From Amphirosellinia nigrospora (taxonomy: Eukaryota; Ascomycota; Sordariomycetes; Xylariales; Xylariaceae), in contig SCHM01000001.1 of the NCBI GenBank assembly GCA_004123355.1, positions 124,001 to 188,000 of the forward strand: 64,000 nt of DNA, in the 5' to 3' direction. Shown one piece after another: positions 1 to 64,000 of this stretch. A model generated the notes under the pieces. That model was not told the DNA's origin. It saw only the letters and a program-made list of their open reading frames with translations, and searched no databases. A program made the translations under genes and the position numbers. Numbering within the stretch: the stretch's first letter is position 1; every line of letters starts with the position of its first letter.

Positions 1-3000
1 AGCTAGTTTTAACGTGCTAGTAATTATTTATATATTAGTTCTTTATACGAACTAATAAAGTTTTTAAAATTATATTTAATAGTTTTTATAGTAAAATATA
101 AATTGTATTAATATATTAATTAGTTTTAACTTTTTTAAATAATTTTTTTTATTAAGCTTTAGTTTAAATTTACGTTATTTTAGCTTAGTTTTATTTATAA
201 ATAAAAGCTTTTTTAATTTTTTGTAATAAATAATGTTTATATTTAATATAAATATTATTAAATTTTTTCAAATTTAATAATAATAATAATAATTTAACGA
301 ATTTAGGTTTAAATTTAGAATAAAAATATTTTTTTTTTTTTTTTTAAACTTTTTTTTAGTAAAATTACGCTTCGGTTTTTTTTTTTAAAATCGATCGATT
401 TAAATTTTTTAAAAAATTTATTTATTTTTTTACTGCTTTTTAAAAAATTTAATATTTTTTAATTACTTTTTTAATAATACTATTTATTATTAAATATTTA
501 ATATATTTTTACTAATTAAATTAATTTAATTAATTAAATTAACTAGATTAATTAAAATTAACTTTTTATTTAATTTATTTAACTTTTTTAAGTTGTCGAT
601 AATTTTTTAAACTTTTTTTTATAAGTTTTATTTTATATTTATAATTAATAAATTATTTTTTAATTTTTTTTTTAAAATTTTTAGTAATTTATTATATTTT
701 TTTTTTTCCGGTATAGCTTACTTTCGTATATTTTAAAGTTATATATTATTATTTTTAATTATTATTAAGTATTAATTTATTAATTAATTATTTTATCGAG
801 TAAATATTAATATTTTATTATTTTAATTTTAAATTTGCGATAATTTTTTTTAACTTTTTTTAATTAGTATTTATTAACTAAATAATTAAGTTAATAATTA
901 AAAATAGCTAAAATATGCTAATTAAACGTTTTAAAATCGATTAATCGTAAAAATATACTAGCTATTATATAAAAATAATATTAATACTAAAAAGTAATAT
1001 TAAATTAGTTAGTTTAATTAATATATTTATACTATTATATACTTTTAGTTTTTTAGTTATAAACTAAATAAGCTATTTTTTATTAAATATTAAAGAATTT
1101 ACCTAGGTAGCTACGGCAGCTTAACACTTTTTTTTATCCCGCGTAAAAAGGGCTCTTTCTTCGCGTACCGCGCAATATCCAGCGCATACATAAAGCCACG
1201 TGCCACTATGCCATATAGCCACCTAGGCACCAGTGATTACGTAATTTATTATTAGGCTAATTAGGTACTAGATCTATATGCTAATAGTTTTTAATAATAT
1301 AAAAATATTTTTTAATAAATATTAAAATAATAAACGTTTAATAAAATAATATAAAAAAGTTTAAAAAAAAATTAAAACTATAAAGCTTAAAAATATTAAA
1401 TTAAAAAATATAATATAAAATATTAAGCGCTAAAATTAATAAATATATTATTAAAATAAAAACTTATTAAATAAAATAAACTTTTATAAAATAATATTAA
1501 AAATAATAAAAAAAACTATTTAAAAAAAAATAAAAGCTAAAATTTTAAATTAAAAAATAATAAACGTAATTAAAATCTAAACATAGAATTTTTAAATAAT
1601 AAAACCGCTAATTAATATAATTATTTAAACATATAACTAAGATTTTAATTTATTTAATAATTATATATATTAATTTTTTATTAATAATAATATTATTTAA
1701 AAAAATTTATTAATAATATAATTATAATAACTAATTAATATAAATATTATAATTTAAAATATAATTTAACTAATTATTAACGTTATATTAAATAAATAAA
1801 CTATAAAAATATTATTTTTATTAAAGCTAATAATAATAATATTAAAACTAATAAAAACTATAAAAAATAAAAAACTATTAATATAATAACGCTAAATAAT
1901 ATACTATTAAAATAATAACTAAACGTTATTATAAATTATTAAATAATAATAATATAATAATATAATTTATTAATAATAATAAAAACTATTAAATTACTAT
2001 TATTTATTTAAAATAATTACGCTACAAAATATATATATTAAAGCAAAAATAAACAATACTGTTAAAATAAAAGTATATAATGCTATATTATAAAATATTT
2101 TAATTATTTTTCTTAAGTTTATATTTTTTAAGTTTATAAATATTTTAATTAATATTTTAAACTAGTTTTATTAAACTAATATTTTTATAATAATAATAAT
2201 ATTTTTTATAATAAAATAATATATTTTATAATAATAATAATATTTTTTATAATAATAATAATATTATTTATATTTTACTTTTATTTTTTAAATAAACTAA
2301 TACGTTTTAAACGATAATAATCTTTATTAATATTTTTACTTTTTTTTTAATAAGCTTTACTATATAACTTAAAGCTTTTTTTAGTTAAACTAATAAAAAA
2401 CGAAAAAAAATAATAATATAAAAGCGCTTAAAAATAAAAAAAAAAAAATAAAAATTAAACGCTATAATTATAAATCTGCAAGCTTTAGTAGCTATGCCCC
2501 ATTACTAGCCATAGCACCTATAATCTTACTTATAATAACTACTACTTATAATAAATGCGTAACTATTATTTATATAAAATATAGTTATAATAAATAAAGG
2601 CAAGCATTAGTAATAAATATAGCTACTTTACGCAAATATTTAAACAGCTATTTATATTATAATTTAAACTTTTTCTTTTTTTTTTTATTTATAAATTTTA
2701 TATATAATATATTATATATATTAAAGCTTATTTTTCGAATATATAAAATATAACTATTTATAAATTATTTAAAATATTATAAAATATTAAGATTATTTTT
2801 ATAATATTTTTTAATTAAATAATTAATAATTAATTTAATTTAAAAAATTAAAATATTTCTTAAAAAAAAACTAAAATAATATATATATATAGTATATTAA
2901 ATTATTATTATTAATATTTTAAACTTATTTGTTTTAAATATTTAAAATAATAAACTTTTTATAAAACTTTAATAAATAATAAAAAAATATATTTATTTTA

Positions 3001-3770
3001 GCTTTTAAACTATATAAAAACTATAATAAGCTATAAAAACTAATTATTTTTAATTAATTTAATATAATAGTTCTTAATATTATTAATAACTATAATTTAA
3101 AAAATAAAAATTTAATATAAATATTATTAGCTTTAATTATATAGTTTAATATTTAACTAATAACTATATAAAATTATAAATAAAAAAAGCTAAGTTTAAT
3201 TTTATTTAAATTAATAATATATTATAACAAATAATTTAACTTAATTTTAATAAAAATATAAATTAAACTAATATAATAATATATATAAAACCTTACTATT
3301 ATTTTCTAAAAAATAAAATATATGTTTTTTTAATAATAGTTTATTATTATTTAGCTATTAATTTATATATATTTGTTAAAAATTAAATAAATAAAACAAA
3401 ATTTTATTTAACTAAGCAAAAAAAATAAAATAAAATTGCTATTTTTTATAACAAAGCATATATTACATTAATATATACTATTAACGTTCTTTAATTATAA
3501 TTAAAAATAACTTTAGTTAATAATAAACTAACTAATAAACTATTAATTAATTATTAAATCAACTATAAAAAATAATTAAATAGTATAATTATATTTAAAA
3601 TAATTTAAATATTTGAAACTAATAAATAATTAATTTATTAAATCGTTATAAAATAACCCTTGTTTTATTAAATAATAATAAAAATAGCTAATATATAATT
3701 AAAATATATATTTATTTTTTATAATAATACGATTAAAAATAAACTTAAGTTTAAAATATAAATTTAAACT

Positions 3771-4578
3771 AACGTACCACACAAGCATCCTGCAACATAA
3801 GTAAGCTGCACACTTAAGCTTGGCATTTTATTAAAATTATAATAACTTTACGAAACTAAGCCTAATCGGGCGATAATTTTCAGAGCTAATATATAACTAT
3901 ATATAGTATATAAATATAATTTTTTTAATTTTTTACGCTAGCTTAATAAGGTTATAAACCCCGGTTTTTAAAGTAAGCTAAAAATGAAGCTAAAATAAAA
4001 TCCTAGTTAGTACTAGCGTATAATTTTATTTAAAATTTCAAAAAAATAAAATTAGATTTAGCACGTTTTTTTACTATATATATTTTCTTCGAATTTTTTA
4101 AGCTAGGTTTAGTATTTCTTTTTATTTTTAAAGTATAAAATTATTATTTTTTTTATTATTTTTTTTTATTTTTTTATTTTTTTTATTTTTTTATTTTTTT
4201 TTATTGACTATTTTATACTTTAAAAAATAAAAAAAAATACCAAACCTAGCTTAAAAAATTCGAAGAAAATATATATAGTATAAAAAACGTGCTAAATCTA
4301 ATTTTATTTTTTTGAAATTTTAAATAAAATTATACGCTAGTACTAACTAGGATTTTATTTAGCTTCATTTTTAGCTTACTTTAAAAACCGGGTTTATAAC
4401 CTTATTAAGCTAGCGTAAAAAATTAAAAAATTATATTTATATACTATAATAGTTTATATTAGCTCTGAAAATTATCGCCCGATTAGGCTTAGTTTCGTAA
4501 AGTTATTATAATTTTAATAAAATGCCAAGCTTAAGTGTGCAGCTTACTTGTGTGTGCAGGATGCTTGTGTGGTACGTT
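3771..4578. mobile_element. Foldback (long-TIR) DNA element, copy 1
   Basis: An 808 bp near-perfect palindrome. Left arm 3771-4143 begins AACGTACCACACAAGCATCC; the right arm, about 4208-4578, is its inverted repeat and ends GGATGCTTGTGTGGTACGTT. Only about 60 bp of T-rich sequence separates the arms. Structure fits a MITE or foldback element of a cut-and-paste transposon; there is no room for a transposase. Flanks suggest a very short target duplication, but TA-rich surroundings prevent proof. It is inserted in the inner LTR element, so it is one of the youngest layers here. Confidence 0.8.
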
Positions 4579-6770
4579 ATATAAAATTATTTTAAATTTA
4601 ACGTTAATTAGTTTTATAATAATATAGCTAAAATAGCTAATATTAAAACCTATATTAAAAGCTATATAGCTAATAATTTTTTGTTTATTTAATTATTTTA
4701 ATATATTTATTTTAAAAACTGTTTTAAAATATTTTAAAAAAATCTATATTAACGTTAACTATAATAAAAAAGCTAAAACTAATTTTTAATTATTTAGTTT
4801 AATTAATATACATTAGCTAAATTTTCTAAATTTTAAACTATTTTTATTTATTTAGCTAATAAAACTAAACTTAATAAAACTAAATAAAAAAATTTAAAAA
4901 TAAGCTATCTTTTTAATTAGCAACTAAAACTATATTAAAATATTTAAAAAAAATATTAACTTTAATACTTATATAAAATATTATTTTTAAATAGTTTATT
5001 ATTTTATAATAACTAATTATAAGCGAAATAAAACTTATAAAAAAAACATAAAAGTTTATTATTATAATTTTTACTTTTTTTTTTTTACTTTTGCTTAAAT
5101 AACTTTTTACTTTATTTTAAAACTAAATAATAATAATAATAATTTTATTTAACTATTTAAACTTAACGCTAATAAAATATAATAATTAATTTTTAATAAT
5201 AAATATTTAACTATTATTAATAAAAATATATTTTAAAAAAATACTTATTAAAAAATTAAACTTTAATAAATAAAAAAACTCGGGTTATTATTATTTTAGC
5301 TATATATAATATATATTAAATATTAAACTAGCTAATATATAAAAAAAACAAACTTATAATAAGCAAAAAAAAAAATAACTTTAAAAAAAATAGCTTCTTT
5401 TTTAAAAAAAATATCTTTAAAAAATATTACTAGTTATAAAATAAATCTAATAAAAAAATACTTAAATAAAAACTTTTATTATATATTATATTTTATATAA
5501 TAATAAACTTTTTTAATTATAATAATTCTTTTAAAAATATAAAAATAAATATATATATAAATATAAACTAATAATTTGTAAAAAAAATTATTAAATTATT
5601 TAATTTTATTATTATTATAAACTTTTTATTAAAAAATTATAAAATATATAATAAAAAAAAAAAATATTAATTAAGCTTTTTTTATTATTATTAAAAATAT
5701 AAAAAAACTTTTAAAAATAAACTTATAATTATTATTAATTTAACTTATAATATTATTTTAAACAAATTATAGTTTAAATATTATAATATTTTATTAAATT
5801 ATTAATAAACCGCTTAATATTTTTATTTTAGCTATTTTTAATTATAATATAAATATTATTTAATAATAAATAAAATAAATAATAGCTATAATATTTAGTT
5901 TATTAATTTAACGCTAATTAATAAAATTATAATTTTAAAATCGAAAAAATATAACGTTATAATAATAAAAAAAAACAAAATAATATTAAAAATATAAAAC
6001 TAAAAATATTTATTTTAAAGTATAATAATTTAATGCAAAAAACCTCGATAAAATAAAAAATAATATTTAATTAACTTTTGCTAAAACTTATTTTTAAAAA
6101 ATATAACTATACTTTTTCGTAAAAAATATAACTTTAATTTTTATTTAAAAATCTAATAAAAAATCTTTATTATATAAAATAAAATAATATTAATTAATAT
6201 AAAAAAAAACTAATAATTAAAATATTTAGCTTAAATATAATTATTTTAATATAATAAAAACAAACTAAATAAAAAACGTTTATATTATTAATATTAATAA
6301 ATCGATAAAATAATCGGAAAATTAAAAAAAATAAAAATAACTTTTTAGAAAAAAAAAATAAAGTTAAATAAAAAATATAAAAAAAATACTTAAAAATACT
6401 AAAACTTAATACGCGTTTTTAGCCGAATAAACTTTAATATATTTTATTATACTATTTTAAATAAACTATAAAATAAAATTTATTAAAATAAGTTAAAGCT
6501 AATTTAAGCTATAATTTTTATATAAAATATTATTAAATAAACTAAAAACCGTATAGAAATTTTTAATCGAAACTTATATAAAGCTTATTAAATTTAATAA
6601 TACTTTGTATAATATATTTATTTTATTTATAAAAAAACAAATAATAAGTTTTATTTTTATATAAATTATTATAAACTAAATAAAATTGTAAAAAAAAACT
6701 AATATTTATTTCTTTTATTAAAAAAACTTTAGCTTATATTATTAAAGCGAAAATCTTTATTTAATTTAAT

Positions 6771-7571
6771 AACGTACTACACAACCATCCTGGCCACACA
6801 ACCATCCTGGCCACTTAGGCTTGGCATTTTACTAAAATTATAATAACTTACGGAACTAAGCTTAATCGGGAAATAATTTATAGGGTTAATATATAACTAT
6901 ATTTAGTATATAAATATAATTTTTTTTAATTTTTTACGCTAGCTTAATAAGGTTATAAACCCCGGTTTTTAAAGTAAGCTAAAAATAAAGCTAAAATAAA
7001 ATCCTAGTTAATACTAGCGTATAATTTTACTAAAATTTAAAAAAATTAAAATTAGATTTACTAGTTTTTTTTATATTATATATATTTTTCCTGAATTTTT
7101 TAACGTAGGTTTAGTATTTCTTTTTATTTTTAAAGTATAAAAAAATGTAAAAAATTAAATAAAAAAAATTAAAAAAAATTAAAAAATAATAAAAAAATAA
7201 TAAATTTTACACTTTAAAAATAAAAAGAAATACTAAACCTAGCTTAAAAAGTTCGAAAAAATTATATAGTATAAAAAGACATAATAATCTAACTTTAATT
7301 TTTTTAAAATTTTAGTAAAATTATACGCTAGTATTAACTAGGATTTTATTTTAGCTTTATTTTTAGCTTACTTTAAAAACCGGGGTTATAACCTTATTAA
7401 GCTAGCGTAAAAATTAAAAAAATTATATTTATATACTAAATATAGTTATATATTAACCCTATAAACTATTTCCGATTAAGCTTAGTTCCGTAAAGTTATT
7501 ATAATTTTAGTAAAATGCCAAGCTTAAGTGGCTAGGATGGTTGTTGTGGCAGGATGGTTGTGTGGTACGTT
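6771..7571. mobile_element. Foldback (long-TIR) DNA element, copy 2
   Basis: An 801 bp palindrome of the same family as 3771-4578: left end AACGTACTACACAACCATCC, arm to about 7140, T/A-rich centre, right arm from about 7205 ending GTGGTACGTT. The terminal CATCCTGGCCAC unit is doubled at the left end (6788-6815) and a related doubling is seen at the right end. The two arms carry the same landmarks as copy 1 (AATGCCAAGCTTAAGTG, ACCTTATTAAGCTAGCG). It lies within the inner LTR element. Confidence 0.8.
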
Positions 7572-10500
7572 ATAATAAATATTTAACTATATCCGTATAT
7601 TATTTAAAAATAAAAATTATATAACGTTTTATAAATAAATATATAAATATATTAATTATTAATATTATATTTAGTTTTATAAACAAACTTTTAATATTTA
7701 ACATATATTAATAATATATTATAATTTTTTAAATAATTTTTATAACATATACGCTAATAATATTATTATTTTAAAATAATAAAAAAATATATTATTTATT
7801 ATATTATATACTAAAACAATTAATTTAAACTAAATTATAAATTAATTTAAAAAAGTTTAAATTTTATATTATTAAAATTAAATTTTTAAACTATATTATT
7901 AATATTAAAAAAATTTAAATAACTTTGCTAAAATTAACGCTATATTAAAATAAAAAACTTTTACGTCGGTTAAAAATATATAATTTTTTTTAAAATTTTA
8001 TAACTTTTATTACAACTTTATTAATATTTAAAGTTATATTATTATATTTTTAAACTAATTAATATAAAAAAGCATACTTTTTATATAAACTAAAAAATAT
8101 AAAAAGTTATTTTATTAATTTAAAAAAGCTTTAATACGTTTTTTTTTATTAAAATATTTTAATTATAATTTATTAATAAAAATTAAAACCGATTTTTTTA
8201 ATAATATTAGCTTTAATATTATTATATTATAATATTTAATAATATTTAAAATTTAATTTAATAAACTATTATAAAAAAATTAATATATATTATAAATCTA
8301 GTAATTTTATTATTTATAAAATTTTATAATATTAATATTTTAAAAAATAAAAACTTAAGCTAATTAATAGTTATAATAAACTTTTTTAATATTTATTAAT
8401 AATTAAATATTAAAGTTTTTTAATAAAAAATAATATTTTAATTTAAAATAAACTAAATAAATTAATTTTTTTTAAAATACAATTTTTTAATATTATATTA
8501 TTCTAGAAAAAATAATATATTAACTAACGTTTTATTATAAAAACAAAAAAACTTAACGATATAAAAAACTAAAAAAAAATAACGCTATTTTATAAATTTT
8601 AACTAATAAATAATATAATATATAATTATTTATATAAATAAAATTATATTAAATAAATTTATTAAAATATATAATAAACTAAATATTTTTATAAAATTAT
8701 AATTAATTAAATAAATTTTTAAAAAAAACTATAAAAACGTAAACATAAAAATTTATTATAAAAATAAAATAATAAGCTAAAAAACTTATAAAAACTAAAA
8801 AAAAATTAATTATATTTTACGGACGTTTAATTATTTTTAACTTTTTATATTTAAAAATATACTTTATTAAAAAATATACTATAAAATATTTATTATATAT
8901 TTTAATAAAATAAAACGTATAAATTAATTACCGAATATTATTAATAGCTTAAACTAAATAAAAATTATAATTATTATATAATAAACTATATAAATATAAA
9001 CTTATTAAAATATTTAAAAATAAAACTTTCAATAAATTTATATTTTTTTTAATATTTAAATATATTAGCGTTATTTTATTATTAATTTTAAATAATATTT
9101 AAAAATAAATATAAATATAATAATATATTAATTATAATAAACTGCTTAAATAAATAAGCATAAATTATATTTTATATTATAAAAATAACCGCAAAAAACG
9201 CTACTAAAATATATTATAAAAAACCTTTTTAAATTTTAAAATATTTATAATTATAATATTAAACCGCAAATTTTAATTTATTTCTGTTTTTATAAATAAA
9301 CTATATAAGCTAATAAATATAAATATATAGCTATTATAAAATATTATAAAACTATAAAATAAACAAAAATTATAAATAAATATATTAATTAAAAATTATA
9401 ACTATATATAAATTATTACTAAAATAATTAGTTTAAATATATATTTATAATAAATTATATTTAAGTATTAATTTTTTACGTTTAATAAAGTTATTGTTTT
9501 ATAAAATTAAAATAAGTTTTTTAATGCTATTTAATTTCGACTAAAAAAATTAAACCGTAAAAAAAAACTATAAAAGTTTTTAAAAAAAAAAACAATTCGA
9601 ACAAATATATAAAAAAAATAAAAAAATAATATAATTTATTAAATTAATTAAAAAAACCTATAATATATTTAAAAATATATAACTAATTAAGCTAATAAAA
9701 ATTAATATAAACTTAATTTTAATATAAAAAACTATATATTAATTTTAAAAAAAAACAGTTTTAAAAAATAAACTGTTTATTAAATAAGCTAAACTTTTTT
9801 ATAATATAATAAAAGTTTAAAATACGCGAAAAAAATAAAAACATTTTTATATTAAATATTTTTATAATTAAAAAATATTAAACTATTATTATATAAATTA
9901 ACTATAAAAATACTTAAATAATTTATTATTAATTAAAAAGCAAAAAACTTAAAAAAAAAATAATAAAACTTAAAAATAAAAAAAAGTTTATTATTAAAAA
10001 ATATAAATATTTAACTTTATTATTAAAAGTTATAATATTAAATAAACTAAAAAATTAAAACTTTAATAATATATAATATTTAATAAAAAACTTTAAAAAT
10101 AATATAAAAATACTAAAAAACTTTTATAATATAAACTTTAATTTAACTAAACTTTTAATAAATTATAAATATAGTTAAAAATAGTATAAAAAAACAAATT
10201 TAATAAGCTATATTTAAAAATAATAAAGCTATAGCATAAAAAAAAATAACGCAAAAAAAAAAACGTATAAAATAAAAAAACATATAAATATTATATATGC
10301 TTAAATATTATATTAAGCAAAAAAAACTTTAAATAATATATAAAAAGCTAATATAATAATTTAATAATATAAAAGTTTACAAAAAATTATATTAGTAAAA
10401 ACTTAAAGCAATCTTTTTTTTTGCTAAAAAGTAGTTATAATTTTAACTTTAGTTAAATTATTTTTTTTTTTAAAAAAATAATTATAAATTTATAAACTTT

Positions 10501-11760
10501 AATAGCTATACTTTACTACTAGCTATAATACCTATAATTTTTACTTATAAACTACTACTTATAATAAATACATAACTTTATTTATAATAAATATAGTTAT
10601 AATAAATAAAAGCAAACACTTAATAATATAGCTATTTATATAAATATTTAAGCAGCTACTTATACTATAAATTTAAACCTTCTTTTTTTCCTACTTTATT
10701 TATAGATTTTATATATAATATACTATATATATTAAAGCTTTATTTTTTCGAGTATATAAAGCGTAACTGCTATATTCGGTTTAATATTTCCGATTTAAAT
10801 AACAATAATAATACTAAAAATAAATAAAAATTACCGATAAAAATATAAACAATAATAAAATAAAAATAACGATAAAAAAAATAAAAATAAAAAATATAAA
10901 AAAAAATAAAAATTATAACAATAAAAAAAATTATAAATAATAGTTTAATCGAAAAAAAATATAATAATAATAATAAAAAAACGTTATTTTGTTTCTAAAA
11001 AAAAAGCAAATATAACGTTATTTTAAAAACATTATTTCTAAAACAATATTTAATAAACTAAACAGTATCTATAAAACGTTATTTTTAAAATAACGTTTAA
11101 TATAAACTTAGCTTAATAATTTAATAACTTAAAATTAATAAACTAACGCTATTATATAGCTTAAAATAAGTTTAATTATAAAACAATAATATAACTTTAA
11201 TATATATTGCTACTATTAATAAAACAAATATATAAAAAATACTATATATTAACGTTTATACTTATAAATAAATCTATTATTTATTAATTAAACAGCTAAA
11301 TATTTTTATAACGTAGTTATATAGTTACGCAAGAAAATAAAATACTATAGTTAATAAATCAAAATAAAATAGCAGGTTTTATTACATATAACTTATTAAA
11401 AAAAAGCGAACTAGCATAACTAGCAATTATAACTTATTTATTAACCTAAATACATAGTTCTTAAAACTTAAGCATTTTGCCCTTAAATTAAAAGGCCTTT
11501 AGTTATTATATATTTTTAGTTTTTAGTTATAAACTAAATAAGCTATTTTTTTATTAAATACTAAAAAATTTATTTAAGCAATTATAATAGCTTAATATTT
11601 TTTTTTTATATAAAAAAAGCTTTTTTATATATGCTACGTAATATTTAAGCGCGTATATAAAGCTATATACCACTATGCTATATAACTATTTAAGCATTAA
11701 TAATTATATAATTTATCACTAGGTTAATTAAATATTAAACTTATATGCTAACAATTTTAT

Positions 11761-12021
11761 TATAATTATATGCTAATATTAACTAAGGTTTTATTTTAGC
11801 TTATTTTTAGCTTATTTTAAAAACTAGGGTATATAATTTTATTAAGCTAACATAAAAAATTAAAGAAATTATATTTATATATTAAATATAGTTATATATT
11901 AACCTTATAAATTATTTCTTAATTAAGCTTAGTTTTATAAAGTTATTATAATTTTAATAAAATGCCAAGCTTAAGTGGCCAGGATATTTATGTGCTTAAA
12001 ATAGTTATATAATACGTTATT
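11761..12021. mobile_element. Half copy of the foldback element
   Basis: The stretch matches only the right arm of the foldback family (compare 7321-7571): it contains ACCTTATTAAGCTAGCG-like and AATGCCAAGCTTAAGTGG landmarks and ends near ATAATACGTT. No left arm precedes it; it abuts the right repeat of the outer LTR element, so it is a truncated or partly deleted copy at the edge of the AT-rich block. Confidence 0.65.
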
Positions 12022-12060
12022 TTAAAAAATTAAGAATAGTCTCTACTATTATTTGGTAAA

Positions 12061-12080
12061 CCCCCCCCCCCCCCCCCCCC
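12061..12080. repeat. 20-nt poly-C run at the AT-block edge
   Basis: Twenty consecutive C on the plus strand lie exactly between AT-rich repeat sequence and normal-composition DNA. A run like this is rare in fungal DNA and could be a real boundary, a replication slippage site, or an assembly artefact. Confidence 0.95.
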
Positions 12081-12221
12081 AATCCGCTACGGTAGTTAGG
12101 GAATAGCCCACTTACTTCGTGGCCAGAAGACTGAGACAACATGACAGATTGAATACACCAATTGAGCCAGCCAACCCAATATTGTCACCATTTCCACGTT
12201 AATTAATCACTTTCCTTTATT

Positions 12222-14415
12222 TTATTTAAAGGCCGTGAGATTGCCGTCTTGAAATGCTTCCCCATTCATAACACCATGCACGAACGCCTCGCCAACTAGT
12301 CGATAGCAATCGTTGCTTCCATCTTGACTCAGGTCCTGACGTAGAACGAGAGGCACCACGCCACCCTCGAGGAGCACAACTTTATCCCCTACCTCGGCTG
12401 TGCCAGGCACAAGAGCCAAGTATCCGTTTTTACAGCGTGCCAGCCGGCGCCTGTACGTGTTCTCTAGTAGCTGCGCGAAATCGCTGTATTTGTTCCACGT
12501 ATTTATGACATAGCCCAAGAAGGCGACTGGTCGAAACCTGAGATCGACACCCCATCGGTGCATGTTCCGCACCGCCTTCAGGCTTCCTCGCCACTTGTAG
12601 AATGCCTCAGCCGTTTCTCGCTTCCTCTGCCTTTCATCGTAGTCGCTTACGATCCCGTGCTGCTGCTTGTCGACTCCCTCTTCTGTACCCACCCCCAGCC
12701 TTCGTAGCTATTGGTACGGTATGAGTGCGGGTGCGGGTGCGGGTGCGGGTGCGAGTGTTGCTCCTGCTTGGTAGAAAGGTCCCCGTAGTCAAGGTTTGCC
12801 AGTAGACGGTCATCGGATCCCCCTCGCCATTTACCACGCCGTCCGGATTGTGCAGCTCAGCCTCGAGCGCGAAGGCGTCCCACTCTGCCCAGATGCCTAG
12901 ATGGGGTACAATACACATCAAGGTCTCGTACATCAGACCGGCCAACATCATTTTGAGCCTGAGCGCCTCGAATTGATTGCCCAGGGAGGTCGTGTGAGTT
13001 TTTGTCTTTAACACGTTGCTGTCGCCATCCATTACCATTACCCATCTTTCCATCATTGGGGCCAAGGCAGCAATGGTCGTGAGCTCGTGGCCCCGAAGCA
13101 CGAGGTCATTTCCTGTATTTTCGAACCGGGGCTTTGCCTCAGAGCCACGACTAGCATGGGTAGTCCGGGGTCGGTCAAATGCATCGTTCGTGAGTGGCGT
13201 GGCGACATAGCCGGTGAAGCTCCAATTAGGTACCCAGGTGGGCAGTTGGCCGGGTGGAGAAGTGCACGCTCCCAGGACATTGAGAGACCTTGAATGTATC
13301 ATGAGGCGACGCGCCGTGTGGCGATACACTTCTTGATATGGCAAGCTATAATCAGCCGCGATACCCAGCAATTCTCTGTGCGTCACATCTGTGCCCTGAC
13401 TGGTCGTGATGGTTAGCCCCAATACTCCATACACTTTGTCTCGTAGATCAGTAGCTCCCCGAAAACGACAGCGAACCAAGCTATCCAACAGCTGTTGTGA
13501 CTCGCATAGATAAGGATGAGATGGTTCCACCGCCCGAAGTTGATGTAATCGTTGCCGCCTGCTTTGGAGTTTTAACAATGTCATGTACGGCACAATGATA
13601 GGATTCACAATGATGCCAAGAACGAGAGGACTCCACATGCCGATGGCAAGTCCGTAGTTCATACCAATACAAACCCTGTCCCAGGACAGAGAGAATGAGC
13701 CCTTCATGACAAGGGCCCGCGGGGATAGCAAGATCTCTTGGCTTGTCCAAGCACGATACCACCAATCGTCTGCCCCACGTGGATGATGCTGGAATCTGTC
13801 TCGTATCGCTCGAAGAGAGGACTTGAAATGGGCTCTCTTATGTGTCCGCTTATAACAGATACGGGGTCGTCGTCCATTTGTCCTGTAAATATGTTTTCTT
13901 CTCGAGTTGCCGCCTCACTGGATAGCTCTTCCAGGGCGCGAAACGCACGGGCAGTCGGCTCGATGCTGTCTCCTAGCCAGATGATAGTACACGAGGAGGA
14001 GCTATAAATATCTCCCATAATCCCGACCTGTTGATTGCGTTCTTCGAGGCTGGACTGGTTGATGCACAGTGCGTCTATCCAAAGCGTCCGTGGCTTGTCC
14101 GCGTGACGCAAGTTGTATAATGCAACGCGCAAATTAGAGCCGATATAGAGCGTCTTATCATCAATCTGGATCGGCGTCGATTCCTTGGACGACTTTTTCG
14201 GGGCCCAGACATAGCTCAGAGTTTCGTACGTGCCCGCGCAATTGGTTAGGTCTCGTTGAACCTCTAATTTGCAGCATATGTCGTCGTGCCGTGACCCTGG
14301 AAGAAGTTGAATAAGACGCAAGGAGCGTGACCCGGACTCCAACGGCGGGTAGGTGAATTCCTCCCCGGTAACCTCGTTTCGTAGGCGTCCCTAAGTCGCA
14401 CAAAGTGGCTGCCAT
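12222..14415 (-). CDS. HET-domain heterokaryon incompatibility protein
   Basis: HET proteins trigger cell death when unlike fungal strains fuse. The N-terminal half carries the HET domain: YETLSYVWAP, then LWIDALCINQ, ERNQQVGIMGDIY and IWLGDS, followed in a shifted frame by WWYRAWTSQEI (about 13760) and SLSWDRV. The middle has DLRDKVYGVLGL and PTWVPNWS, and the C-terminal part has GYLALVP and VGEAFVHGVMNGE, all typical of the family. A start at 14415 (MAATLCDLG) needs a frame change near 14380; the HET frame itself opens after a stop there. Further frame changes at about 13820-13865 (a 41 nt GT-AG intron is possible) and about 12684-12835 may be introns or breaks. It ends at 12222 with a stop. 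It lies 150 bp from the RIP-mutated block, so it may be affected by it. Function call is firm; intactness is uncertain. Confidence 0.82.
12721..12766. repeat. GGTGCG hexanucleotide repeat in HET gene
   Basis: About four tandem copies of GTGCGG lie at 12726-12755. Read on the minus strand in the middle HET frame they encode an Arg-Thr repeat. A hexanucleotide unit keeps the frame, so copy number could vary without breaking the protein. The stretch could also lie inside an intron, as it sits next to the last exon junction. Confidence 0.7.
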
Positions 14416-17400
14416 CAGTATTTATCTTCATCAGGATTCAATGTGACCTTACTGGCGGATCAACAGCATCAGGTACTGTCTCTTCTGCTTCTCTTTATGA
14501 GATCTCTTACCAGGCAAAATTTCCTGGAAGGTAGCTACGATGTCACCCAATACATATTTCGACATATTGAATAACCTGCTGCCTGAGAGTGTGTATTGTA
14601 AAGGAGTAGAAGCGGGGAAGCAACTTGGCTACTTCGACGGCAGGTAATGTCTGAATAGGGCAGAAATAGGGCTAATTACCTACATAGTATACCTAGTAGT
14701 TAATTTCCACCTAATAAACAAGGATTCAGCTTTAATTTTAGTATTTCCCAAAAATGACAGGGGGAACAGGCGCTGTACCTCCTCTCGTATTATCACGTGA
14801 CAATTGATCCAGGTCATCTGACACTATTCAGATCATCTCGCTGATCTATTCCTTGTTATATAATCTCACCATCATAACATATCTAGTCATTCTTTATAAT
14901 GAATCAGCCAGGGTGCTCTGAGACCTGGCTATTCATTGGAGATAATCTGGCAAAGACTCATCTAATATAAAGATACATGACTGAGATACTGAGAGGACTG
15001 GTTCATCAAAGGAACGTAGTATAGTCGTAAAATAAAAAATCGAAAACCCCATAACTATCCAGCTAAGCAAAAAAAAAGGAGCAAGCTAGGTATTTTTGGT
15101 GTTTTTTACATGGGCTTCAGCCCCCAATATTGACCCTGTATTATCCCTGTCAGGACCTCGCTATCGGGGCACAGGGTGTATATTGATCTCTGTTGTTGCG
15201 CGGAGAGTCTAGGAGTCTCCGAGGATTAGTCCCTAGCTATATACATCCAGGCCATTCGTTCGTAGGGCCGTGAGTCCTGCGGAGCCTGCATGAGGCTTGG
15301 GAAGGTGAGGCTTTTGGTGTGCTAGGCAAGGTATCGTGAGATGAGGAGATGCCTCGTGACGATCCCCTTCGGCCTAATTTGCCACCGAAATCACTCGTAC
15401 TACTTCAATAGTTCCTTCGCTATCAACTTAATACAAGATTTACACGTTTAACCCCTCTGCATGGTGGTAGGAGCCCCTTGAGCCTCCCCATGGAGACCTG
15501 TATAAGACTCTATTATTACTTGCAAATGAAGAGCCCCTGACGAATTGTCTTTACCTCTCAGGTGATATAGAGCAGGTCCATCACAGAACCGCACCTATTG
15601 CAGCCCGATGGAGCAAACATCAAGGGCCGCAGCCTTTATAACGGGTTTAAAATCCTGTTCAACGTCAGCAACCAAGGGCATTAAGCTTTCCCTACCTTAT
15701 CTCTTAACTACCTCATCTTTCTATGATAGAATGTTTATGGCGAGTCAGGGACTGCGACCCTAATACCTTTCCACAATAAAAAATTCCGGCACGAATCCCA
15801 CCCCTTTCTACCATGGAGTAATATAAGCCGAACGAGAGCGATGCCCACGCGACCAATTCCAGTGACTCATCCCCGGCAAACACTCCCACTCCCACCACCA
15901 AAGAAAACACCAATTCACTTCCCAGCTGCTCGTCCATGTTCATCACGCGGCAGCAAGCGATAGCGTAGTGGTTCCCTAGCATGAATGAACGTGCATGATC
16001 CGCCACCGGTCTTCGGGATGCGCTAGCTCTTTCAATGGGCAAGCCAAATTACTGAACCCGTCGATGACAGATAGGTGCTGCTAGCGCTAGCTATCTGTTG
16101 AATAACAGGCTAACTTGAACTCCGGAATGTTGTGCTACGAAAATATCTAGGCCGCGATCAAGCTGATGAATTATAGATGTAGGAGGTTTTTCGCCCACAG
16201 TCCGCACCCCAACAGCAGGTGCCAGCTCCCAGCTCCTGACTGGTGGCACTTGATGCGCGCTACTGTCGAGGACAGCAGACAGGTCTTGACCGAGGTCGAA
16301 TCTGCCGATGAGGGCGCGCTCTGGGATTTTGTCGAGGTTTAAGGGAGTGGGTGTCTCGCGCGACGCTTACAAGGCCTGACGGCCGTCTTTGTCGACGTCG
16401 TTGGTGTACGAATACTTTGCTAATTTCTCCAGTATATTATTGCCTGTTTTTTCGATATTGAGGACGCGGAACTTCTGCGTAAAAGATTCAAGGCTTTATA
16501 AAATATGAGTATAACGGTTAAAGGGGATAATAAGCCATGGTGAATGGCCCGCTACGTGCGGGGAAAAACGTAAAGTTGAGGGTATTGCGCTACGTCTCAT
16601 GAATATCTATCATCTTTGTTGGCACCTACAGAAGTTGAGGGGGTGTAGATCTCGCCAGCATCCATCTCACGTCGTATAGTTCAAGCCTGCTTTTCTTTGT
16701 GACCTGATCCTACTCAAAGGATGTGTCTCATATTCGCAGCGACCTCGCTCGAAGGCTCGAGCAACCCTGAGTTAAATGTGAGCGAGAGTGACTCCTGTCA
16801 GATCATTCGCCACTCAACTATGACGTGGAAGAGGGATGAATCCGCGGCTAGCATATTTTGGTCTAGGAATACTAATAGTAAGGTGGACCGTTATCAGTCT
16901 TCATATTTTGGTGCATTTGTTTTTGTTGATACCAACGTTATCTAGTAACATATTCCAGAATTACCACACGTTCGTCTTCGTCATTTGTTGGTAATGTTGT
17001 TGTGGCGGGGCTTATCTTTTCAGCTCACGTGTGTTGAATTATGGGGGCGAGCGTGGAAGTGCTGGACAATTCCTCGTCTACGTAAGCTGGTGTCTCGTTT
17101 TAAACAAAGCACCTAAGTTGACCGTGAATAACAATATGAGTTAAATATGGATCCTGGCTATTGTAGGATAGACGATAGATAGAGCTGATGAGCTTCTGCT
17201 CTATTTGGTTTCGAGAATCGATTATTGACACGACATCTCGTGAAATCCAATGCGGGTCTGCGTCAGCACCCCCGCTGCTATTGGCGACACGTAGATCGCC
17301 TTCACCAAAGGAGTTGGAGCTGCATTGAATTGGGTATCCATACAATCATAGCAATTCATAGCGGGCTGGCTGAAGTTCATGGAACAAAGGTTACAAAAGC

Positions 17401-17433
17401 AACGGATTCTTTAACTGTTGGGGTATAGCCATT
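14416..17433. other. 3 kb gene-poor interval
   Basis: Between the HET gene and the 3' end of glutamine synthetase no protein family is recognisable. An open stretch on the minus strand at 16042-15713 (109 codons) and shorter ones elsewhere have no known motif and no convincing splice partners. Composition is mixed; 14640-14960 is AT-rich. The interval may contain worn transposon sequence, but no terminal repeats were found. Confidence 0.5.
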
Positions 17434-18984
17434 TTACTCCTTTACTGGCCCGAGGACAGTCTCCCTGCAAAGAGACATTAGCATCCATTCCAGCAAACTC
17501 AGATGATACTGCAAAGGAGCGGGCGGTACTTACATCATTACACCAGTGACCCGGTAAGGATCGGCATTTGAGGTGGGTCGTCGATCTTCCAAGTAACCGC
17601 AACCCTTGGCAGCGCATTCTCTGGGAATACGGATCGAGGCCCCGCGGTTGGCAATGCCGAAGCTGAATTGATCGGTGGTGCTGGTCTTGTGCCTGCCGAT
17701 CACACGTAGCTCATTGCCCTTACCATAGACAGCGGTGTGCTCCTCGTGACGACCCTCGAGCTTTTTGATCGCTGCCTCGATATATTTCTATAGAAGGGTC
17801 AGGAATATAGCAAACCGCCGAATCTTCCAGCCAAGGCATGGATCACTTACCATGCCGCCCTCAACTCGCATCTCCTTGGTGGAAAAGTTGCTGTGTAAGC
17901 CGGCACTGTTCCAGTCGCCGGGGATCGGCTTGGGCTGGATCGAGATCTTGGCACCAAACTCTTCGGCAACACGGTGGAGAAGAAAGCGGGCTATCCACAG
18001 GTGGTCACCCATCTCAATGCCCTCGCAAGGACCGACCTGGAACTCCCATTGGGCAGGCATTACCTCGGCGTTGGTACCTGAGATCTTGACACCGGCATAC
18101 AAGCAAGCCTTGTAGTGGGCGTCGACGACGTCTCTGCACATGACACGCCCAGCACCCACACCACAGAAGTAAGGGCCCTTGGGAGCGGGATAACCATTCT
18201 TAGGCCAGCCATACGGCTTATCCTCCATGTCAAACAGAGTGTATTCTTGCTCGAGGCCGAACTAAGGCTGGTGCTCGGCATGGCCCTCCATCAACATAGC
18301 ACACTCATGGCGGTAGTTGAACTTATTGGGCGTTCCATCGGCGTTCCAACATTCGCAGAGAACTAAAATGTTGGGGACACCGCGCATGGGGTCAGGGAAG
18401 ACGGCAACGGGTCTCAGGTAGACGTCTGAGTTGTCGCCCGGAGCTTGCTCTGTTGAGGAGCCGTCGAAACTCCATACGGGGAGATCTTCCGGCTTGATCT
18501 CTCCCTTCTCGGGAATCCCGGTGATTGTCTACGTAAATTAGTCAAGCGGGGGAAAAAAGAAGAAGAAAAAGACGCCGACTTAGCTGATGAGGGTCGGTTG
18601 GACGTTGGACACGGTATGCACGGTGGCGGATACGGAGAAACAGGTCGTAGTTGACAGGATAAAAAGAAAACTTGCACCAACTTACTTTACTCTTAGATCG
18701 TACGTGTCCTTCGGCATCGATCCAGATGTACTCGGCCATGGCTTTTCCCTTCTGGTCGAGTCTCATGTACTTGAGCAGCTGCATCCGATTGACAACTCAG
18801 CACACCATTCGTGGTTATCGCATTGCAAAGGCTTCTGGAAGCTGCAGGGCGCAGGCCTAAGAGGGTGAGGCTCACATTCTCAGTGTACGAGACATATTGG
18901 CTCTCGGCCTGGTTGGAGACGAAGGGATTCTGTTAGCGAATCGTCTCGTAAGACGAGGGAGCCAGCTGCAGCGAGGCGTACCAT
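17434..18984 (-). CDS. Glutamine synthetase (GS II) with an in-frame stop
   Basis: Ligates ammonia to glutamate using ATP in the cytosol. Six exons fit a 364-codon frame: 18984-18982 (only ATG), 18908-18876, 18778-18686, 18528-17851, 17787-17534, 17464-17434. Intron ends are GT and AG throughout. The protein reads [12 protein letters not shown], then [84 protein letters not shown]-like ([13 protein letters not shown]) and [15 protein letters not shown], ending [10 protein letters not shown]. Codon 132 is TAG at 18264-18262 where the family has Trp (PWFGLEQEY). On the plus strand this is CCA to CTA, a RIP-type change. Everything else stays in frame. So it is either a nonsense allele, a decayed paralog or a base-call error. 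Confidence 0.93.
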
Positions 18985-19104
18985 TTTTGTGATTGAGGTT
19001 GTGGAGGATGCGGAAAAAAGAAAAAAAAAAAAGGTTTGATGCGATGGAGGGTATTGATACGATACACAGAAATGCGAAACTGGTAAACGATGCCTGGGAA
19101 GCAA

Positions 19105-19740
19105 ATGTTGTAGAGCGATGATATGATGGTGCTCAGAGACCAGAGGTCAGTGGTGAGAGGTCAGTGGTGAGAGGGAGCGGAGAGTAGGGAGAGTATGGCG
19201 CGGCTGGACTGGAGATTACTCAGCCTTTGCAATCGTTCACGAAAGAATTCCAACTACCTAGGTACCTAATACTGTGAAGGTACCTAGGCAGCGCCCGGTA
19301 GATGTGAAAAATGGAGGCAAGAGCGCCCGCCAAAGCCATGGCCGACGGGGAAGGGGCTCTCAAGGGCTCTCGTTTCCTTTGCAAATCTTTCAATCTACAA
19401 AAACTGGCAACTCTTCACCACCCCCTTTCAAAGCCCACTCGAGCCGTCCGGAGTCTGAGATTATTAACATGTATGCCGCATTATTAGTGCTTGCCAGTAT
19501 CCTTCTAACAAGCATCGATATCATCGCGAACCATCATGAATTGGACCGAAGGCAGCCTTGCGCGCCACTCTCGTGGTAGACACCGCAACGCACTGCTTGT
19601 CCGACAGAAGCAGCACTTCGCGAAGGCTCGTAGCAGTCTGCTTAGCGGCGCGCCGGACACGGTCCTGTCGAGATATCGTTTCCAGCATCCAAATCCCCTC
19701 CGGATCACCACATCAGGCCCCCTTGAACCGTGATAGGCCT
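19105..19740. other. Upstream region of glutamine synthetase with short repeats
   Basis: The interval lies between the GS start and the next gene. It holds a tandem 16 bp repeat of the type GAGGTCAGTGGTGAGA (19143-19176) and a pair of palindromic GGTACCTA/TACCTAGG motifs at 19255-19288. An A-run at 19020-19032 lies just upstream of the GS start codon in its leader. No gene is supported. The repeat motifs may be regulatory, but this is inference. Confidence 0.5.
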
Positions 19741-21141
19741 TCATCTCCCTCGATGATTGGTAAGCATGAGGCCAGGCCAGAGTATCCGACAAGTCCAATA
19801 GACGGCAATCATGGAGCTACAAATCTCGAACGGCGAAAGAGATGGCTCGAGAAGCCCGACTGGGCGGGTTTGGGCTACAGAAGCCACTGGACATTTCCTT
19901 TCCCGGTCAGGTCTATGCCACGAGAAATGGGCGAGAGTCACTCGTCCTCGGGAGAGAACGCCAAGGAATATAGGAAGCACGCTGTAGCTCGTGCAGGTGA
20001 ACGATATGAGCGCGGTAAGAGATCATCCATGAGGTTTCGGATCGGCAGCCAGGAGGTTCGACCAAGCATTGCTACTGGCTCACAACTAAGCACCAAGCGA
20101 AGCACCCTCACGCCGAAGCAACAAATTCAAATGTCTCGGCATGATTTGACTTTGGAAAATAGTCAGTATGCACACTACCCCAAGCACCAAAAGTATGGAA
20201 CATGAACATCGCTTCAGGCGACAAGTCTAGAGCGTCACCAGCCCAATTAGATGGTCCCGAAACCCCTGTCAATGTGGTTTACTCATCCTCGGCCATCCAT
20301 GAACCCGCACCTCGCCGAAATAATGAGTTCCACGTTCTTCAATGGTCCCCGTCCGGCTCAGAGGATCGGGAAGTATGCAGGTAGAAATCAGACCACTAGA
20401 TCATCCCGTGCCACCTTTACAAGAACCAGAGCAGCAATGGACAGACTGGATTTTGGATAGGACCTCGAATCATCCACCTAGCAGCGCCTTGACGGTAACG
20501 AATACTACAGAAATCCATAGTGAGCAGTCGAGGAGCAGCGCCCCTACATTGCCGTCCCATTTGCAGCCTCGATTGCCTAGTCTCCATCTCTCTAGTGAAG
20601 CCGACATGGCACCCGTATCCGACTGGTCTGAGTGTACTGGTATTGAAGAAATTAGTGGAAGCTATGGGATCCTCGGGGCAGTCGTTGCCCTCCAAGGAAG
20701 CACGACCTGGTGCCACCGAAACGACAATGCACACCCATAAAGAAACCCAATGGACATGATGACCCCAACAATATATGGATGAAATTTGCTTTTGGCGTTG
20801 AAGATAGTAGCGAAGAGTTGCTTATAGATGCATTTAAGGAAGCTGCGCATCGAGCAGCTATGGACCTACAACCCTCCAATACATCTGGCAATGAAGATGA
20901 GGATACAAAAAACACGATTACGTGTAAATCGGAGCTATCTTCTCCGTACCATGGTACTAGAGATGGTGCGACATCTTCTTCGGAAAGTAAAATGGTGATG
21001 AAAGGCGCGACAGGCTCAGAGTCAGCGTTTAGCAATGTTGCTACAATTGGGTCCACGGATGAGCCTTCGCGTAGCTTCACGTGTTTCACTATACCCAAAG
21101 CCTTCATAGGGAAACATGCGAATACAGTAAGGTTTCAATAG
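19741..21141 (+). pseudogene. Fungal conserved hypothetical protein, frame-broken
   Basis: The translated pieces resemble a widespread Pezizomycotina family of unknown function: an N-terminal RRKRWLEKPDWAGL motif near 19826-19870, an RIGSQEVRPS motif near 20038, a middle DWILD/DW segment near 20440, and a C-terminal NNIWMKFAFGVEDS motif near 20768-20810. The pieces lie in three frames, with changes near 20200, 20375 and between 20640 and 20740. Introns with good splice sites are not obvious at these points, so the gene is probably disrupted or the sequence has base errors. The start is unsure: an ATG at 19755 is in frame and precedes the first motif. Family memory is by motif only and no function is known. 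Confidence 0.55.
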
Positions 21142-21931
21142 CTCGACCTGTCGTGGCAAAAATTCAAAGCGGTGGTAGGAAGGGAATGGGAAAGAGGGGG
21201 AAGTGGGCTGCAGATAACAGGCCCAATATTCGAGAATTGCCAAACTTTGAGGGGATCCAATTGAGGAGATCGAAGATGACTAAATGTATGGATCGTGCGA
21301 ATCTCCTAGGTAAAGCTATCATGTGGTTTTTTTACTCATAGCAAACTTTTTCCTTTTTTGTTTAGGTCGTTATTCCCGCCTCCAAGATTAGGGGCAAGGG
21401 GCAAGCGAATGAATTCAGCGCTTACTATGGATGTGCGGACACCATCCGCACCATTAGTGCTAATTACTTGATGTTGCATTTTAGGTTAGGTAATTTTAAC
21501 ACTAAGGTTGTTATATCCTTTCCCCTTCTCTTCCAGTACAACGTCTGCTGCTTCAGAACGAACACATTTATCGAGCATACCTAATCTTTGAAGACGGCAT
21601 TTCTTGCTGAGCAGGACTTTGAGACTGACACTATGGCACCGTAGCTGATATGGATCTGTTTGCCCCTTTCGAAACCGACACCATTTTAGAGATTCGGACG
21701 AGTCAAATGAAACTATGCCTGGACTCACAATCCAGTCTGGGATTGATAAGCAGCCACGGGTAGGAAAGATACCGGTATCTTTTCTCGGCTTGACGCCGAT
21801 GAGCATGATCTAACATTCCATGGCGGTAGAGATAAAGCCATACATGGATGTCAGCCGTTGTCCTCTTTTATACAGTTCCCCTCAAATGAAGTGAGCTGTT
21901 CACAATCAACACAAGAAGCTAACAAGTATTA
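21142..21931. other. Interval without recognised gene
   Basis: No family is recognised. An open stretch of 106 codons on the minus strand (21806-21486) lacks known motifs. The right end (about 21890-21932) looks like the 3' part of an intron, with GCTAAC as branch point and TATTAG as acceptor, leading into the MOSC gene. The expected N-terminal MOSC exon could not be identified upstream. Confidence 0.4.
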
Positions 21932-23655
21932 GATTGCTCTTCACACTATTCACAATGGAGGCGAGAGTTCCCAAGCGCAGGGAGCGGTTCAAACCGGGCG
22001 GTTGGTGAGAACTTTGTCACCAAGCACATGAACGAACGAAACATTTGCATTGTGCGTCATTCTGGGGACCATTTCTTTTTGTTCTGGCCACTTTGAGAGC
22101 ACGATAGTATTCCCTTTTTAGGATGTGATGTCCAGAAGGTTCTAATACCTTCACAACCCACGTTCCGGATGGCAATAACTGACTCCGGCTGTTGTAGGGG
22201 GACATCCTTTCGGTCGGTAACGATGGCGTGATGCTACAAGTTAGTCTTCCACGACAGCCATGCTTCAAACTTAATCATCGGTTCCAGCTGAAGAACTTTG
22301 CGCCAAACACCTACAAGACGAGCCGAACCGGATGGTATTACCGCGTATTACGCGAAGGCACTGTGCAGGCAGGGGATGAAATCCGACTCATTGAGCGAAA
22401 ATGGCCTAGATGGACGATCGAGCGCGTCCAGGAGTACTTGCACCGCACCGATAATCCCGAGATGAACGAAGAACTGTCGCAAATCGCCGACATGGGGGAC
22501 GAGAGCCGAAAGGCATTTGAAACCCGCGTAGTAAAGTTCAAGGCTAGCAGAAGCGTGCAGCAGGCGGCGAAGATGAGGCGGCAGAGAAGTGGCGTGATTA
22601 TAAGATTACCGAGAAGAAAGCTCAAACCTCTCGAATCACATCATTCATCTTCGAAGCTCTAACACCCGACCCTGATGTCAAGTCTGATGATGTCAAGCTG
22701 TCGCATGTGCGTCTTAAGCTACCGTACGTTATTCTCGGAACCATTTCCTTCCTGTTTAGCAACTTCCCAAGCACAATATTTCTATTTGGGACATGATGGA
22801 TGCCTAGAAGCTTCGAAGCCCTCCCACTTCACACCCTTAATGGCAATAACTGACTCCGAGTGTTGTAGAAATGGACTGCTGCGTTCCTATTCTATCGTCT
22901 CCGGGAACGAAGCCCGCTTCGAGCTTGGAATTGCGCTGGATGAGTCAAGCCGCGGTGGCTCAGTTTACTTGCATCAGAACATGAAGGAGGCGATGTGATC
23001 CAGGTTGGTCGCATCACTTCAGATGTCAAACCTGCAGGCGCAGCTAGCAACCATGTCTTTATTGTCGGCGGTATTGGCATCACCGCTTTTCTGAGCATGA
23101 TGGAGACCTATCGCCAAATTAACTGGGAGACGACACTGCACTACGGTTTCGTAGTGCAGATGACATACCTTTCCAAGAGCGGCTTGATGGGCTAAAGGAC
23201 TCCGTGAAGCTTTACGACCGGAGTAAAGGTCAACGCATGGATATCGGGGCTATCTTCCGAAACCTGCCGTGGAATTCGCATGTTTATGTCTGCGGGCCTG
23301 GGGGCATGATCGACAAGGCGGCTCAAGAGGCGAAGGAGTGCGGCCTCGGGGAGGATGAAGTACACTTCGAAGCCTTTGCTGCTGATACCACCGGCGACCC
23401 GTTTGAAGTCGAGGTCGTTAACCGGGAAGGCAAGGTCTTGAAAGTAGCTAGCGAGGAGACGTTACTAGAGGTGTTAAGACGGCAATTTGACGATGTGCCG
23501 AGTAGTTGTGAAGTTGGTAATTGTGGCACTTGTAAATTACACTGAAGAGAGGAAATGTTCAACATAGGGGCACGGCACTGACGGAAGTAGACAAGATGGA
23601 GGCTATGTTGAGCTGTGTTAGTAGAGGTATAGGAAGAATCGCGATTGAGATATAG
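21932..23655 (+). CDS. MOSC / flavin reductase / 2Fe-2S ferredoxin fusion, frame-broken
   Basis: A predicted multidomain oxidoreductase that would pass electrons from NAD(P)H through flavin to a 2Fe-2S centre, with an N-terminal YiiM-like MOSC domain. Order: HYSQWRREFP, GENFVTKHMNERNICI, QVSLPRQPCFKLNHRF (MOSC), KWPRWTIERVQEYLHR (YiiM 3-alpha), SRITSFIFEA, RSYSIVSG (flavin-binding RxYS), VFIVGGIGITAF (nucleotide), CGPGGM, and SCEVGNCGTCK then LSCV (2Fe-2S cysteines). Two introns (22052-22197, 22724-22868) are related to each other and to introns in other genes. Single-base losses appear near 22563, 22990, 23150 and 23533; the last falls just after the Cys cluster, and the true tail ends GRIAIEI at 23655. 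The first about 80 residues are not found. Domain call is firm; intactness is doubtful. Confidence 0.85.
22052..22197 (+). repeat. Introner-like intron, copy A
   Basis: A 146 nt phase-0 intron between ATT and GGGGAC of the MOSC gene. It starts GTGCGTCATTCTGGGGACC and ends ATAACTGACTCCGGCTGTTGTAG (read in two parts: ATAACTGACTCC, GGCTGTTGTAG). The central part shows GAGCACGAT and CAGAAGGTTCT, matching copies B to F in order. It is in the sense orientation of its host. Confidence 0.85.
22724..22868 (+). repeat. Introner-like intron, copy B
   Basis: A 145 nt phase-2 intron (CC|A) in the same MOSC gene. It starts GTACGTTATTCTCGGAACC, contains TTTGGGACATGATGGATG and CCTAGAAGCTTCGAAGCC, and ends AACTGACTCCGAGTGTTGTA plus G. 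Its last 30 bases are almost the same as copy A. Confidence 0.9.
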
Positions 23656-23944
23656 GGGGTTCATCATTGCTAACTCATTCCAATCGGCGTACATACCCGC
23701 CTGCATCCTATTGAGTCCCTCAATGGTGTCTTCAGGGCCTCACCCAGGGCTGTGTTTGAGCCAAGACAGCGAAATCATTGGTCAAAATCCACATCCAAAT
23801 GGACCATTCTTGGTCCCCTTTGCCTCGTCGAAGCCAAGACATCGAAACGCTACTGCTTTATAGACACCGAGAGTAACTAATAGACCATCGGGTACCTTGC
23901 TTCCTTCGGATCTCAAGTTTCATATCTTATGCCACCACGGGCTC
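23656..23944. other. Convergent intergenic interval
   Basis: About 290 bp between the 3' ends of the MOSC fusion gene and the dehydrogenase gene. Both 3' UTRs and polyadenylation sites should lie here. No repeat or gene is seen. Confidence 0.5.
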
Positions 23945-25314
23945 TTAGTTATTGTGACTCACGGTCCTAGGTGTTTGTGAGTTGCTCGATCCTGGAGTGT
24001 CGCCATCTGTAGACATTGCGATTGCTCTAGTAGCTTCAACTGCAACACTCGGGCTCAGTTATTGCTATTTAGAGCCGATTTGTGGGGGGTTTTAAAAGCT
24101 TCTAGGCAGTCTCTCATGCCAAAAAGAAACCTGGTTACCCTAAAAGTTGCCAAAACAAGAAGAAAGTGGAAGAAAGTGGAAGAGAAAATGGTTCCAAGAA
24201 TTACTTACGGTCGCGCCGCACCTCGGTGATCCTTTGTTCCACTGACCTTATACAATCGGGTCCCAGAATCATACGAAGATAATCGTCGTGGCCTTCAATA
24301 ACTGCCTTCACAACCTCCCTCGCAGCTTTGTCTGGGTCCCCTTTAACTACGTCCGGCAACGGGATTGTCTTAACAGCCTGGGCTGCACCAACCCACTTCT
24401 CGACTGCGGTGCCCATGTAACCTTGGCTAAACCCTCTAGTGTTTTCATACGCAACAGGGCTTTTGAAATTTGTCGTCCAGGCAGTGCGGAATGCGCCTGG
24501 CTCGACGATCAAGACCTTGACTACAACACTCGGAGTTAGTTTTTGTTGCTTATAGCATGAATTGTGAGGGTTTCAGAAGCTTCGAGACATCATCACGTCC
24601 CAAAAGGAAACGTCGTGCTCCGAAAGGTGCTAAAGCAGGAAGAAAAGAACTCGGAGAGTTACGCACTCCCGAATTCTTCGACTTCCTTCTCAAGAGACAC
24701 ATAGATAGCTTCGATAGCGGCTTTGCTAGCTGCATATGCTCCCCGTCTGGGAGCGACATGTATCTGCTCTCACGAAATGTGACTCGCTAGTTAGCAAGCC
24801 TAGATATCACAACGAGATGTCAGCATACACTATACCACTGCTGATCAGGATGATGCTGCCACGACGCTTGGCGCGCATGGATGGTAGAATGGCCCTGATA
24901 GCGCGGAGAGGTCCCCAGAAGTTCACGTTCAACTGGTCTTGGACTTCGGCTTCACTGCTGGTGTATTAGCGAGAGCAATGATCTCGGCGAAAGCGGCCAC
25001 CGGCCTCGTATCCTCGACCCCACAATAAATGCGTAGCCAGCGTTATTCACGAGTACGTCGAAGTCGTATTCTTCCTGGGCTTTGGCGAAATCATGGGAAG
25101 AATTTGGATGGGCGGGATCCAACTGCAACCAGATGCCACCTTTGGCAGTGAAGTCGGGGCTCACTGCTTGGGCCTTGATAACGTCCCGTGTTGTGCCAAC
25201 GACCTTCCGGCCAGCGTCGAGAGCTGCGATGCTAATGGACTGGCCGATGCCAGAAGATGCGCCGGTAACCAACCAGGTGGAAACCTTGGAAACATTGGTT
25301 ATTTCTACTGCCAT
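23945..25314 (-). CDS. Short-chain dehydrogenase/reductase (classical SDR)
   Basis: NAD(P)-dependent oxidoreductase with a Rossmann fold. The start ATG at 25314 gives MAVEITNVSKV followed by the cofactor motif TGASSGIG (residues 17-24), then LVNNAGYAF, SEAEVQDQLNVNFWGPLRA, SIILISSG and the catalytic YAASK (24744-24730), then VLIVEPGAFRT. The C-terminus continues over a last intron to a stop at 23947-23945 (SHNN). Two introns, 24666-24521 and 24208-24040, belong to the introner-like family. Another intron lies between ISSG and YAASK (about 24860-24760). Frame around 25020-24950 (GYAF to VEDT to SEAE) does not join cleanly, so an unusual splice or small indels are possible. Substrate cannot be told. 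It converges on the MOSC fusion gene. Confidence 0.88.
24040..24208 (-). repeat. Introner-like intron, copy D
   Basis: A 169 nt phase-1 intron (C|TT) in the SDR gene. On the minus strand it starts GTAAGTAATTCTTGGAACC, contains TTGTTTTGGCAACTTTTAG, ACTGCCTAGAAGCTTTTAA and ends ATAACTGAGCCCGAGTGTTG plus CAG. It is longer than the others through a tandem doubling of a TTCCACTTTC unit near the 5' end. Confidence 0.88.
24521..24666 (-). repeat. Introner-like intron, copy C
   Basis: A 146 nt phase-1 intron (A|TC) in the SDR gene, just after the YAASK catalytic segment. On the minus strand it starts GTGCGTAACTCTCCGAG, contains GGAGCACGACGTTTCC, TTTTGGGACGTGATGATG and CGAAGCTTCTGAAACCC, and ends AACTAACTCCGAGTGTTGTA plus G. 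Same block order as the other copies. Confidence 0.9.
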
Positions 25315-26359
25315 TTTAGTCTCGGTGGCGACTTGCTGAGGTTGACCGAGTAAAGCACGGCCGGCCACAGTATGTGGACGGGGAGGTGGTTATAAATGGG
25401 GTCATGTTCGAGTAAAGCCGGGCATGGATATGGCTTTAGGCTGTCTGTATAGACAATATATAAGTACTTATATGCAACAGCGTAGGATTCAAGCATGCCA
25501 CCCGCACCACCAGCATCGAAGGCCGACAGAATCCACGCAACCATCCAAGTTTTGGCTAAAACATGATATATAACGTGGCCATACATCTTTCCCCCCTATT
25601 GAGTTCTAGTCTCACTAAGAGGGAGTGGAAGTTTGGCTGAAGCCTCGTCTCGTTGGCGCGGAAACATGTTCACGAACTTGCATTGCTATAAGTACCGGAA
25701 CTACCTTAATAGGTAGCTAGGGGTAGGTACAACTACCTAGTCGAATTGGGTAGTGCTTGTTGGGAACACAAGACCCCACTGTTCCGTCATCATCGACCTA
25801 TCTCCTATCTCTAGGTACTTAATTAGGTACTTAATTAGGTACCTTAGGGCACCTATTCACATTGAAGGCAACCTTTACACACGACGCTGGGAGTGCATGA
25901 CCTTACTAATAGGTATAGCTTTCTAGACGTGCACCTTTTCCAACACGGCACCGCGGTTTATTCGACGACATTTCTCGTGCCATCATCATGGCCGATAGAC
26001 AGGGGTCCTGATGTGCAAAGCCGATTCATCTGTTGAAGCGCCCATGCCGGCTGCTAGCAGATCCGCGCTGTTTTCACGAATCATGGCTGTAGGATACCGT
26101 GTAGGAGATGCTCACCGCCCTTCGAACCGCTAGCCAAGCAGGAAAGCCACATGAAATGTTGGGAGACTAGCCACATTCCAAGCCACGGACGAAATGATAC
26201 TAAGTACAGCGCCTACCTACCCCGATACCCGATAACACAGGACGTGAACCCCGTAGCCGCCCGGTTCGGTATATCTACTTTAGGTACTTAGATCACAACA
26301 CATCACCCACATGCAAACCCGTGAGGACTCAACCAGAGGAGGATTCCCCAACCCAAACC
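25315..26359. other. Divergent promoter interval with GGTACC-type repeats
   Basis: About 1 kb between the divergently transcribed SDR and ceramide synthase genes. It holds a cluster of TAGGTACTTAATTAGG-type repeats at 25812-25850 (two and a half 12 bp units) and related TACCTAG motifs at 25700-25745. These motifs recur upstream of other genes in the window. No gene is supported. Confidence 0.55.
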
Positions 26360-27890
26360 ATGGCCGGTCACATCGAGACGACGAGATATGGGCTGCTACA
26401 AAGCCCGACTCAGTGGCTGTTTGAACACCAAATTGGTACGTATGCAATGCGATGCTGTGCTGTGCTGTGCTGTGCTATGCTATACTGTGCTATGCTATGC
26501 TATGCTATGCTATGCTATGCTGGTCTTTCCCCAGCAGGACCACCGCTAAGAATTCACTAAAGGAGTCTCCTTCAATCTTGTTCTCGCGCTTTTCCTCCTT
26601 CACACATGTCTGCCTCTAGAGCCGTCGTGGACATCCAAGTTTTTTACTCTATCCGGCTACAATCCCGCCACCGGCAAGTATGCCATTGGCCACGATGACC
26701 TCTATTTCGTCGTCTTCTGCGTCGTGTTGTTCTGTGGCATTCGCGCTGGGTCTATGAAATATCTGCTCTCTCCGCTGGCTAGATGGTGTGGGCAGACCAA
26801 CAAGAAACGTATCACGAGGTTCTCCGAACAGGGCTGGATGCTCATGTACAATACGGTTTTCTGGTCCTTGGGAATGGTACCAACGCACCCCAATTCGACC
26901 CTGCATGGCCCTGCTAACCATCGTCTACGACAAGTATATCTATACTACATCGCCATATTTCCTGAAACTGCCTGAGCTATGGACAGACTGGCCCCAGAGA
27001 GAGCTCGATGGCCTTACGAAGGGGTATGTGTTGGCGCAACTCGCATACTGGACCCAGCAGTTGCTTGTCGTCAACCTGGAGGCCCGGCGACACGATTACT
27101 GGCAGATGATAGCTCACCATTTCGCTACTATCGCTTTGATATCTTCAGCTTATGCATACCACCATACGCGAGTGACCAATCTTATATTGGTTCTCATGGA
27201 TATCATCGAATTAATATTCCCTGTAAGATGTACGATCCACCACGGGAAATACTGCTGACCAAAAAAACCAAAAAAAAAGCTTGCGAAATGCTTAAAATAT
27301 TTAGGCTTCACCACCATTTGCGATATCATTTTCGGCATATTCTTAGTCACTTGGCTCGTTACGCGCCATGTATTCTACCTCATGGTGTGTTATAGCGTCT
27401 ATCGTGATTCACCTCGCCTCATGCCGACGTCATGCTACCAAGGCCTTGCCGACGATCTGCGGGGTCCATTGCCTGTTCCAGAGGGCTGGTCATATCTCCT
27501 GGCGCCTTTCCGCAGCCCCGCAGGTGTTGTCTGCATAAACGAGGGCATACGCATTGGGTTTTTGTCGTATCTCCTTATTCTACAAGCCATCATGATTCCA
27601 TGGTCTTGGGCTATCGTTCGAGTAGCTGTCCGGGTCGTGCGGAGGATGGTGCTGAGGACGTCAGAAGCGATGACGAAGACGAAGAGGATGAGCTTGATTA
27701 TGACGAGAAGGTCGGGTTCGAAAACGCGCAGATAGTCGAGGAGGTCGGAGCCGAAGTCATCGATTTCGATGCGTGGAAGCGCCGGCACGGTATCACGCAG
27801 AGGGCTAGATCAAGTGGTGCGAGTATTTCGAGGCATAGTGATCGGAAAGAGTTGCTGAATCGGATCGGATGTGAGAGACAAATTGAGTGA
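26360..27890 (+). CDS. lag1: Ceramide synthase, Lag1/TLC family
   Basis: Acyl-CoA-dependent N-acylation of sphingoid bases in the ER membrane. Start ATG at 26360 (MAGHIETTRYG). Intron 1 (26436-26562) is followed by FNLVLALFLLHTCLP, LSGYNPATGKYAIGHDD and YFVVFCVVLFCG. Intron 2 lies at about 26878-26933. The TLC/Lag motif is clear: RRHDYWQMIAHHFATIALI (HH pair), YAYHHTRVTNLILVLMD. Intron 3 is about 27224-27279, then LAKCLKYLGFTTICD. The acidic tail (EDVRSDDEDEEDELDY) and conserved end ELLNRIGCERQIE are present, but in a frame shifted by one base near 27640, where a short G/C run may have lost a base. The catalytic region is whole. The N-terminus is shorter than in many relatives. Confidence 0.9.
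26452..26522 (+). repeat. CTATG/CTGTG pentanucleotide repeat in lag1 intron 1
   Basis: About fourteen tandem 5-mers, first TGTGC-type, then TATGC-type, fill most of the first intron of the ceramide synthase gene. The two blocks differ by a single base per unit, suggesting spread of one variant by slippage. It is probably polymorphic in length. Confidence 0.9.
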
Positions 27891-30800
27891 GAGAATATCG
27901 TCAGCATGCCATTTCACGTATATAGGGTTATTATTGAGATGTAAGGCGCGACTCTCGGACAGAATAGCCGGAATGCCTTTGAGGTACGTCGCCGTCTTCG
28001 CTGAAACCACACCGCAGGCACTGGACTACCCTCCAGGTAATGGCTACGAGGTCGATTATAACAGCTAAAGAGATGGCGCGATTAGATGCCGGTGCTAGAG
28101 ATCCGTCGTGAAATTCCGCCAGTTTAGTCATAAAATGACCTAATAATAGAAGAGGCATGCATCTTCAACGTCTCAAACTACTTTTTGTGTGAGGACAGGC
28201 GCTTTGCCCGTGAAATACTTTTCGAAGGAATTATTCTCCTCGTTGTACATCTTAGCGTTATGCCGGTAATGAATATAGCAGCGTCGAGATAAAGCATAAT
28301 AAGCGTGTCGACTTGCTTTCTTATATCGGAATGTTGTTCTCGCGCTTTCGCCAGGGCTACCAGCGATTTCTCTTTTCTACGTCATATGATAGAGACTGAG
28401 TTGCGGAGTTCGCTGGCAAGTATCTTGTAGTCTCGTTTGCCCTGGAGTTCTGTGTCCTCCGGTGTACAAGCTCGCTGGCCATTTCCAACTGCTTCTCGAA
28501 CTCGAAGGCTCTACCTTGTGTCTGGATAGCGTTCAACGGCTCGCATTCTCGATTCCCTTTTCGCGAAGAGACTATACACGGCCCCTTCAAGGCAGGATTA
28601 GTGGCGCTTACGACAAGGTTCGTGTGAGAGAGTAGCTGGCCCTCTTTATCGCGGTTGTCTTCCGAGCGACCCTCGAGCTCTCCCACACACTCTTTCCATT
28701 TGTATGTTAGGGTGAGATATTTAAATGCAGAGGTCTAAGAGAGAACCAGCTGGCTTTTTAGCGATAGTCTCGAGTTCTCATCCCTAACGAGTTTCTACAT
28801 TAGCACCTTCTTAGATCGCTAGAAGCTAACGATCGGGCCGAGTTCGGTAATCCGACCTTTCAACTGCTACTATTAGTCTTGGGCGGAAGGACTTGTATCG
28901 CTTCCGGCTGCTTTTAGGGTACGCCTGATGAAGCGGGCAGAACTACCAATGCTCGCTTCATGAAGTCTATCGGGCGTTGAGAGACTCGCTTCATAACCCA
29001 CGAAATCAAAAGTGACAAAGGCTATAAAAGCTCTGTGATGTGAGATTGTCTACTTTGTCTGCCGAACAATTCATTCTTACGAACCACTGGAAATTACACA
29101 GTATCTTGAATATGGTAGCCCTCCGAGGCCTCAGTCTTCTCAAGGGAGCCCCTAGGTCATCTTGTCCGTAATGAACCCATGTGATCTTCCCACGATATAA
29201 CTTTAAACTTATCGCCGGGTGATTTCTTGGGCCCCCTATCCTTCACTTATACGACTTTCGGGCTAGGTAGTCTACGGGGACTCGTCCGAGACGTTTGCTA
29301 TCGAGTCGTACTTAAAAATCTGAAGCGAGGTGAGGCTGCCCCGGGAACTAATGGCAAACCTGATCCCTTGCAACAGGGCTTTGGAGTAATCCAGCTCCGC
29401 CTGCTCGGAGAAGGGGTGCATAACACAACAAGCGTCAAAACAATGGCCCGGAGGGCAGTTTCTTTCCTCTAACACTAGTTACCATCACTAAGTTCATTAT
29501 CCTATAGTCCACCTGGCCCTCCTACAATGCTGTCTTTTACTGCAGTCTTCCTGTCTCTACAATACGTGGTTCCTTGATGGGATTGAAGCCAAAATATAAC
29601 TAAAATAGCCCATGTGGCTTTTCACTGTAGCTACCGCATATTTGACCACCTACGACGTCCTGACATCATCTTTACGTTCCCATGGTATTTTTAGCACTGC
29701 CTGAGTTACCTAGCTAGTATGACGGTAAAAAGAACTTCAATCCATCCCACCTCTCTTTCCTATCCTCTCTATCCGCGTTGGTGCGCGGGTGTATTCATAA
29801 GGGAATGGTGCCATGTTTGCGCCATGGGATACAGTTATACGTCGATAGGAGAGAAAACATAAGATCAGAATCGATCATCTTTGATAACTATACCACCTTC
29901 TCCGTACTCACCGAATCTGGATCTGGGTATGTACCGTCTTGATGCCCAAGGTGGAATCTACCCTGATGGTTCGGGATTATGTTATGATGTGTTACGAGTC
30001 CTGAATTGCCAGATCATGCACATAGAGCTGGGTCCAACCTGGTAGCTGCGCCCCCTCGCCATAATGTCTGAGGCTATGCGACCGTCAACGTGAGGTAGAG
30101 GAGTCGGCATGGTTCGGCTGCCAAGGAACTACGTAACAATGGTATTACGGGAGAGATTGTTTTGCTGCAGCGGGTCTCAACATCCAACATGATGAACAAT
30201 AATACGCCGTCTCCTTTCCTGCGGCGCCACCCGTACGTCGGATGCGGCCAAGATCGGCCAAGTGCCGTAAGCTGTTCAACGGTAACGCTACATGATAATT
30301 ACGAAGACCCTGTTTGCAGCCCACCTATCCCATGGCTGCTAATTAGTACCGACAGTGCAGATATTCAAGCCACTTAGGCGGGTTGCTGGGACTCAAATTC
30401 TCCTAGGCCCACCCCATCAATGCCCCTGGGCAGACCCTGGGTTACCTTGAAAGACAATTTTAGACTAAGCACACATTGCGGCTCATGGCGATCCTCGCAT
30501 GTGCCAAGCTGATAACCGTCTTCTTAGTCTTGAGGTTATCACTGTTTTCTATTGCCCCCCCTCTTGGTGTCTTGGCTGTTTCTTTCGACGAACCTCCGAA
30601 ATCATGGAGAATCTAGCCACGGGCCGAACATGTACTACGCGGTTGTCAGCCAGCAGCATTATTGACGACGTCTCACTTCACCTTGCTAAGATGGACTTCT
30701 AGGTTGAAAGGGCCGGCCCGTGAATGAAACATGTCGTGCTTGAGCCACTGCGCTATCTTTCGCGTCTACGATGGCTAGTCTCGTCACGACGATCACAGGA

Positions 30801-31413
30801 GGCTGTGACGCGGTACCTGTTCCATACAGCGACATATCTCTTCACTTGGCACGGCGTTGGTCCACCTAATTGACATTATTATGTGGCGATTTGTAACCTC
30901 GATATCGTGTTCTTATCGCTAAGAACACTATCCTGCGTCTCAGGCACGAAAAAACCCCCTATACTAGGTTCCTATCTCTGTGCCTCGTTGTTAGGCCCAG
31001 GAAAAGAGATTGCCTGTCCTGAATCGAGCCAGTATCCAGACGAAGCGTCGGCTTGTTTGCACAAGAAGACCAGAATGGGTGGGCAGCAAAGTATGTGGCG
31101 TGCTATCTATCGTGCTGGCATTGTGAAGTCTGGCGAGTGATATCAGGAGGGCGATTTGTGCATCAACTCAGGCTACGCAATGCCATTCTTGGCTACACAT
31201 TACCGGGAGCCGTAACACAGTACCTGTCACATAGCATCATACGGTTCAGGCGGACTGTCCGTTCGCTTTAAGGTTCAAGCCCACAGACCCAGCATATTTA
31301 GGAGACTCATATCTCTCCCATCTACAGCAAGTCACCGAACCATCCAATTCAATTCTTTTTAACAACTAGCCATAAGGCCGTCGTCCGAATCTATAAGCAC
31401 CGTAACAGACCCA
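27891..31413. other. 3.5 kb gene-poor interval
   Basis: No protein family is recognised. Open stretches (for example 109 codons on the minus strand at 28686-28357, rich in Glu and Arg) have no known motif and weak splice context. A TATAAAAG sequence is present at about 29021. At 30795-30835 and 31205-31240 two loosely similar segments around GTACCTGT...CATA occur, too diverged to call a repeat. The last 200 bp should include the promoter and leader of the TDT transporter. Confidence 0.45.
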
Positions 31414-33123
31414 ATGACCGTTCCATCTCTTTTTGCCAACAAGCTACCCGACCATCTACCTTTCCCAATGGACAATAACTCCACAGCCAACAGGAAACCT
31501 GATAGCCTCCTCCAAGACGCCCCCACGGCTGTGAACTCTAGACGCCAGAGTTTTGATATGGAAAAGGACGGTTCTCATCATGGCATCAACATTTATGATC
31601 CGAATAGACCCAAACTAGGCTTCCGCCAACGTATGCACCATTTCACCTGGGCATGGTTTACCTGGCCGATGAGTACAGGTGGATTGTCACTTTGTAAGCC
31701 GCCTTGCTCTGGCCGGTCGTCATTTTTTCGGTTATTGATGCCATTCGACGACGTGATCGACCCCCGTCGTCGACTCCTAGATGAAAAACTAACATTGCTT
31801 CCTTCAGTGATACACTCTCAGCCCTATCAATTCCCTGGGCTGCGACATATCGGTTTCGTTGTATACGTCACAAACCTCGTCATATTCACAATACTCGTCG
31901 CCTGTATGATTACCAGATTTTGCTTACACCGAGATGATTTGCGGTGTGTACAAAACCCTCCCGCTCCCGATACCCTAGCGTCCTCGTTTTGTATGATCTA
32001 GCAAGCCCCGCGGCGTGTGACTGAGTGATCTCGACTAACGTGTTTCTATCCCCGCAGCAATTCTGTTACGCATGGCCGTGAAGGGTTTTTTCTTCCCACG
32101 TTATTTCTAGCCCTTGCTACTATTATTACTGGTACAGAACGCTATGTTATGCCGGAAAACGATGTGCCTCTCCGCTGGCTGATTCTGAGTGCATTCTGGC
32201 TGTACCTGCTCGTCACTCTCGCCCTAGCCGTCGGACACTACAGCCACTTATTCGCGAAACATAGATTTGCCCTAAACCTCATGATGCCAGTTTGGGTATT
32301 GCCTATATTTCCTATTATGTTATCTGGGACCATCGCTTCGGTGATTGCTGAGTCTCAGCCGGATATTGCTGCGATACCAATTCTTGTCGGTGGTTTAGCT
32401 GCCCAGGGGTTAGGAATATCAGTAGCATTTTTGATGTACGCGCACATGATAGGAAGGCTGATGCAAGCGGGTAAGTTGGCTTGTAGGTCATTGGTCGCTG
32501 TTCTGATCGACTACTAATTCTTATCAGAGCTTCCGGATAGAGAACACCGACCCGGTCTCTTCATAAATGTAGGACCTCCGGCATTCACAGCACTTGCCTT
32601 CATCGGCATGGCGAACGGCCTACCCAACTCCTTCGACCGTGAGCAGGACGGTATCCTTGACGCGAATGTAATCCGAACATTTGCCCTCATTGCTGCCATT
32701 TTCCTCTGGGGTCTATCATTCTGGTGGTTCTTGATTGCCGCTGTCGCTGTGATAAGCTCGCGACCAAAGTACTTCGTGAGTAATCCTCGGTTTATTTGGT
32801 AACCTCTAGAGCACAAAATTTTGGTTTCTCGGTCAAAGAACTGTCTGGAAGCTTCTGAGACCCAAATCGCATTCAAAGCAGCTAAAACTGACCCGAGGCA
32901 GCACCTGGGCTGGTGGGCCATGGTTTTCCCCAATACTGGCTTCATCTTAGCAACTATCTCCATCGCTAAGGAGTTTCGAAATTCCCACGTCTTGAGATTC
33001 GCCTCGGCACTTTCGATATTGCTCGTGCTCATGTATATATTCGTGCTCGTTTCTCACGTTAGGGCTGTTGTGAAACAGGATATCATGTACCCCGGCCGCG
33101 ACGAAGACGTGGAAGATCATTGA
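31414..33123 (+). CDS. TDT-family (Mae1-like) dicarboxylate/malate transporter
   Basis: A plasma-membrane transporter of the tellurite-resistance/dicarboxylate (voltage-dependent anion channel fold) family, which moves malate and other C4 acids or sulfite in fungi. Five exons join in frame across introns at about 31694-31807, 31949-32058, 32472-32527 and 32778-32902, each with GT, a branch motif and AG. The family N-terminal motif HHFTWAWFTWPMSTGGLSL follows a hydrophilic 70-residue tail. Ten hydrophobic segments can be traced, including FVVYVTNLVIFTILVAC, WLILSAFWLYLLVTLALAV, FPIMLSGTIASVIAE and HLGWWAMVFPNTGFILAT. It ends at 33123 (DEDVEDH). No frame breaks were found. Substrate (malate versus sulfite) cannot be decided by eye; Mae1-like is favoured. 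Confidence 0.9.
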
Positions 33124-33948
33124 ATTCGAAAAGTTTTTATGGGAAGGTTGGGTTGCTATGGACCTAGTCGGCCCCCTTTTAAATTGTACACATCGTTTCA
33201 TTTCTTTTCTTCACGTTGGTTTTCAGTGGTACATGTGATGTTCACGTATTGCCTCTGCTGGAAAGGCTTATATTTAGATTCGTATACCGTTTTAGATAGA
33301 CCCAAACTACGTGCTAATAGCAGACGTAAGTTATAATTCATAGACAGCACTAACCTCGATTTATGGAAAATAATAATAATAATAAATAATTAAGATAACA
33401 GTTTTCTATTAGTACTAACTATGTTTTCGTTCAAATAACATGTGTCAATATACAGGAGGGCACAGTTAAATATATCTATACGACTATATGATGCCTTAGC
33501 GACTTCGTTACTTGCGCCATACAATGCCGAGCTTTTCTACGTATTTAACTGCGATTTCACGAGCATTAACGGCAACGGTTCCGTTATCATTTCATCTCGG
33601 ACTGGGATAATGCCATTCTTGCTAGGCTTGCGAATGAGGTGTCCCTCGAATGGCGAGCTACCAAGGATATCTGATCTGTTCGGAATTCTGGCGAATGGCC
33701 GATCAGTCATAGGTATCAGAATATTGGAGATAACCATGAAGCTTGGTTGCAATGGCCGAATTCAAAAGCGCACTCGCATTACTACTATGGCATCATTGGG
33801 GGTTGTAATGAGCCATCTGCGGGGTTCAGCAACAACCTTTTGGAACGCTGCCGGAGCTCGAGAAAGGCATAAAGAGCCTTTATAGACGAGTTTGAGATTT
33901 TAACAAGCCTTGAAAGTTTGCAATACATTTGTCCATTACCACCTCATC
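33124..33948. other. Interval between transporter and dioxygenase
   Basis: About 825 bp. AT-rich with ATA trinucleotide repeats at 33366-33392. An open stretch on the minus strand (33752-33537, 72 codons) and another on the plus strand (33442-33885) overlap each other; neither has a motif I recognise. The last 100 bp are the likely leader of the dioxygenase gene. Confidence 0.4.
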
Positions 33949-35308
33949 ATGGCGCCATCGGTTGCGGAAATCGCCCCAAGCGCCGCTGAGCTCGGTGATA
34001 TCGCAAAGCAGAAGCTCAACCGTGCCTTTGACGCTACGCGCAGCATGCTACCGTCAGTTCAGCTCATTCACATAGCCAGTAAGACAGCGAATAGATTACT
34101 CACATTTGCGTGTAGTATGCATACACCAAGTACCTTCCAGTGTACGACGAAGAGACCAAATTCCCACCCACCGAGCCGTTCGCCTTCGTCGACCGCGGCT
34201 TGGCCGCCGACAAGGCGAAACCCCATCTTCTGGCAATAAACGAGGCCACCATCAAAGTTACGAGGCTCACGCCTCGTGTCGGGACAGAAATTACCGGGCT
34301 GCAGCTTTCGGAGCTCAGCGACGTCCAGAAGAACGAACTGGCGCTACTCATTGCTGAGCGCGGCGTCGTGGTGTTCAGGGGCCAGAATTTTAAAGACATC
34401 GGTATCGAAAGGCAGAAGGAATTCGGACGATACTTCGGACGCTTGCACGTACACGTAGGTTGGTGCCAACGGAAGGGAACGATACTCGTACTGACACGAC
34501 ATCGCAGCCCGTTGGCGCGCACGTCGAAGGCGCACTGGAGTTCCACAATATCTATTTAGGGCCGGATAATCTGTCCCGGCTGAAGTTTAAGTCGGATTCG
34601 TTGACGACGATTGGCTATCACTCGGATGTCTCGTACGAGCACCAACCGCCTGGAATAACACTGCTGACTCTCCTCGCGGTCCCCGATACGGGCGGTGATA
34701 CCGCCTGGGTCTCGCAGGCAGCAGCTTACGAGCGGTTGTCTGAGCCTATCAAGAAGTTACTCGAAGGCCTGCGCGCCGAGCATAGCGGTTTTCCGCAGGC
34801 AGAGAATGCACGTCGCCAAAATAAGTTTGTGAGGCGCGAGCCGGTGAAATCGGAGCACCCGGTCGTTCGTGTGCACCCAGTAAGTGCTCGCCATTAAGCC
34901 CAACGATATGGCGGCTGATGATATTACGAGCGATAGGTGACCGGAGAGAAGGCCCTGTTTGTCAACCCGGGATTCACAAAGCGGATCATTGGCCTCAAGA
35001 GGGAAGAGTCCGATGCCATACTTCAACTTCTATACCAGGTATGGTTTGTGATGCGCTCGGGACGAGAGCTCAAAACTTTGGCTCATACTAATCTTGTTAC
35101 GTAGCATATATCACACAGCCAGGACCTCCAAGTACGCGTAAAATGGGATGACCAAACCGTGGCATTGTGGGATAATAGAGTAACAGCACATACCGCTATT
35201 TCCGATTATGACGTTCGGCAGGAGGCAGAAGGCCTTCGGCATGGATTCAGAATTACTACCTTAGGCGAGTCTCCTGTGGGAGTGAATCATTTGAAGACGG
35301 TGTGGTAG
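33949..35308 (+). CDS. TauD/TfdA-type alpha-ketoglutarate-dependent dioxygenase
   Basis: Fe(II)/2-oxoglutarate oxygenase, likely acting on taurine or other sulfonates to release sulfite (fungal Jlp1/TauD group). Exons join in frame over four introns: about 34047-34116 (donor probably GTTCAG, unusual), 34453-34506, 34880-34938 and 35039-35104. Motifs: TPRVGTEITGLQLSEL, RGVVVFRGQNF, the metal motif HSD in TIGYHSDVSYEHQPPG, VPDTGGDTAWVS, a distal His in NRVTAHTAISDY and the 2-oxoglutarate-binding region HGFRITTLGE. The protein starts MAPSVAEIAPSA and ends NHLKTVW. No breaks were found. It lies next to an organic-anion transporter, which could be related if that protein exports sulfite, but that is inference. 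Confidence 0.92.
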
Positions 35309-35629
35309 CTCTTGTCTCCTAGGTATTCGGGAGTCTCTTCGTTTTTAGTAAATAGTGAGTGAAATTCCACCTTTTCGATATATACACAGTGTATAAACGA
35401 CCCCTTTAACAAAAATCTTTCCGACCGGCTAGCTATTCGAGAGGATTACCCATAAAGATGATTTGTATTATACAATTATCACCGTATCACTACAACGTAG
35501 TGTCACCTTAGTTGATGAATGCACTTAACTTTCTTAACTATAGAGCTCTCTCTCCGTGGCACTATTTCTTCATAATATAGGTAAACATAGATCTTTGTAC
35601 TTGGTGTACTAAGACGCAACAAAAAGGTG
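35309..35629. other. 3' flank of dioxygenase
   Basis: About 320 bp between the dioxygenase stop and the tRNA gene. AT-rich, with probable 3' UTR sequence; no other feature is seen. Confidence 0.4.
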
Positions 35630-35731
35630 GGCTCAGCCGGGATTCGAACCCGGGGCCTCCTGCATTCCCATGTACACAAAGATGGAAGGGCGCAACCCGA
35701 AGCAGGAATCATACCACTAGACCACTGAGCC
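35630..35731 (-). tRNA. tRNA-Pro (anticodon CGG) with 31 nt intron
   Basis: On the minus strand GGCTCAG at 35731-35725 pairs with CTGAGCC at 35637-35631 to form the acceptor stem. The A box (TGGTCTAGTGGTATGATT) and B box (GGTTCGAATCCCG) are canonical. The anticodon stem CCTGC (35706-35702) pairs with GCAGG (35663-35659); the loop reads TT-CGG-G, so the anticodon is CGG. An intron of 31 nt (35695-35665) sits one base after the anticodon, the usual place. Mature length is 71 nt, normal for fungal tRNA-Pro. Confidence 0.95.
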
Positions 35732-35884
35732 GATTATCGGAACTTAGATAAACATAAATCGCTGTAAGTTGCATTAATACACAATTTTGATCGAGGTTAA
35801 GCCGCCTGTACCGTATTTTGGACACTTGGAGGCCGGATATAGCTCTAGAGACCGTCTCTCGAAGCCCAAGTAGTGTTTTGATGT

Positions 35885-37452
35885 CTACAAGGCACCTAGA
35901 AAATGGTATGCAAATGTTCTATGCCAAAACTTCTCTCCTTGCGCTTCGTGCGCAACCTTGACCCAGGGAAAGGTGTGGAGTACATTGCTCACCTCGGACC
36001 AAGTACGGAGGCCCAAGTGGTTGGCGAGTGTCTTCAGATTCGCGACAAGCCAGGTTTCCTCACCCGTTATAAGCGAAGAGATCCTTCCCATGAGGAGTGC
36101 CCAGAAGATGACCGTTTGCCGGACCTGTCGTTTTCATAGATGGTCCGGGCCACCGCCGTGAATTGTTTTATAATTGGAGGAAATATTACTAGTTTGCGAT
36201 CGAGACCAAAGCAGAACGTGTTATGAAAGCCGACCATTGCTAGCCGCACCAAAATGTGGAAGTTGGCATCCGCCTCAGAGTCATGGCGAGGGCATTTGGC
36301 TTCAAGAAGCCGATAACCGATATACACGAGGGTGCTCTGGTAAGCTGCCGGGTCTAGCTTATCATGCCCTTGGTTTGCATGATTGAGGATATGGGAAAGG
36401 CGGAGAAAGTCAAGGACCACTTCACGTAGGCCTATACATACAGATTGGTACAGAGCCGATTCGAATAGTCTAGCCTCTTCGAGCTTACGAGGTTTTAGAT
36501 GATGCCATGAATTCACGAGGATGAGATGGCGAGGGACGTCGCCCGAAGAGAATTTGGGGTTGGAAGCACAATGCAGCGCGAGCTCGATGTCAGATCTCCG
36601 GGACCATGTCAGCACCCTACCGAGTCGATGTGTTCGTTTCGTAGGCTTAGACGTACCGAAATACTTTCTCGGCAATGATGAAGTTTCTCTTCGCAAGCTC
36701 GCTGACGCCGCCTCTCATTGCTACCATGCGCGCAACGCCATTGAGGTGAATCATGGCTTTCTGAGGATCGCCGTAGAGCCTGTCGTAGATGTTGATAGAC
36801 GCTACTACGGCTATCGTGGTATCCGATAATGGCTCACTGCTCGACAGTTTTTGATTTATGAGACGATATGCTTGAGACAAGTGATGTAACGCGAGTGGCG
36901 AGTGATACGAATCCCCCGTCAAAAAGGCGGCACATGCAGATGCCATGGCTATAGTACAGTGGAAATCTGCAATTGCCAATGAGCTCAAGGCGACTAGACA
37001 GATGGGAATCGATACCACGGCTTACAGGCTTCGTTATAAAACGTCAGCTGGAACCACAACCATTCCGTGATGCCAGTGAACCGGCAGAAATCGGGGGAGA
37101 CATGATGTCGAGAATGAAATTGGACACTCGCATAGCCATCAGTCATCTGTCAGTAAATAGACATGTCAGATAGCTTACGCTGTCGAAGATGAAGCTTGGC
37201 TTGCGGAGAAATGCTCGTGGAAGATGAGAGACTAGGATCATTTGCAACTTGGCGAGTGACTGCGAGTAGAGAAGTCCTGCCGGGTAGGCGTCCGTAGGTT
37301 ACGATAGGATTTCCCGTCGTTGGTCTGGACTGTTGCTCCTTTTCCTTCTTGGCCCTTGTTTTGCCATAGTTTTTCCCTTTCATGACATGACTTCGGATGG
37401 TCTTTCTCGCCTTGCTGTTGATGTTGGAATTATCGACGAAATGAAACGACAT
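35885..37452 (-). CDS. Fungal-specific transcription-factor-like protein (DUF3468 type)
   Basis: Resembles the large fungal family of regulators without a visible zinc cluster. Start ATG at 37452: MSFHFVDNSNINSKARKTIR, then HVMKGKNYGKTR, which matches the family N-terminus. Further blocks are EWLWFQLTFYNEA, AMASACAAFLTGDSYHS, LALHHLSQAYRLINQKL, LSDTTIAVVASINIYDR, MIHLNGVARMVAMRGG, SDIELALHCAS and TVIFWALLMGRISS, ending WLVANLKTLANHLGLR and HFLGAL. Introns lie at about 37186-37090 (short, unclear), 37026-36967 and 36660-36597. Near 36108 the frame shifts by one base between ENDRSG and RQTVIFW; this may be a lost base. No DNA-binding domain is seen, so a direct regulatory role is inferred from family only. 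Confidence 0.78.
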
Positions 37453-38941
37453 CTTGTCTCATATGACTGGGATTGAGGGAAATTGGAAAAAAAAAAAAAG
37501 GAAGGAAAAGGTTGAAAATTGAAAGCTGTTAGGTGGGTGAAGCTACTTTCTGGCGCGGGCCACAAATCCCACTGCGTGCGTGCTGCGGGTCGTCTTGAAA
37601 TTGAGTAGGCCGTTTACATCGTCGTTGGATAGTGTCTCGGGATTCATATGATCATTGCTAGATGTAAGGCTATACTTTCTACCTCTTGCTTAGGTACCTC
37701 AGTTATAACACGAGTGGGCATCTTTCAAGACATTCATTAATGTAGTTATAGAATGCATCATATCTAGCAAATTAGACACAACTAACCTATTCTCCTCTAT
37801 GTTGTTGATGATTGGAGATTTTTATTGAATCATACCTAATAGCGTAATATAATAAGTCTTGAATTCACTGAAGGAGCTGGAGGGCATGGAGGGGTTGCTG
37901 GTGGGATGTGGAACGGTGGGGTACCTAGGTAGGACTAGGCGAAGTACTATACTTCTGGCCAGCCATGATGCCAGATTCACCATCAGATTCACCATGGGCA
38001 GGCGCAACGACTACCTACCTAATGACACCCTGAAAGTCCCCAGCAAAAGAGGAAACCAGGTCCACTCCACTCATGGCCTCTTTTTTTTTCTTTCTTTTTG
38101 TCCTCTTCTGCGCACATTGTTTCCTGCCCAGCTTGAGCCAAGGTGCCCAAGACAACATGTCCCTACAATTTAATCAACGCTTGACAGCTGACAGCACTAG
38201 CACTCGCCGCAGCCGCATGTGCTCAGCACTGTACAACCAGATTGAGCCAACCGTTGAGCCACCTGGCAACATCTCTCTCACTCCCCTTTCCACTGTGTGC
38301 CTCGTGCCTCGCCAAGTATCACCTGCCTTGCGCAACTTGGTTTTATGGTGAGGTACCTAGGTAGGTACTTAGTAGGGTAGTAGAGTAGCTGTCCCCTACC
38401 TAAAGTATACAATTGTCACTTTAGCCTCATACCACTCATAACTCATACCTCACACCCGAGCTTGAATAGAATTCTCCCTTCTGCACTACTGTGCCTGCAC
38501 CCACCCTACCTCACCTCACCTCGCCTCGCCTCACCTCACCTCACCTTAGTCCACGCTGCTGCTGCTGGCGCTGGGGGGCCTATTGCCATATGACCGACCC
38601 TCTCGCTCTCTCCACCCACCTACCTATATCTTCATCTAGTCTAGACTGGCGCAACATCCGTTGACCTCGAGATCAGCGGCATCTCGACACGACATCTCGC
38701 CGTCTCGTCACCTACCGAAAACGCGCGGTTACTAAAGAGCGACCTGCCCTACGATCGATCACACTACCAGCATCATCGTCGTCATCATCCTCATTTACGC
38801 TCGCTTGCGGCGCCTCGCCGACTGCGAACAGTGCTCGGTTACGACGTTCGTTCTCGCATCCCGCTCCCCGGACTGCACATCTACCGCCCTGGCCAGCCGC
38901 CTCGCTAGCTCGGCGCGGCACCAGCCACCATCACCGCGCCC
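37453..38941. other. Divergent promoter interval with short repeats
   Basis: About 1.5 kb between the divergent regulator and ICE2 genes. It holds GTACCTAGGTAGG motifs at 37919-37934 and 38352-38372, a CCTCA/CCTCG pentanucleotide run at 38505-38546, CTG triplets at 38558-38568, and a T-run at 38082-38100. The last few hundred bases, rich in C and T, are the likely 5' leader of ICE2. No gene is supported. Confidence 0.55.
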
Positions 38942-40321
38942 ATGTGGTGGTTCTTTCGCATCGTCTCGAGCTCCGTCTTCCTCCTGACCATCGTCCTCTC
39001 CATACCTATCTCCTTCGATGTAGGCGGACGCGATACCGGCCTGGCCTACAGCCTTGCGCTGTTCGGCTTCTACTTCGTCTACAGCGCCGCCAAGCTTGCG
39101 ACGCCCGAACATTCACGCGTACGGTGGGCCTTGACCAAGGTGCTGCAGACTTCGCAGTGGGTTGTGGTGCCATCCCTCCTGATCTGGTCCCTCCACAACT
39201 TTGCCGTCGACGCGAGCAGCACCGACTGGGTGTCGAGGACCATCGGTGGGCTGGGCCACCGGAGGCATACCACCTGGACCGACTGGATCTTTGGGAACGG
39301 TGGTCTTGTCGAATCCGTCACCCTCGGCGCCTGGGACAAGACTTTGAGCTATTCTAGCCCCATCTTCCAATTAGCCGAGGGGTTCTGCACTCTGCTGGTG
39401 ATCCAGGCTGCGGGCCAGATATCCAGATGGCTTGCGAACAGAGGACGAAGCGATACGTGGGTCGTAAGTTCATCATTGCCCACTCACTCGGCCAGCTTCG
39501 GAATGATTGCGCTAATCGTGACCTGACAGCTCCTTCTCCTCATCTTCTCCGCCTCCATCATCGCGAGTGCTGTCTACTTCCTCTGGAGGGTGGCCCTCTT
39601 CCCTTCTATCGGCAACGTTGATGCGACCCTGATCGGCGTGACGGTCACATCTGCCGTGTTCTTGTGCGCCATCGGCATCGGTACCGGCCGTGGCAATCCG
39701 GTCGAGTCGTCGCTACTCTTCGCCTACGTCGTCCTCTGCGTCTACCAGATTTTTACGGATTACGTTCAGTCGCACGAGGCCCAGGCTGCTGCTCTTGAGC
39801 AGGCTGCCAATCAACCCGAATTCCTCCTCTGCCGCCCATCATCATGGCGAGCTATTCAACCTTCCTCCACCTGCTAGGTTCTCTACCATCTGCCGTCTAT
39901 TCGTCACTGAGTTTCCTTCATGCCGCTTTTCAAACCATCGCACCCTCGGTGATGATTTCTTTGATCTATCGAACAATCGTTTTCTACTGCGCGACCCGTA
40001 TCATACCCGCGGTACGGGAGTCGGGTGCTAGAGCACTTATGGAAGAGCCGTCATTAGATGATTCAGATGGGGCGAATCAACTACTTGGTGTCTTGTCCTG
40101 GTTCTCGCCGTCTATTCTCATTGCCGTCTATACCAGTCTGCTACTGCAGCACTTCTCTGCCAGCGACAATGAGGGCTGGACCCTACGCGATGGCGATGCC
40201 CGGAGGTAACACCTGGCGTTGGATTAATATCGCTGCAACCATGGGCCTATACGCCATTGAGCTGTATCTTGGAAGTGAAGATGCTGATGGTGGCATGGTT
40301 AGCCATTGGAAGTCCGATTGA
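38942..40321 (+). CDS. ice2: ICE2 family ER membrane protein
   Basis: ICE2 is a multi-pass ER protein that supports cortical ER shape and lipid supply in fungi. The start MWWFFRIVSSSVFLLTIVL followed by ISFDVGGRDTGLAYSLALFGFYF is diagnostic. One intron (39465-39530) joins SDTWV to LLLLIFSAS. Later blocks are VALFPSIGNVDATLIGVTVT, GRGNPVESSLLFAYVVL, PPLPPIIMASYSTFLHLL, MISLIYRTIVFYCATRIIP, SWFSPSILIAVYTSLLLQHF and the end WRWINIAATMGLYAIELYLG to HWKSD. About eight membrane segments. The frame shifts by one base near 39822 and again near 40205, both in short homopolymers; all family blocks are otherwise present in order, so I read this as one gene with base errors or recent breaks. Confidence 0.9.
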
Positions 40322-41467
40322 AGGATTGATCGAGGGCACTGACGCGAGGATACCATTATTGGGTGAATAGTTCTGCCGCCGGACTCTTCGGGGCCGCCAC
40401 GAAGAACAAAATGGGAGATTTGGGCTCACAGCACCTGGCGTTAAGGAGTAAGGGGGATTATACCATCGGTCTCACCGGTTTTGTTTGTCATATGACCAGT
40501 ACCAGTTCGATTCAGTGCGGCAGAAAGAGCATACGATACTCGGCTGACGCGGGGACGAGGGACTGCTAGTAAGAAGTATCAGATAAGCCATGGGCGTCTA
40601 GAACTCGTTGGATGAGAGTCGGAGTTGGTGATGTAGTCTGATAGCACTTCTAGGTAGTGAATGACGATAGAAGTAATATCAAGTCAAAGTGTCACCTGTA
40701 CGAACCCGGTGTGATGGTGTTAACCGTAAGCTCTAATCCCTATCCTACCCACCACCGGTTCCAGCCTAACCAAAACCATACCCTACGAGTCGAACACTAC
40801 GAGCAGCATCTAGCCAAACGTGACAGAAGTAGAGAAGGCGATTAGATATGGCGTTCCTGCTTCCATAACCGAGCTCGGCCGAAAGGCAAACACTGCTTAC
40901 GCAGATCCTCTGGGGCCAATGCCACCTCAGATAACCGGATCAACAAATAATATACGGACTTGACGGAGGTGAGGTCGGGTCAGAAGTCGGGTGAATGGGG
41001 TTCGGCGACAACAAACCTCGGCCAAGAACTTCGGAGCGCCACTGGCCCAGGATTTTGGACGAACCGGGGGGTCCTGTCGGATTCTGGGGATTAAGCGGAG
41101 CACCCATACTCGATATGTATAAGACAACAACACCAACAACGACAACGACAACAACGATCAACCCTCCCCCTGGAGCTCATCGTGTTCGAAATCGTAGCCC
41201 TGAGCTGGCCCTAACATACATCTCAAGTCAAACTGTGATTGTGCCAAAAAAAACCGTAAAAAAAAGTTACGCCTACTCCGTTCTCGAGAGGGAAAACAGG
41301 CAGTAAGCAGGCTTCTTCCTCCATCTGATCGGTAACACAGACCACCCTCTTCGTGTCTCTCCTCATTTCGCCCATACTCGATTAGAATTAGTTTATCTGA
41401 TCCCTTCTTCTATTGTCCTCATTAGAGCTATCTATACCTACCTCCTCATATCCCGATTCGGCCAAAA
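40322..41467. other. Intergenic interval with CAA-rich tract
   Basis: About 1.1 kb between ICE2 and the CoA ligase gene. A CAA/CGACAA microsatellite lies at 41125-41160. No protein family is recognised. The part after about 41300, with CT-rich sequence, is the probable leader of the next gene. Confidence 0.45.
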
Positions 41468-41870
41468 ATGACCAATTGCCTACAAGACGAAGTGCACTCG
41501 CACTCGGTCACGGACCCAGATGCTTTCTGGTCATCGCAGAGCTCTCTTCTACACTGGCACACGCCGCCGACATCAACCTTGACAAAAACGACGAAAAGGT
41601 TAAAGAACGGGATTGAGCACCCGCACTGGCGCTGGTTCGACGGTGGCGAGATATCGACGTGCTTCAACTGCGTCGATCGTCACGTCTTGGCGGGGAGCGG
41701 TGATGAGCCCGCCATTTATTGGGATAGTCCCGTCACCGGCGCGAAGCAGACACTCACATACGCGCAGCTCTTGGATGAGGTCGAGACTACGGCCGGTGCG
41801 TTAAGGGAAGAGAGCGTGCAGAGGGGCGATGTGGTGTTGGTCTACAGTACGTGTGATATACATACTCTTT

Positions 41871-41883
41871 CCCCCCCCCCCCC
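41871..41883 (+). repeat. 13-nt poly-C run in CoA ligase intron 1
   Basis: Thirteen C in a row inside the first intron (41847-41926). The flanking exon codons GTC TAC A and TG CCC ATG ATC join in frame across it. Confidence 0.9.
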
Positions 41884-42983
41884 GCTCATCACGATCCAAG
41901 CCCAAGCCAACTGACACTGGACCAAGTGCCCATGATCCCGGCGGCGCTCATCGGAATTCTAGCCGTCAACCGCCTAGGCGCAGTGCACGCCGTGGTATTC
42001 GGCGGCTTCGCGCCTGCGTCGCTGGCCCAGCGCATCCATGCGTCGCGCCCTGTCGCCATCCTCACCGCCTCATGCGGCATCGATGGGAACAAGCCACCGA
42101 TAGGATACAAGCCCTTCATACACGAAGCTATCCGGCTGTCGAGCCACAAACCAAGCCGCGTCATTGTCTGGCAGCGCGACGAGTTGAGATGGGATGTCAT
42201 CGACAAGCCGGCGGCGAGCGAAACTGGTTCAAGATGGTGCGCAGCTGCCGGCGAGGAACGTCAAGGCGGCGTGTGTCCCCGTGGGCGCAAACGAGGCATA
42301 TATATCATTTACACCAGGTAAGATAGAAGGAAGGAAGAAAGGGAGGGAGGGAGGGGGTCCCAGGACGTCCGGCGCGAGACATGGCAGCATGGCTGATTCA
42401 TTACACTCCTCAGTGGCACAACAGGTTCACCGAAAGGCGTGGTGCGCCCCGCCGGTGGCCATGCCGTCGGACTGCAGCTTTCCATACGCTACTTGTTTGG
42501 GATCCGCGGGCCGGGGGACGTCATCTTCACAGCCAGGTAAACAAGACACAGAAAAGTCCTTCCCATGAAAACGTTCCGGCTCGCAATTTCTGAACTGAAG
42601 ATAGCGATATTGGCTGGGTTGTCGACATTCATACATTCTCTACGCGCCGCTTCTCGCTGGCGCCGCGACGGTCCTCTTCGAGGGCAAGCCCGTCGGAACG
42701 CCGGATAGCTCTGCTTTCTGGCGGATTGTGCAGGAGTACAAGGTGAACACACTATTTACAGCGCCCAGTAAGCAGAATCATCAATGAAAAGTGGGACTTC
42801 TACGACAAAAAGCTAATCATGATGACGATGAAAAAAGCTGCTTTGAGAGCAATCAAGCGGGACGATGCGGGACAACCGACATCTCAAACAAATAGGGGAG
42901 CAAGGCGGCTGAGAAGCCTGAGGGCGTATTTTTAGCAGGCGAACGGTCCGAGCCTTCGATCGTCACCATGTATCAGCATCTCA

Positions 42984-43099
42984 GTAAGCCATTGGTCGGA
43001 GCATCGGCTTTCTTCTTTTGGGACAAGAGAATGCCTAGAAGCTCCTACGGCCTTCACAAATCAACTCTACATAGCGATCACTGACTTCGAGTGTTGTAG
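42984..43099 (+). repeat. Introner-like intron, copy E (short form)
   Basis: A 116 nt phase-1 intron (A|TA) in the CoA ligase gene. It starts GTAAGCCATTGGTCGGAGC, contains TTTTGGGACAAGAGAATG and CCTAGAAGCTCC, and ends CACTGACTTCGAGTGTTGTA plus G. It lacks about 30 nt of the central-left block present in the other copies, so it is a deletion form. Confidence 0.9.
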
Positions 43100-44253
43100 T
43101 AGAAAAATATGGGGCACCCGGCTTAGTCGTCGATAACTGGTGGTCGTCCGAGTCGGGGTCGCCTATTTCAGGCATCAGCCTAATGCCACAGTAAGTCTGC
43201 GTTTTGGGATTCGTTCGTTCTCCCGTCATCGACATGTCTTCACTCTCGCATATTCACGAGACCGTGAACTTGCTTACCCCAAAATGGCTCACGTCCTTGC
43301 CGTAAGCAGTCAATTTTAACATGTCCGTTTTCATAGAGCTGGCCAAAGCAGGACATCTCCCAAAGACATGGCAGGTTGCCACAGATCAAACCCGGGAGCG
43401 CTGGGAAGGCCATGCCGGGTTCGACGTTCGATGTGTAGGCGACGACGGCGTCGAATTGAAGCGTGGCAAGATGGGGAATATTGTTCTAGGTGTGCCTCTG
43501 GCTCCGACTGGATTCACGACGTTGTGGAATGATGAAGAGAGGTTTTACCAGACTATCTAAAGCGGTTTGACGGGAAGTGGATCGACACGGGCGGTAAGCA
43601 TCGCAAATTTAGATGCCGTGTATCATCATCATGAACCTGACTGTCAATATGTAGATGCTGGCATGATCGATTCAGAGGCCTACATTAGTATCATGAGCCG
43701 AAGCGATGACTTGATCAATACGGCAGGCCACCGACTGTCGACGGGTACGTCCATCTCAAGCAGGTATACCTCGTATCTTCGTGCATTGAACTTACGAGAC
43801 GCACAGGATCCATCGAACAGGCTATCACGACCCATCCATCGATAGCTGAGGCGAGCGTAGTCGGGATTCCGGATTCGCTGAAGGGGCAGCTCCCATTCGC
43901 CTTCATCACTCTCTTGGTCCCAGATCATCCGACGTCGGCGATACCTGACGCGCAACTCTTCGGCGAGATACAGCAGCGGGTGCGGACGCAGATCGGCGGC
44001 ATAGCAACCCTGGGCGGGATGATCCAGGGTAAGGGGATGATTCCAAAAACGCGGTCGGTCGGGAAAGACGCTACGTAGGGTGCTGAGGGAGCTCGTCGAG
44101 AACGCCGTGCATGAGGAATACGATAAGGAAGTCGAGTATCCAGCGACGATCGAGGACCCGTCCGTCATCAAGGTGGCGAGGGACAAGGTTGCGGAATACT
44201 TCCAGCACAGAGGGAGCGCGCATAAGGCCATCGAGGCCAGAGCGAAGTTGTAA

Positions 44254-45847
44254 GCTTGAAACCGTGTTGCTCCAAGTTCCAAGGGGGGAGGGGGAGGGGG
44301 CCGCTCTTCTTCCCCATAGGTTGATAATAACGTGCCTCGGGTTTCGAGAAGGCACATCGACCGGACAATAGCCACTCTCCTTCAGCCCGTCAGGCGTCAG
44401 AATATTCGAGTTTCGTGATAGGTTAGATTTAGAGGTGAGCGCGAGGTGAGCACAAGACGTAGGGCTCGGGCTTGGGCTCGGCACTCGTTGAATCTTATGC
44501 CTTATGCTGGAAACGGACCAGTAGCATAGCCTCAGCATTCGTGTACCCCGAGCAAGTCATTACACAAGAGATGCTGGCGTTACACATCTGCTTCCTGGAA
44601 CTTTAGGTAAACAAAGGCCGGGTGACTTACTAGTAAGTTTCGTAGAAGGAATACATCTAAGCCGACTCCCAGCTCCACCGTATCCTCTCACCGCCGCGCC
44701 GCCGCCGCCGCCTTGAAGTCATCCCAACACGCACCTCGAGCTCCAATTAGACGACAGCAACACAGGCCTACCCGTCTCACATTACCACAAACTCGGTGAA
44801 AAATGGCATGGCGTGGCGTCCGGCCACGCGGCCCCAACGAGCCATCGCTGACCAACGTCTGTGACATATTTCAGCCTCGCGTAGCCTACCTCGGCCGTTT
44901 GGAACCAGTCATAGAACCCCCGATATCATGAAACATCATGTTTACCCTACCGCAGACACGGTACAGCGAACCTCGACGAATGCGCGCGGCACGGCGTCCC
45001 GGCTGCATTCAGCCCTATGCCACGTTCACATTACACATTACATCTTATTGTGATCCATCCCTACGTACCCCGATCAGGTGATATCACCCTCACCTAGGCG
45101 GCCGGTTTCCGCCGAGATTTTGACATTACGTCGTTGACCACAACTCGGCAGCCGCCATTCGTGAAACTTATTATTAGCAATGGCAGTGTTGTCCAGGAAC
45201 AAGTTTCCTAACTGCAACTGCTATTTAAAGCCTTTTTGTTATGATTAGCCGGTCCTGGCACTCGGAGGCAGGTGTGAATACCTGGAGTGTCGCGTATCCA
45301 TGTTAGTAAAGGCGAATACGCCGAAATTAAATACTTGCCGCCGTAGAGAAATGCTTGAACCACCCGTAACAGTTTCCAATTCGTTCGTGTCTTAGCGAAA
45401 ACCCAGAACCGTGCCGCAAGAGTATTCAAGTAATCGAGCTTACACAAGAGTTGATACCTTCAACTGGCAAGCAACGTTTTGCTTCTCATGTAGCATTGTA
45501 ACACCAACAAGAGACTTATGATCCAACGGCCATGGTCTCGTGATGTATGTGGACCTAACGATCCTTCTTTCGAGGAAGGAGTGGAGTTAGGTCTTTATTC
45601 CCAGAGTCATCATGAGTTTGTGGCTTTTATTTGTCGACAATGAAGGTCATCGTCTCACTAAGGCAAGGCTTTCTATGATAGTTACGAAATCAACGAAACC
45701 GAGATTCGGTGCGGAGGTGAGACAAGCTCTGGAATATAAAATAGCTTTATGGCTCACACCATTAGCAATGTTCTCTGGATGGTAACTCATCAACTTGAAA
45801 ATTATCTTAACCTTATAAATAGAAACTCTAAGTCTTCGGCTAAAAAC
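44254..45847. other. Intergenic interval
   Basis: About 1.6 kb with a G-rich patch at 44280-44301 (GGGGGGAGGGGGAGGGGG) just after the CoA ligase stop and a CCG triplet run at 44694-44712. No gene is recognised. The end, with AAAAACATGGCC, is the leader of the ATP-grasp gene. Confidence 0.45.
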
Positions 45848-47994
45848 ATGGCCGATATACGCTCACCAAAACTATTCGTGGTAACGGGTAAGTGATAATA
45901 AGCTCCTAACTCAGTTTAATATTTATACATCAAAATCTGACTGACAATCTAAGATGGCGCTCGAGAAATCGATTTTGAGTGTAATTGGGCAAAATCCCAC
46001 CCTGCCATCATTCAATCTAGAGGGAGCACGCCCACACAGACAATCGACGTTTTCATTTCAGCAACTTCAGCGAGACCAGATATTTCCCCTCGACCAAATT
46101 CTGACGCCAATAAAGCGCATAAGGTGCAAGTTCAGCCAGGAGTTTTCGATTTCTTTGATAACTGTCTCCGTGTCGTAACTGTAACCCCGGGTCCTGGGGT
46201 TGCAACCGTTAGATTCGTGATCCCCAAGAAAGTGGCACAATCATCAGCTCCAATATCGTCTCTTCTCGTTTACGCGACGCATTTTGGGTGGAGGAAGCGA
46301 TTTCATTCGCTTCCCCGTCCAAGTCTTCACCTGCTCTCTTCTTAGACCTGACGGCGTCTCGCTCACTGATATTATTCGCGCCTCCGCCGGAGCAGTCTTA
46401 GTGAAACCAAGCACAACCCAACACCATCTAAGAGACAGCAACTTCCATCTTCCCCTGGAGGTGGAATCGGATTTTGAGAGGAAACTTTCCATCTCTTGGA
46501 TTTCAGCAAAGCCTATAACTCGCAAGCGCCTCGTTCTCGTCGGTAGCAGCAATCAGGACCCGGAAGGGGGTGTTGGACACAGTTCGCACGACACGCGGCG
46601 TAGCACTGGGCATTGACCTCGTTATTATTGACCGAGAAGACGGATGGTTGGCGAAAGGGAATTACTCATCGTGGTACGAGGCGCTTCTGCCAGCTCCTTC
46701 GTCTTGGTGGGCGGACCCGTCGGCGGACGAGCTCGTGAAGCTCGTGGAAGGTTATCAGGCCAAAAACAGGGGGTCGAAAATCGACGGCATCGCAACGTTC
46801 ATCGAAGCCTTGCAAGTCCCTGTCAGTGTTGCCGCTTCGCGACTCGACCTCCCACACGAAATACTTCGGCTTTTGAAAAGGCCACAAACAAGTATAAACT
46901 CGGGCTATTCCAGAACAGACCCGCGTTCCTCGCTCCAACACCACGGACGTGCTATCGCTTATCAGATCACCCCATAACCGGCTCACATTCCCACTGATTG
47001 TCAAGCCATGCTTCGGGCTCAACTCTGAAGGCGTCACACGCGTAAACGAAGAATCCGAGCTTCGGGAGGCCATAGAGGCAGCAAGGATGTCTGGGAGGAG
47101 TAAGAGTAATGTTGGAGACAAAGTGTTGGTGGAGAGGTATTGCGATGGTCCTGAAGTCGATGTCAACATGGTCTTTGTTGATGGAGAGATCGTGTTCAGC
47201 GAGGTCTGTGATGACTTTCCGAAGGGCGCTGATGTGAATAACGTCGGCAGGAATACTGACGATAGAATTGCGACTAAAAAGCTCACTCCAGATCAGCGCA
47301 GAAACTTCCAGGAGACCAATATGGTTTTCCCCTCCGCGCTACCTGATGATGAGCTCACAGCTTTGAAAAGTACCGTCGGAGGCACCTTGAAGGGTCTTGG
47401 GTTCAAAAATGGCGTCATGCATGTTGAGGCCCGTGTGGATCAGTCAAAGTGCAGCTACCAGTCTGTGAATGGTATTACAGACTTGCGACCTCGACAGCGG
47501 ATCACCTCAACTACTAAAGGAAACGATGCATCAGCCACAGCCATGCCCACCCTTGGATCATAGAAGTAAACCACGCCCACCGGATTATTTGCTTCTCAGA
47601 CTCCACTATCCGTATATGGGATCGACTACTGGGGAATCTCGCTGCTTCTAGGCGTAGGCGACAAGGCACGAGCAGTATCTTTATCGCAGCCCTTTTCAAA
47701 TGGGGCACAGAGCCACACAGTCCTTGTCATGATCCGCGCCGAATTTGACCCAGCTTGCGAGGGCATATTCGACTCTGACGATGTCTGCGCCGAATTATTG
47801 ACGCGCCGCCCGGAACTCAGAAAGCACCTCGGACGCTACGGTTGCTTGTTGAAGAGAGGTCAAAAAATCCCACATCGAAAGATGGCAAGAACACTTTCGT
47901 GGCGTATATAAATGTGTTTTCGAAGACATCGAGAAAGGAGGCACTGGATATTGCGAAGGAGGTGAGAGAAGAAGTGAGGTACAATATTCAATGA
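45848..47994 (+). pseudogene. ATP-grasp domain enzyme, frame-broken
   Basis: A fungal ATP-grasp ligase of the carnosine-synthase/biotin-carboxylase-like fold; substrate unknown. First exon MADIRSPKLFVVTG (ATG at 45848) and an intron at about 45891-45953. The N-terminal part includes VFDFFDNCLRVVTV and DGVSLTDIIRASAGAVLVKP. A pre-ATP-grasp segment reads KRLVLVG, TRGVALGIDLVIIDREDGWL and KIDGIATFIEA. The ATP-grasp core is FPLIVKPCFGLNSEGV, VLVERYCDGPEVDVNMVFVD, FSEVCDDFP and WIIEVN (metal site). The tail GIDYWGISLLLGVGDKARAV to REEVRYNIQ ends at 47994. These blocks lie in different frames, with changes near 46265, 46570, 46865, 46950, 47440-47500 and 47600. Not all can be introns, so the gene looks broken or the calls contain errors. 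Confidence 0.75.
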
Positions 47995-48463
47995 AGAATT
48001 TCGAGAGGCGACCTTTTTTGAGGTTTGGGTATATTGGATTCGGGAAGATATAGCGTCGTAGACATGGGGTGTTGGCTGCATTTTTGGGTTTCTAATAGAC
48101 CGGCATGACAATAGAGGCGTTTGTAGAGATGGTACTATAGATTTTATTTGTATAAAGGTGTATGGCAATAACAATTCGACATTTGGTATCTTTTAGCCAT
48201 ATGTAAGCTGTCTTAACATTCCAAGTATACTACGTTAATATGGGGCTTGCATTCCCGTTTCTTTCGCATCTCTTGAACCCTGTAACGGAGCCCTATGTTG
48301 TGTCACTTCGTGGTGGCGAAGAAGCTATTACGGGCTTGAGGCATCTCTAGAAGCGGTATGGCTCGAGCCATAATAGAGTAGAATAACAGTCGTGTTGTGT
48401 CGAGACGTAAGTCGCACAAATGAACAACAACACCTTTGCAAAGTTTGTCTGCGGTTCACAAAA
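47995..48463. other. Convergent intergenic interval
   Basis: About 470 bp between the convergent 3' ends of the ATP-grasp and MFS genes; AT-rich 3' UTR-like sequence with no other feature. Confidence 0.4.
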
Positions 48464-50766
48464 TCATAGCGCATAAACAAACTCAGGGTTTTCACGGTCT
48501 GTGAGGTCCATGAATTCCTGGCCTTCGATCTTACTGTAACCAATGGCCGCCCTAACAGAAGCTTTGACGATGTTCTGACGTTTGCACCAGAAATAGATGA
48601 ATAACATGACCACATATGCCAAAATCGTTGCTACCAAGACAATCGTAATAGCAGTATGGTACGCAGGTGCGTCACCCGGCCGAAAGACTTGAGGGCCGAT
48701 AATCTACTATTCATCAGTGTTCCGCTAGCTGACGCTGCAATACACCGATTCGAAAAGAAAAAAGAGAAAGGTAATACAGAGTGATAATAAGCATAGATGG
48801 CGTCTGCCAAAAAGTGAATGTACGACTCGTGGATCGCATAAGAAAATTTGCAGCCTACGTTACCGACACAGTACGCCACGAGATACATCGCTGCAGCGGT
48901 ACTAGAGTCGTGTTAGTCGATATCGCCAAGCTTCACATCATATAACTTGCTAGGTCAGATGAAACAAAAGGTAAGGGATCAGGTACGGGAGGTTATACGC
49001 ACGTCTTCTTTGTCCAGCCCGCGATATTGGAGGATATGAGACTCAGCACGCACACGAAGCCGGTTGATAAAGATGAGTATAGGTAATATCCTGCGAGTCG
49101 TCCTCCTCTATTTCGGAAGGAGAAAACGGATCAAGAATAAACCTAAAATTGCGATAAGAGGGCCAAACGAGTTGATTAACTGTCTCTTTGTTAATGTGCT
49201 AAACTGTACTGCGATAGGAGAACCAAAACGCACAATACGATTATTAAATCGACGCCCAAGATATCCGAAGCCGATCAACGTCACGACCTGAACAGCACCG
49301 GCGGTATACCAAGAAGTAATGACTGAGTAGGGGTGAACCCAAATGCAACAATCAATTGTGAGAAATAGTTTGATATGCCACCTATCAAACCATTTTTATT
49401 AGCGGTTGCTAGATGTAACACAAAAAGTACCTACCATTTGGAATGTTTGAGACCAAGGAAAGAGGACGAAAGCCCAGATCATTGGATCGGTGAGGGCCTC
49501 CTTGGCCTGATACCACTTGAAATGTTTATTTCCTACGCCTTGTTGGTTTACGCGTATTCTCTCGACGGCCATCAGGCGCTCATGCTCTGTCAGGAATCGC
49601 GCATTAAGTTGGCTATCAGGCATCCAATACAAAAAGAGGATACCCAGTAGAGCCGTGAATAAGCCGAAAACAAGGAAAATCAATTGCCATCCTTAATTAA
49701 AAGAGGGTGTTTCTCCGTCCCTATGGCAATGCCATACGCAACAACACCGCCCAATATTTGGCCCATCCGTTGAAGCTGAACCACCAGGATACTCGAGTGC
49801 CCTGCTCAGGTGTAGTATACCATTGTGAAGTGAAAAGAACGAAACCGGGGCTGACCGCAGCTTCAGCAGCACCGAGGAAGAATCGTACAGCGAGGGCACC
49901 CCTGAGGTCCTAAGTCAACCCGTTAGCCTGTCTGTCGTCGTACAATACAATACCTGCGCTACCTTTACAGCAGCCGTGAGAGCAAGGATCGATCCCACAA
50001 TATTACGTTGAGAGCAGAGTATTTAGCTAAGGGTAGTCGTTGAAGAAGCCAATTAGTCGGCCATTCCCATACGAGATAACCGAAATAGAAGATCGATGCA
50101 CTGCAACACTCGGGGTCAGTTATCGCCGATTGGAGCTGGCCATTGAGGGTTTGAGAGGCTTCTAAACATTCTCTTGTCCCAAATAGAGCCTCGTGCTCTG
50201 GAAGTTACCAAAACAAGACGAAACCGGCCCCGAGAATGCTTACACCCAATTATACTCGGATACTAGAGGTCACGAACTTGTCAGAATGCTTTAATCTTTG
50301 TAACTCCTGTCATGATAAACGACATACCTCCTATATTAAGATCTGTCTATGTTGCAATGGCGTCAGCCCGTGATGCTCGTTTCAGTATGTAAGGACTCAC
50401 TTTAAATCCTACTATAGACGCGTAGGATAATGTCGTCTTATCCAAGTAGTTCAACCCATACACAATGCATAAAAGAGGCATTATGGACAAGTCAATCTTC
50501 TTCAACAGCTTCGACTGCTCGTCGGCGCTGAGTAAAATTGTCTCCCCCGACTGTCAGCAATCAGCGGCATGTCATTGCTACGACAAGTAAATCGACAGGC
50601 TACAATGCATACTGGGCAGCCACGAGTTTCAAGGCCTCATCTAGGCCGTTATCGATTATATCCTTCGGCGGGCGTTGCACCTCAGAAGCATGAGGTTTAT
50701 AGCTCGTCTCTATCGCCTTTTCGGCCGAGGCATCTCCTGACGGCCTCGGTCTTGATCTGCCGACAT
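48464..50766 (-). CDS. MFS anion:cation symporter (Dal5/allantoate permease-like)
   Basis: Plasma-membrane permease of the ACS family, which imports organic anions such as allantoate, nicotinate or biotin. Start near 50766 (MSADQDRG). Blocks in order: SADEQSKLLKKIDLSIMPLL, YGLNYLDKTTLSYASIVGF, EYNWVASIFYFGYLVWEWPT, NWLLQRLPLAKYSALNVI, FFLGAAEAAVSPGFVLFTSQ, WYTTPEQGTR, FLVFGLFTALLGILFLYWMP, LTEHERLMAVERIRVNQQGV, LTDPMIWAFVLFPW, and a last helix AITIVLVATILAYVVMLF ending NPEFVYAL (stop at 48464). One intron, 50243-50101, is introner-like. Several junctions (around 50560, 49960, 49100, 48620) do not join cleanly, so some one-base errors or breaks are likely. Twelve membrane segments are expected; substrate is unknown. 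Confidence 0.82.
50101..50243 (-). repeat. Introner-like intron, copy F
   Basis: A 143 nt phase-2 intron (GT|T) in the MFS gene, splitting the conserved EYNWV/ASIFYFGYL segment. On the minus strand it starts GTAAGCATTCTCGGGGCC, contains TTGTTTTGGTAACTTCC, AGAGCACGAG, TTTGGGACAAGAGAATG, TAGAAGCCTCTCAAACCC and ends ATAACTGACCCCGAGTGTTG plus CAG. Confidence 0.9.
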
Positions 50767-51489
50767 TTAATCATGCACTCCGAAATCAATAAGAAGGTGG
50801 TCGGTATGCGCAAGAACCATGGGGTATGATGGCGGACTATCTGGTATATATGTATTCGGAAGGTTATCTGACATGACGGTCAAGGTCCCCTGTCCGGGTA
50901 AATCATTGCTACCTTACTCCGCACGCGTGCACAGTGCACAGTCTACAGTATGAAGCACTCAAACAACCGGATATCTCGAATCACCGGCATTACAGTTCGG
51001 CGCAAATGGACATCAACCTTTTTTTACGACGCGAAGAACGAGGAAGTGGAACAATGGTTGAATGCCAATGACGTTTAATGATCCTTTGCGGTCGGTGTAC
51101 AGCACCCAAGGCTTGGGCAATTGATCATGATGTCGAACTAACCCGCTAGTTTAGGAGGTGCAGGCGCCTACCTAGGTAGGTTAGGTATCTCTTAGTGCAT
51201 CTGGTTTAGGGATCAGATAAGATAGGAAAAAGGTAGTTCCTCACAGCCAATCAAACAACATGCATGCTCGCCAACCTGATGACCCACTGCCAGCTCTAAA
51301 TTAGTGCGCACCAAAAATTATTTTTCGCAGCAGCAGCGCAGGTCCACTCGTAGTATCGTGGGTGTCTAGTCATTTAATCAATCAATCAATCAATCAATCA
51401 ACCACATTGCGCACTACCAGTCACCAGCCGCTCACCCTGCCTCTACGACCAGTCCATCTCACTCCAAACCGACAAAAACAAGTGCGAAA
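50767..51489. other. Divergent promoter of MFS and eS28 genes
   Basis: About 720 bp. A CTACCTAGGTAGGTTAGGTA motif lies at 51169-51189. A tetranucleotide AATC/ATCA repeat (six units) at 51377-51401 falls in the likely 5' UTR of the ribosomal gene. The region before the start is pyrimidine- and CAG-rich, common for ribosomal protein genes. Confidence 0.6.
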
Positions 51490-51838
51490 ATGGATAAGCA
51501 ACCCGTCAAGCTCGTCAAGGTCACCCGTGTCCTTGGCCGTACCGGTACGAACAGCCACCATTTCCTCACGATGTGAAAAGTCTTGCATGGGAGCTAACCG
51601 CAGTCAATAGGCTCCCGTGGTGGTGTCACCCAGGTTCGTGTCGAGTTCCTCGAAGACCAGACCCGTTCGATCATCCGAAACGTTAAGGGACCCGGTATGT
51701 CACCCGTCGACACGATAGGCACCCTCTCTCACAGTCTGCTGTAAAGCAGGGTACTAACCTATCTTGTTTCCGATAGTTCGTGAGGATGACATCCTGTGCC
51801 TACTCGAGTCCGAGAGAGAGGCGAGACGTCTGCGATAA
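51490..51838 (+). CDS. rps28: 40S ribosomal protein eS28
   Basis: Component of the small ribosomal subunit near the mRNA exit channel. Three exons, 51490-51544, 51611-51694 and 51777-51838, give 66 residues: [66 protein letters not shown]. This matches the family along its whole length (67-68 residues in other fungi). Introns of 66 and 82 nt carry GCTAACC and ACTAACC branch points. It is fully in frame. Confidence 0.98.
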
Positions 51839-53340
51839 GTGGCGTTGGGGATCAGCGATCGATGGAAATTTTACAACGGATTTCGGCGTATTTTACGGCC
51901 CTCCCCGACCAGCCATGATTGGTGCTACTGAATCGGTACCGCACGATCGAATGCTCGTGGATTAGCTACTAGGCCGGTATCAGATCGTTCGGGGGACACG
52001 GTAAATGATGCAGATCATGGGGATGACTGGCCATCAGATAGGCGTTGAATTATGACTCTGATCGACTACACATGGTTGGCGCAAATGGGCATATTGATTG
52101 CGAACGAAATTCTGAACTACCCCGAAATTTGACACACCCGACTTCGTGCCATAACTCATTTGTGACGTGATCAACCTCATCGGTACCACGGAGGCTCAGC
52201 ATTCCTATCAATGCCGTCGTTCATACGGTCTATTCAGACAGCGTCTGCCATCGCTTTACATAACCAAAAGGATAGCCCAAGCCAAGGTTTCAAGTTGTTG
52301 TTGAATTCACTAGGAGAGGAGTCTTGCGCTTGCTAATATGTTGTAGCCCGTGAGCTTCTTTAGTCATATTCACTCTTGCCTTTGAAAGTAAGTCGACATG
52401 TTCCAACACAATATAATGAGAAAACATCAGCGTCCGAACCAACATCATTATTCATACATATAATCGCAAAGACAATACAAATCGCAGGATAAACCAACCA
52501 AATCCTGACTGGAAGGTAATTACCGGGGAGCCTCTCACATTCTGCTCGTTATTTTAGCAGCTCCGTCTAACGGCAGCTATGTATACATATTTCACTCCAG
52601 GAATACTCTTGCGAGTCTTTCGTGTATAATCTTGAATACGAAAGAAGCGGAAGCTTTACTCCTTGCATTGAGGCTCTACGATGAGGTTTTATCATTCTAC
52701 GACCAATTAGGCAGCCTTTGCAGATATTATATACAGCTGCGATGTTAACGCGTATGATGCCGGTGCAGCTTGTGGCCATAGATCCAGTATCTTCTAACTG
52801 TGCCACGCTCCCAACGCTTGATGTTATAGTATTGGGTGGTATGGTGCGATTACCAGATATAGTCCTGAAGCTTCGCGGTATGTTTCCTCAATATCCAGAT
52901 CGATAAAATAGCCTTGCCTAATGAACGCATCAAAATTGAAGAGAAACCCCTTCAAAAGACCAAAGACTACTAAAAGTCAGATATGAGGACTGGGGTTTCG
53001 GCATACACAGCTTTGCGTGGAACGCAAGGGGAAATCTATACCGTACCTTAGTCGAAGAATAAAGGAGGAGAAGCCCCTATAACTCCTACTATCACACGGC
53101 AATCACTATCGAGCGACGTTTTACACATGTTCCGAGCAATTACATGTCTTGGATCCCTTTCGCATGTAGTTGGGAACAAGGCTGAGACGACCGCATGGCG
53201 TAGACACAATATCACACCTTGTGAGAACAGTACTCCAAGACACATGTCTCGGCACTAAACACATTCGACGCTCCGATCGCGTACATTAGCCTTCAATGAG
53301 TGGATTACATATACATATAGTTTACTGAGCCTTGACTTGT
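51839..53340. other. Gene-poor interval downstream of eS28
   Basis: About 1.5 kb. It begins with the eS28 3' UTR. Short open stretches on both strands (for example 52806-52567 minus, 52718-52906 plus) overlap and have no known motif. No repeat was found. Confidence 0.4.
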
Positions 53341-53416
53341 TAGGGAGACCAGACTTTGAACCGCTGATCTTGAGGGCCGCGCTTCTAGCGCGACCAATAT
53401 TAGCTCGGTAGCATCC
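53341..53416 (-). other. tRNA-like relic (possible tRNA pseudogene or SINE head)
   Basis: On the minus strand GAGCTAATATTGGTCGCGC (53406-53388) resembles a tRNA A box and GGTTCAAAGTC (53361-53351) a B box, about 33 nt apart, with a GCGC...GCGC pair between. The acceptor and T stems do not pair properly, so this is not a working tRNA. It could be a decayed tRNA gene or the head of a SINE; no A-rich tail was found. Confidence 0.25.
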
Positions 53417-53528
53417 GGATCAACCGATCGCCACCACCGAACGATCGATCAGTGGTCGATCGTATGATACGGCTCGGCATAAGCTATAGTATACCGCCAG
53501 CAGCAGTAGGAAGTATCAATAAAAAACA

Positions 53529-53755
53529 CCCTGTCAGGGTGAGGTCAACAAAAAAATGACACTCGATCCAGCTAAACCCCCCCTTCTTAAAATAGCTCTG
53601 TGAATAAAATAGACGTTTGCGGTTACTCTGGTGCACGCAGTTTCTCTTTACAATTTTTTTGTGAGGAGAGTATTCCATTCAAAAATAGCTGTTTTGGTGT
53701 TGAGGCCAAAGGGGCTGGATCGAGTGTTATTTTTTGTTGACCTCGCCCTGCCCGG
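53529..53755. mobile_element. MITE-like element, 227 bp
   Basis: Inverted repeats of about 44 bp: left arm 53529-53573 (CCCTGTCAGGGTGAGGTCAA ... CTCGATCCAGCT) and right arm 53713-53755 (GGCTGGATCGAGTG ... TTGACCTCGCCCTG). About 87% of arm positions match by eye. The 140 bp between arms has no coding potential. A target-site duplication is not clear. Size and structure fit a non-autonomous DNA transposon. Confidence 0.75.
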
Positions 53756-54584
53756 TCAAATCAAGAGTGAGGAAGGGCAATCTCATTGCCTTACACAGCG
53801 CGTGAGACAATCTATGAGACTTGGGACTATAGTACAGTCTCTGATCCTAAACATAGTCTCGCATCACTTCACAGCATCAATCAATAGAGAATATAAGGGT
53901 GGTAGACCAGAATTCGGGCACCATCTAGTTACATTACTTCCGCATGGATATCCTAACCAGGTAGTGTATGATTCTGACAAATGCGAGGAAGAGCCTCGGA
54001 CTTGTCTAGACGACAATAAACATCTACCGGAAAGAGGAACAGATTGTGTACTTGTACTACTAGCTCTACCCTAGCTATTCAACAATATGTCAAGTTTACG
54101 ATGATTTGAGGAAAATCGTTCCACTAGTGGCGGAAGCAGAATAGAACGAAGTTCTTGATCGCAAAGGCGAATGGGCGCGAATGGTAATAGGATTTAATTG
54201 TGTCCAAGATTGCAGGATAACCAAGTATTCAAAGAATTCTTGCCAAGTATCCCATTCCCAACTCGCGTTAGATACTGCACACGTCGTCCAATGTGTATCA
54301 TAGAATTATCCTCGCCCTTAGCACTGAAACAAGATACAAGAATTGGAAATTTTCTGCGGTCATGGGTAAGGGGCGCAAAGACTCTATGTGACGCAGAAAC
54401 ACAATAGGCTATGCAGAAATCCATCCCACTCTATGAAGAACTCCGCTTCCCAACTTCGGTTGTCTCCCCGTCATGATATTTGGCTTTTCAATAAGGGTGT
54501 TTACCACTCCCCTACAATTAGGTATTATTGGTCTATAAGAGAATCGTAGGTCATCGACGTGAAGAGAATCCAGGAGATGTACGC
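53756..54584. other. Interval without recognised gene
   Basis: About 830 bp. An open stretch at 53631-54074 on the plus strand runs through the MITE arm and has no known motif. The right end includes the 3' UTR of the wall protein gene. Confidence 0.4.
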
Positions 54585-55267
54585 TTAGAGAGCGAATGCA
54601 ACCAGTCCCATCAGACCTGCAAAAGCAGCGCCGGAGAGGGTAGCCACCTTTCCAGCACCAGCAGTGGGGATGGGCGAAGAGCTGGGAGTAGTGGTGGGAT
54701 AGCCGCCACCAGTACCGACAGGGACCTCAGGCGTAGTAGTCGGGTAGACAGCGCTGGAGTTGGCTGTCGGGTAGGCAGGAACACTGACGGTAGGGTAGGC
54801 CGGGACACTGACACTGACGCTGCTGCTGCTATTTAGGAATTAGCAAGATGGTATCGTCTCTAGAGATCGCGCTTCTTACCACGTTAGAGCAGATAACGGA
54901 AGAAGTGGTGAGGACAGGCACGCTGACAGTGCAGGGGCAGTCGGTGATGGTCAGAGTGGTGGGCTATTCGATGTCAGTCTGGAGCTCCCGCATCAACGAA
55001 CTAAAGTGCGCCCGCTCGTCCTGTCGCACACGTTGGTTCTTCCAAATATGTGCCAGGACGATTAGGGAACCAAGTTCGCTCAGGTCTGTCGCATACCTCA
55101 GTTACGGTGTAGGTGTTGGTGCCGTAGGTGTTCTGGTCGGCCGGCAGTAGGTCTCGTAAGAAGTAACAACCTGGGTGGTGTAGGTGACATTGGGGGCAGC
55201 CGAGTAGGCAGGGTAGCTGGCGAGAGACGCCAGCGACGAGGGCAGCAGCAGCGATAGCGAACTTCAT
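54585..55267 (-). CDS. GPI-anchored cell-wall protein, CCG-6-like
   Basis: A small secreted, probably GPI-linked, Ser/Thr/Pro-rich protein similar to the clock-controlled CCG-6 group. Start ATG at 55267 gives a signal peptide MKFAIAAAALVAG. Next come NVTYTTQVVTSYETYC, DQNTYGTNTYTVTE, and after an intron (about 55100-54972) TTLTITDCPCTVSVPVLTTS and SVICSN. A second intron (about 54884-54834) leads to a repeat-rich linker with VSVPAYPT units, GGGYPTTTPSSSP, and a hydrophobic tail KVATLSGAAFAGLMGLVAFA typical of GPI signals. Frame changes near 55228 and 55155 suggest lost bases. The family link rests on the TTLTITDCPC motif. Confidence 0.72.
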
Positions 55268-57660
55268 TTTGACTGATTATCAGGCTGATTAAAAATCGGT
55301 AAGAGTTGGTAGTCGAGTATTATAGGCGTCGGGTATGTAAATTCGTAACGAATGAAATTGACTATAAGTCAGGGTTGTGTGAATGAATGACTGAGTGTGG
55401 GAGGAGAAGAGAGAGAGAGATGTGGAGGAATTCATCGAGCAAAGGACTTATTAACAGACGCACACATCAAAGAACCAGCCAGCATGGATGGGTACTTTTT
55501 GTGTGCTGTACTACAGGTAGCCCTTCAACGTGCCATGCGGGGCCGGTTTGGGCGCTTTGATGAGTGTGGGTACCTATGTGTGGGCCCTGTCGCGAATCTC
55601 TAAGTGTATCTTCAACTGTTTCTTTCTCACGCTAACCCAATTGGGCATCATAAATGTCTTGTGTGAATGGTCAGGTGTTTTTTGTAATGTTAATTTACCC
55701 TAGACATACAGCCAATAGCGGTTGCTAAGCCCTTTTGCTAGAACGCAGTAAACGTCCTCAGAAACATTCTGTAGCAATGGTAAGCTGTACTTGTGTTTGA
55801 TGAGAAATACGAAGAACTCAGCTACCTGAGCTAGTACCTATACTAATGCGTACGATGTTAGACAAGGGTTGGTACCATATCGTTGTGCGTGCCATCCATG
55901 CTTGATGCAGGTACAGCAAGATCCGAGCAGGGGTTCATCCAATAGCGGTCCGCGCAACCCAGGTGATGGCCACATGGGAAATTAGCTCACCCCGTTAATG
56001 GAGAAGCGCTGCTCACTTTTCATGTATTACCTACTTTCTATGGAAGTCAGGAGTTGAAGCAGTATCGCAACTTTGGGTCGCCAGACACATTATATCGAAT
56101 GAAATCAGGCGAACAGCAGTTCCACTGAAGGGAGCTAACCTTTCAAGTAGGCCTGTCTACATATATCTGGCAAGGCCCCTATACACGCTGCGCAATACTT
56201 GGTTGCTTGACCAAGCCTATGCTCGTCTATAGTCTTGGCTGGTCATATATAAACAACTTGGAAGACGTGTCGGTACAATTTACGTACACATACATTGTTT
56301 TCCTACTTGTAGCTGGGTCATGTAGCCTGGTGGATGATCTATTCGCTAAATACGATAATAAAAAGTGCGCTTCTGCAGGTACCCAGATTTAGATCCAGGG
56401 GCAGCCAGAACCAGATTGGTGAAAACGGTGGGGCTCGGCCTAAAAAAAATTGGTCCTCCTTCTCTACCTAGGTACCTAGCCCCTGAGTTGTTAACACTAC
56501 CTTAGGTAACTAAGTATACCTCTGGTTCAAGGTTTACTCAATGTATTTATGCTGGCGTGAGCGTGCTGGTTGCATGTGGCCCTTTGAGATAAGGTACGAG
56601 AACGTGATTGATTTTGCCATATGCGATTCGAGTTTTTGAGCCCCCTAGTCGACAGACGCGCAAGCCACTCAAGATACCACATGTGTAGGTGCTACTTTTA
56701 CGAAAAAAGGAGACATAGTTGTGACTCTACGATGAGACAGTTTCCTAGCCATATGGCAACCATCCAGCCATTGCAACAGGATCGCCGCAACTTGTCGCGG
56801 ATGCGCACCCCTAGTCTTGACTAGCGGGATAATGAAGATAGATTCATCTTGTTTAATTGCTCACGATAGAACGTGGCGTATAGCCAGGGTTGATCATTGG
56901 TTTATTGGTTGTCCATCCTCTTTGTTCGTCTTCGTTGTTGAGCTGATCAAAACTTATAAGGTCTAAGTATAGTCCTCTCTTGAAAGATGCCCAATCTCGG
57001 AAAGCGCATCATTGCAACCTACGAAGTGCCATGGATCAGCTATCAAAGCCGCGGCTCTACATGACCGACATTGAGTAGAAACAGTATCTCTTTGGGGTGG
57101 TAGGGTGATGACTTTGGACTACGAAATGGTACAAAACACGGCGCTTGTTATATCTACGAAGAATCTACCAAGGTTCTAATGTCTGAATCAATATGTCATG
57201 TAATAGACAAAAGCTCGTCAATATGAGCCAACTCACAATCAGGTCCCGAGTAACCCTAGCTACGCTTACAGCGAAAACTCATCTGATCCAGTCATTAAAC
57301 GCCCTCTGCAATAATTAGTATAACTGAAGAGCTGCCCCAACGTCTCCCAGAGACTCAAACCTATGATGCAACCTTTTTTATGAAGTGTCATGATGGAGTT
57401 TCCAGCCATTTTCTAAAAATATGCAAACCGTGTCGGAACTACTTTTATCGCCTCGCTTAGTCAGGGATAAGCTATGTTTCTTGTATCGAAACACCCAGGC
57501 CGAGCGATTTCGCTCACAAGTACACAGTCATAGGAAATTCTATTCACTGCCACCTGTGCATATTTTTTATACTTTCGGTATTCTCTCTGTGGGCTGATTA
57601 CCCGCAACACTCGCTTTAAACACTAAATCGCTGCTCCCATTCTTATAAGGCATAAACAGC
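55268..57660. other. 2.4 kb gene-poor interval
   Basis: No gene is recognised. It holds a GA-rich tract at 55401-55425 in the wall protein's upstream region and a CTACCTAGGTACCTAGC motif at 56465-56481. Short open stretches have no known motif. Confidence 0.45.
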
Positions 57661-57875
57661 TGTCACGGATAAGTGGGTCTATGGTGAGCCCCAGGGACTG
57701 GGGCTCGCCCTAACTATAGTCCGAGTGATCGTTTACTATATATAGGATCTTGACACACTTATCCCAAGTATATAGAACTTCTACTTTAGATCATCTGAAT
57801 ACACTTTACTTGAGCCCCTCTGGAGAGTGCACTGGTTCACTTCCTATGCTAGATCGTATCCACAAATACGTGACA
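57661..57875. mobile_element. Solo LTR with 5 bp target duplication
   Basis: A 215 bp segment starts TGTCACGGATAAGTG and ends CACAAATACGTGACA, with TGTCAC/GTGACA inverted ends. It is flanked on both sides by ACAGC (57656-57660 and 57876-57880), a 5 bp target duplication. It contains a TATATATAG sequence and a GAGCCCCAG/CTGGGGCTC hairpin. No internal element follows, so it is a solo LTR left after recombination between LTRs. It is not RIP-mutated, and the intact duplication suggests it is younger than the AT-block elements. Ty1/Copia or Ty3/Gypsy origin is not decidable. Confidence 0.8.
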
Positions 57876-57880
57876 ACAGC

Positions 57881-60398
57881 ACTCTTGGAATCCGGGGATG
57901 TATGAGTTGATCTACAAGAACTCGCTGCGTTTTTATGCTTTCGAATCTATACCGCTTTTAAAAGATAAGTATCTTGAAGACATGGAAGCCTAGGAGCCAC
58001 CCTCCCAAACGTAGCCGTTCACCTGAGCCTACTTTACTATTTAGTTTAAACGTTCAAGCAACGTTATAGGACCTAGACACAAATTGTGACAAGGTCAATA
58101 TAAGCACCCACGGCTATTATAATTAGGAAGGTATGGTTTAAGTGATACTGATTGATCTTGTGTTATAGCACGCCTACCTTATCGTCAACTCACCACTGCA
58201 AGGTATATAGATTTAGGGTTCACAAGCCTACTAGGATACAATTCCTAGTTAACTGTCATTGAGACTCTAGGACTTGTACAGTGCTGCGTTGATATTGGAG
58301 CGGGCAGTTGACCGGGAACATGTATCCGGCCATGATTTTCACATGTTACGCACGAAGCAATGATTTAATATATATTACTACAAGGCAAGTCTGTGGTGTT
58401 ACGCTTACACCCGCTGCCAGACTACATCAATATAAAATGTAGACGTATTGTGACTGAATTGATGTTCTTGCATTCTCTGAGCCGTCGGTGCCAAGTACGG
58501 CTGTAGCTAACATCGTTCGTCTGGTTAACGTTGCTAACCTACCTTGCATCCGATTCATTATTAAATTCTTGTTCTATTATATTCTCATTCTGAAGTCCGG
58601 ATCTGGCGCCCTTGAGAGGACAAGAAAAATACTTCAACGCCCCCCAAAGGCGAGACGGGAGTTCGAGGTATAGGCTAAGCAATCTCTTCGTGTATGTAAC
58701 GATAGTTTGCACGGATATCTATCAAGAGAAAGGACTGGAAGAAGCGTACCAAGCAGATTCATGCTCAAGTAAGCACTTAGATTATTCGTCTACTACCTAC
58801 CTTCTAGATACCTAAGTATCTGAAGCATTCTACTTACATCAGCTCTTGGTACACGGTACACACGATCGGGTAATCTAAAGAACTTAACATATGAGCGTCT
58901 TCATACGTTCCATGTTAGATTCCAAGGTAAATTCGCTTGCTTGCCAGTCACTCCATTTTGTCCTACCCAAAACAGCCACAAGAGAGCAAATGAAAACATT
59001 GACCTACAGCTCCATCTGGCATCACAGTACATCTTGCGACCCTCCATTCTACGTCGTTATGTGCATTCTACGTTTTCTCCCAGATAAATCAACCTTCACC
59101 TTATTATACCAGCCTTGCGTCTCTTGCCCCAAGCTATAATATGTCATGGTGCATTACAACAACTATCTCGATACATACCTAAGATAAATAACCACCTACA
59201 TGCCTACACAGATAGGCACAACATAATTCCTTAATATCAGGTACCTAGGTAACTTCTTGTTCTTTTCTTAAGAGGTACCTACCTAAGCATATAAGTATCT
59301 AAGGAAAGCACCTTCCTTACTATATCTTCTATAACCCATAAGGCACTTTCCTTCTATATCTTTCCAATTGCCTCAGTAGCCGCACCTGTCCTTCTCGGTA
59401 GGTACCTACCTCTAGGTACCTTAGGTACTCAAGAATTTCCTCCTACGCGATCCACCAACATCCTCCCCGAGGTCCTTAGTTTCTTTTCAGCACAAACACA
59501 CACCACCTACCTGCTCTCAGGTTTCGCTCTTCAAGCAACGATCCGTAGGGACCTTACCTACCTACTCACCTGGCCTCGGTAAACAGCATTGTGCTTTCAG
59601 CATCATCTTTCTAAGCATTCTCTGTTCACCTGAGTTTAGCCTTGAAGCGCAAGCTCCGGGACATAGATTGGGCTTTGACTACAACACGCCCCTTCGTATA
59701 GTAAGTCATCACGCAGTATTTCCTTCTCGATGTATGTGCCTTGCGCAACAATCGACTCTGTCCACATACCCGGCCTCGTCTGCCCCTTGCTTCTGATTTT
59801 TTACACCCATCGTCTCGAAATTGCATCTCCCTCTGCCTGCTACCTTCGCAAATTGCCTCTCAGGAAAGACGCTCACAACCACACATTCATACGTGTAATC
59901 TATTGCTCACTACCTGAAGACCTCCACACTGCCTAGGTCTATCGACAACGCTTATCACCAATACCTAGGGAGCACCGCTCTATTAGAGTCGTTTCCTCTT
60001 CTACTTGCCCTCGTATCTAATCATCACAGAACCTGACCTGCTCAGAGCGCCTGAGTAGCCATCAACAACCTCAAGGAAGCATTCCCAGTAAGCTCAGGTT
60101 AGTGACAGCCTTCTTTTCTCTCTCTCTCTCTTTTTTTTTTTTCCGATTGGGACCCCGTGTTCTGTGGTTCAAATATTATTCTTGCACCCGAAACTGCTGG
60201 ATGCTAATTTAGTGCCTGCCAAATTCACACACCCTCTTCTCAACTACTACTCACACACCTCACTTGATCCGCCCCTATCCTAATCTGGTTTCTAGACTAT
60301 TTCTTCTGCACAATACGCTCTCCTAGCTTCGCTACACTATCTTTTCAGCCCCGTTCGCCATTCATACTAACTAGCTATTAAGCATACTATCACTCAAC
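57881..60398. other. Gene-poor interval and long leader of the zinc-knuckle gene
   Basis: No gene is recognised. Clusters of GGTACCTAGGTA and AGGTACCTACCT motifs occur at 59239-59285 and 59397-59430. The final about 900 bp is pyrimidine-rich with a (CT)n and T-run at 60117-60142, probably promoter and 5' UTR of the CCHC gene; an intron in the leader is possible. Confidence 0.5.
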
Positions 60399-62351
60399 AT
60401 GTCTGAATGGACACTGTCTGCTGGCGATGCTGGCGGGGCCCAATGGAACGATGGAACTGCCAGTGACACCTGGAACGACAACACTGGTGCAAACGGTGGA
60501 GGAGCTACCGCATTTGTCGATGAGGCCGATACGAATGGTTTTGATTCCCGAGGTGGCGGTGGCGCCTGCTTCAATTGTGGACAGGAAGGGTAAGCTAAAC
60601 TATACGGACTTGAAGAAACTGCGCAATGCTCACTTCACCTTTTAGTCACAACAAGGCAGAATGTCCAAACCCTCGAGTCCAGAAATGTCGGCACTGCAAT
60701 GAGGAGGACATGTTATTCGAGACTGCCCAACTGCGCCTCCTCGTGAGTTTACTGGAGAGTGTCATCACTGTCATCAAGAAGGACATATGGCCAAGGATTG
60801 CCCCACGAAGCCCGCTGAGGCCTGCAGAAACTGCCAGCAGGAAGGTGAATACTGCTATATATATCTTCTATCATATAATTCTTGCTAAGAGACAAATGAA
60901 ACTAGGTCATACGGCTACCGATTGCAAGAATCCGCGAAAAGTCGATCGATCACACATTGAGGAAATGGGTGCTGAAATCGCCTGGGACAAGATATCTGAG
61001 GCTGCGCGGGAACGCGACATCGACGATGTCAAAGAGGCCATCCAGCAATACGTCAAGGCATGCCCAGACACAACTTATGTCGAGTTGGAGACCGCCTTCC
61101 GTTCACAAGATATTGGAGTGTACCTGATCGCTTTGGAGAGCCAATCCATGATCGCAACTTTGACTAATATGGATCTCCAAGGCAATCTGAACAAGAAGTA
61201 CAAAGTCAATTATCGATTCGATAATAAGCCAGCTCGTCCTCGTGAGCGAGAGTTCTGGCCTAGCAGCGCTGAAGAGAATATGGAGCGCTTGGCCGATGCC
61301 GGTGATCCCGTTGGCAGAGGCCTCTCTAAGTGCACTAACTGTAGTGAGCTGGGTCATATCGCCAAAAATTGTCCACAGGAGAAGATGGAGAAGGAGCGCG
61401 TCGTTATCATGTGCTTCAATTGTAACGAGCCCGGACATCGCATCCGTGATTGTGAGTGTACAGACCTTAGTTGATTTAGTGTATTGCTAATATTGTCTAG
61501 GCCCCCAAGATCGAGTTGACAAGTTTGCCTGCAAGAACTGCGGGTATGTTGTTTTCCAAACTCACCATCTCCTTCTGGCTGTGTATGGGCGGAATACTAA
61601 CCTGATGGTCGTGCTATAGCAAGGGCGGGCATAAAGCTGCTGACTGTTAGTGATCTATCATTTCATGAAAGTCCCCTATATGTGAAACGACGACTAATAA
61701 GTGAACAGGCCCCGAACCTCGCGTCGCGGGACCTGACGTGGAGTGTCGCAAATGCGGCGAGAGTAGGTCCATACAATGAAACATGAATATTATACAGTCT
61801 AACCAGTTCATCATAGCCGGACATTTCTCCCGAGACTGCCCTCAGGGAGGTGGAGGTGGTCCACGTGGATGCTTCAACTGTGGCCAAGAAGGACATTTGG
61901 CTAGCGATTGCACGGAGCCGAAGAAAATCAGGTGCCGTAATTGCAACCAAGAAGGCCACACCACCAGAGAGTGCGCCGAGCCCAAGGATATGTCCAAGGT
62001 CCAATGTCGCAACTGTGACGAGTACGGCCATGGCAGTCGAGAATGCCCCAAGCCCCGCGATTGTAAGCATTCAACAAGCTTGGCAGTTACTACGACAAGT
62101 GATGCTGCTAACATAGTATAATAGATAGCCGTGTTCAATGCCAAAACTGCGGCGAGATGGGCCATACTAAGGTTCGGTGCAAGAAAGAGACGGTGGCTCC
62201 CGAGGCCTTCGAGGGTGACAACGATGGTTTTGCAGGTGGAGGTGGCCTCAGTATGGGAGTTAGAGAAGCAGCTTCAGCCACCAACACGGGCTCCTACGAC
62301 AACAATGGATGGGGTACATCTGGTACTGGAGGAGAGGAGGCTGCTTGGTAG
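60399..62351 (+). CDS. CCHC zinc-knuckle nucleic-acid-binding protein (12 knuckles)
   Basis: A CNBP/Gis2-like protein that likely binds single-stranded RNA or DNA. Start MSEWTLSAGDAGGAQWND. Twelve CxxCxxxGHxxxxC units can be counted: CFNCGQEGHNKAEC; CRHCNEEGHVIRDC; CHHCHQEGHMAKDC; CRNCQQEGHTATDC; then a 120-residue non-knuckle part (EIAWDKISEAARERDIDDVK, VELETAFRSQDIGVYL); then CTNCSELGHIAKNC; CFNCNEPGHRIRDC; CKNCGKGGHKAADC; CRKCGETGHFSRDC; CFNCGQEGHLASDC; CRNCNQEGHTTREC; CRNCDEYGHGSREC; CQNCGEMGHTKVRC. The tail is Gly/Asn-rich. Introns cut repeatedly at the same points of the unit (before GH, or inside the last Cys codon or just after it). One base seems lost at about 60705 in unit 2 (GAGGGACAT read as GAGGACAT). 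Ends at 62351. Confidence 0.9.
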
Positions 62352-62949
62352 ATGTCCTGGCGGCTTGGGCCTGTGTTTTCCCAGTTAACAGTTTCGAACG
62401 GGCTCGGGTGAGGGGGTGGTTAGCAAGTCTTTTTTTGATCTGGTTTCGTGGTCCGATTTCAAGAGGTATCTCTTGCCGACTACAGGGGACTGGTAGTACC
62501 GTCTCGTCGTCTCGATAGTCTCGATCTGCTTTAGGAGATGCATGTCACTGCTTTCTCATGAATTGAGAGTCAAGCAAGTAAGGTAGAAGTAGCAGTTCAA
62601 TGCATAAAAAGTTCTGATTTTCTCATATTCCGCGAAGCATTCTCTCGTTGAGCCTAATTTAGGCACCAAAAAGCTACCAAGTAGGCAGCCACTTACCCTG
62701 TTGATTGCCCGCACTTTCAGCGGTATGTGGGTTGTACTGTACCTGCATGGAGCATTGCCCCGCGTCATAACGTCAGGCAGATAGATATATATGTATAGAA
62801 ATATCTACCTAGGTACCTATATCTAGCCGACGACCATCTTCTATACCTTAGTACTGTTCTAGTGGTCTCGATCCGCGGTCTAGATCACTAAATCGCTCTC
62901 GATATCTCGATTGTCTCTCCTTCTCACCATCCGCCATTGCTACGCCAAG
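62352..62949. other. Interval between CCHC gene and AIP1
   Basis: About 600 bp of 3' UTR and promoter. A CTACCTAGGTACCTATATC motif lies at 62806-62824 and a CTCGAT-rich part just before the AIP1 start. No gene. Confidence 0.5.
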
Positions 62950-64000
62950 ATGCCAATCACGATCGAGAAGACGTTGGCGGCGTCCCAGTGACGGCTCGAG
63001 GACAGCCGACACAGCTATCTACCGACCCCACCGGCACGAAAATTGCGTATGCGGTAAGTAATACGATGCCGTCTGCTTGTGCCGGGTGCGCAGTCTAATG
63101 GCCAAAAGTCTGGAAAGTCGATATACCTGCGTTCCATCGATGACCCATCAGACTGTTTACAGTACACCGAGCACACAGCGCAAACGACAGTAGCCCGCAT
63201 CGCCCCGCTGCCCAATATTGTACCCGAATATAGGGTCGCGAGCGGAGACGTAACGGGATTGGTTCGAGTATGGGCTTCGACAAAAGACGGAATCAGAAGA
63301 AAGGGTGAGTTGGGCCACGTCAAGTGCTTGCTGTCTGGTAACACGACTAATAACGCTTCGTTGAAGACGAATGGCCGGCTTTTTCGGGGCGAGTAAACGA
63401 CATAGCATTTGCGAGCGATGGGGACCGGGTTATAGCGGTGGGTGATGGCCGCGAAAAGTTCGGGCACGCCTTCAACATCACCGGCGGGAAAGTGGGAGAG
63501 GTAACAGGCCACTCTAAAGTCATCAATGCTGTCGCTATACGGCCCACCGAAAGGACGGTGCGCGCCATTTCCGCCGTGACGGTGAGTGATGATGCGTCTG
63601 TGTGTTTCCTGGGGAACGTCCCGAGTCCCTTCAATTTCAGTCCAAGGCGGACGGCCTGCATAAAGGTTTTGTACTTGGCACCGCCATTTCGCCGGATGGC
63701 AGCAAATTGGTCACTGTGGGCGCCGACAAGCGGATCCAACTGTACCTATTTAGCGAGGAGAAGACCCCCAAGGGCTTCGATCATGCTAGAACGGTTGGCG
63801 AGGGGAGCATACCGGGAGTATATTTGGTGCCAGCTGGTCAAGTGACTCCAAGAGATTTGTCACCGCCAGCGCGGACCAGACAGTGAAGATGTGGGATGTG
63901 GAATCTGGTACGGTCTTGCAGACTTGGAGATTTGGCGGAGACGGTGACCTTAGCGTTGATGATCAACAAGTCGGCATTGTCTGGCCTCAGGGGCGGAGCG
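62950..64000 (+). CDS. aip1: Actin-interacting protein 1 (WD40), 5' part
   Basis: AIP1 works with cofilin to take apart actin filaments. The gene runs off the right edge. Start MPITIEKTLAAS, then (one base shifted, about 62990) PVTARGQPTQLSTDPTGTKI, an intron, SGKSIYLRSIDDPSDCLQYT, EHTAQTTVARIAPLP, VASGDVTGLVRVWA, a second intron near 63305-63367, SGRVNDIAFASDGDRVIAVG, DGREKFGHAFNITGGKVGEV, VTVSDDASVCFL, GLHKGFVLGTAISPDGSKLV, TVGADKRIQLY, then SADQTVKMWDVESGTVLQTW and QQVGIVWPQGR at the edge. The WD40 order matches the family. Frame changes near 62990, 63640 and 63840 look like single lost bases. A housekeeping gene is not expected to be broken, which favours base errors. Confidence 0.9.

Follow-up and report, generated by a model that had tools for sequence, protein, structure and literature searches.

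The window, by which we mean the whole 64,000-nucleotide stretch of Amphirosellinia nigrospora DNA that was analysed, carries a family of seven related introns in five unrelated host genes, spread over ~28 kb. The host genes, whose spans are approximate, are listed here with the matches that identify them:

~21960-23650, + strand: MOSC domain plus a reductase that has a 2Fe-2S domain, taken as a single fusion gene (Pfam MOSC and Fer2, reading frames)
~24000-25389, - strand: short-chain dehydrogenase/reductase, SDR (Pfam adh_short, PDB 3m1a)
~31363-33130, + strand: transporter of the SLAC1 / voltage-dependent anion channel family (Pfam)
~41426-44100, + strand: acetyl-CoA-synthetase-like AMP-binding enzyme (ACAS_N and AMP-binding, both AMP-binding matches under the Pfam cut-off)
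~48328-50530, - strand: MFS transporter (MFS_1, both matches under the Pfam cut-off)

The MOSC fusion gene also has frame breaks outside the family introns. The RPS28 identity is a reading by eye.

The seven introns, each with the evidence that places it, are:

22052-22197, + strand: MOSC1 copy, 146 nt, phase 0, in the MOSC / 2Fe-2S reductase fusion gene (alignment, HMM, reading frames)
22724-22868, + strand: MOSC2 copy, 145 nt, phase 2, within the reductase portion of this fusion gene (alignment, HMM, reading frames)
24521-24666, - strand: SDRa copy, 146 nt, phase 1, in the short-chain dehydrogenase gene (alignment, HMM)
24040-24208, - strand: SDRb copy, 169 nt, phase 1, near the C terminus of the SDR gene (alignment, HMM)
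32776-32901, + strand: SLAC1 (TDT) copy, 126 nt, phase 0, in the SLAC1-type transporter gene (HMM, reading frames, alignment)
42984-43099, + strand: CoA copy, 116 nt, phase 1, in the acetyl-CoA-synthetase-like gene (alignment, HMM, reading frames)
50101-50243, - strand: MFS copy, 143 nt, phase 2, in the MFS transporter gene (alignment, HMM)

The initial annotation had described six related introns in four genes, all except the SLAC1 copy. We checked all six and find them at the coordinates given, each starting with GT and ending in AG on the sense strand of its host, but the count has to be raised by a seventh copy and a fifth gene; GT-AG ends and sense orientation hold for 7/7 copies. With the phases listed above, the family as a whole uses all three.

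The first six introns align over their whole length, from donor to acceptor. Their relatedness is borne out by leave-one-out HMMs, each built from five copies, which recovered the held-out copy in 6/6 cases in the 64 kb window with E values from 2e-15 to 4e-29; owing to a different 5' part, the match to the CoA copy begins only at 42998. The SLAC1 copy was found by all six of these models (E 2e-11 to 6e-9). With an HMM built from all seven copies, nothing reached E ≤ 1 in any of 41 controls, namely a reversed version and 40 block-shuffled versions of positions 12001-64000 of the window.

The blocks described earlier are not all present in each copy: the CoA copy is short of ~30 nt in its 5' half, the near-donor and TTGTTTTGG blocks among them, and most blocks carry substitutions. 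The SLAC1 copy lacks ~12 nt in its 5' half, 4 in mid-intron and 5 before the acceptor, while the 5' half of SDRb is longer and includes a 10-nt tandem duplication. The branch-point motif is CTRAC in 6/7 copies and CTGAG in SDRb; six copies have 11 nt between the branch-point element and the acceptor trinucleotide, and SLAC1 has 6 nt.

The claim that ordinary introns of the window have nothing of this kind is upheld for 11 such introns, derived from reading frames and not an exhaustive list: none matches the family HMM, and a blastn comparison among eight of them found nothing at E 0.01. They also differ in length, with 49-82 nt compared to 116-169 nt for the family.

Removal of the introns was said to restore conserved protein motifs, and to differing degrees it does: the protein matches that span the splice junctions are good in four cases, modest in two and weak in one. 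The spliced MOSC1 peptide falls within the Pfam MOSC match (E 7.6e-24), the SDRa junction and the SDRb junction align with no local gap to PDB 3m1a, the latter at its C terminus, and a PF03595 match spans the SLAC1 junction of the spliced protein (E 1.3e-40). The CoA junction aligns to 5gxd with E 0.001, with no match in a Pfam search of the short peptide, and the MFS junction is crossed by an MFS_1 match (PF07690, E 3.9e-6) that lies under Pfam's curated cut-off. The MOSC2 junction aligns weakly to 2pia (E 0.25), with no match in a Pfam search of the junction peptide.

Exact adjacent target site duplications (TSDs) of at least 3 nt are found at 0/7 sites, even when the intron ends are counted as part of the repeat, in a search for exact adjacent repeats that would miss a duplication blurred by mutation. 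All seven copies are genic, though only ~43-52% of the 52 kb considered is genic by rough gene spans (P for 7 of 7, 0.003-0.010), and the HMM search found no intergenic or antisense copy in the window. Because homologous introns are present in multiple copies in unrelated genes, in the sense direction, in three phases, with GT-AG ends and with no adjacent TSD, we agree with the initial annotation that this is an introner-like family. We consider it likely that all seven were copied from a single mobile spliceosomal intron and make up an introner-like element (ILE) family in a filamentous ascomycete. The family is best classed as a new one among fungal ILEs, compared with published ILEs by description only.

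The spread of such a family would begin with a source intron spliced from one transcript. The excised intron sequence, whole from its GT through its AG, would then enter the coding regions of other genes in sense orientation, and the inserted copy would presumably be removed again by the spliceosome; the direction, from source to other genes, is the one that we infer. The likely route is RNA-based and acts on transcribed genes, either by reverse splicing of the free intron or by capture of intron RNA or cDNA at a break. The excised RNA may have been protected or presented by a fold that joins the donor and acceptor ends, in which the donor-side ATTCTCGGA pairs with TCCGAGTGT, located past the branch point and ahead of the acceptor.

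Pairwise identity among the seven is 65-78%, each copy is 80-89% identical to the majority consensus, and terminal branches of the tree total 1.84 compared to 0.14 for internal branches, so the divergence lies mostly on terminal branches. According to excerpts of Collemare 2015 (PMC4457414), copies that are 98-99% identical are a sign of multiplication still going on, while far lower identity, as in Dothistroma septosporum, is a sign that this ability was lost. The proposal that the family is active or recently active thus finds no support; because of the 65-78% identity and the mostly terminal branches, the sequences suggest an old burst from which the present copies would derive and since which they would have decayed independently.

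Two other processes were considered. Local duplication within one gene is not supported by the pairwise identities, which are 0.74 for MOSC1-MOSC2 and 0.73 for SDRa-SDRb compared to 0.65-0.78 for pairs from different genes; MOSC1 is closest to MOSC2 (0.74 versus 0.65-0.72 to the others), but the tree does not join this pair. Similarly, decay of the RIP type is unsupported, with transitions in 72/516 cells at consensus A/T sites and 33/337 at G/C sites.

The closest known systems are the ILEs of the Dothideomycetes Fulvia fulva, Dothistroma septosporum and Zymoseptoria tritici (van der Burgt 2012, as cited by later papers; Collemare 2015, PMC4457414). As described in the available excerpts of Collemare 2015, those elements too are canonical spliceosomal introns whose copies, related to one another, sit in the sense strand of unrelated genes, at times two per gene, and they decay toward ordinary introns; the identity of the copies here is well below the 98-99% of the families deemed active and nearer to the description of D. 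septosporum. The introners of algae and other eukaryotes share the repeated gain of introns from one sequence family, but many of them, in the portions of Gozashti 2022 (PMC9860276) consulted, have TSDs and/or terminal inverted repeats (TIRs) and resemble DNA transposons, whereas we found no TSD and no clear TIR in this family.

That work bears on a different origin, in which the copies are MITE-like DNA transposons that insert genome-wide and are spliceable by chance, with only the sense copies within genes surviving or being seen. TSDs and/or TIRs are reported there for 78.5% of the scorable non-ascomycete introner families, some of our copies have near-terminal complementarity, and a route through DNA without TSDs would be compatible with the data. 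However, the ascomycete introner families in the same source (PMC9860276, in the part cited) are without TIRs and TSDs, and neither the target sites (given the limits of the exact-repeat search) nor the placement of copies in the window points to such an element. Alignment of each copy with its own complement was significant (p below 0.05) in just 2/7 copies, and the near-terminal complementarity is imperfect. We therefore regard a MITE-like origin as unlikely.

The copies might also be [D1,2] stwintrons, or they might descend, as canonical remnants, from the sister stwintron family of Hypoxylaceae and Xylariaceae; since such remnants would be ILEs as well, this overlaps with the preferred reading. 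Sister stwintrons and the introns cropped from them resemble the family in their seamless insertion, without duplicated flanks or phase bias, and in their near-terminal complementary arms, the 5' arm right after the donor and the 3' arm past the branch point, ahead of the acceptor (excerpts of Fekete 2021, PMC8469720, and Fekete 2025, PMC12403724); canonical 'cropped' introns derived from stwintrons occur in Hypoxylon (PMC8469720, same excerpts). But the family is not [D1,2], since the required preceding G is found in 0/7 copies (the bases before the seven introns are T, C, A, C, A, T and C), and the printed Xylaria NTIRE-10 sequences GUAUAAAAAC and GUUUUUAUGU look unrelated to it. The spacers of 11 and 6 nt differ from the mostly 14 or 19 nt in the parts of Fekete 2025 (PMC12403724) consulted, and by self-complement alignment most copies are without the clear terminal inverted repeat of 45-55 nt described for sister stwintrons in these excerpts. 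This origin is very improbable. A likeness between the inner palindrome of the consensus, TAGAAGCTTCTA, and the Hypoxylon palindrome TTTCTAGAAA was dropped, as the common core is short and variable among copies.

The likeness might instead reflect a structured RNA borne in the introns, such as a snoRNA family, rather than a mobile intron; we rate this as highly improbable. The branch-point CTGA resembles what we take to be a D box, and TGATG, presumably C-box-like, was seen by eye in SDRa, MOSC1 and MOSC2, but it is missing in SDRb, CoA, MFS and SLAC1. From an RNA carried in introns one would expect likeness in a core alone, whereas here it spans donor to acceptor including the splice signals, and Rfam at gathering cut-offs reports only a tRNA at 35629-35731 in positions 12000-64000. 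Finally, that these are old introns with splice signals alike by convergence or chance has next to no credibility: donor, branch point and acceptor are partly common to fungal introns generally, but neither the leave-one-out E values nor the unmatched ordinary introns and controls would then be expected.

Having set these aside, we return to the mobile spliceosomal intron. The origin of new spliceosomal introns is still debated, and the best material for the question comes from families whose homologous copies are spread over unrelated genes; seven copies in five genes within 28 kb is a dense set. If the genome confirms the family, it would add one more to the short list of fungal ILEs. In the literature on introner-type introns, where sequences are not searchable and supplements were outside the scope, we found no paper describing the family. 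Scans by exact matching, in which absence says little as the collections are not intended for fungi, found no relatives of a 21-base 3'-end pattern among viral contigs or of a two-block pattern among contigs of prokaryote genomes. A looser pattern led to one viral contig (L001) with a 17 nt model match (E 0.2) that reads as unrelated sequence, and we consider it chance.

A decayed family, if so confirmed, would allow one to ask which was kept, the splice signals or a terminal stem. In the folding check proposed in the initial annotation, the consensus folds no better than shuffles (z -0.54, p 0.27), and RNAalifold gives a weak structure of -0.96 kcal/mol. The individual copies have z values of -0.21 (MOSC1), -0.17 (MOSC2), -1.92 (SDRa), +0.50 (SDRb), -0.62 (CoA), +0.36 (SLAC1) and -3.31 (MFS, the strongest fold among the seven). 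The family thus differs from fungal ILEs, which are reported to have a stable fold in the excerpted text of a review (PMC3443670), in that no fold is consistently stable. In the full fold, pairing of the ends exceeds that of shuffles (p<0.05) in 2/7 copies, with p 0.12 for the consensus.

A stem joining the donor and acceptor regions is nonetheless suggested by a permutation test, in which the 5' and 3' arms of a copy pair better with each other than arms swapped between copies (p 0.008 of 5040 permutations). The p value is 0.053-0.056 when either SLAC1 or MFS is left out and 0.02-0.10 with three other arm lengths. We put forward, as a doubtful proposal, that the family represents a separate ILE lineage, with no relation to those published, whose near-terminal donor-acceptor stem would be kept via paired changes while the remainder drifts. 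If so, the unit of spread would be the folded intron RNA itself, and a mobile spliceosomal intron would have to conserve structure, not sequence. A reverse-strand nhmmer match at 22833-22778 (E 0.17) gives a mere hint of self-complementarity in one copy.

The six introns that the initial annotation had grouped as an introner-like family are found where it placed them and can be aligned along their entire length, and we find that the family is real and extends to a seventh intron. In leave-one-out analysis, HMMs built from five copies recovered the held-out sixth in the 64 kb window in all six cases, with E values from 2e-15 (CoA, match beginning at 42998) to 4e-29 (MFS). All six models also matched a seventh copy, whose start they place at 32776-32778 (E 1.9e-11 to 5.8e-9); its acceptor was placed at 32901 from the reading frame. 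An HMM of all seven copies found no further match better than E 0.16 in the rest of the window, and none at E ≤1 in 41 control sequences (one reversed, and 40 made by shuffling 3-nt units inside blocks of 300 bases). We read the hosts, after which the copies are named, as five unrelated genes:

21960-23650 (+): MOSC/ferredoxin-reductase fusion whose two parts are separated by a frame break; two copies, MOSC1 (22052-22197) and MOSC2 (22724-22868)
(-): short-chain dehydrogenase; two copies, SDRa (24521-24666) and SDRb (24040-24208)
(+): SLAC1-family transporter; one copy, SLAC1 (32776-32901)
(+): acetyl-CoA-synthetase-like enzyme; one copy, CoA (42984-43099)
48328-50530 (-): MFS transporter; one copy, MFS (50101-50243)

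Short GT-AG introns are also present in genes of the window, and these ordinary introns are, as had been proposed, unlike the family: the 11 that we inferred from open frames, a set that is not exhaustive, are 49-82 nt long, compared to 116-169 nt for family members, and none matches the family model. No mutual similarity was detected by blastn at E 0.01 among 8 of the 11.

All seven copies start with GT and end with AG, lie in sense orientation within genes, and between them use all three phases (0, 2, 1, 1, 1, 2 and 0 for MOSC1, MOSC2, SDRa, SDRb, CoA, MFS and SLAC1), in agreement with the initial annotation. The branch-point motif CTRAC is found in six copies (CTGAG in SDRb), and 11 nt separate the branch-point motif from the acceptor trinucleotide in all copies except SLAC1 (6 nt). 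The further claim that removing the predicted introns restores conserved protein motifs has good support from protein matches for four copies, modest support for two (CoA and MFS) and weak support for one (MOSC2). Both SDR junctions lie in an alignment to PDB 3m1a with no local gap at either, the MOSC1 junction is inside a Pfam match, and the CoA junction is aligned to 5gxd (E 0.001); excision of 32776-32901 fuses ...SSRPKYF to HLGWWAMVFPNTGF... in a joined protein whose SLAC1 match (PF03595, E 1.3e-40) spans the junction. At MOSC2, a PNG-R-YS motif is regained and the 2pia match is weak (E 0.25), while the MFS_1 match at the MFS junction (E 3.9e-6) is under Pfam's own cut-off; neither the MOSC2 nor the CoA junction peptide had a Pfam match. 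By eye, the MOSC fusion and MFS genes have frame breaks beyond the introns, which could be assembly indels or decay. The MFS gene also appears, as read from its sequence, to have two consecutive 19-nt micro-exons, 50328-50346 then 50244-50262, the latter wedged between an ordinary intron and the family copy.

On the best-supported reading, the family is a mobile spliceosomal intron that spread by way of RNA copies, because whole introns are copied, with GT-AG ends, on the sense strand, only within genes and with no target duplication seen. The chance of all seven being genic is 0.003-0.010, given approximate gene spans that cover 43-52% of positions 12001-64000 and were drawn with the copy positions already known. 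Sense orientation is weakly informative alone, since selection would purge antisense copies from coding sequence. Comparison of exon flanks with each other, and of each flank with the opposite intron end, found an exact adjacent repeat of at least 3 nt at none of the seven sites, although one blurred by mutation would escape. The flanking exon bases are T/G, C/A, A/T, C/T, A/T, T/T and C/C, and no AG/G site is found among them. The RNA route might be reverse splicing or end-joining capture of intron RNA or cDNA. A DNA transposon that leaves no such duplication is a possible alternative. A structured RNA carried in the introns is an unlikely source of the similarity, given that the similarity reaches both splice sites and the copies have no Rfam match at gathering cut-offs. 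A [D1,2] stwintron was rejected because the required G preceding the intron is missing in all seven copies; stwintron remnants would themselves count as introner-like elements, and thus the odds of the rivals overlap.

On the tested features (homologous whole introns, GT-AG, sense, genic, no target duplication seen), the family belongs with the fungal introner-like elements and shares their working mode, as set out in Collemare 2015 (PMC4457414); Gozashti 2022 (PMC9860276) reports that TIRs and TSDs are absent from ascomycete introner families. We found no description in the literature attributable to this sequence, although such searches are blind to sequence itself; the family is apparently new, and its kind already known.

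The family was initially considered active or recently active, but the copies in the window are decayed, not young. Pairwise identities are 65-78%, each copy is 80-89% identical to a majority consensus compiled by hand from the seven-copy alignment, and the FastTree tree is near-star, with a total length of 1.84 in terminal branches against 0.14 in internal ones (one internal split has support 0.914). A burst whose copies then decayed independently would give such a tree, and so would a single source that persisted. Same-gene identities (0.74 for MOSC1-MOSC2, 0.73 for SDRa-SDRb) about equal those between genes (0.65-0.78); the closest relative of MOSC1 is MOSC2, and the same-gene pairs are ungrouped in the tree. 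Younger copies may exist elsewhere in the genome. In clear-majority columns, transitions from the consensus occur in 72 of the 516 cells at A/T sites and in 33 of the 337 at G/C sites; thus there is no RIP-like surplus of C>T and G>A, and transitions are somewhat commoner at A/T sites, opposite to the RIP signature.

A generally stable fold, as reported for fungal introner-like elements in a review (PMC3443670), is not demonstrated for these seven copies, based on the z-scores of the copies (MOSC1 -0.21, MOSC2 -0.17, SDRa -1.92, SDRb +0.50, CoA -0.62, MFS -3.31, SLAC1 +0.36), of the consensus (-0.54), and the RNAalifold energy (-0.96 kcal/mol; 15 pairs, 3 with both sides changed in some sequence). 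A more limited pairing is suggested by complementarity between the post-donor segment ATTCTCGGA and the branch point-acceptor segment TCCGAGTGT. The duplex energy of these arms is better than that of shuffled arms (p<0.05) in four of seven copies and in none of eight ordinary introns, while in full folds pairing of the first 30 with the last 35 nt is above shuffles (p<0.05) in two of seven. With arms of bases 5-30 and last 35-4, own arms average -13.7 kcal/mol and arms swapped between copies -11.5 (p 0.008); three further arm lengths gave p 0.02, 0.06 and 0.10, and omitting one copy gave p 0.010-0.015 (five copies) or 0.053-0.056 (SLAC1 or MFS). The modeled donor-acceptor terminal stem is thus suggestive but unproven, a lead. 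Its near-terminal layout is like that of the NTIRE-10 stem of Xylariales stwintrons, as presented in Fekete 2025 (PMC12403724), but its sequence and spacer differ.

The window also encodes HET, glutamine synthetase, TLC, SLAC1, TauD, Fungal_trans_2 and ICE2 domains and, read by eye, a probable RPS28 gene; together with the short GT-AG introns, this content points to a filamentous ascomycete. GC content in 2 kb bins is 8-14% in bases 1-12000 and about 44-56% in the remainder; the extremely AT-rich block (1-12050) carries repeats, both inverted and direct, that reach about 200 nt, stops near a 20-C run at 12061-12080 and resembles the AT isochores that RIP produces. The glutamine synthetase gene (17411-18760, -) has an in-frame stop around 18262 inside a conserved region, either a pseudogene or a sequence error. 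Rfam identifies a tRNA at 35629-35731 (-), for which ARAGORN in bacterial mode made no call; at 103 nt, it probably has an intron. Short palindromic strings such as ACCTAGGTACCT recur by eye at 19250-19290, 51165-51190, 56465-56510 and 59240-59430, in apparently intergenic DNA.
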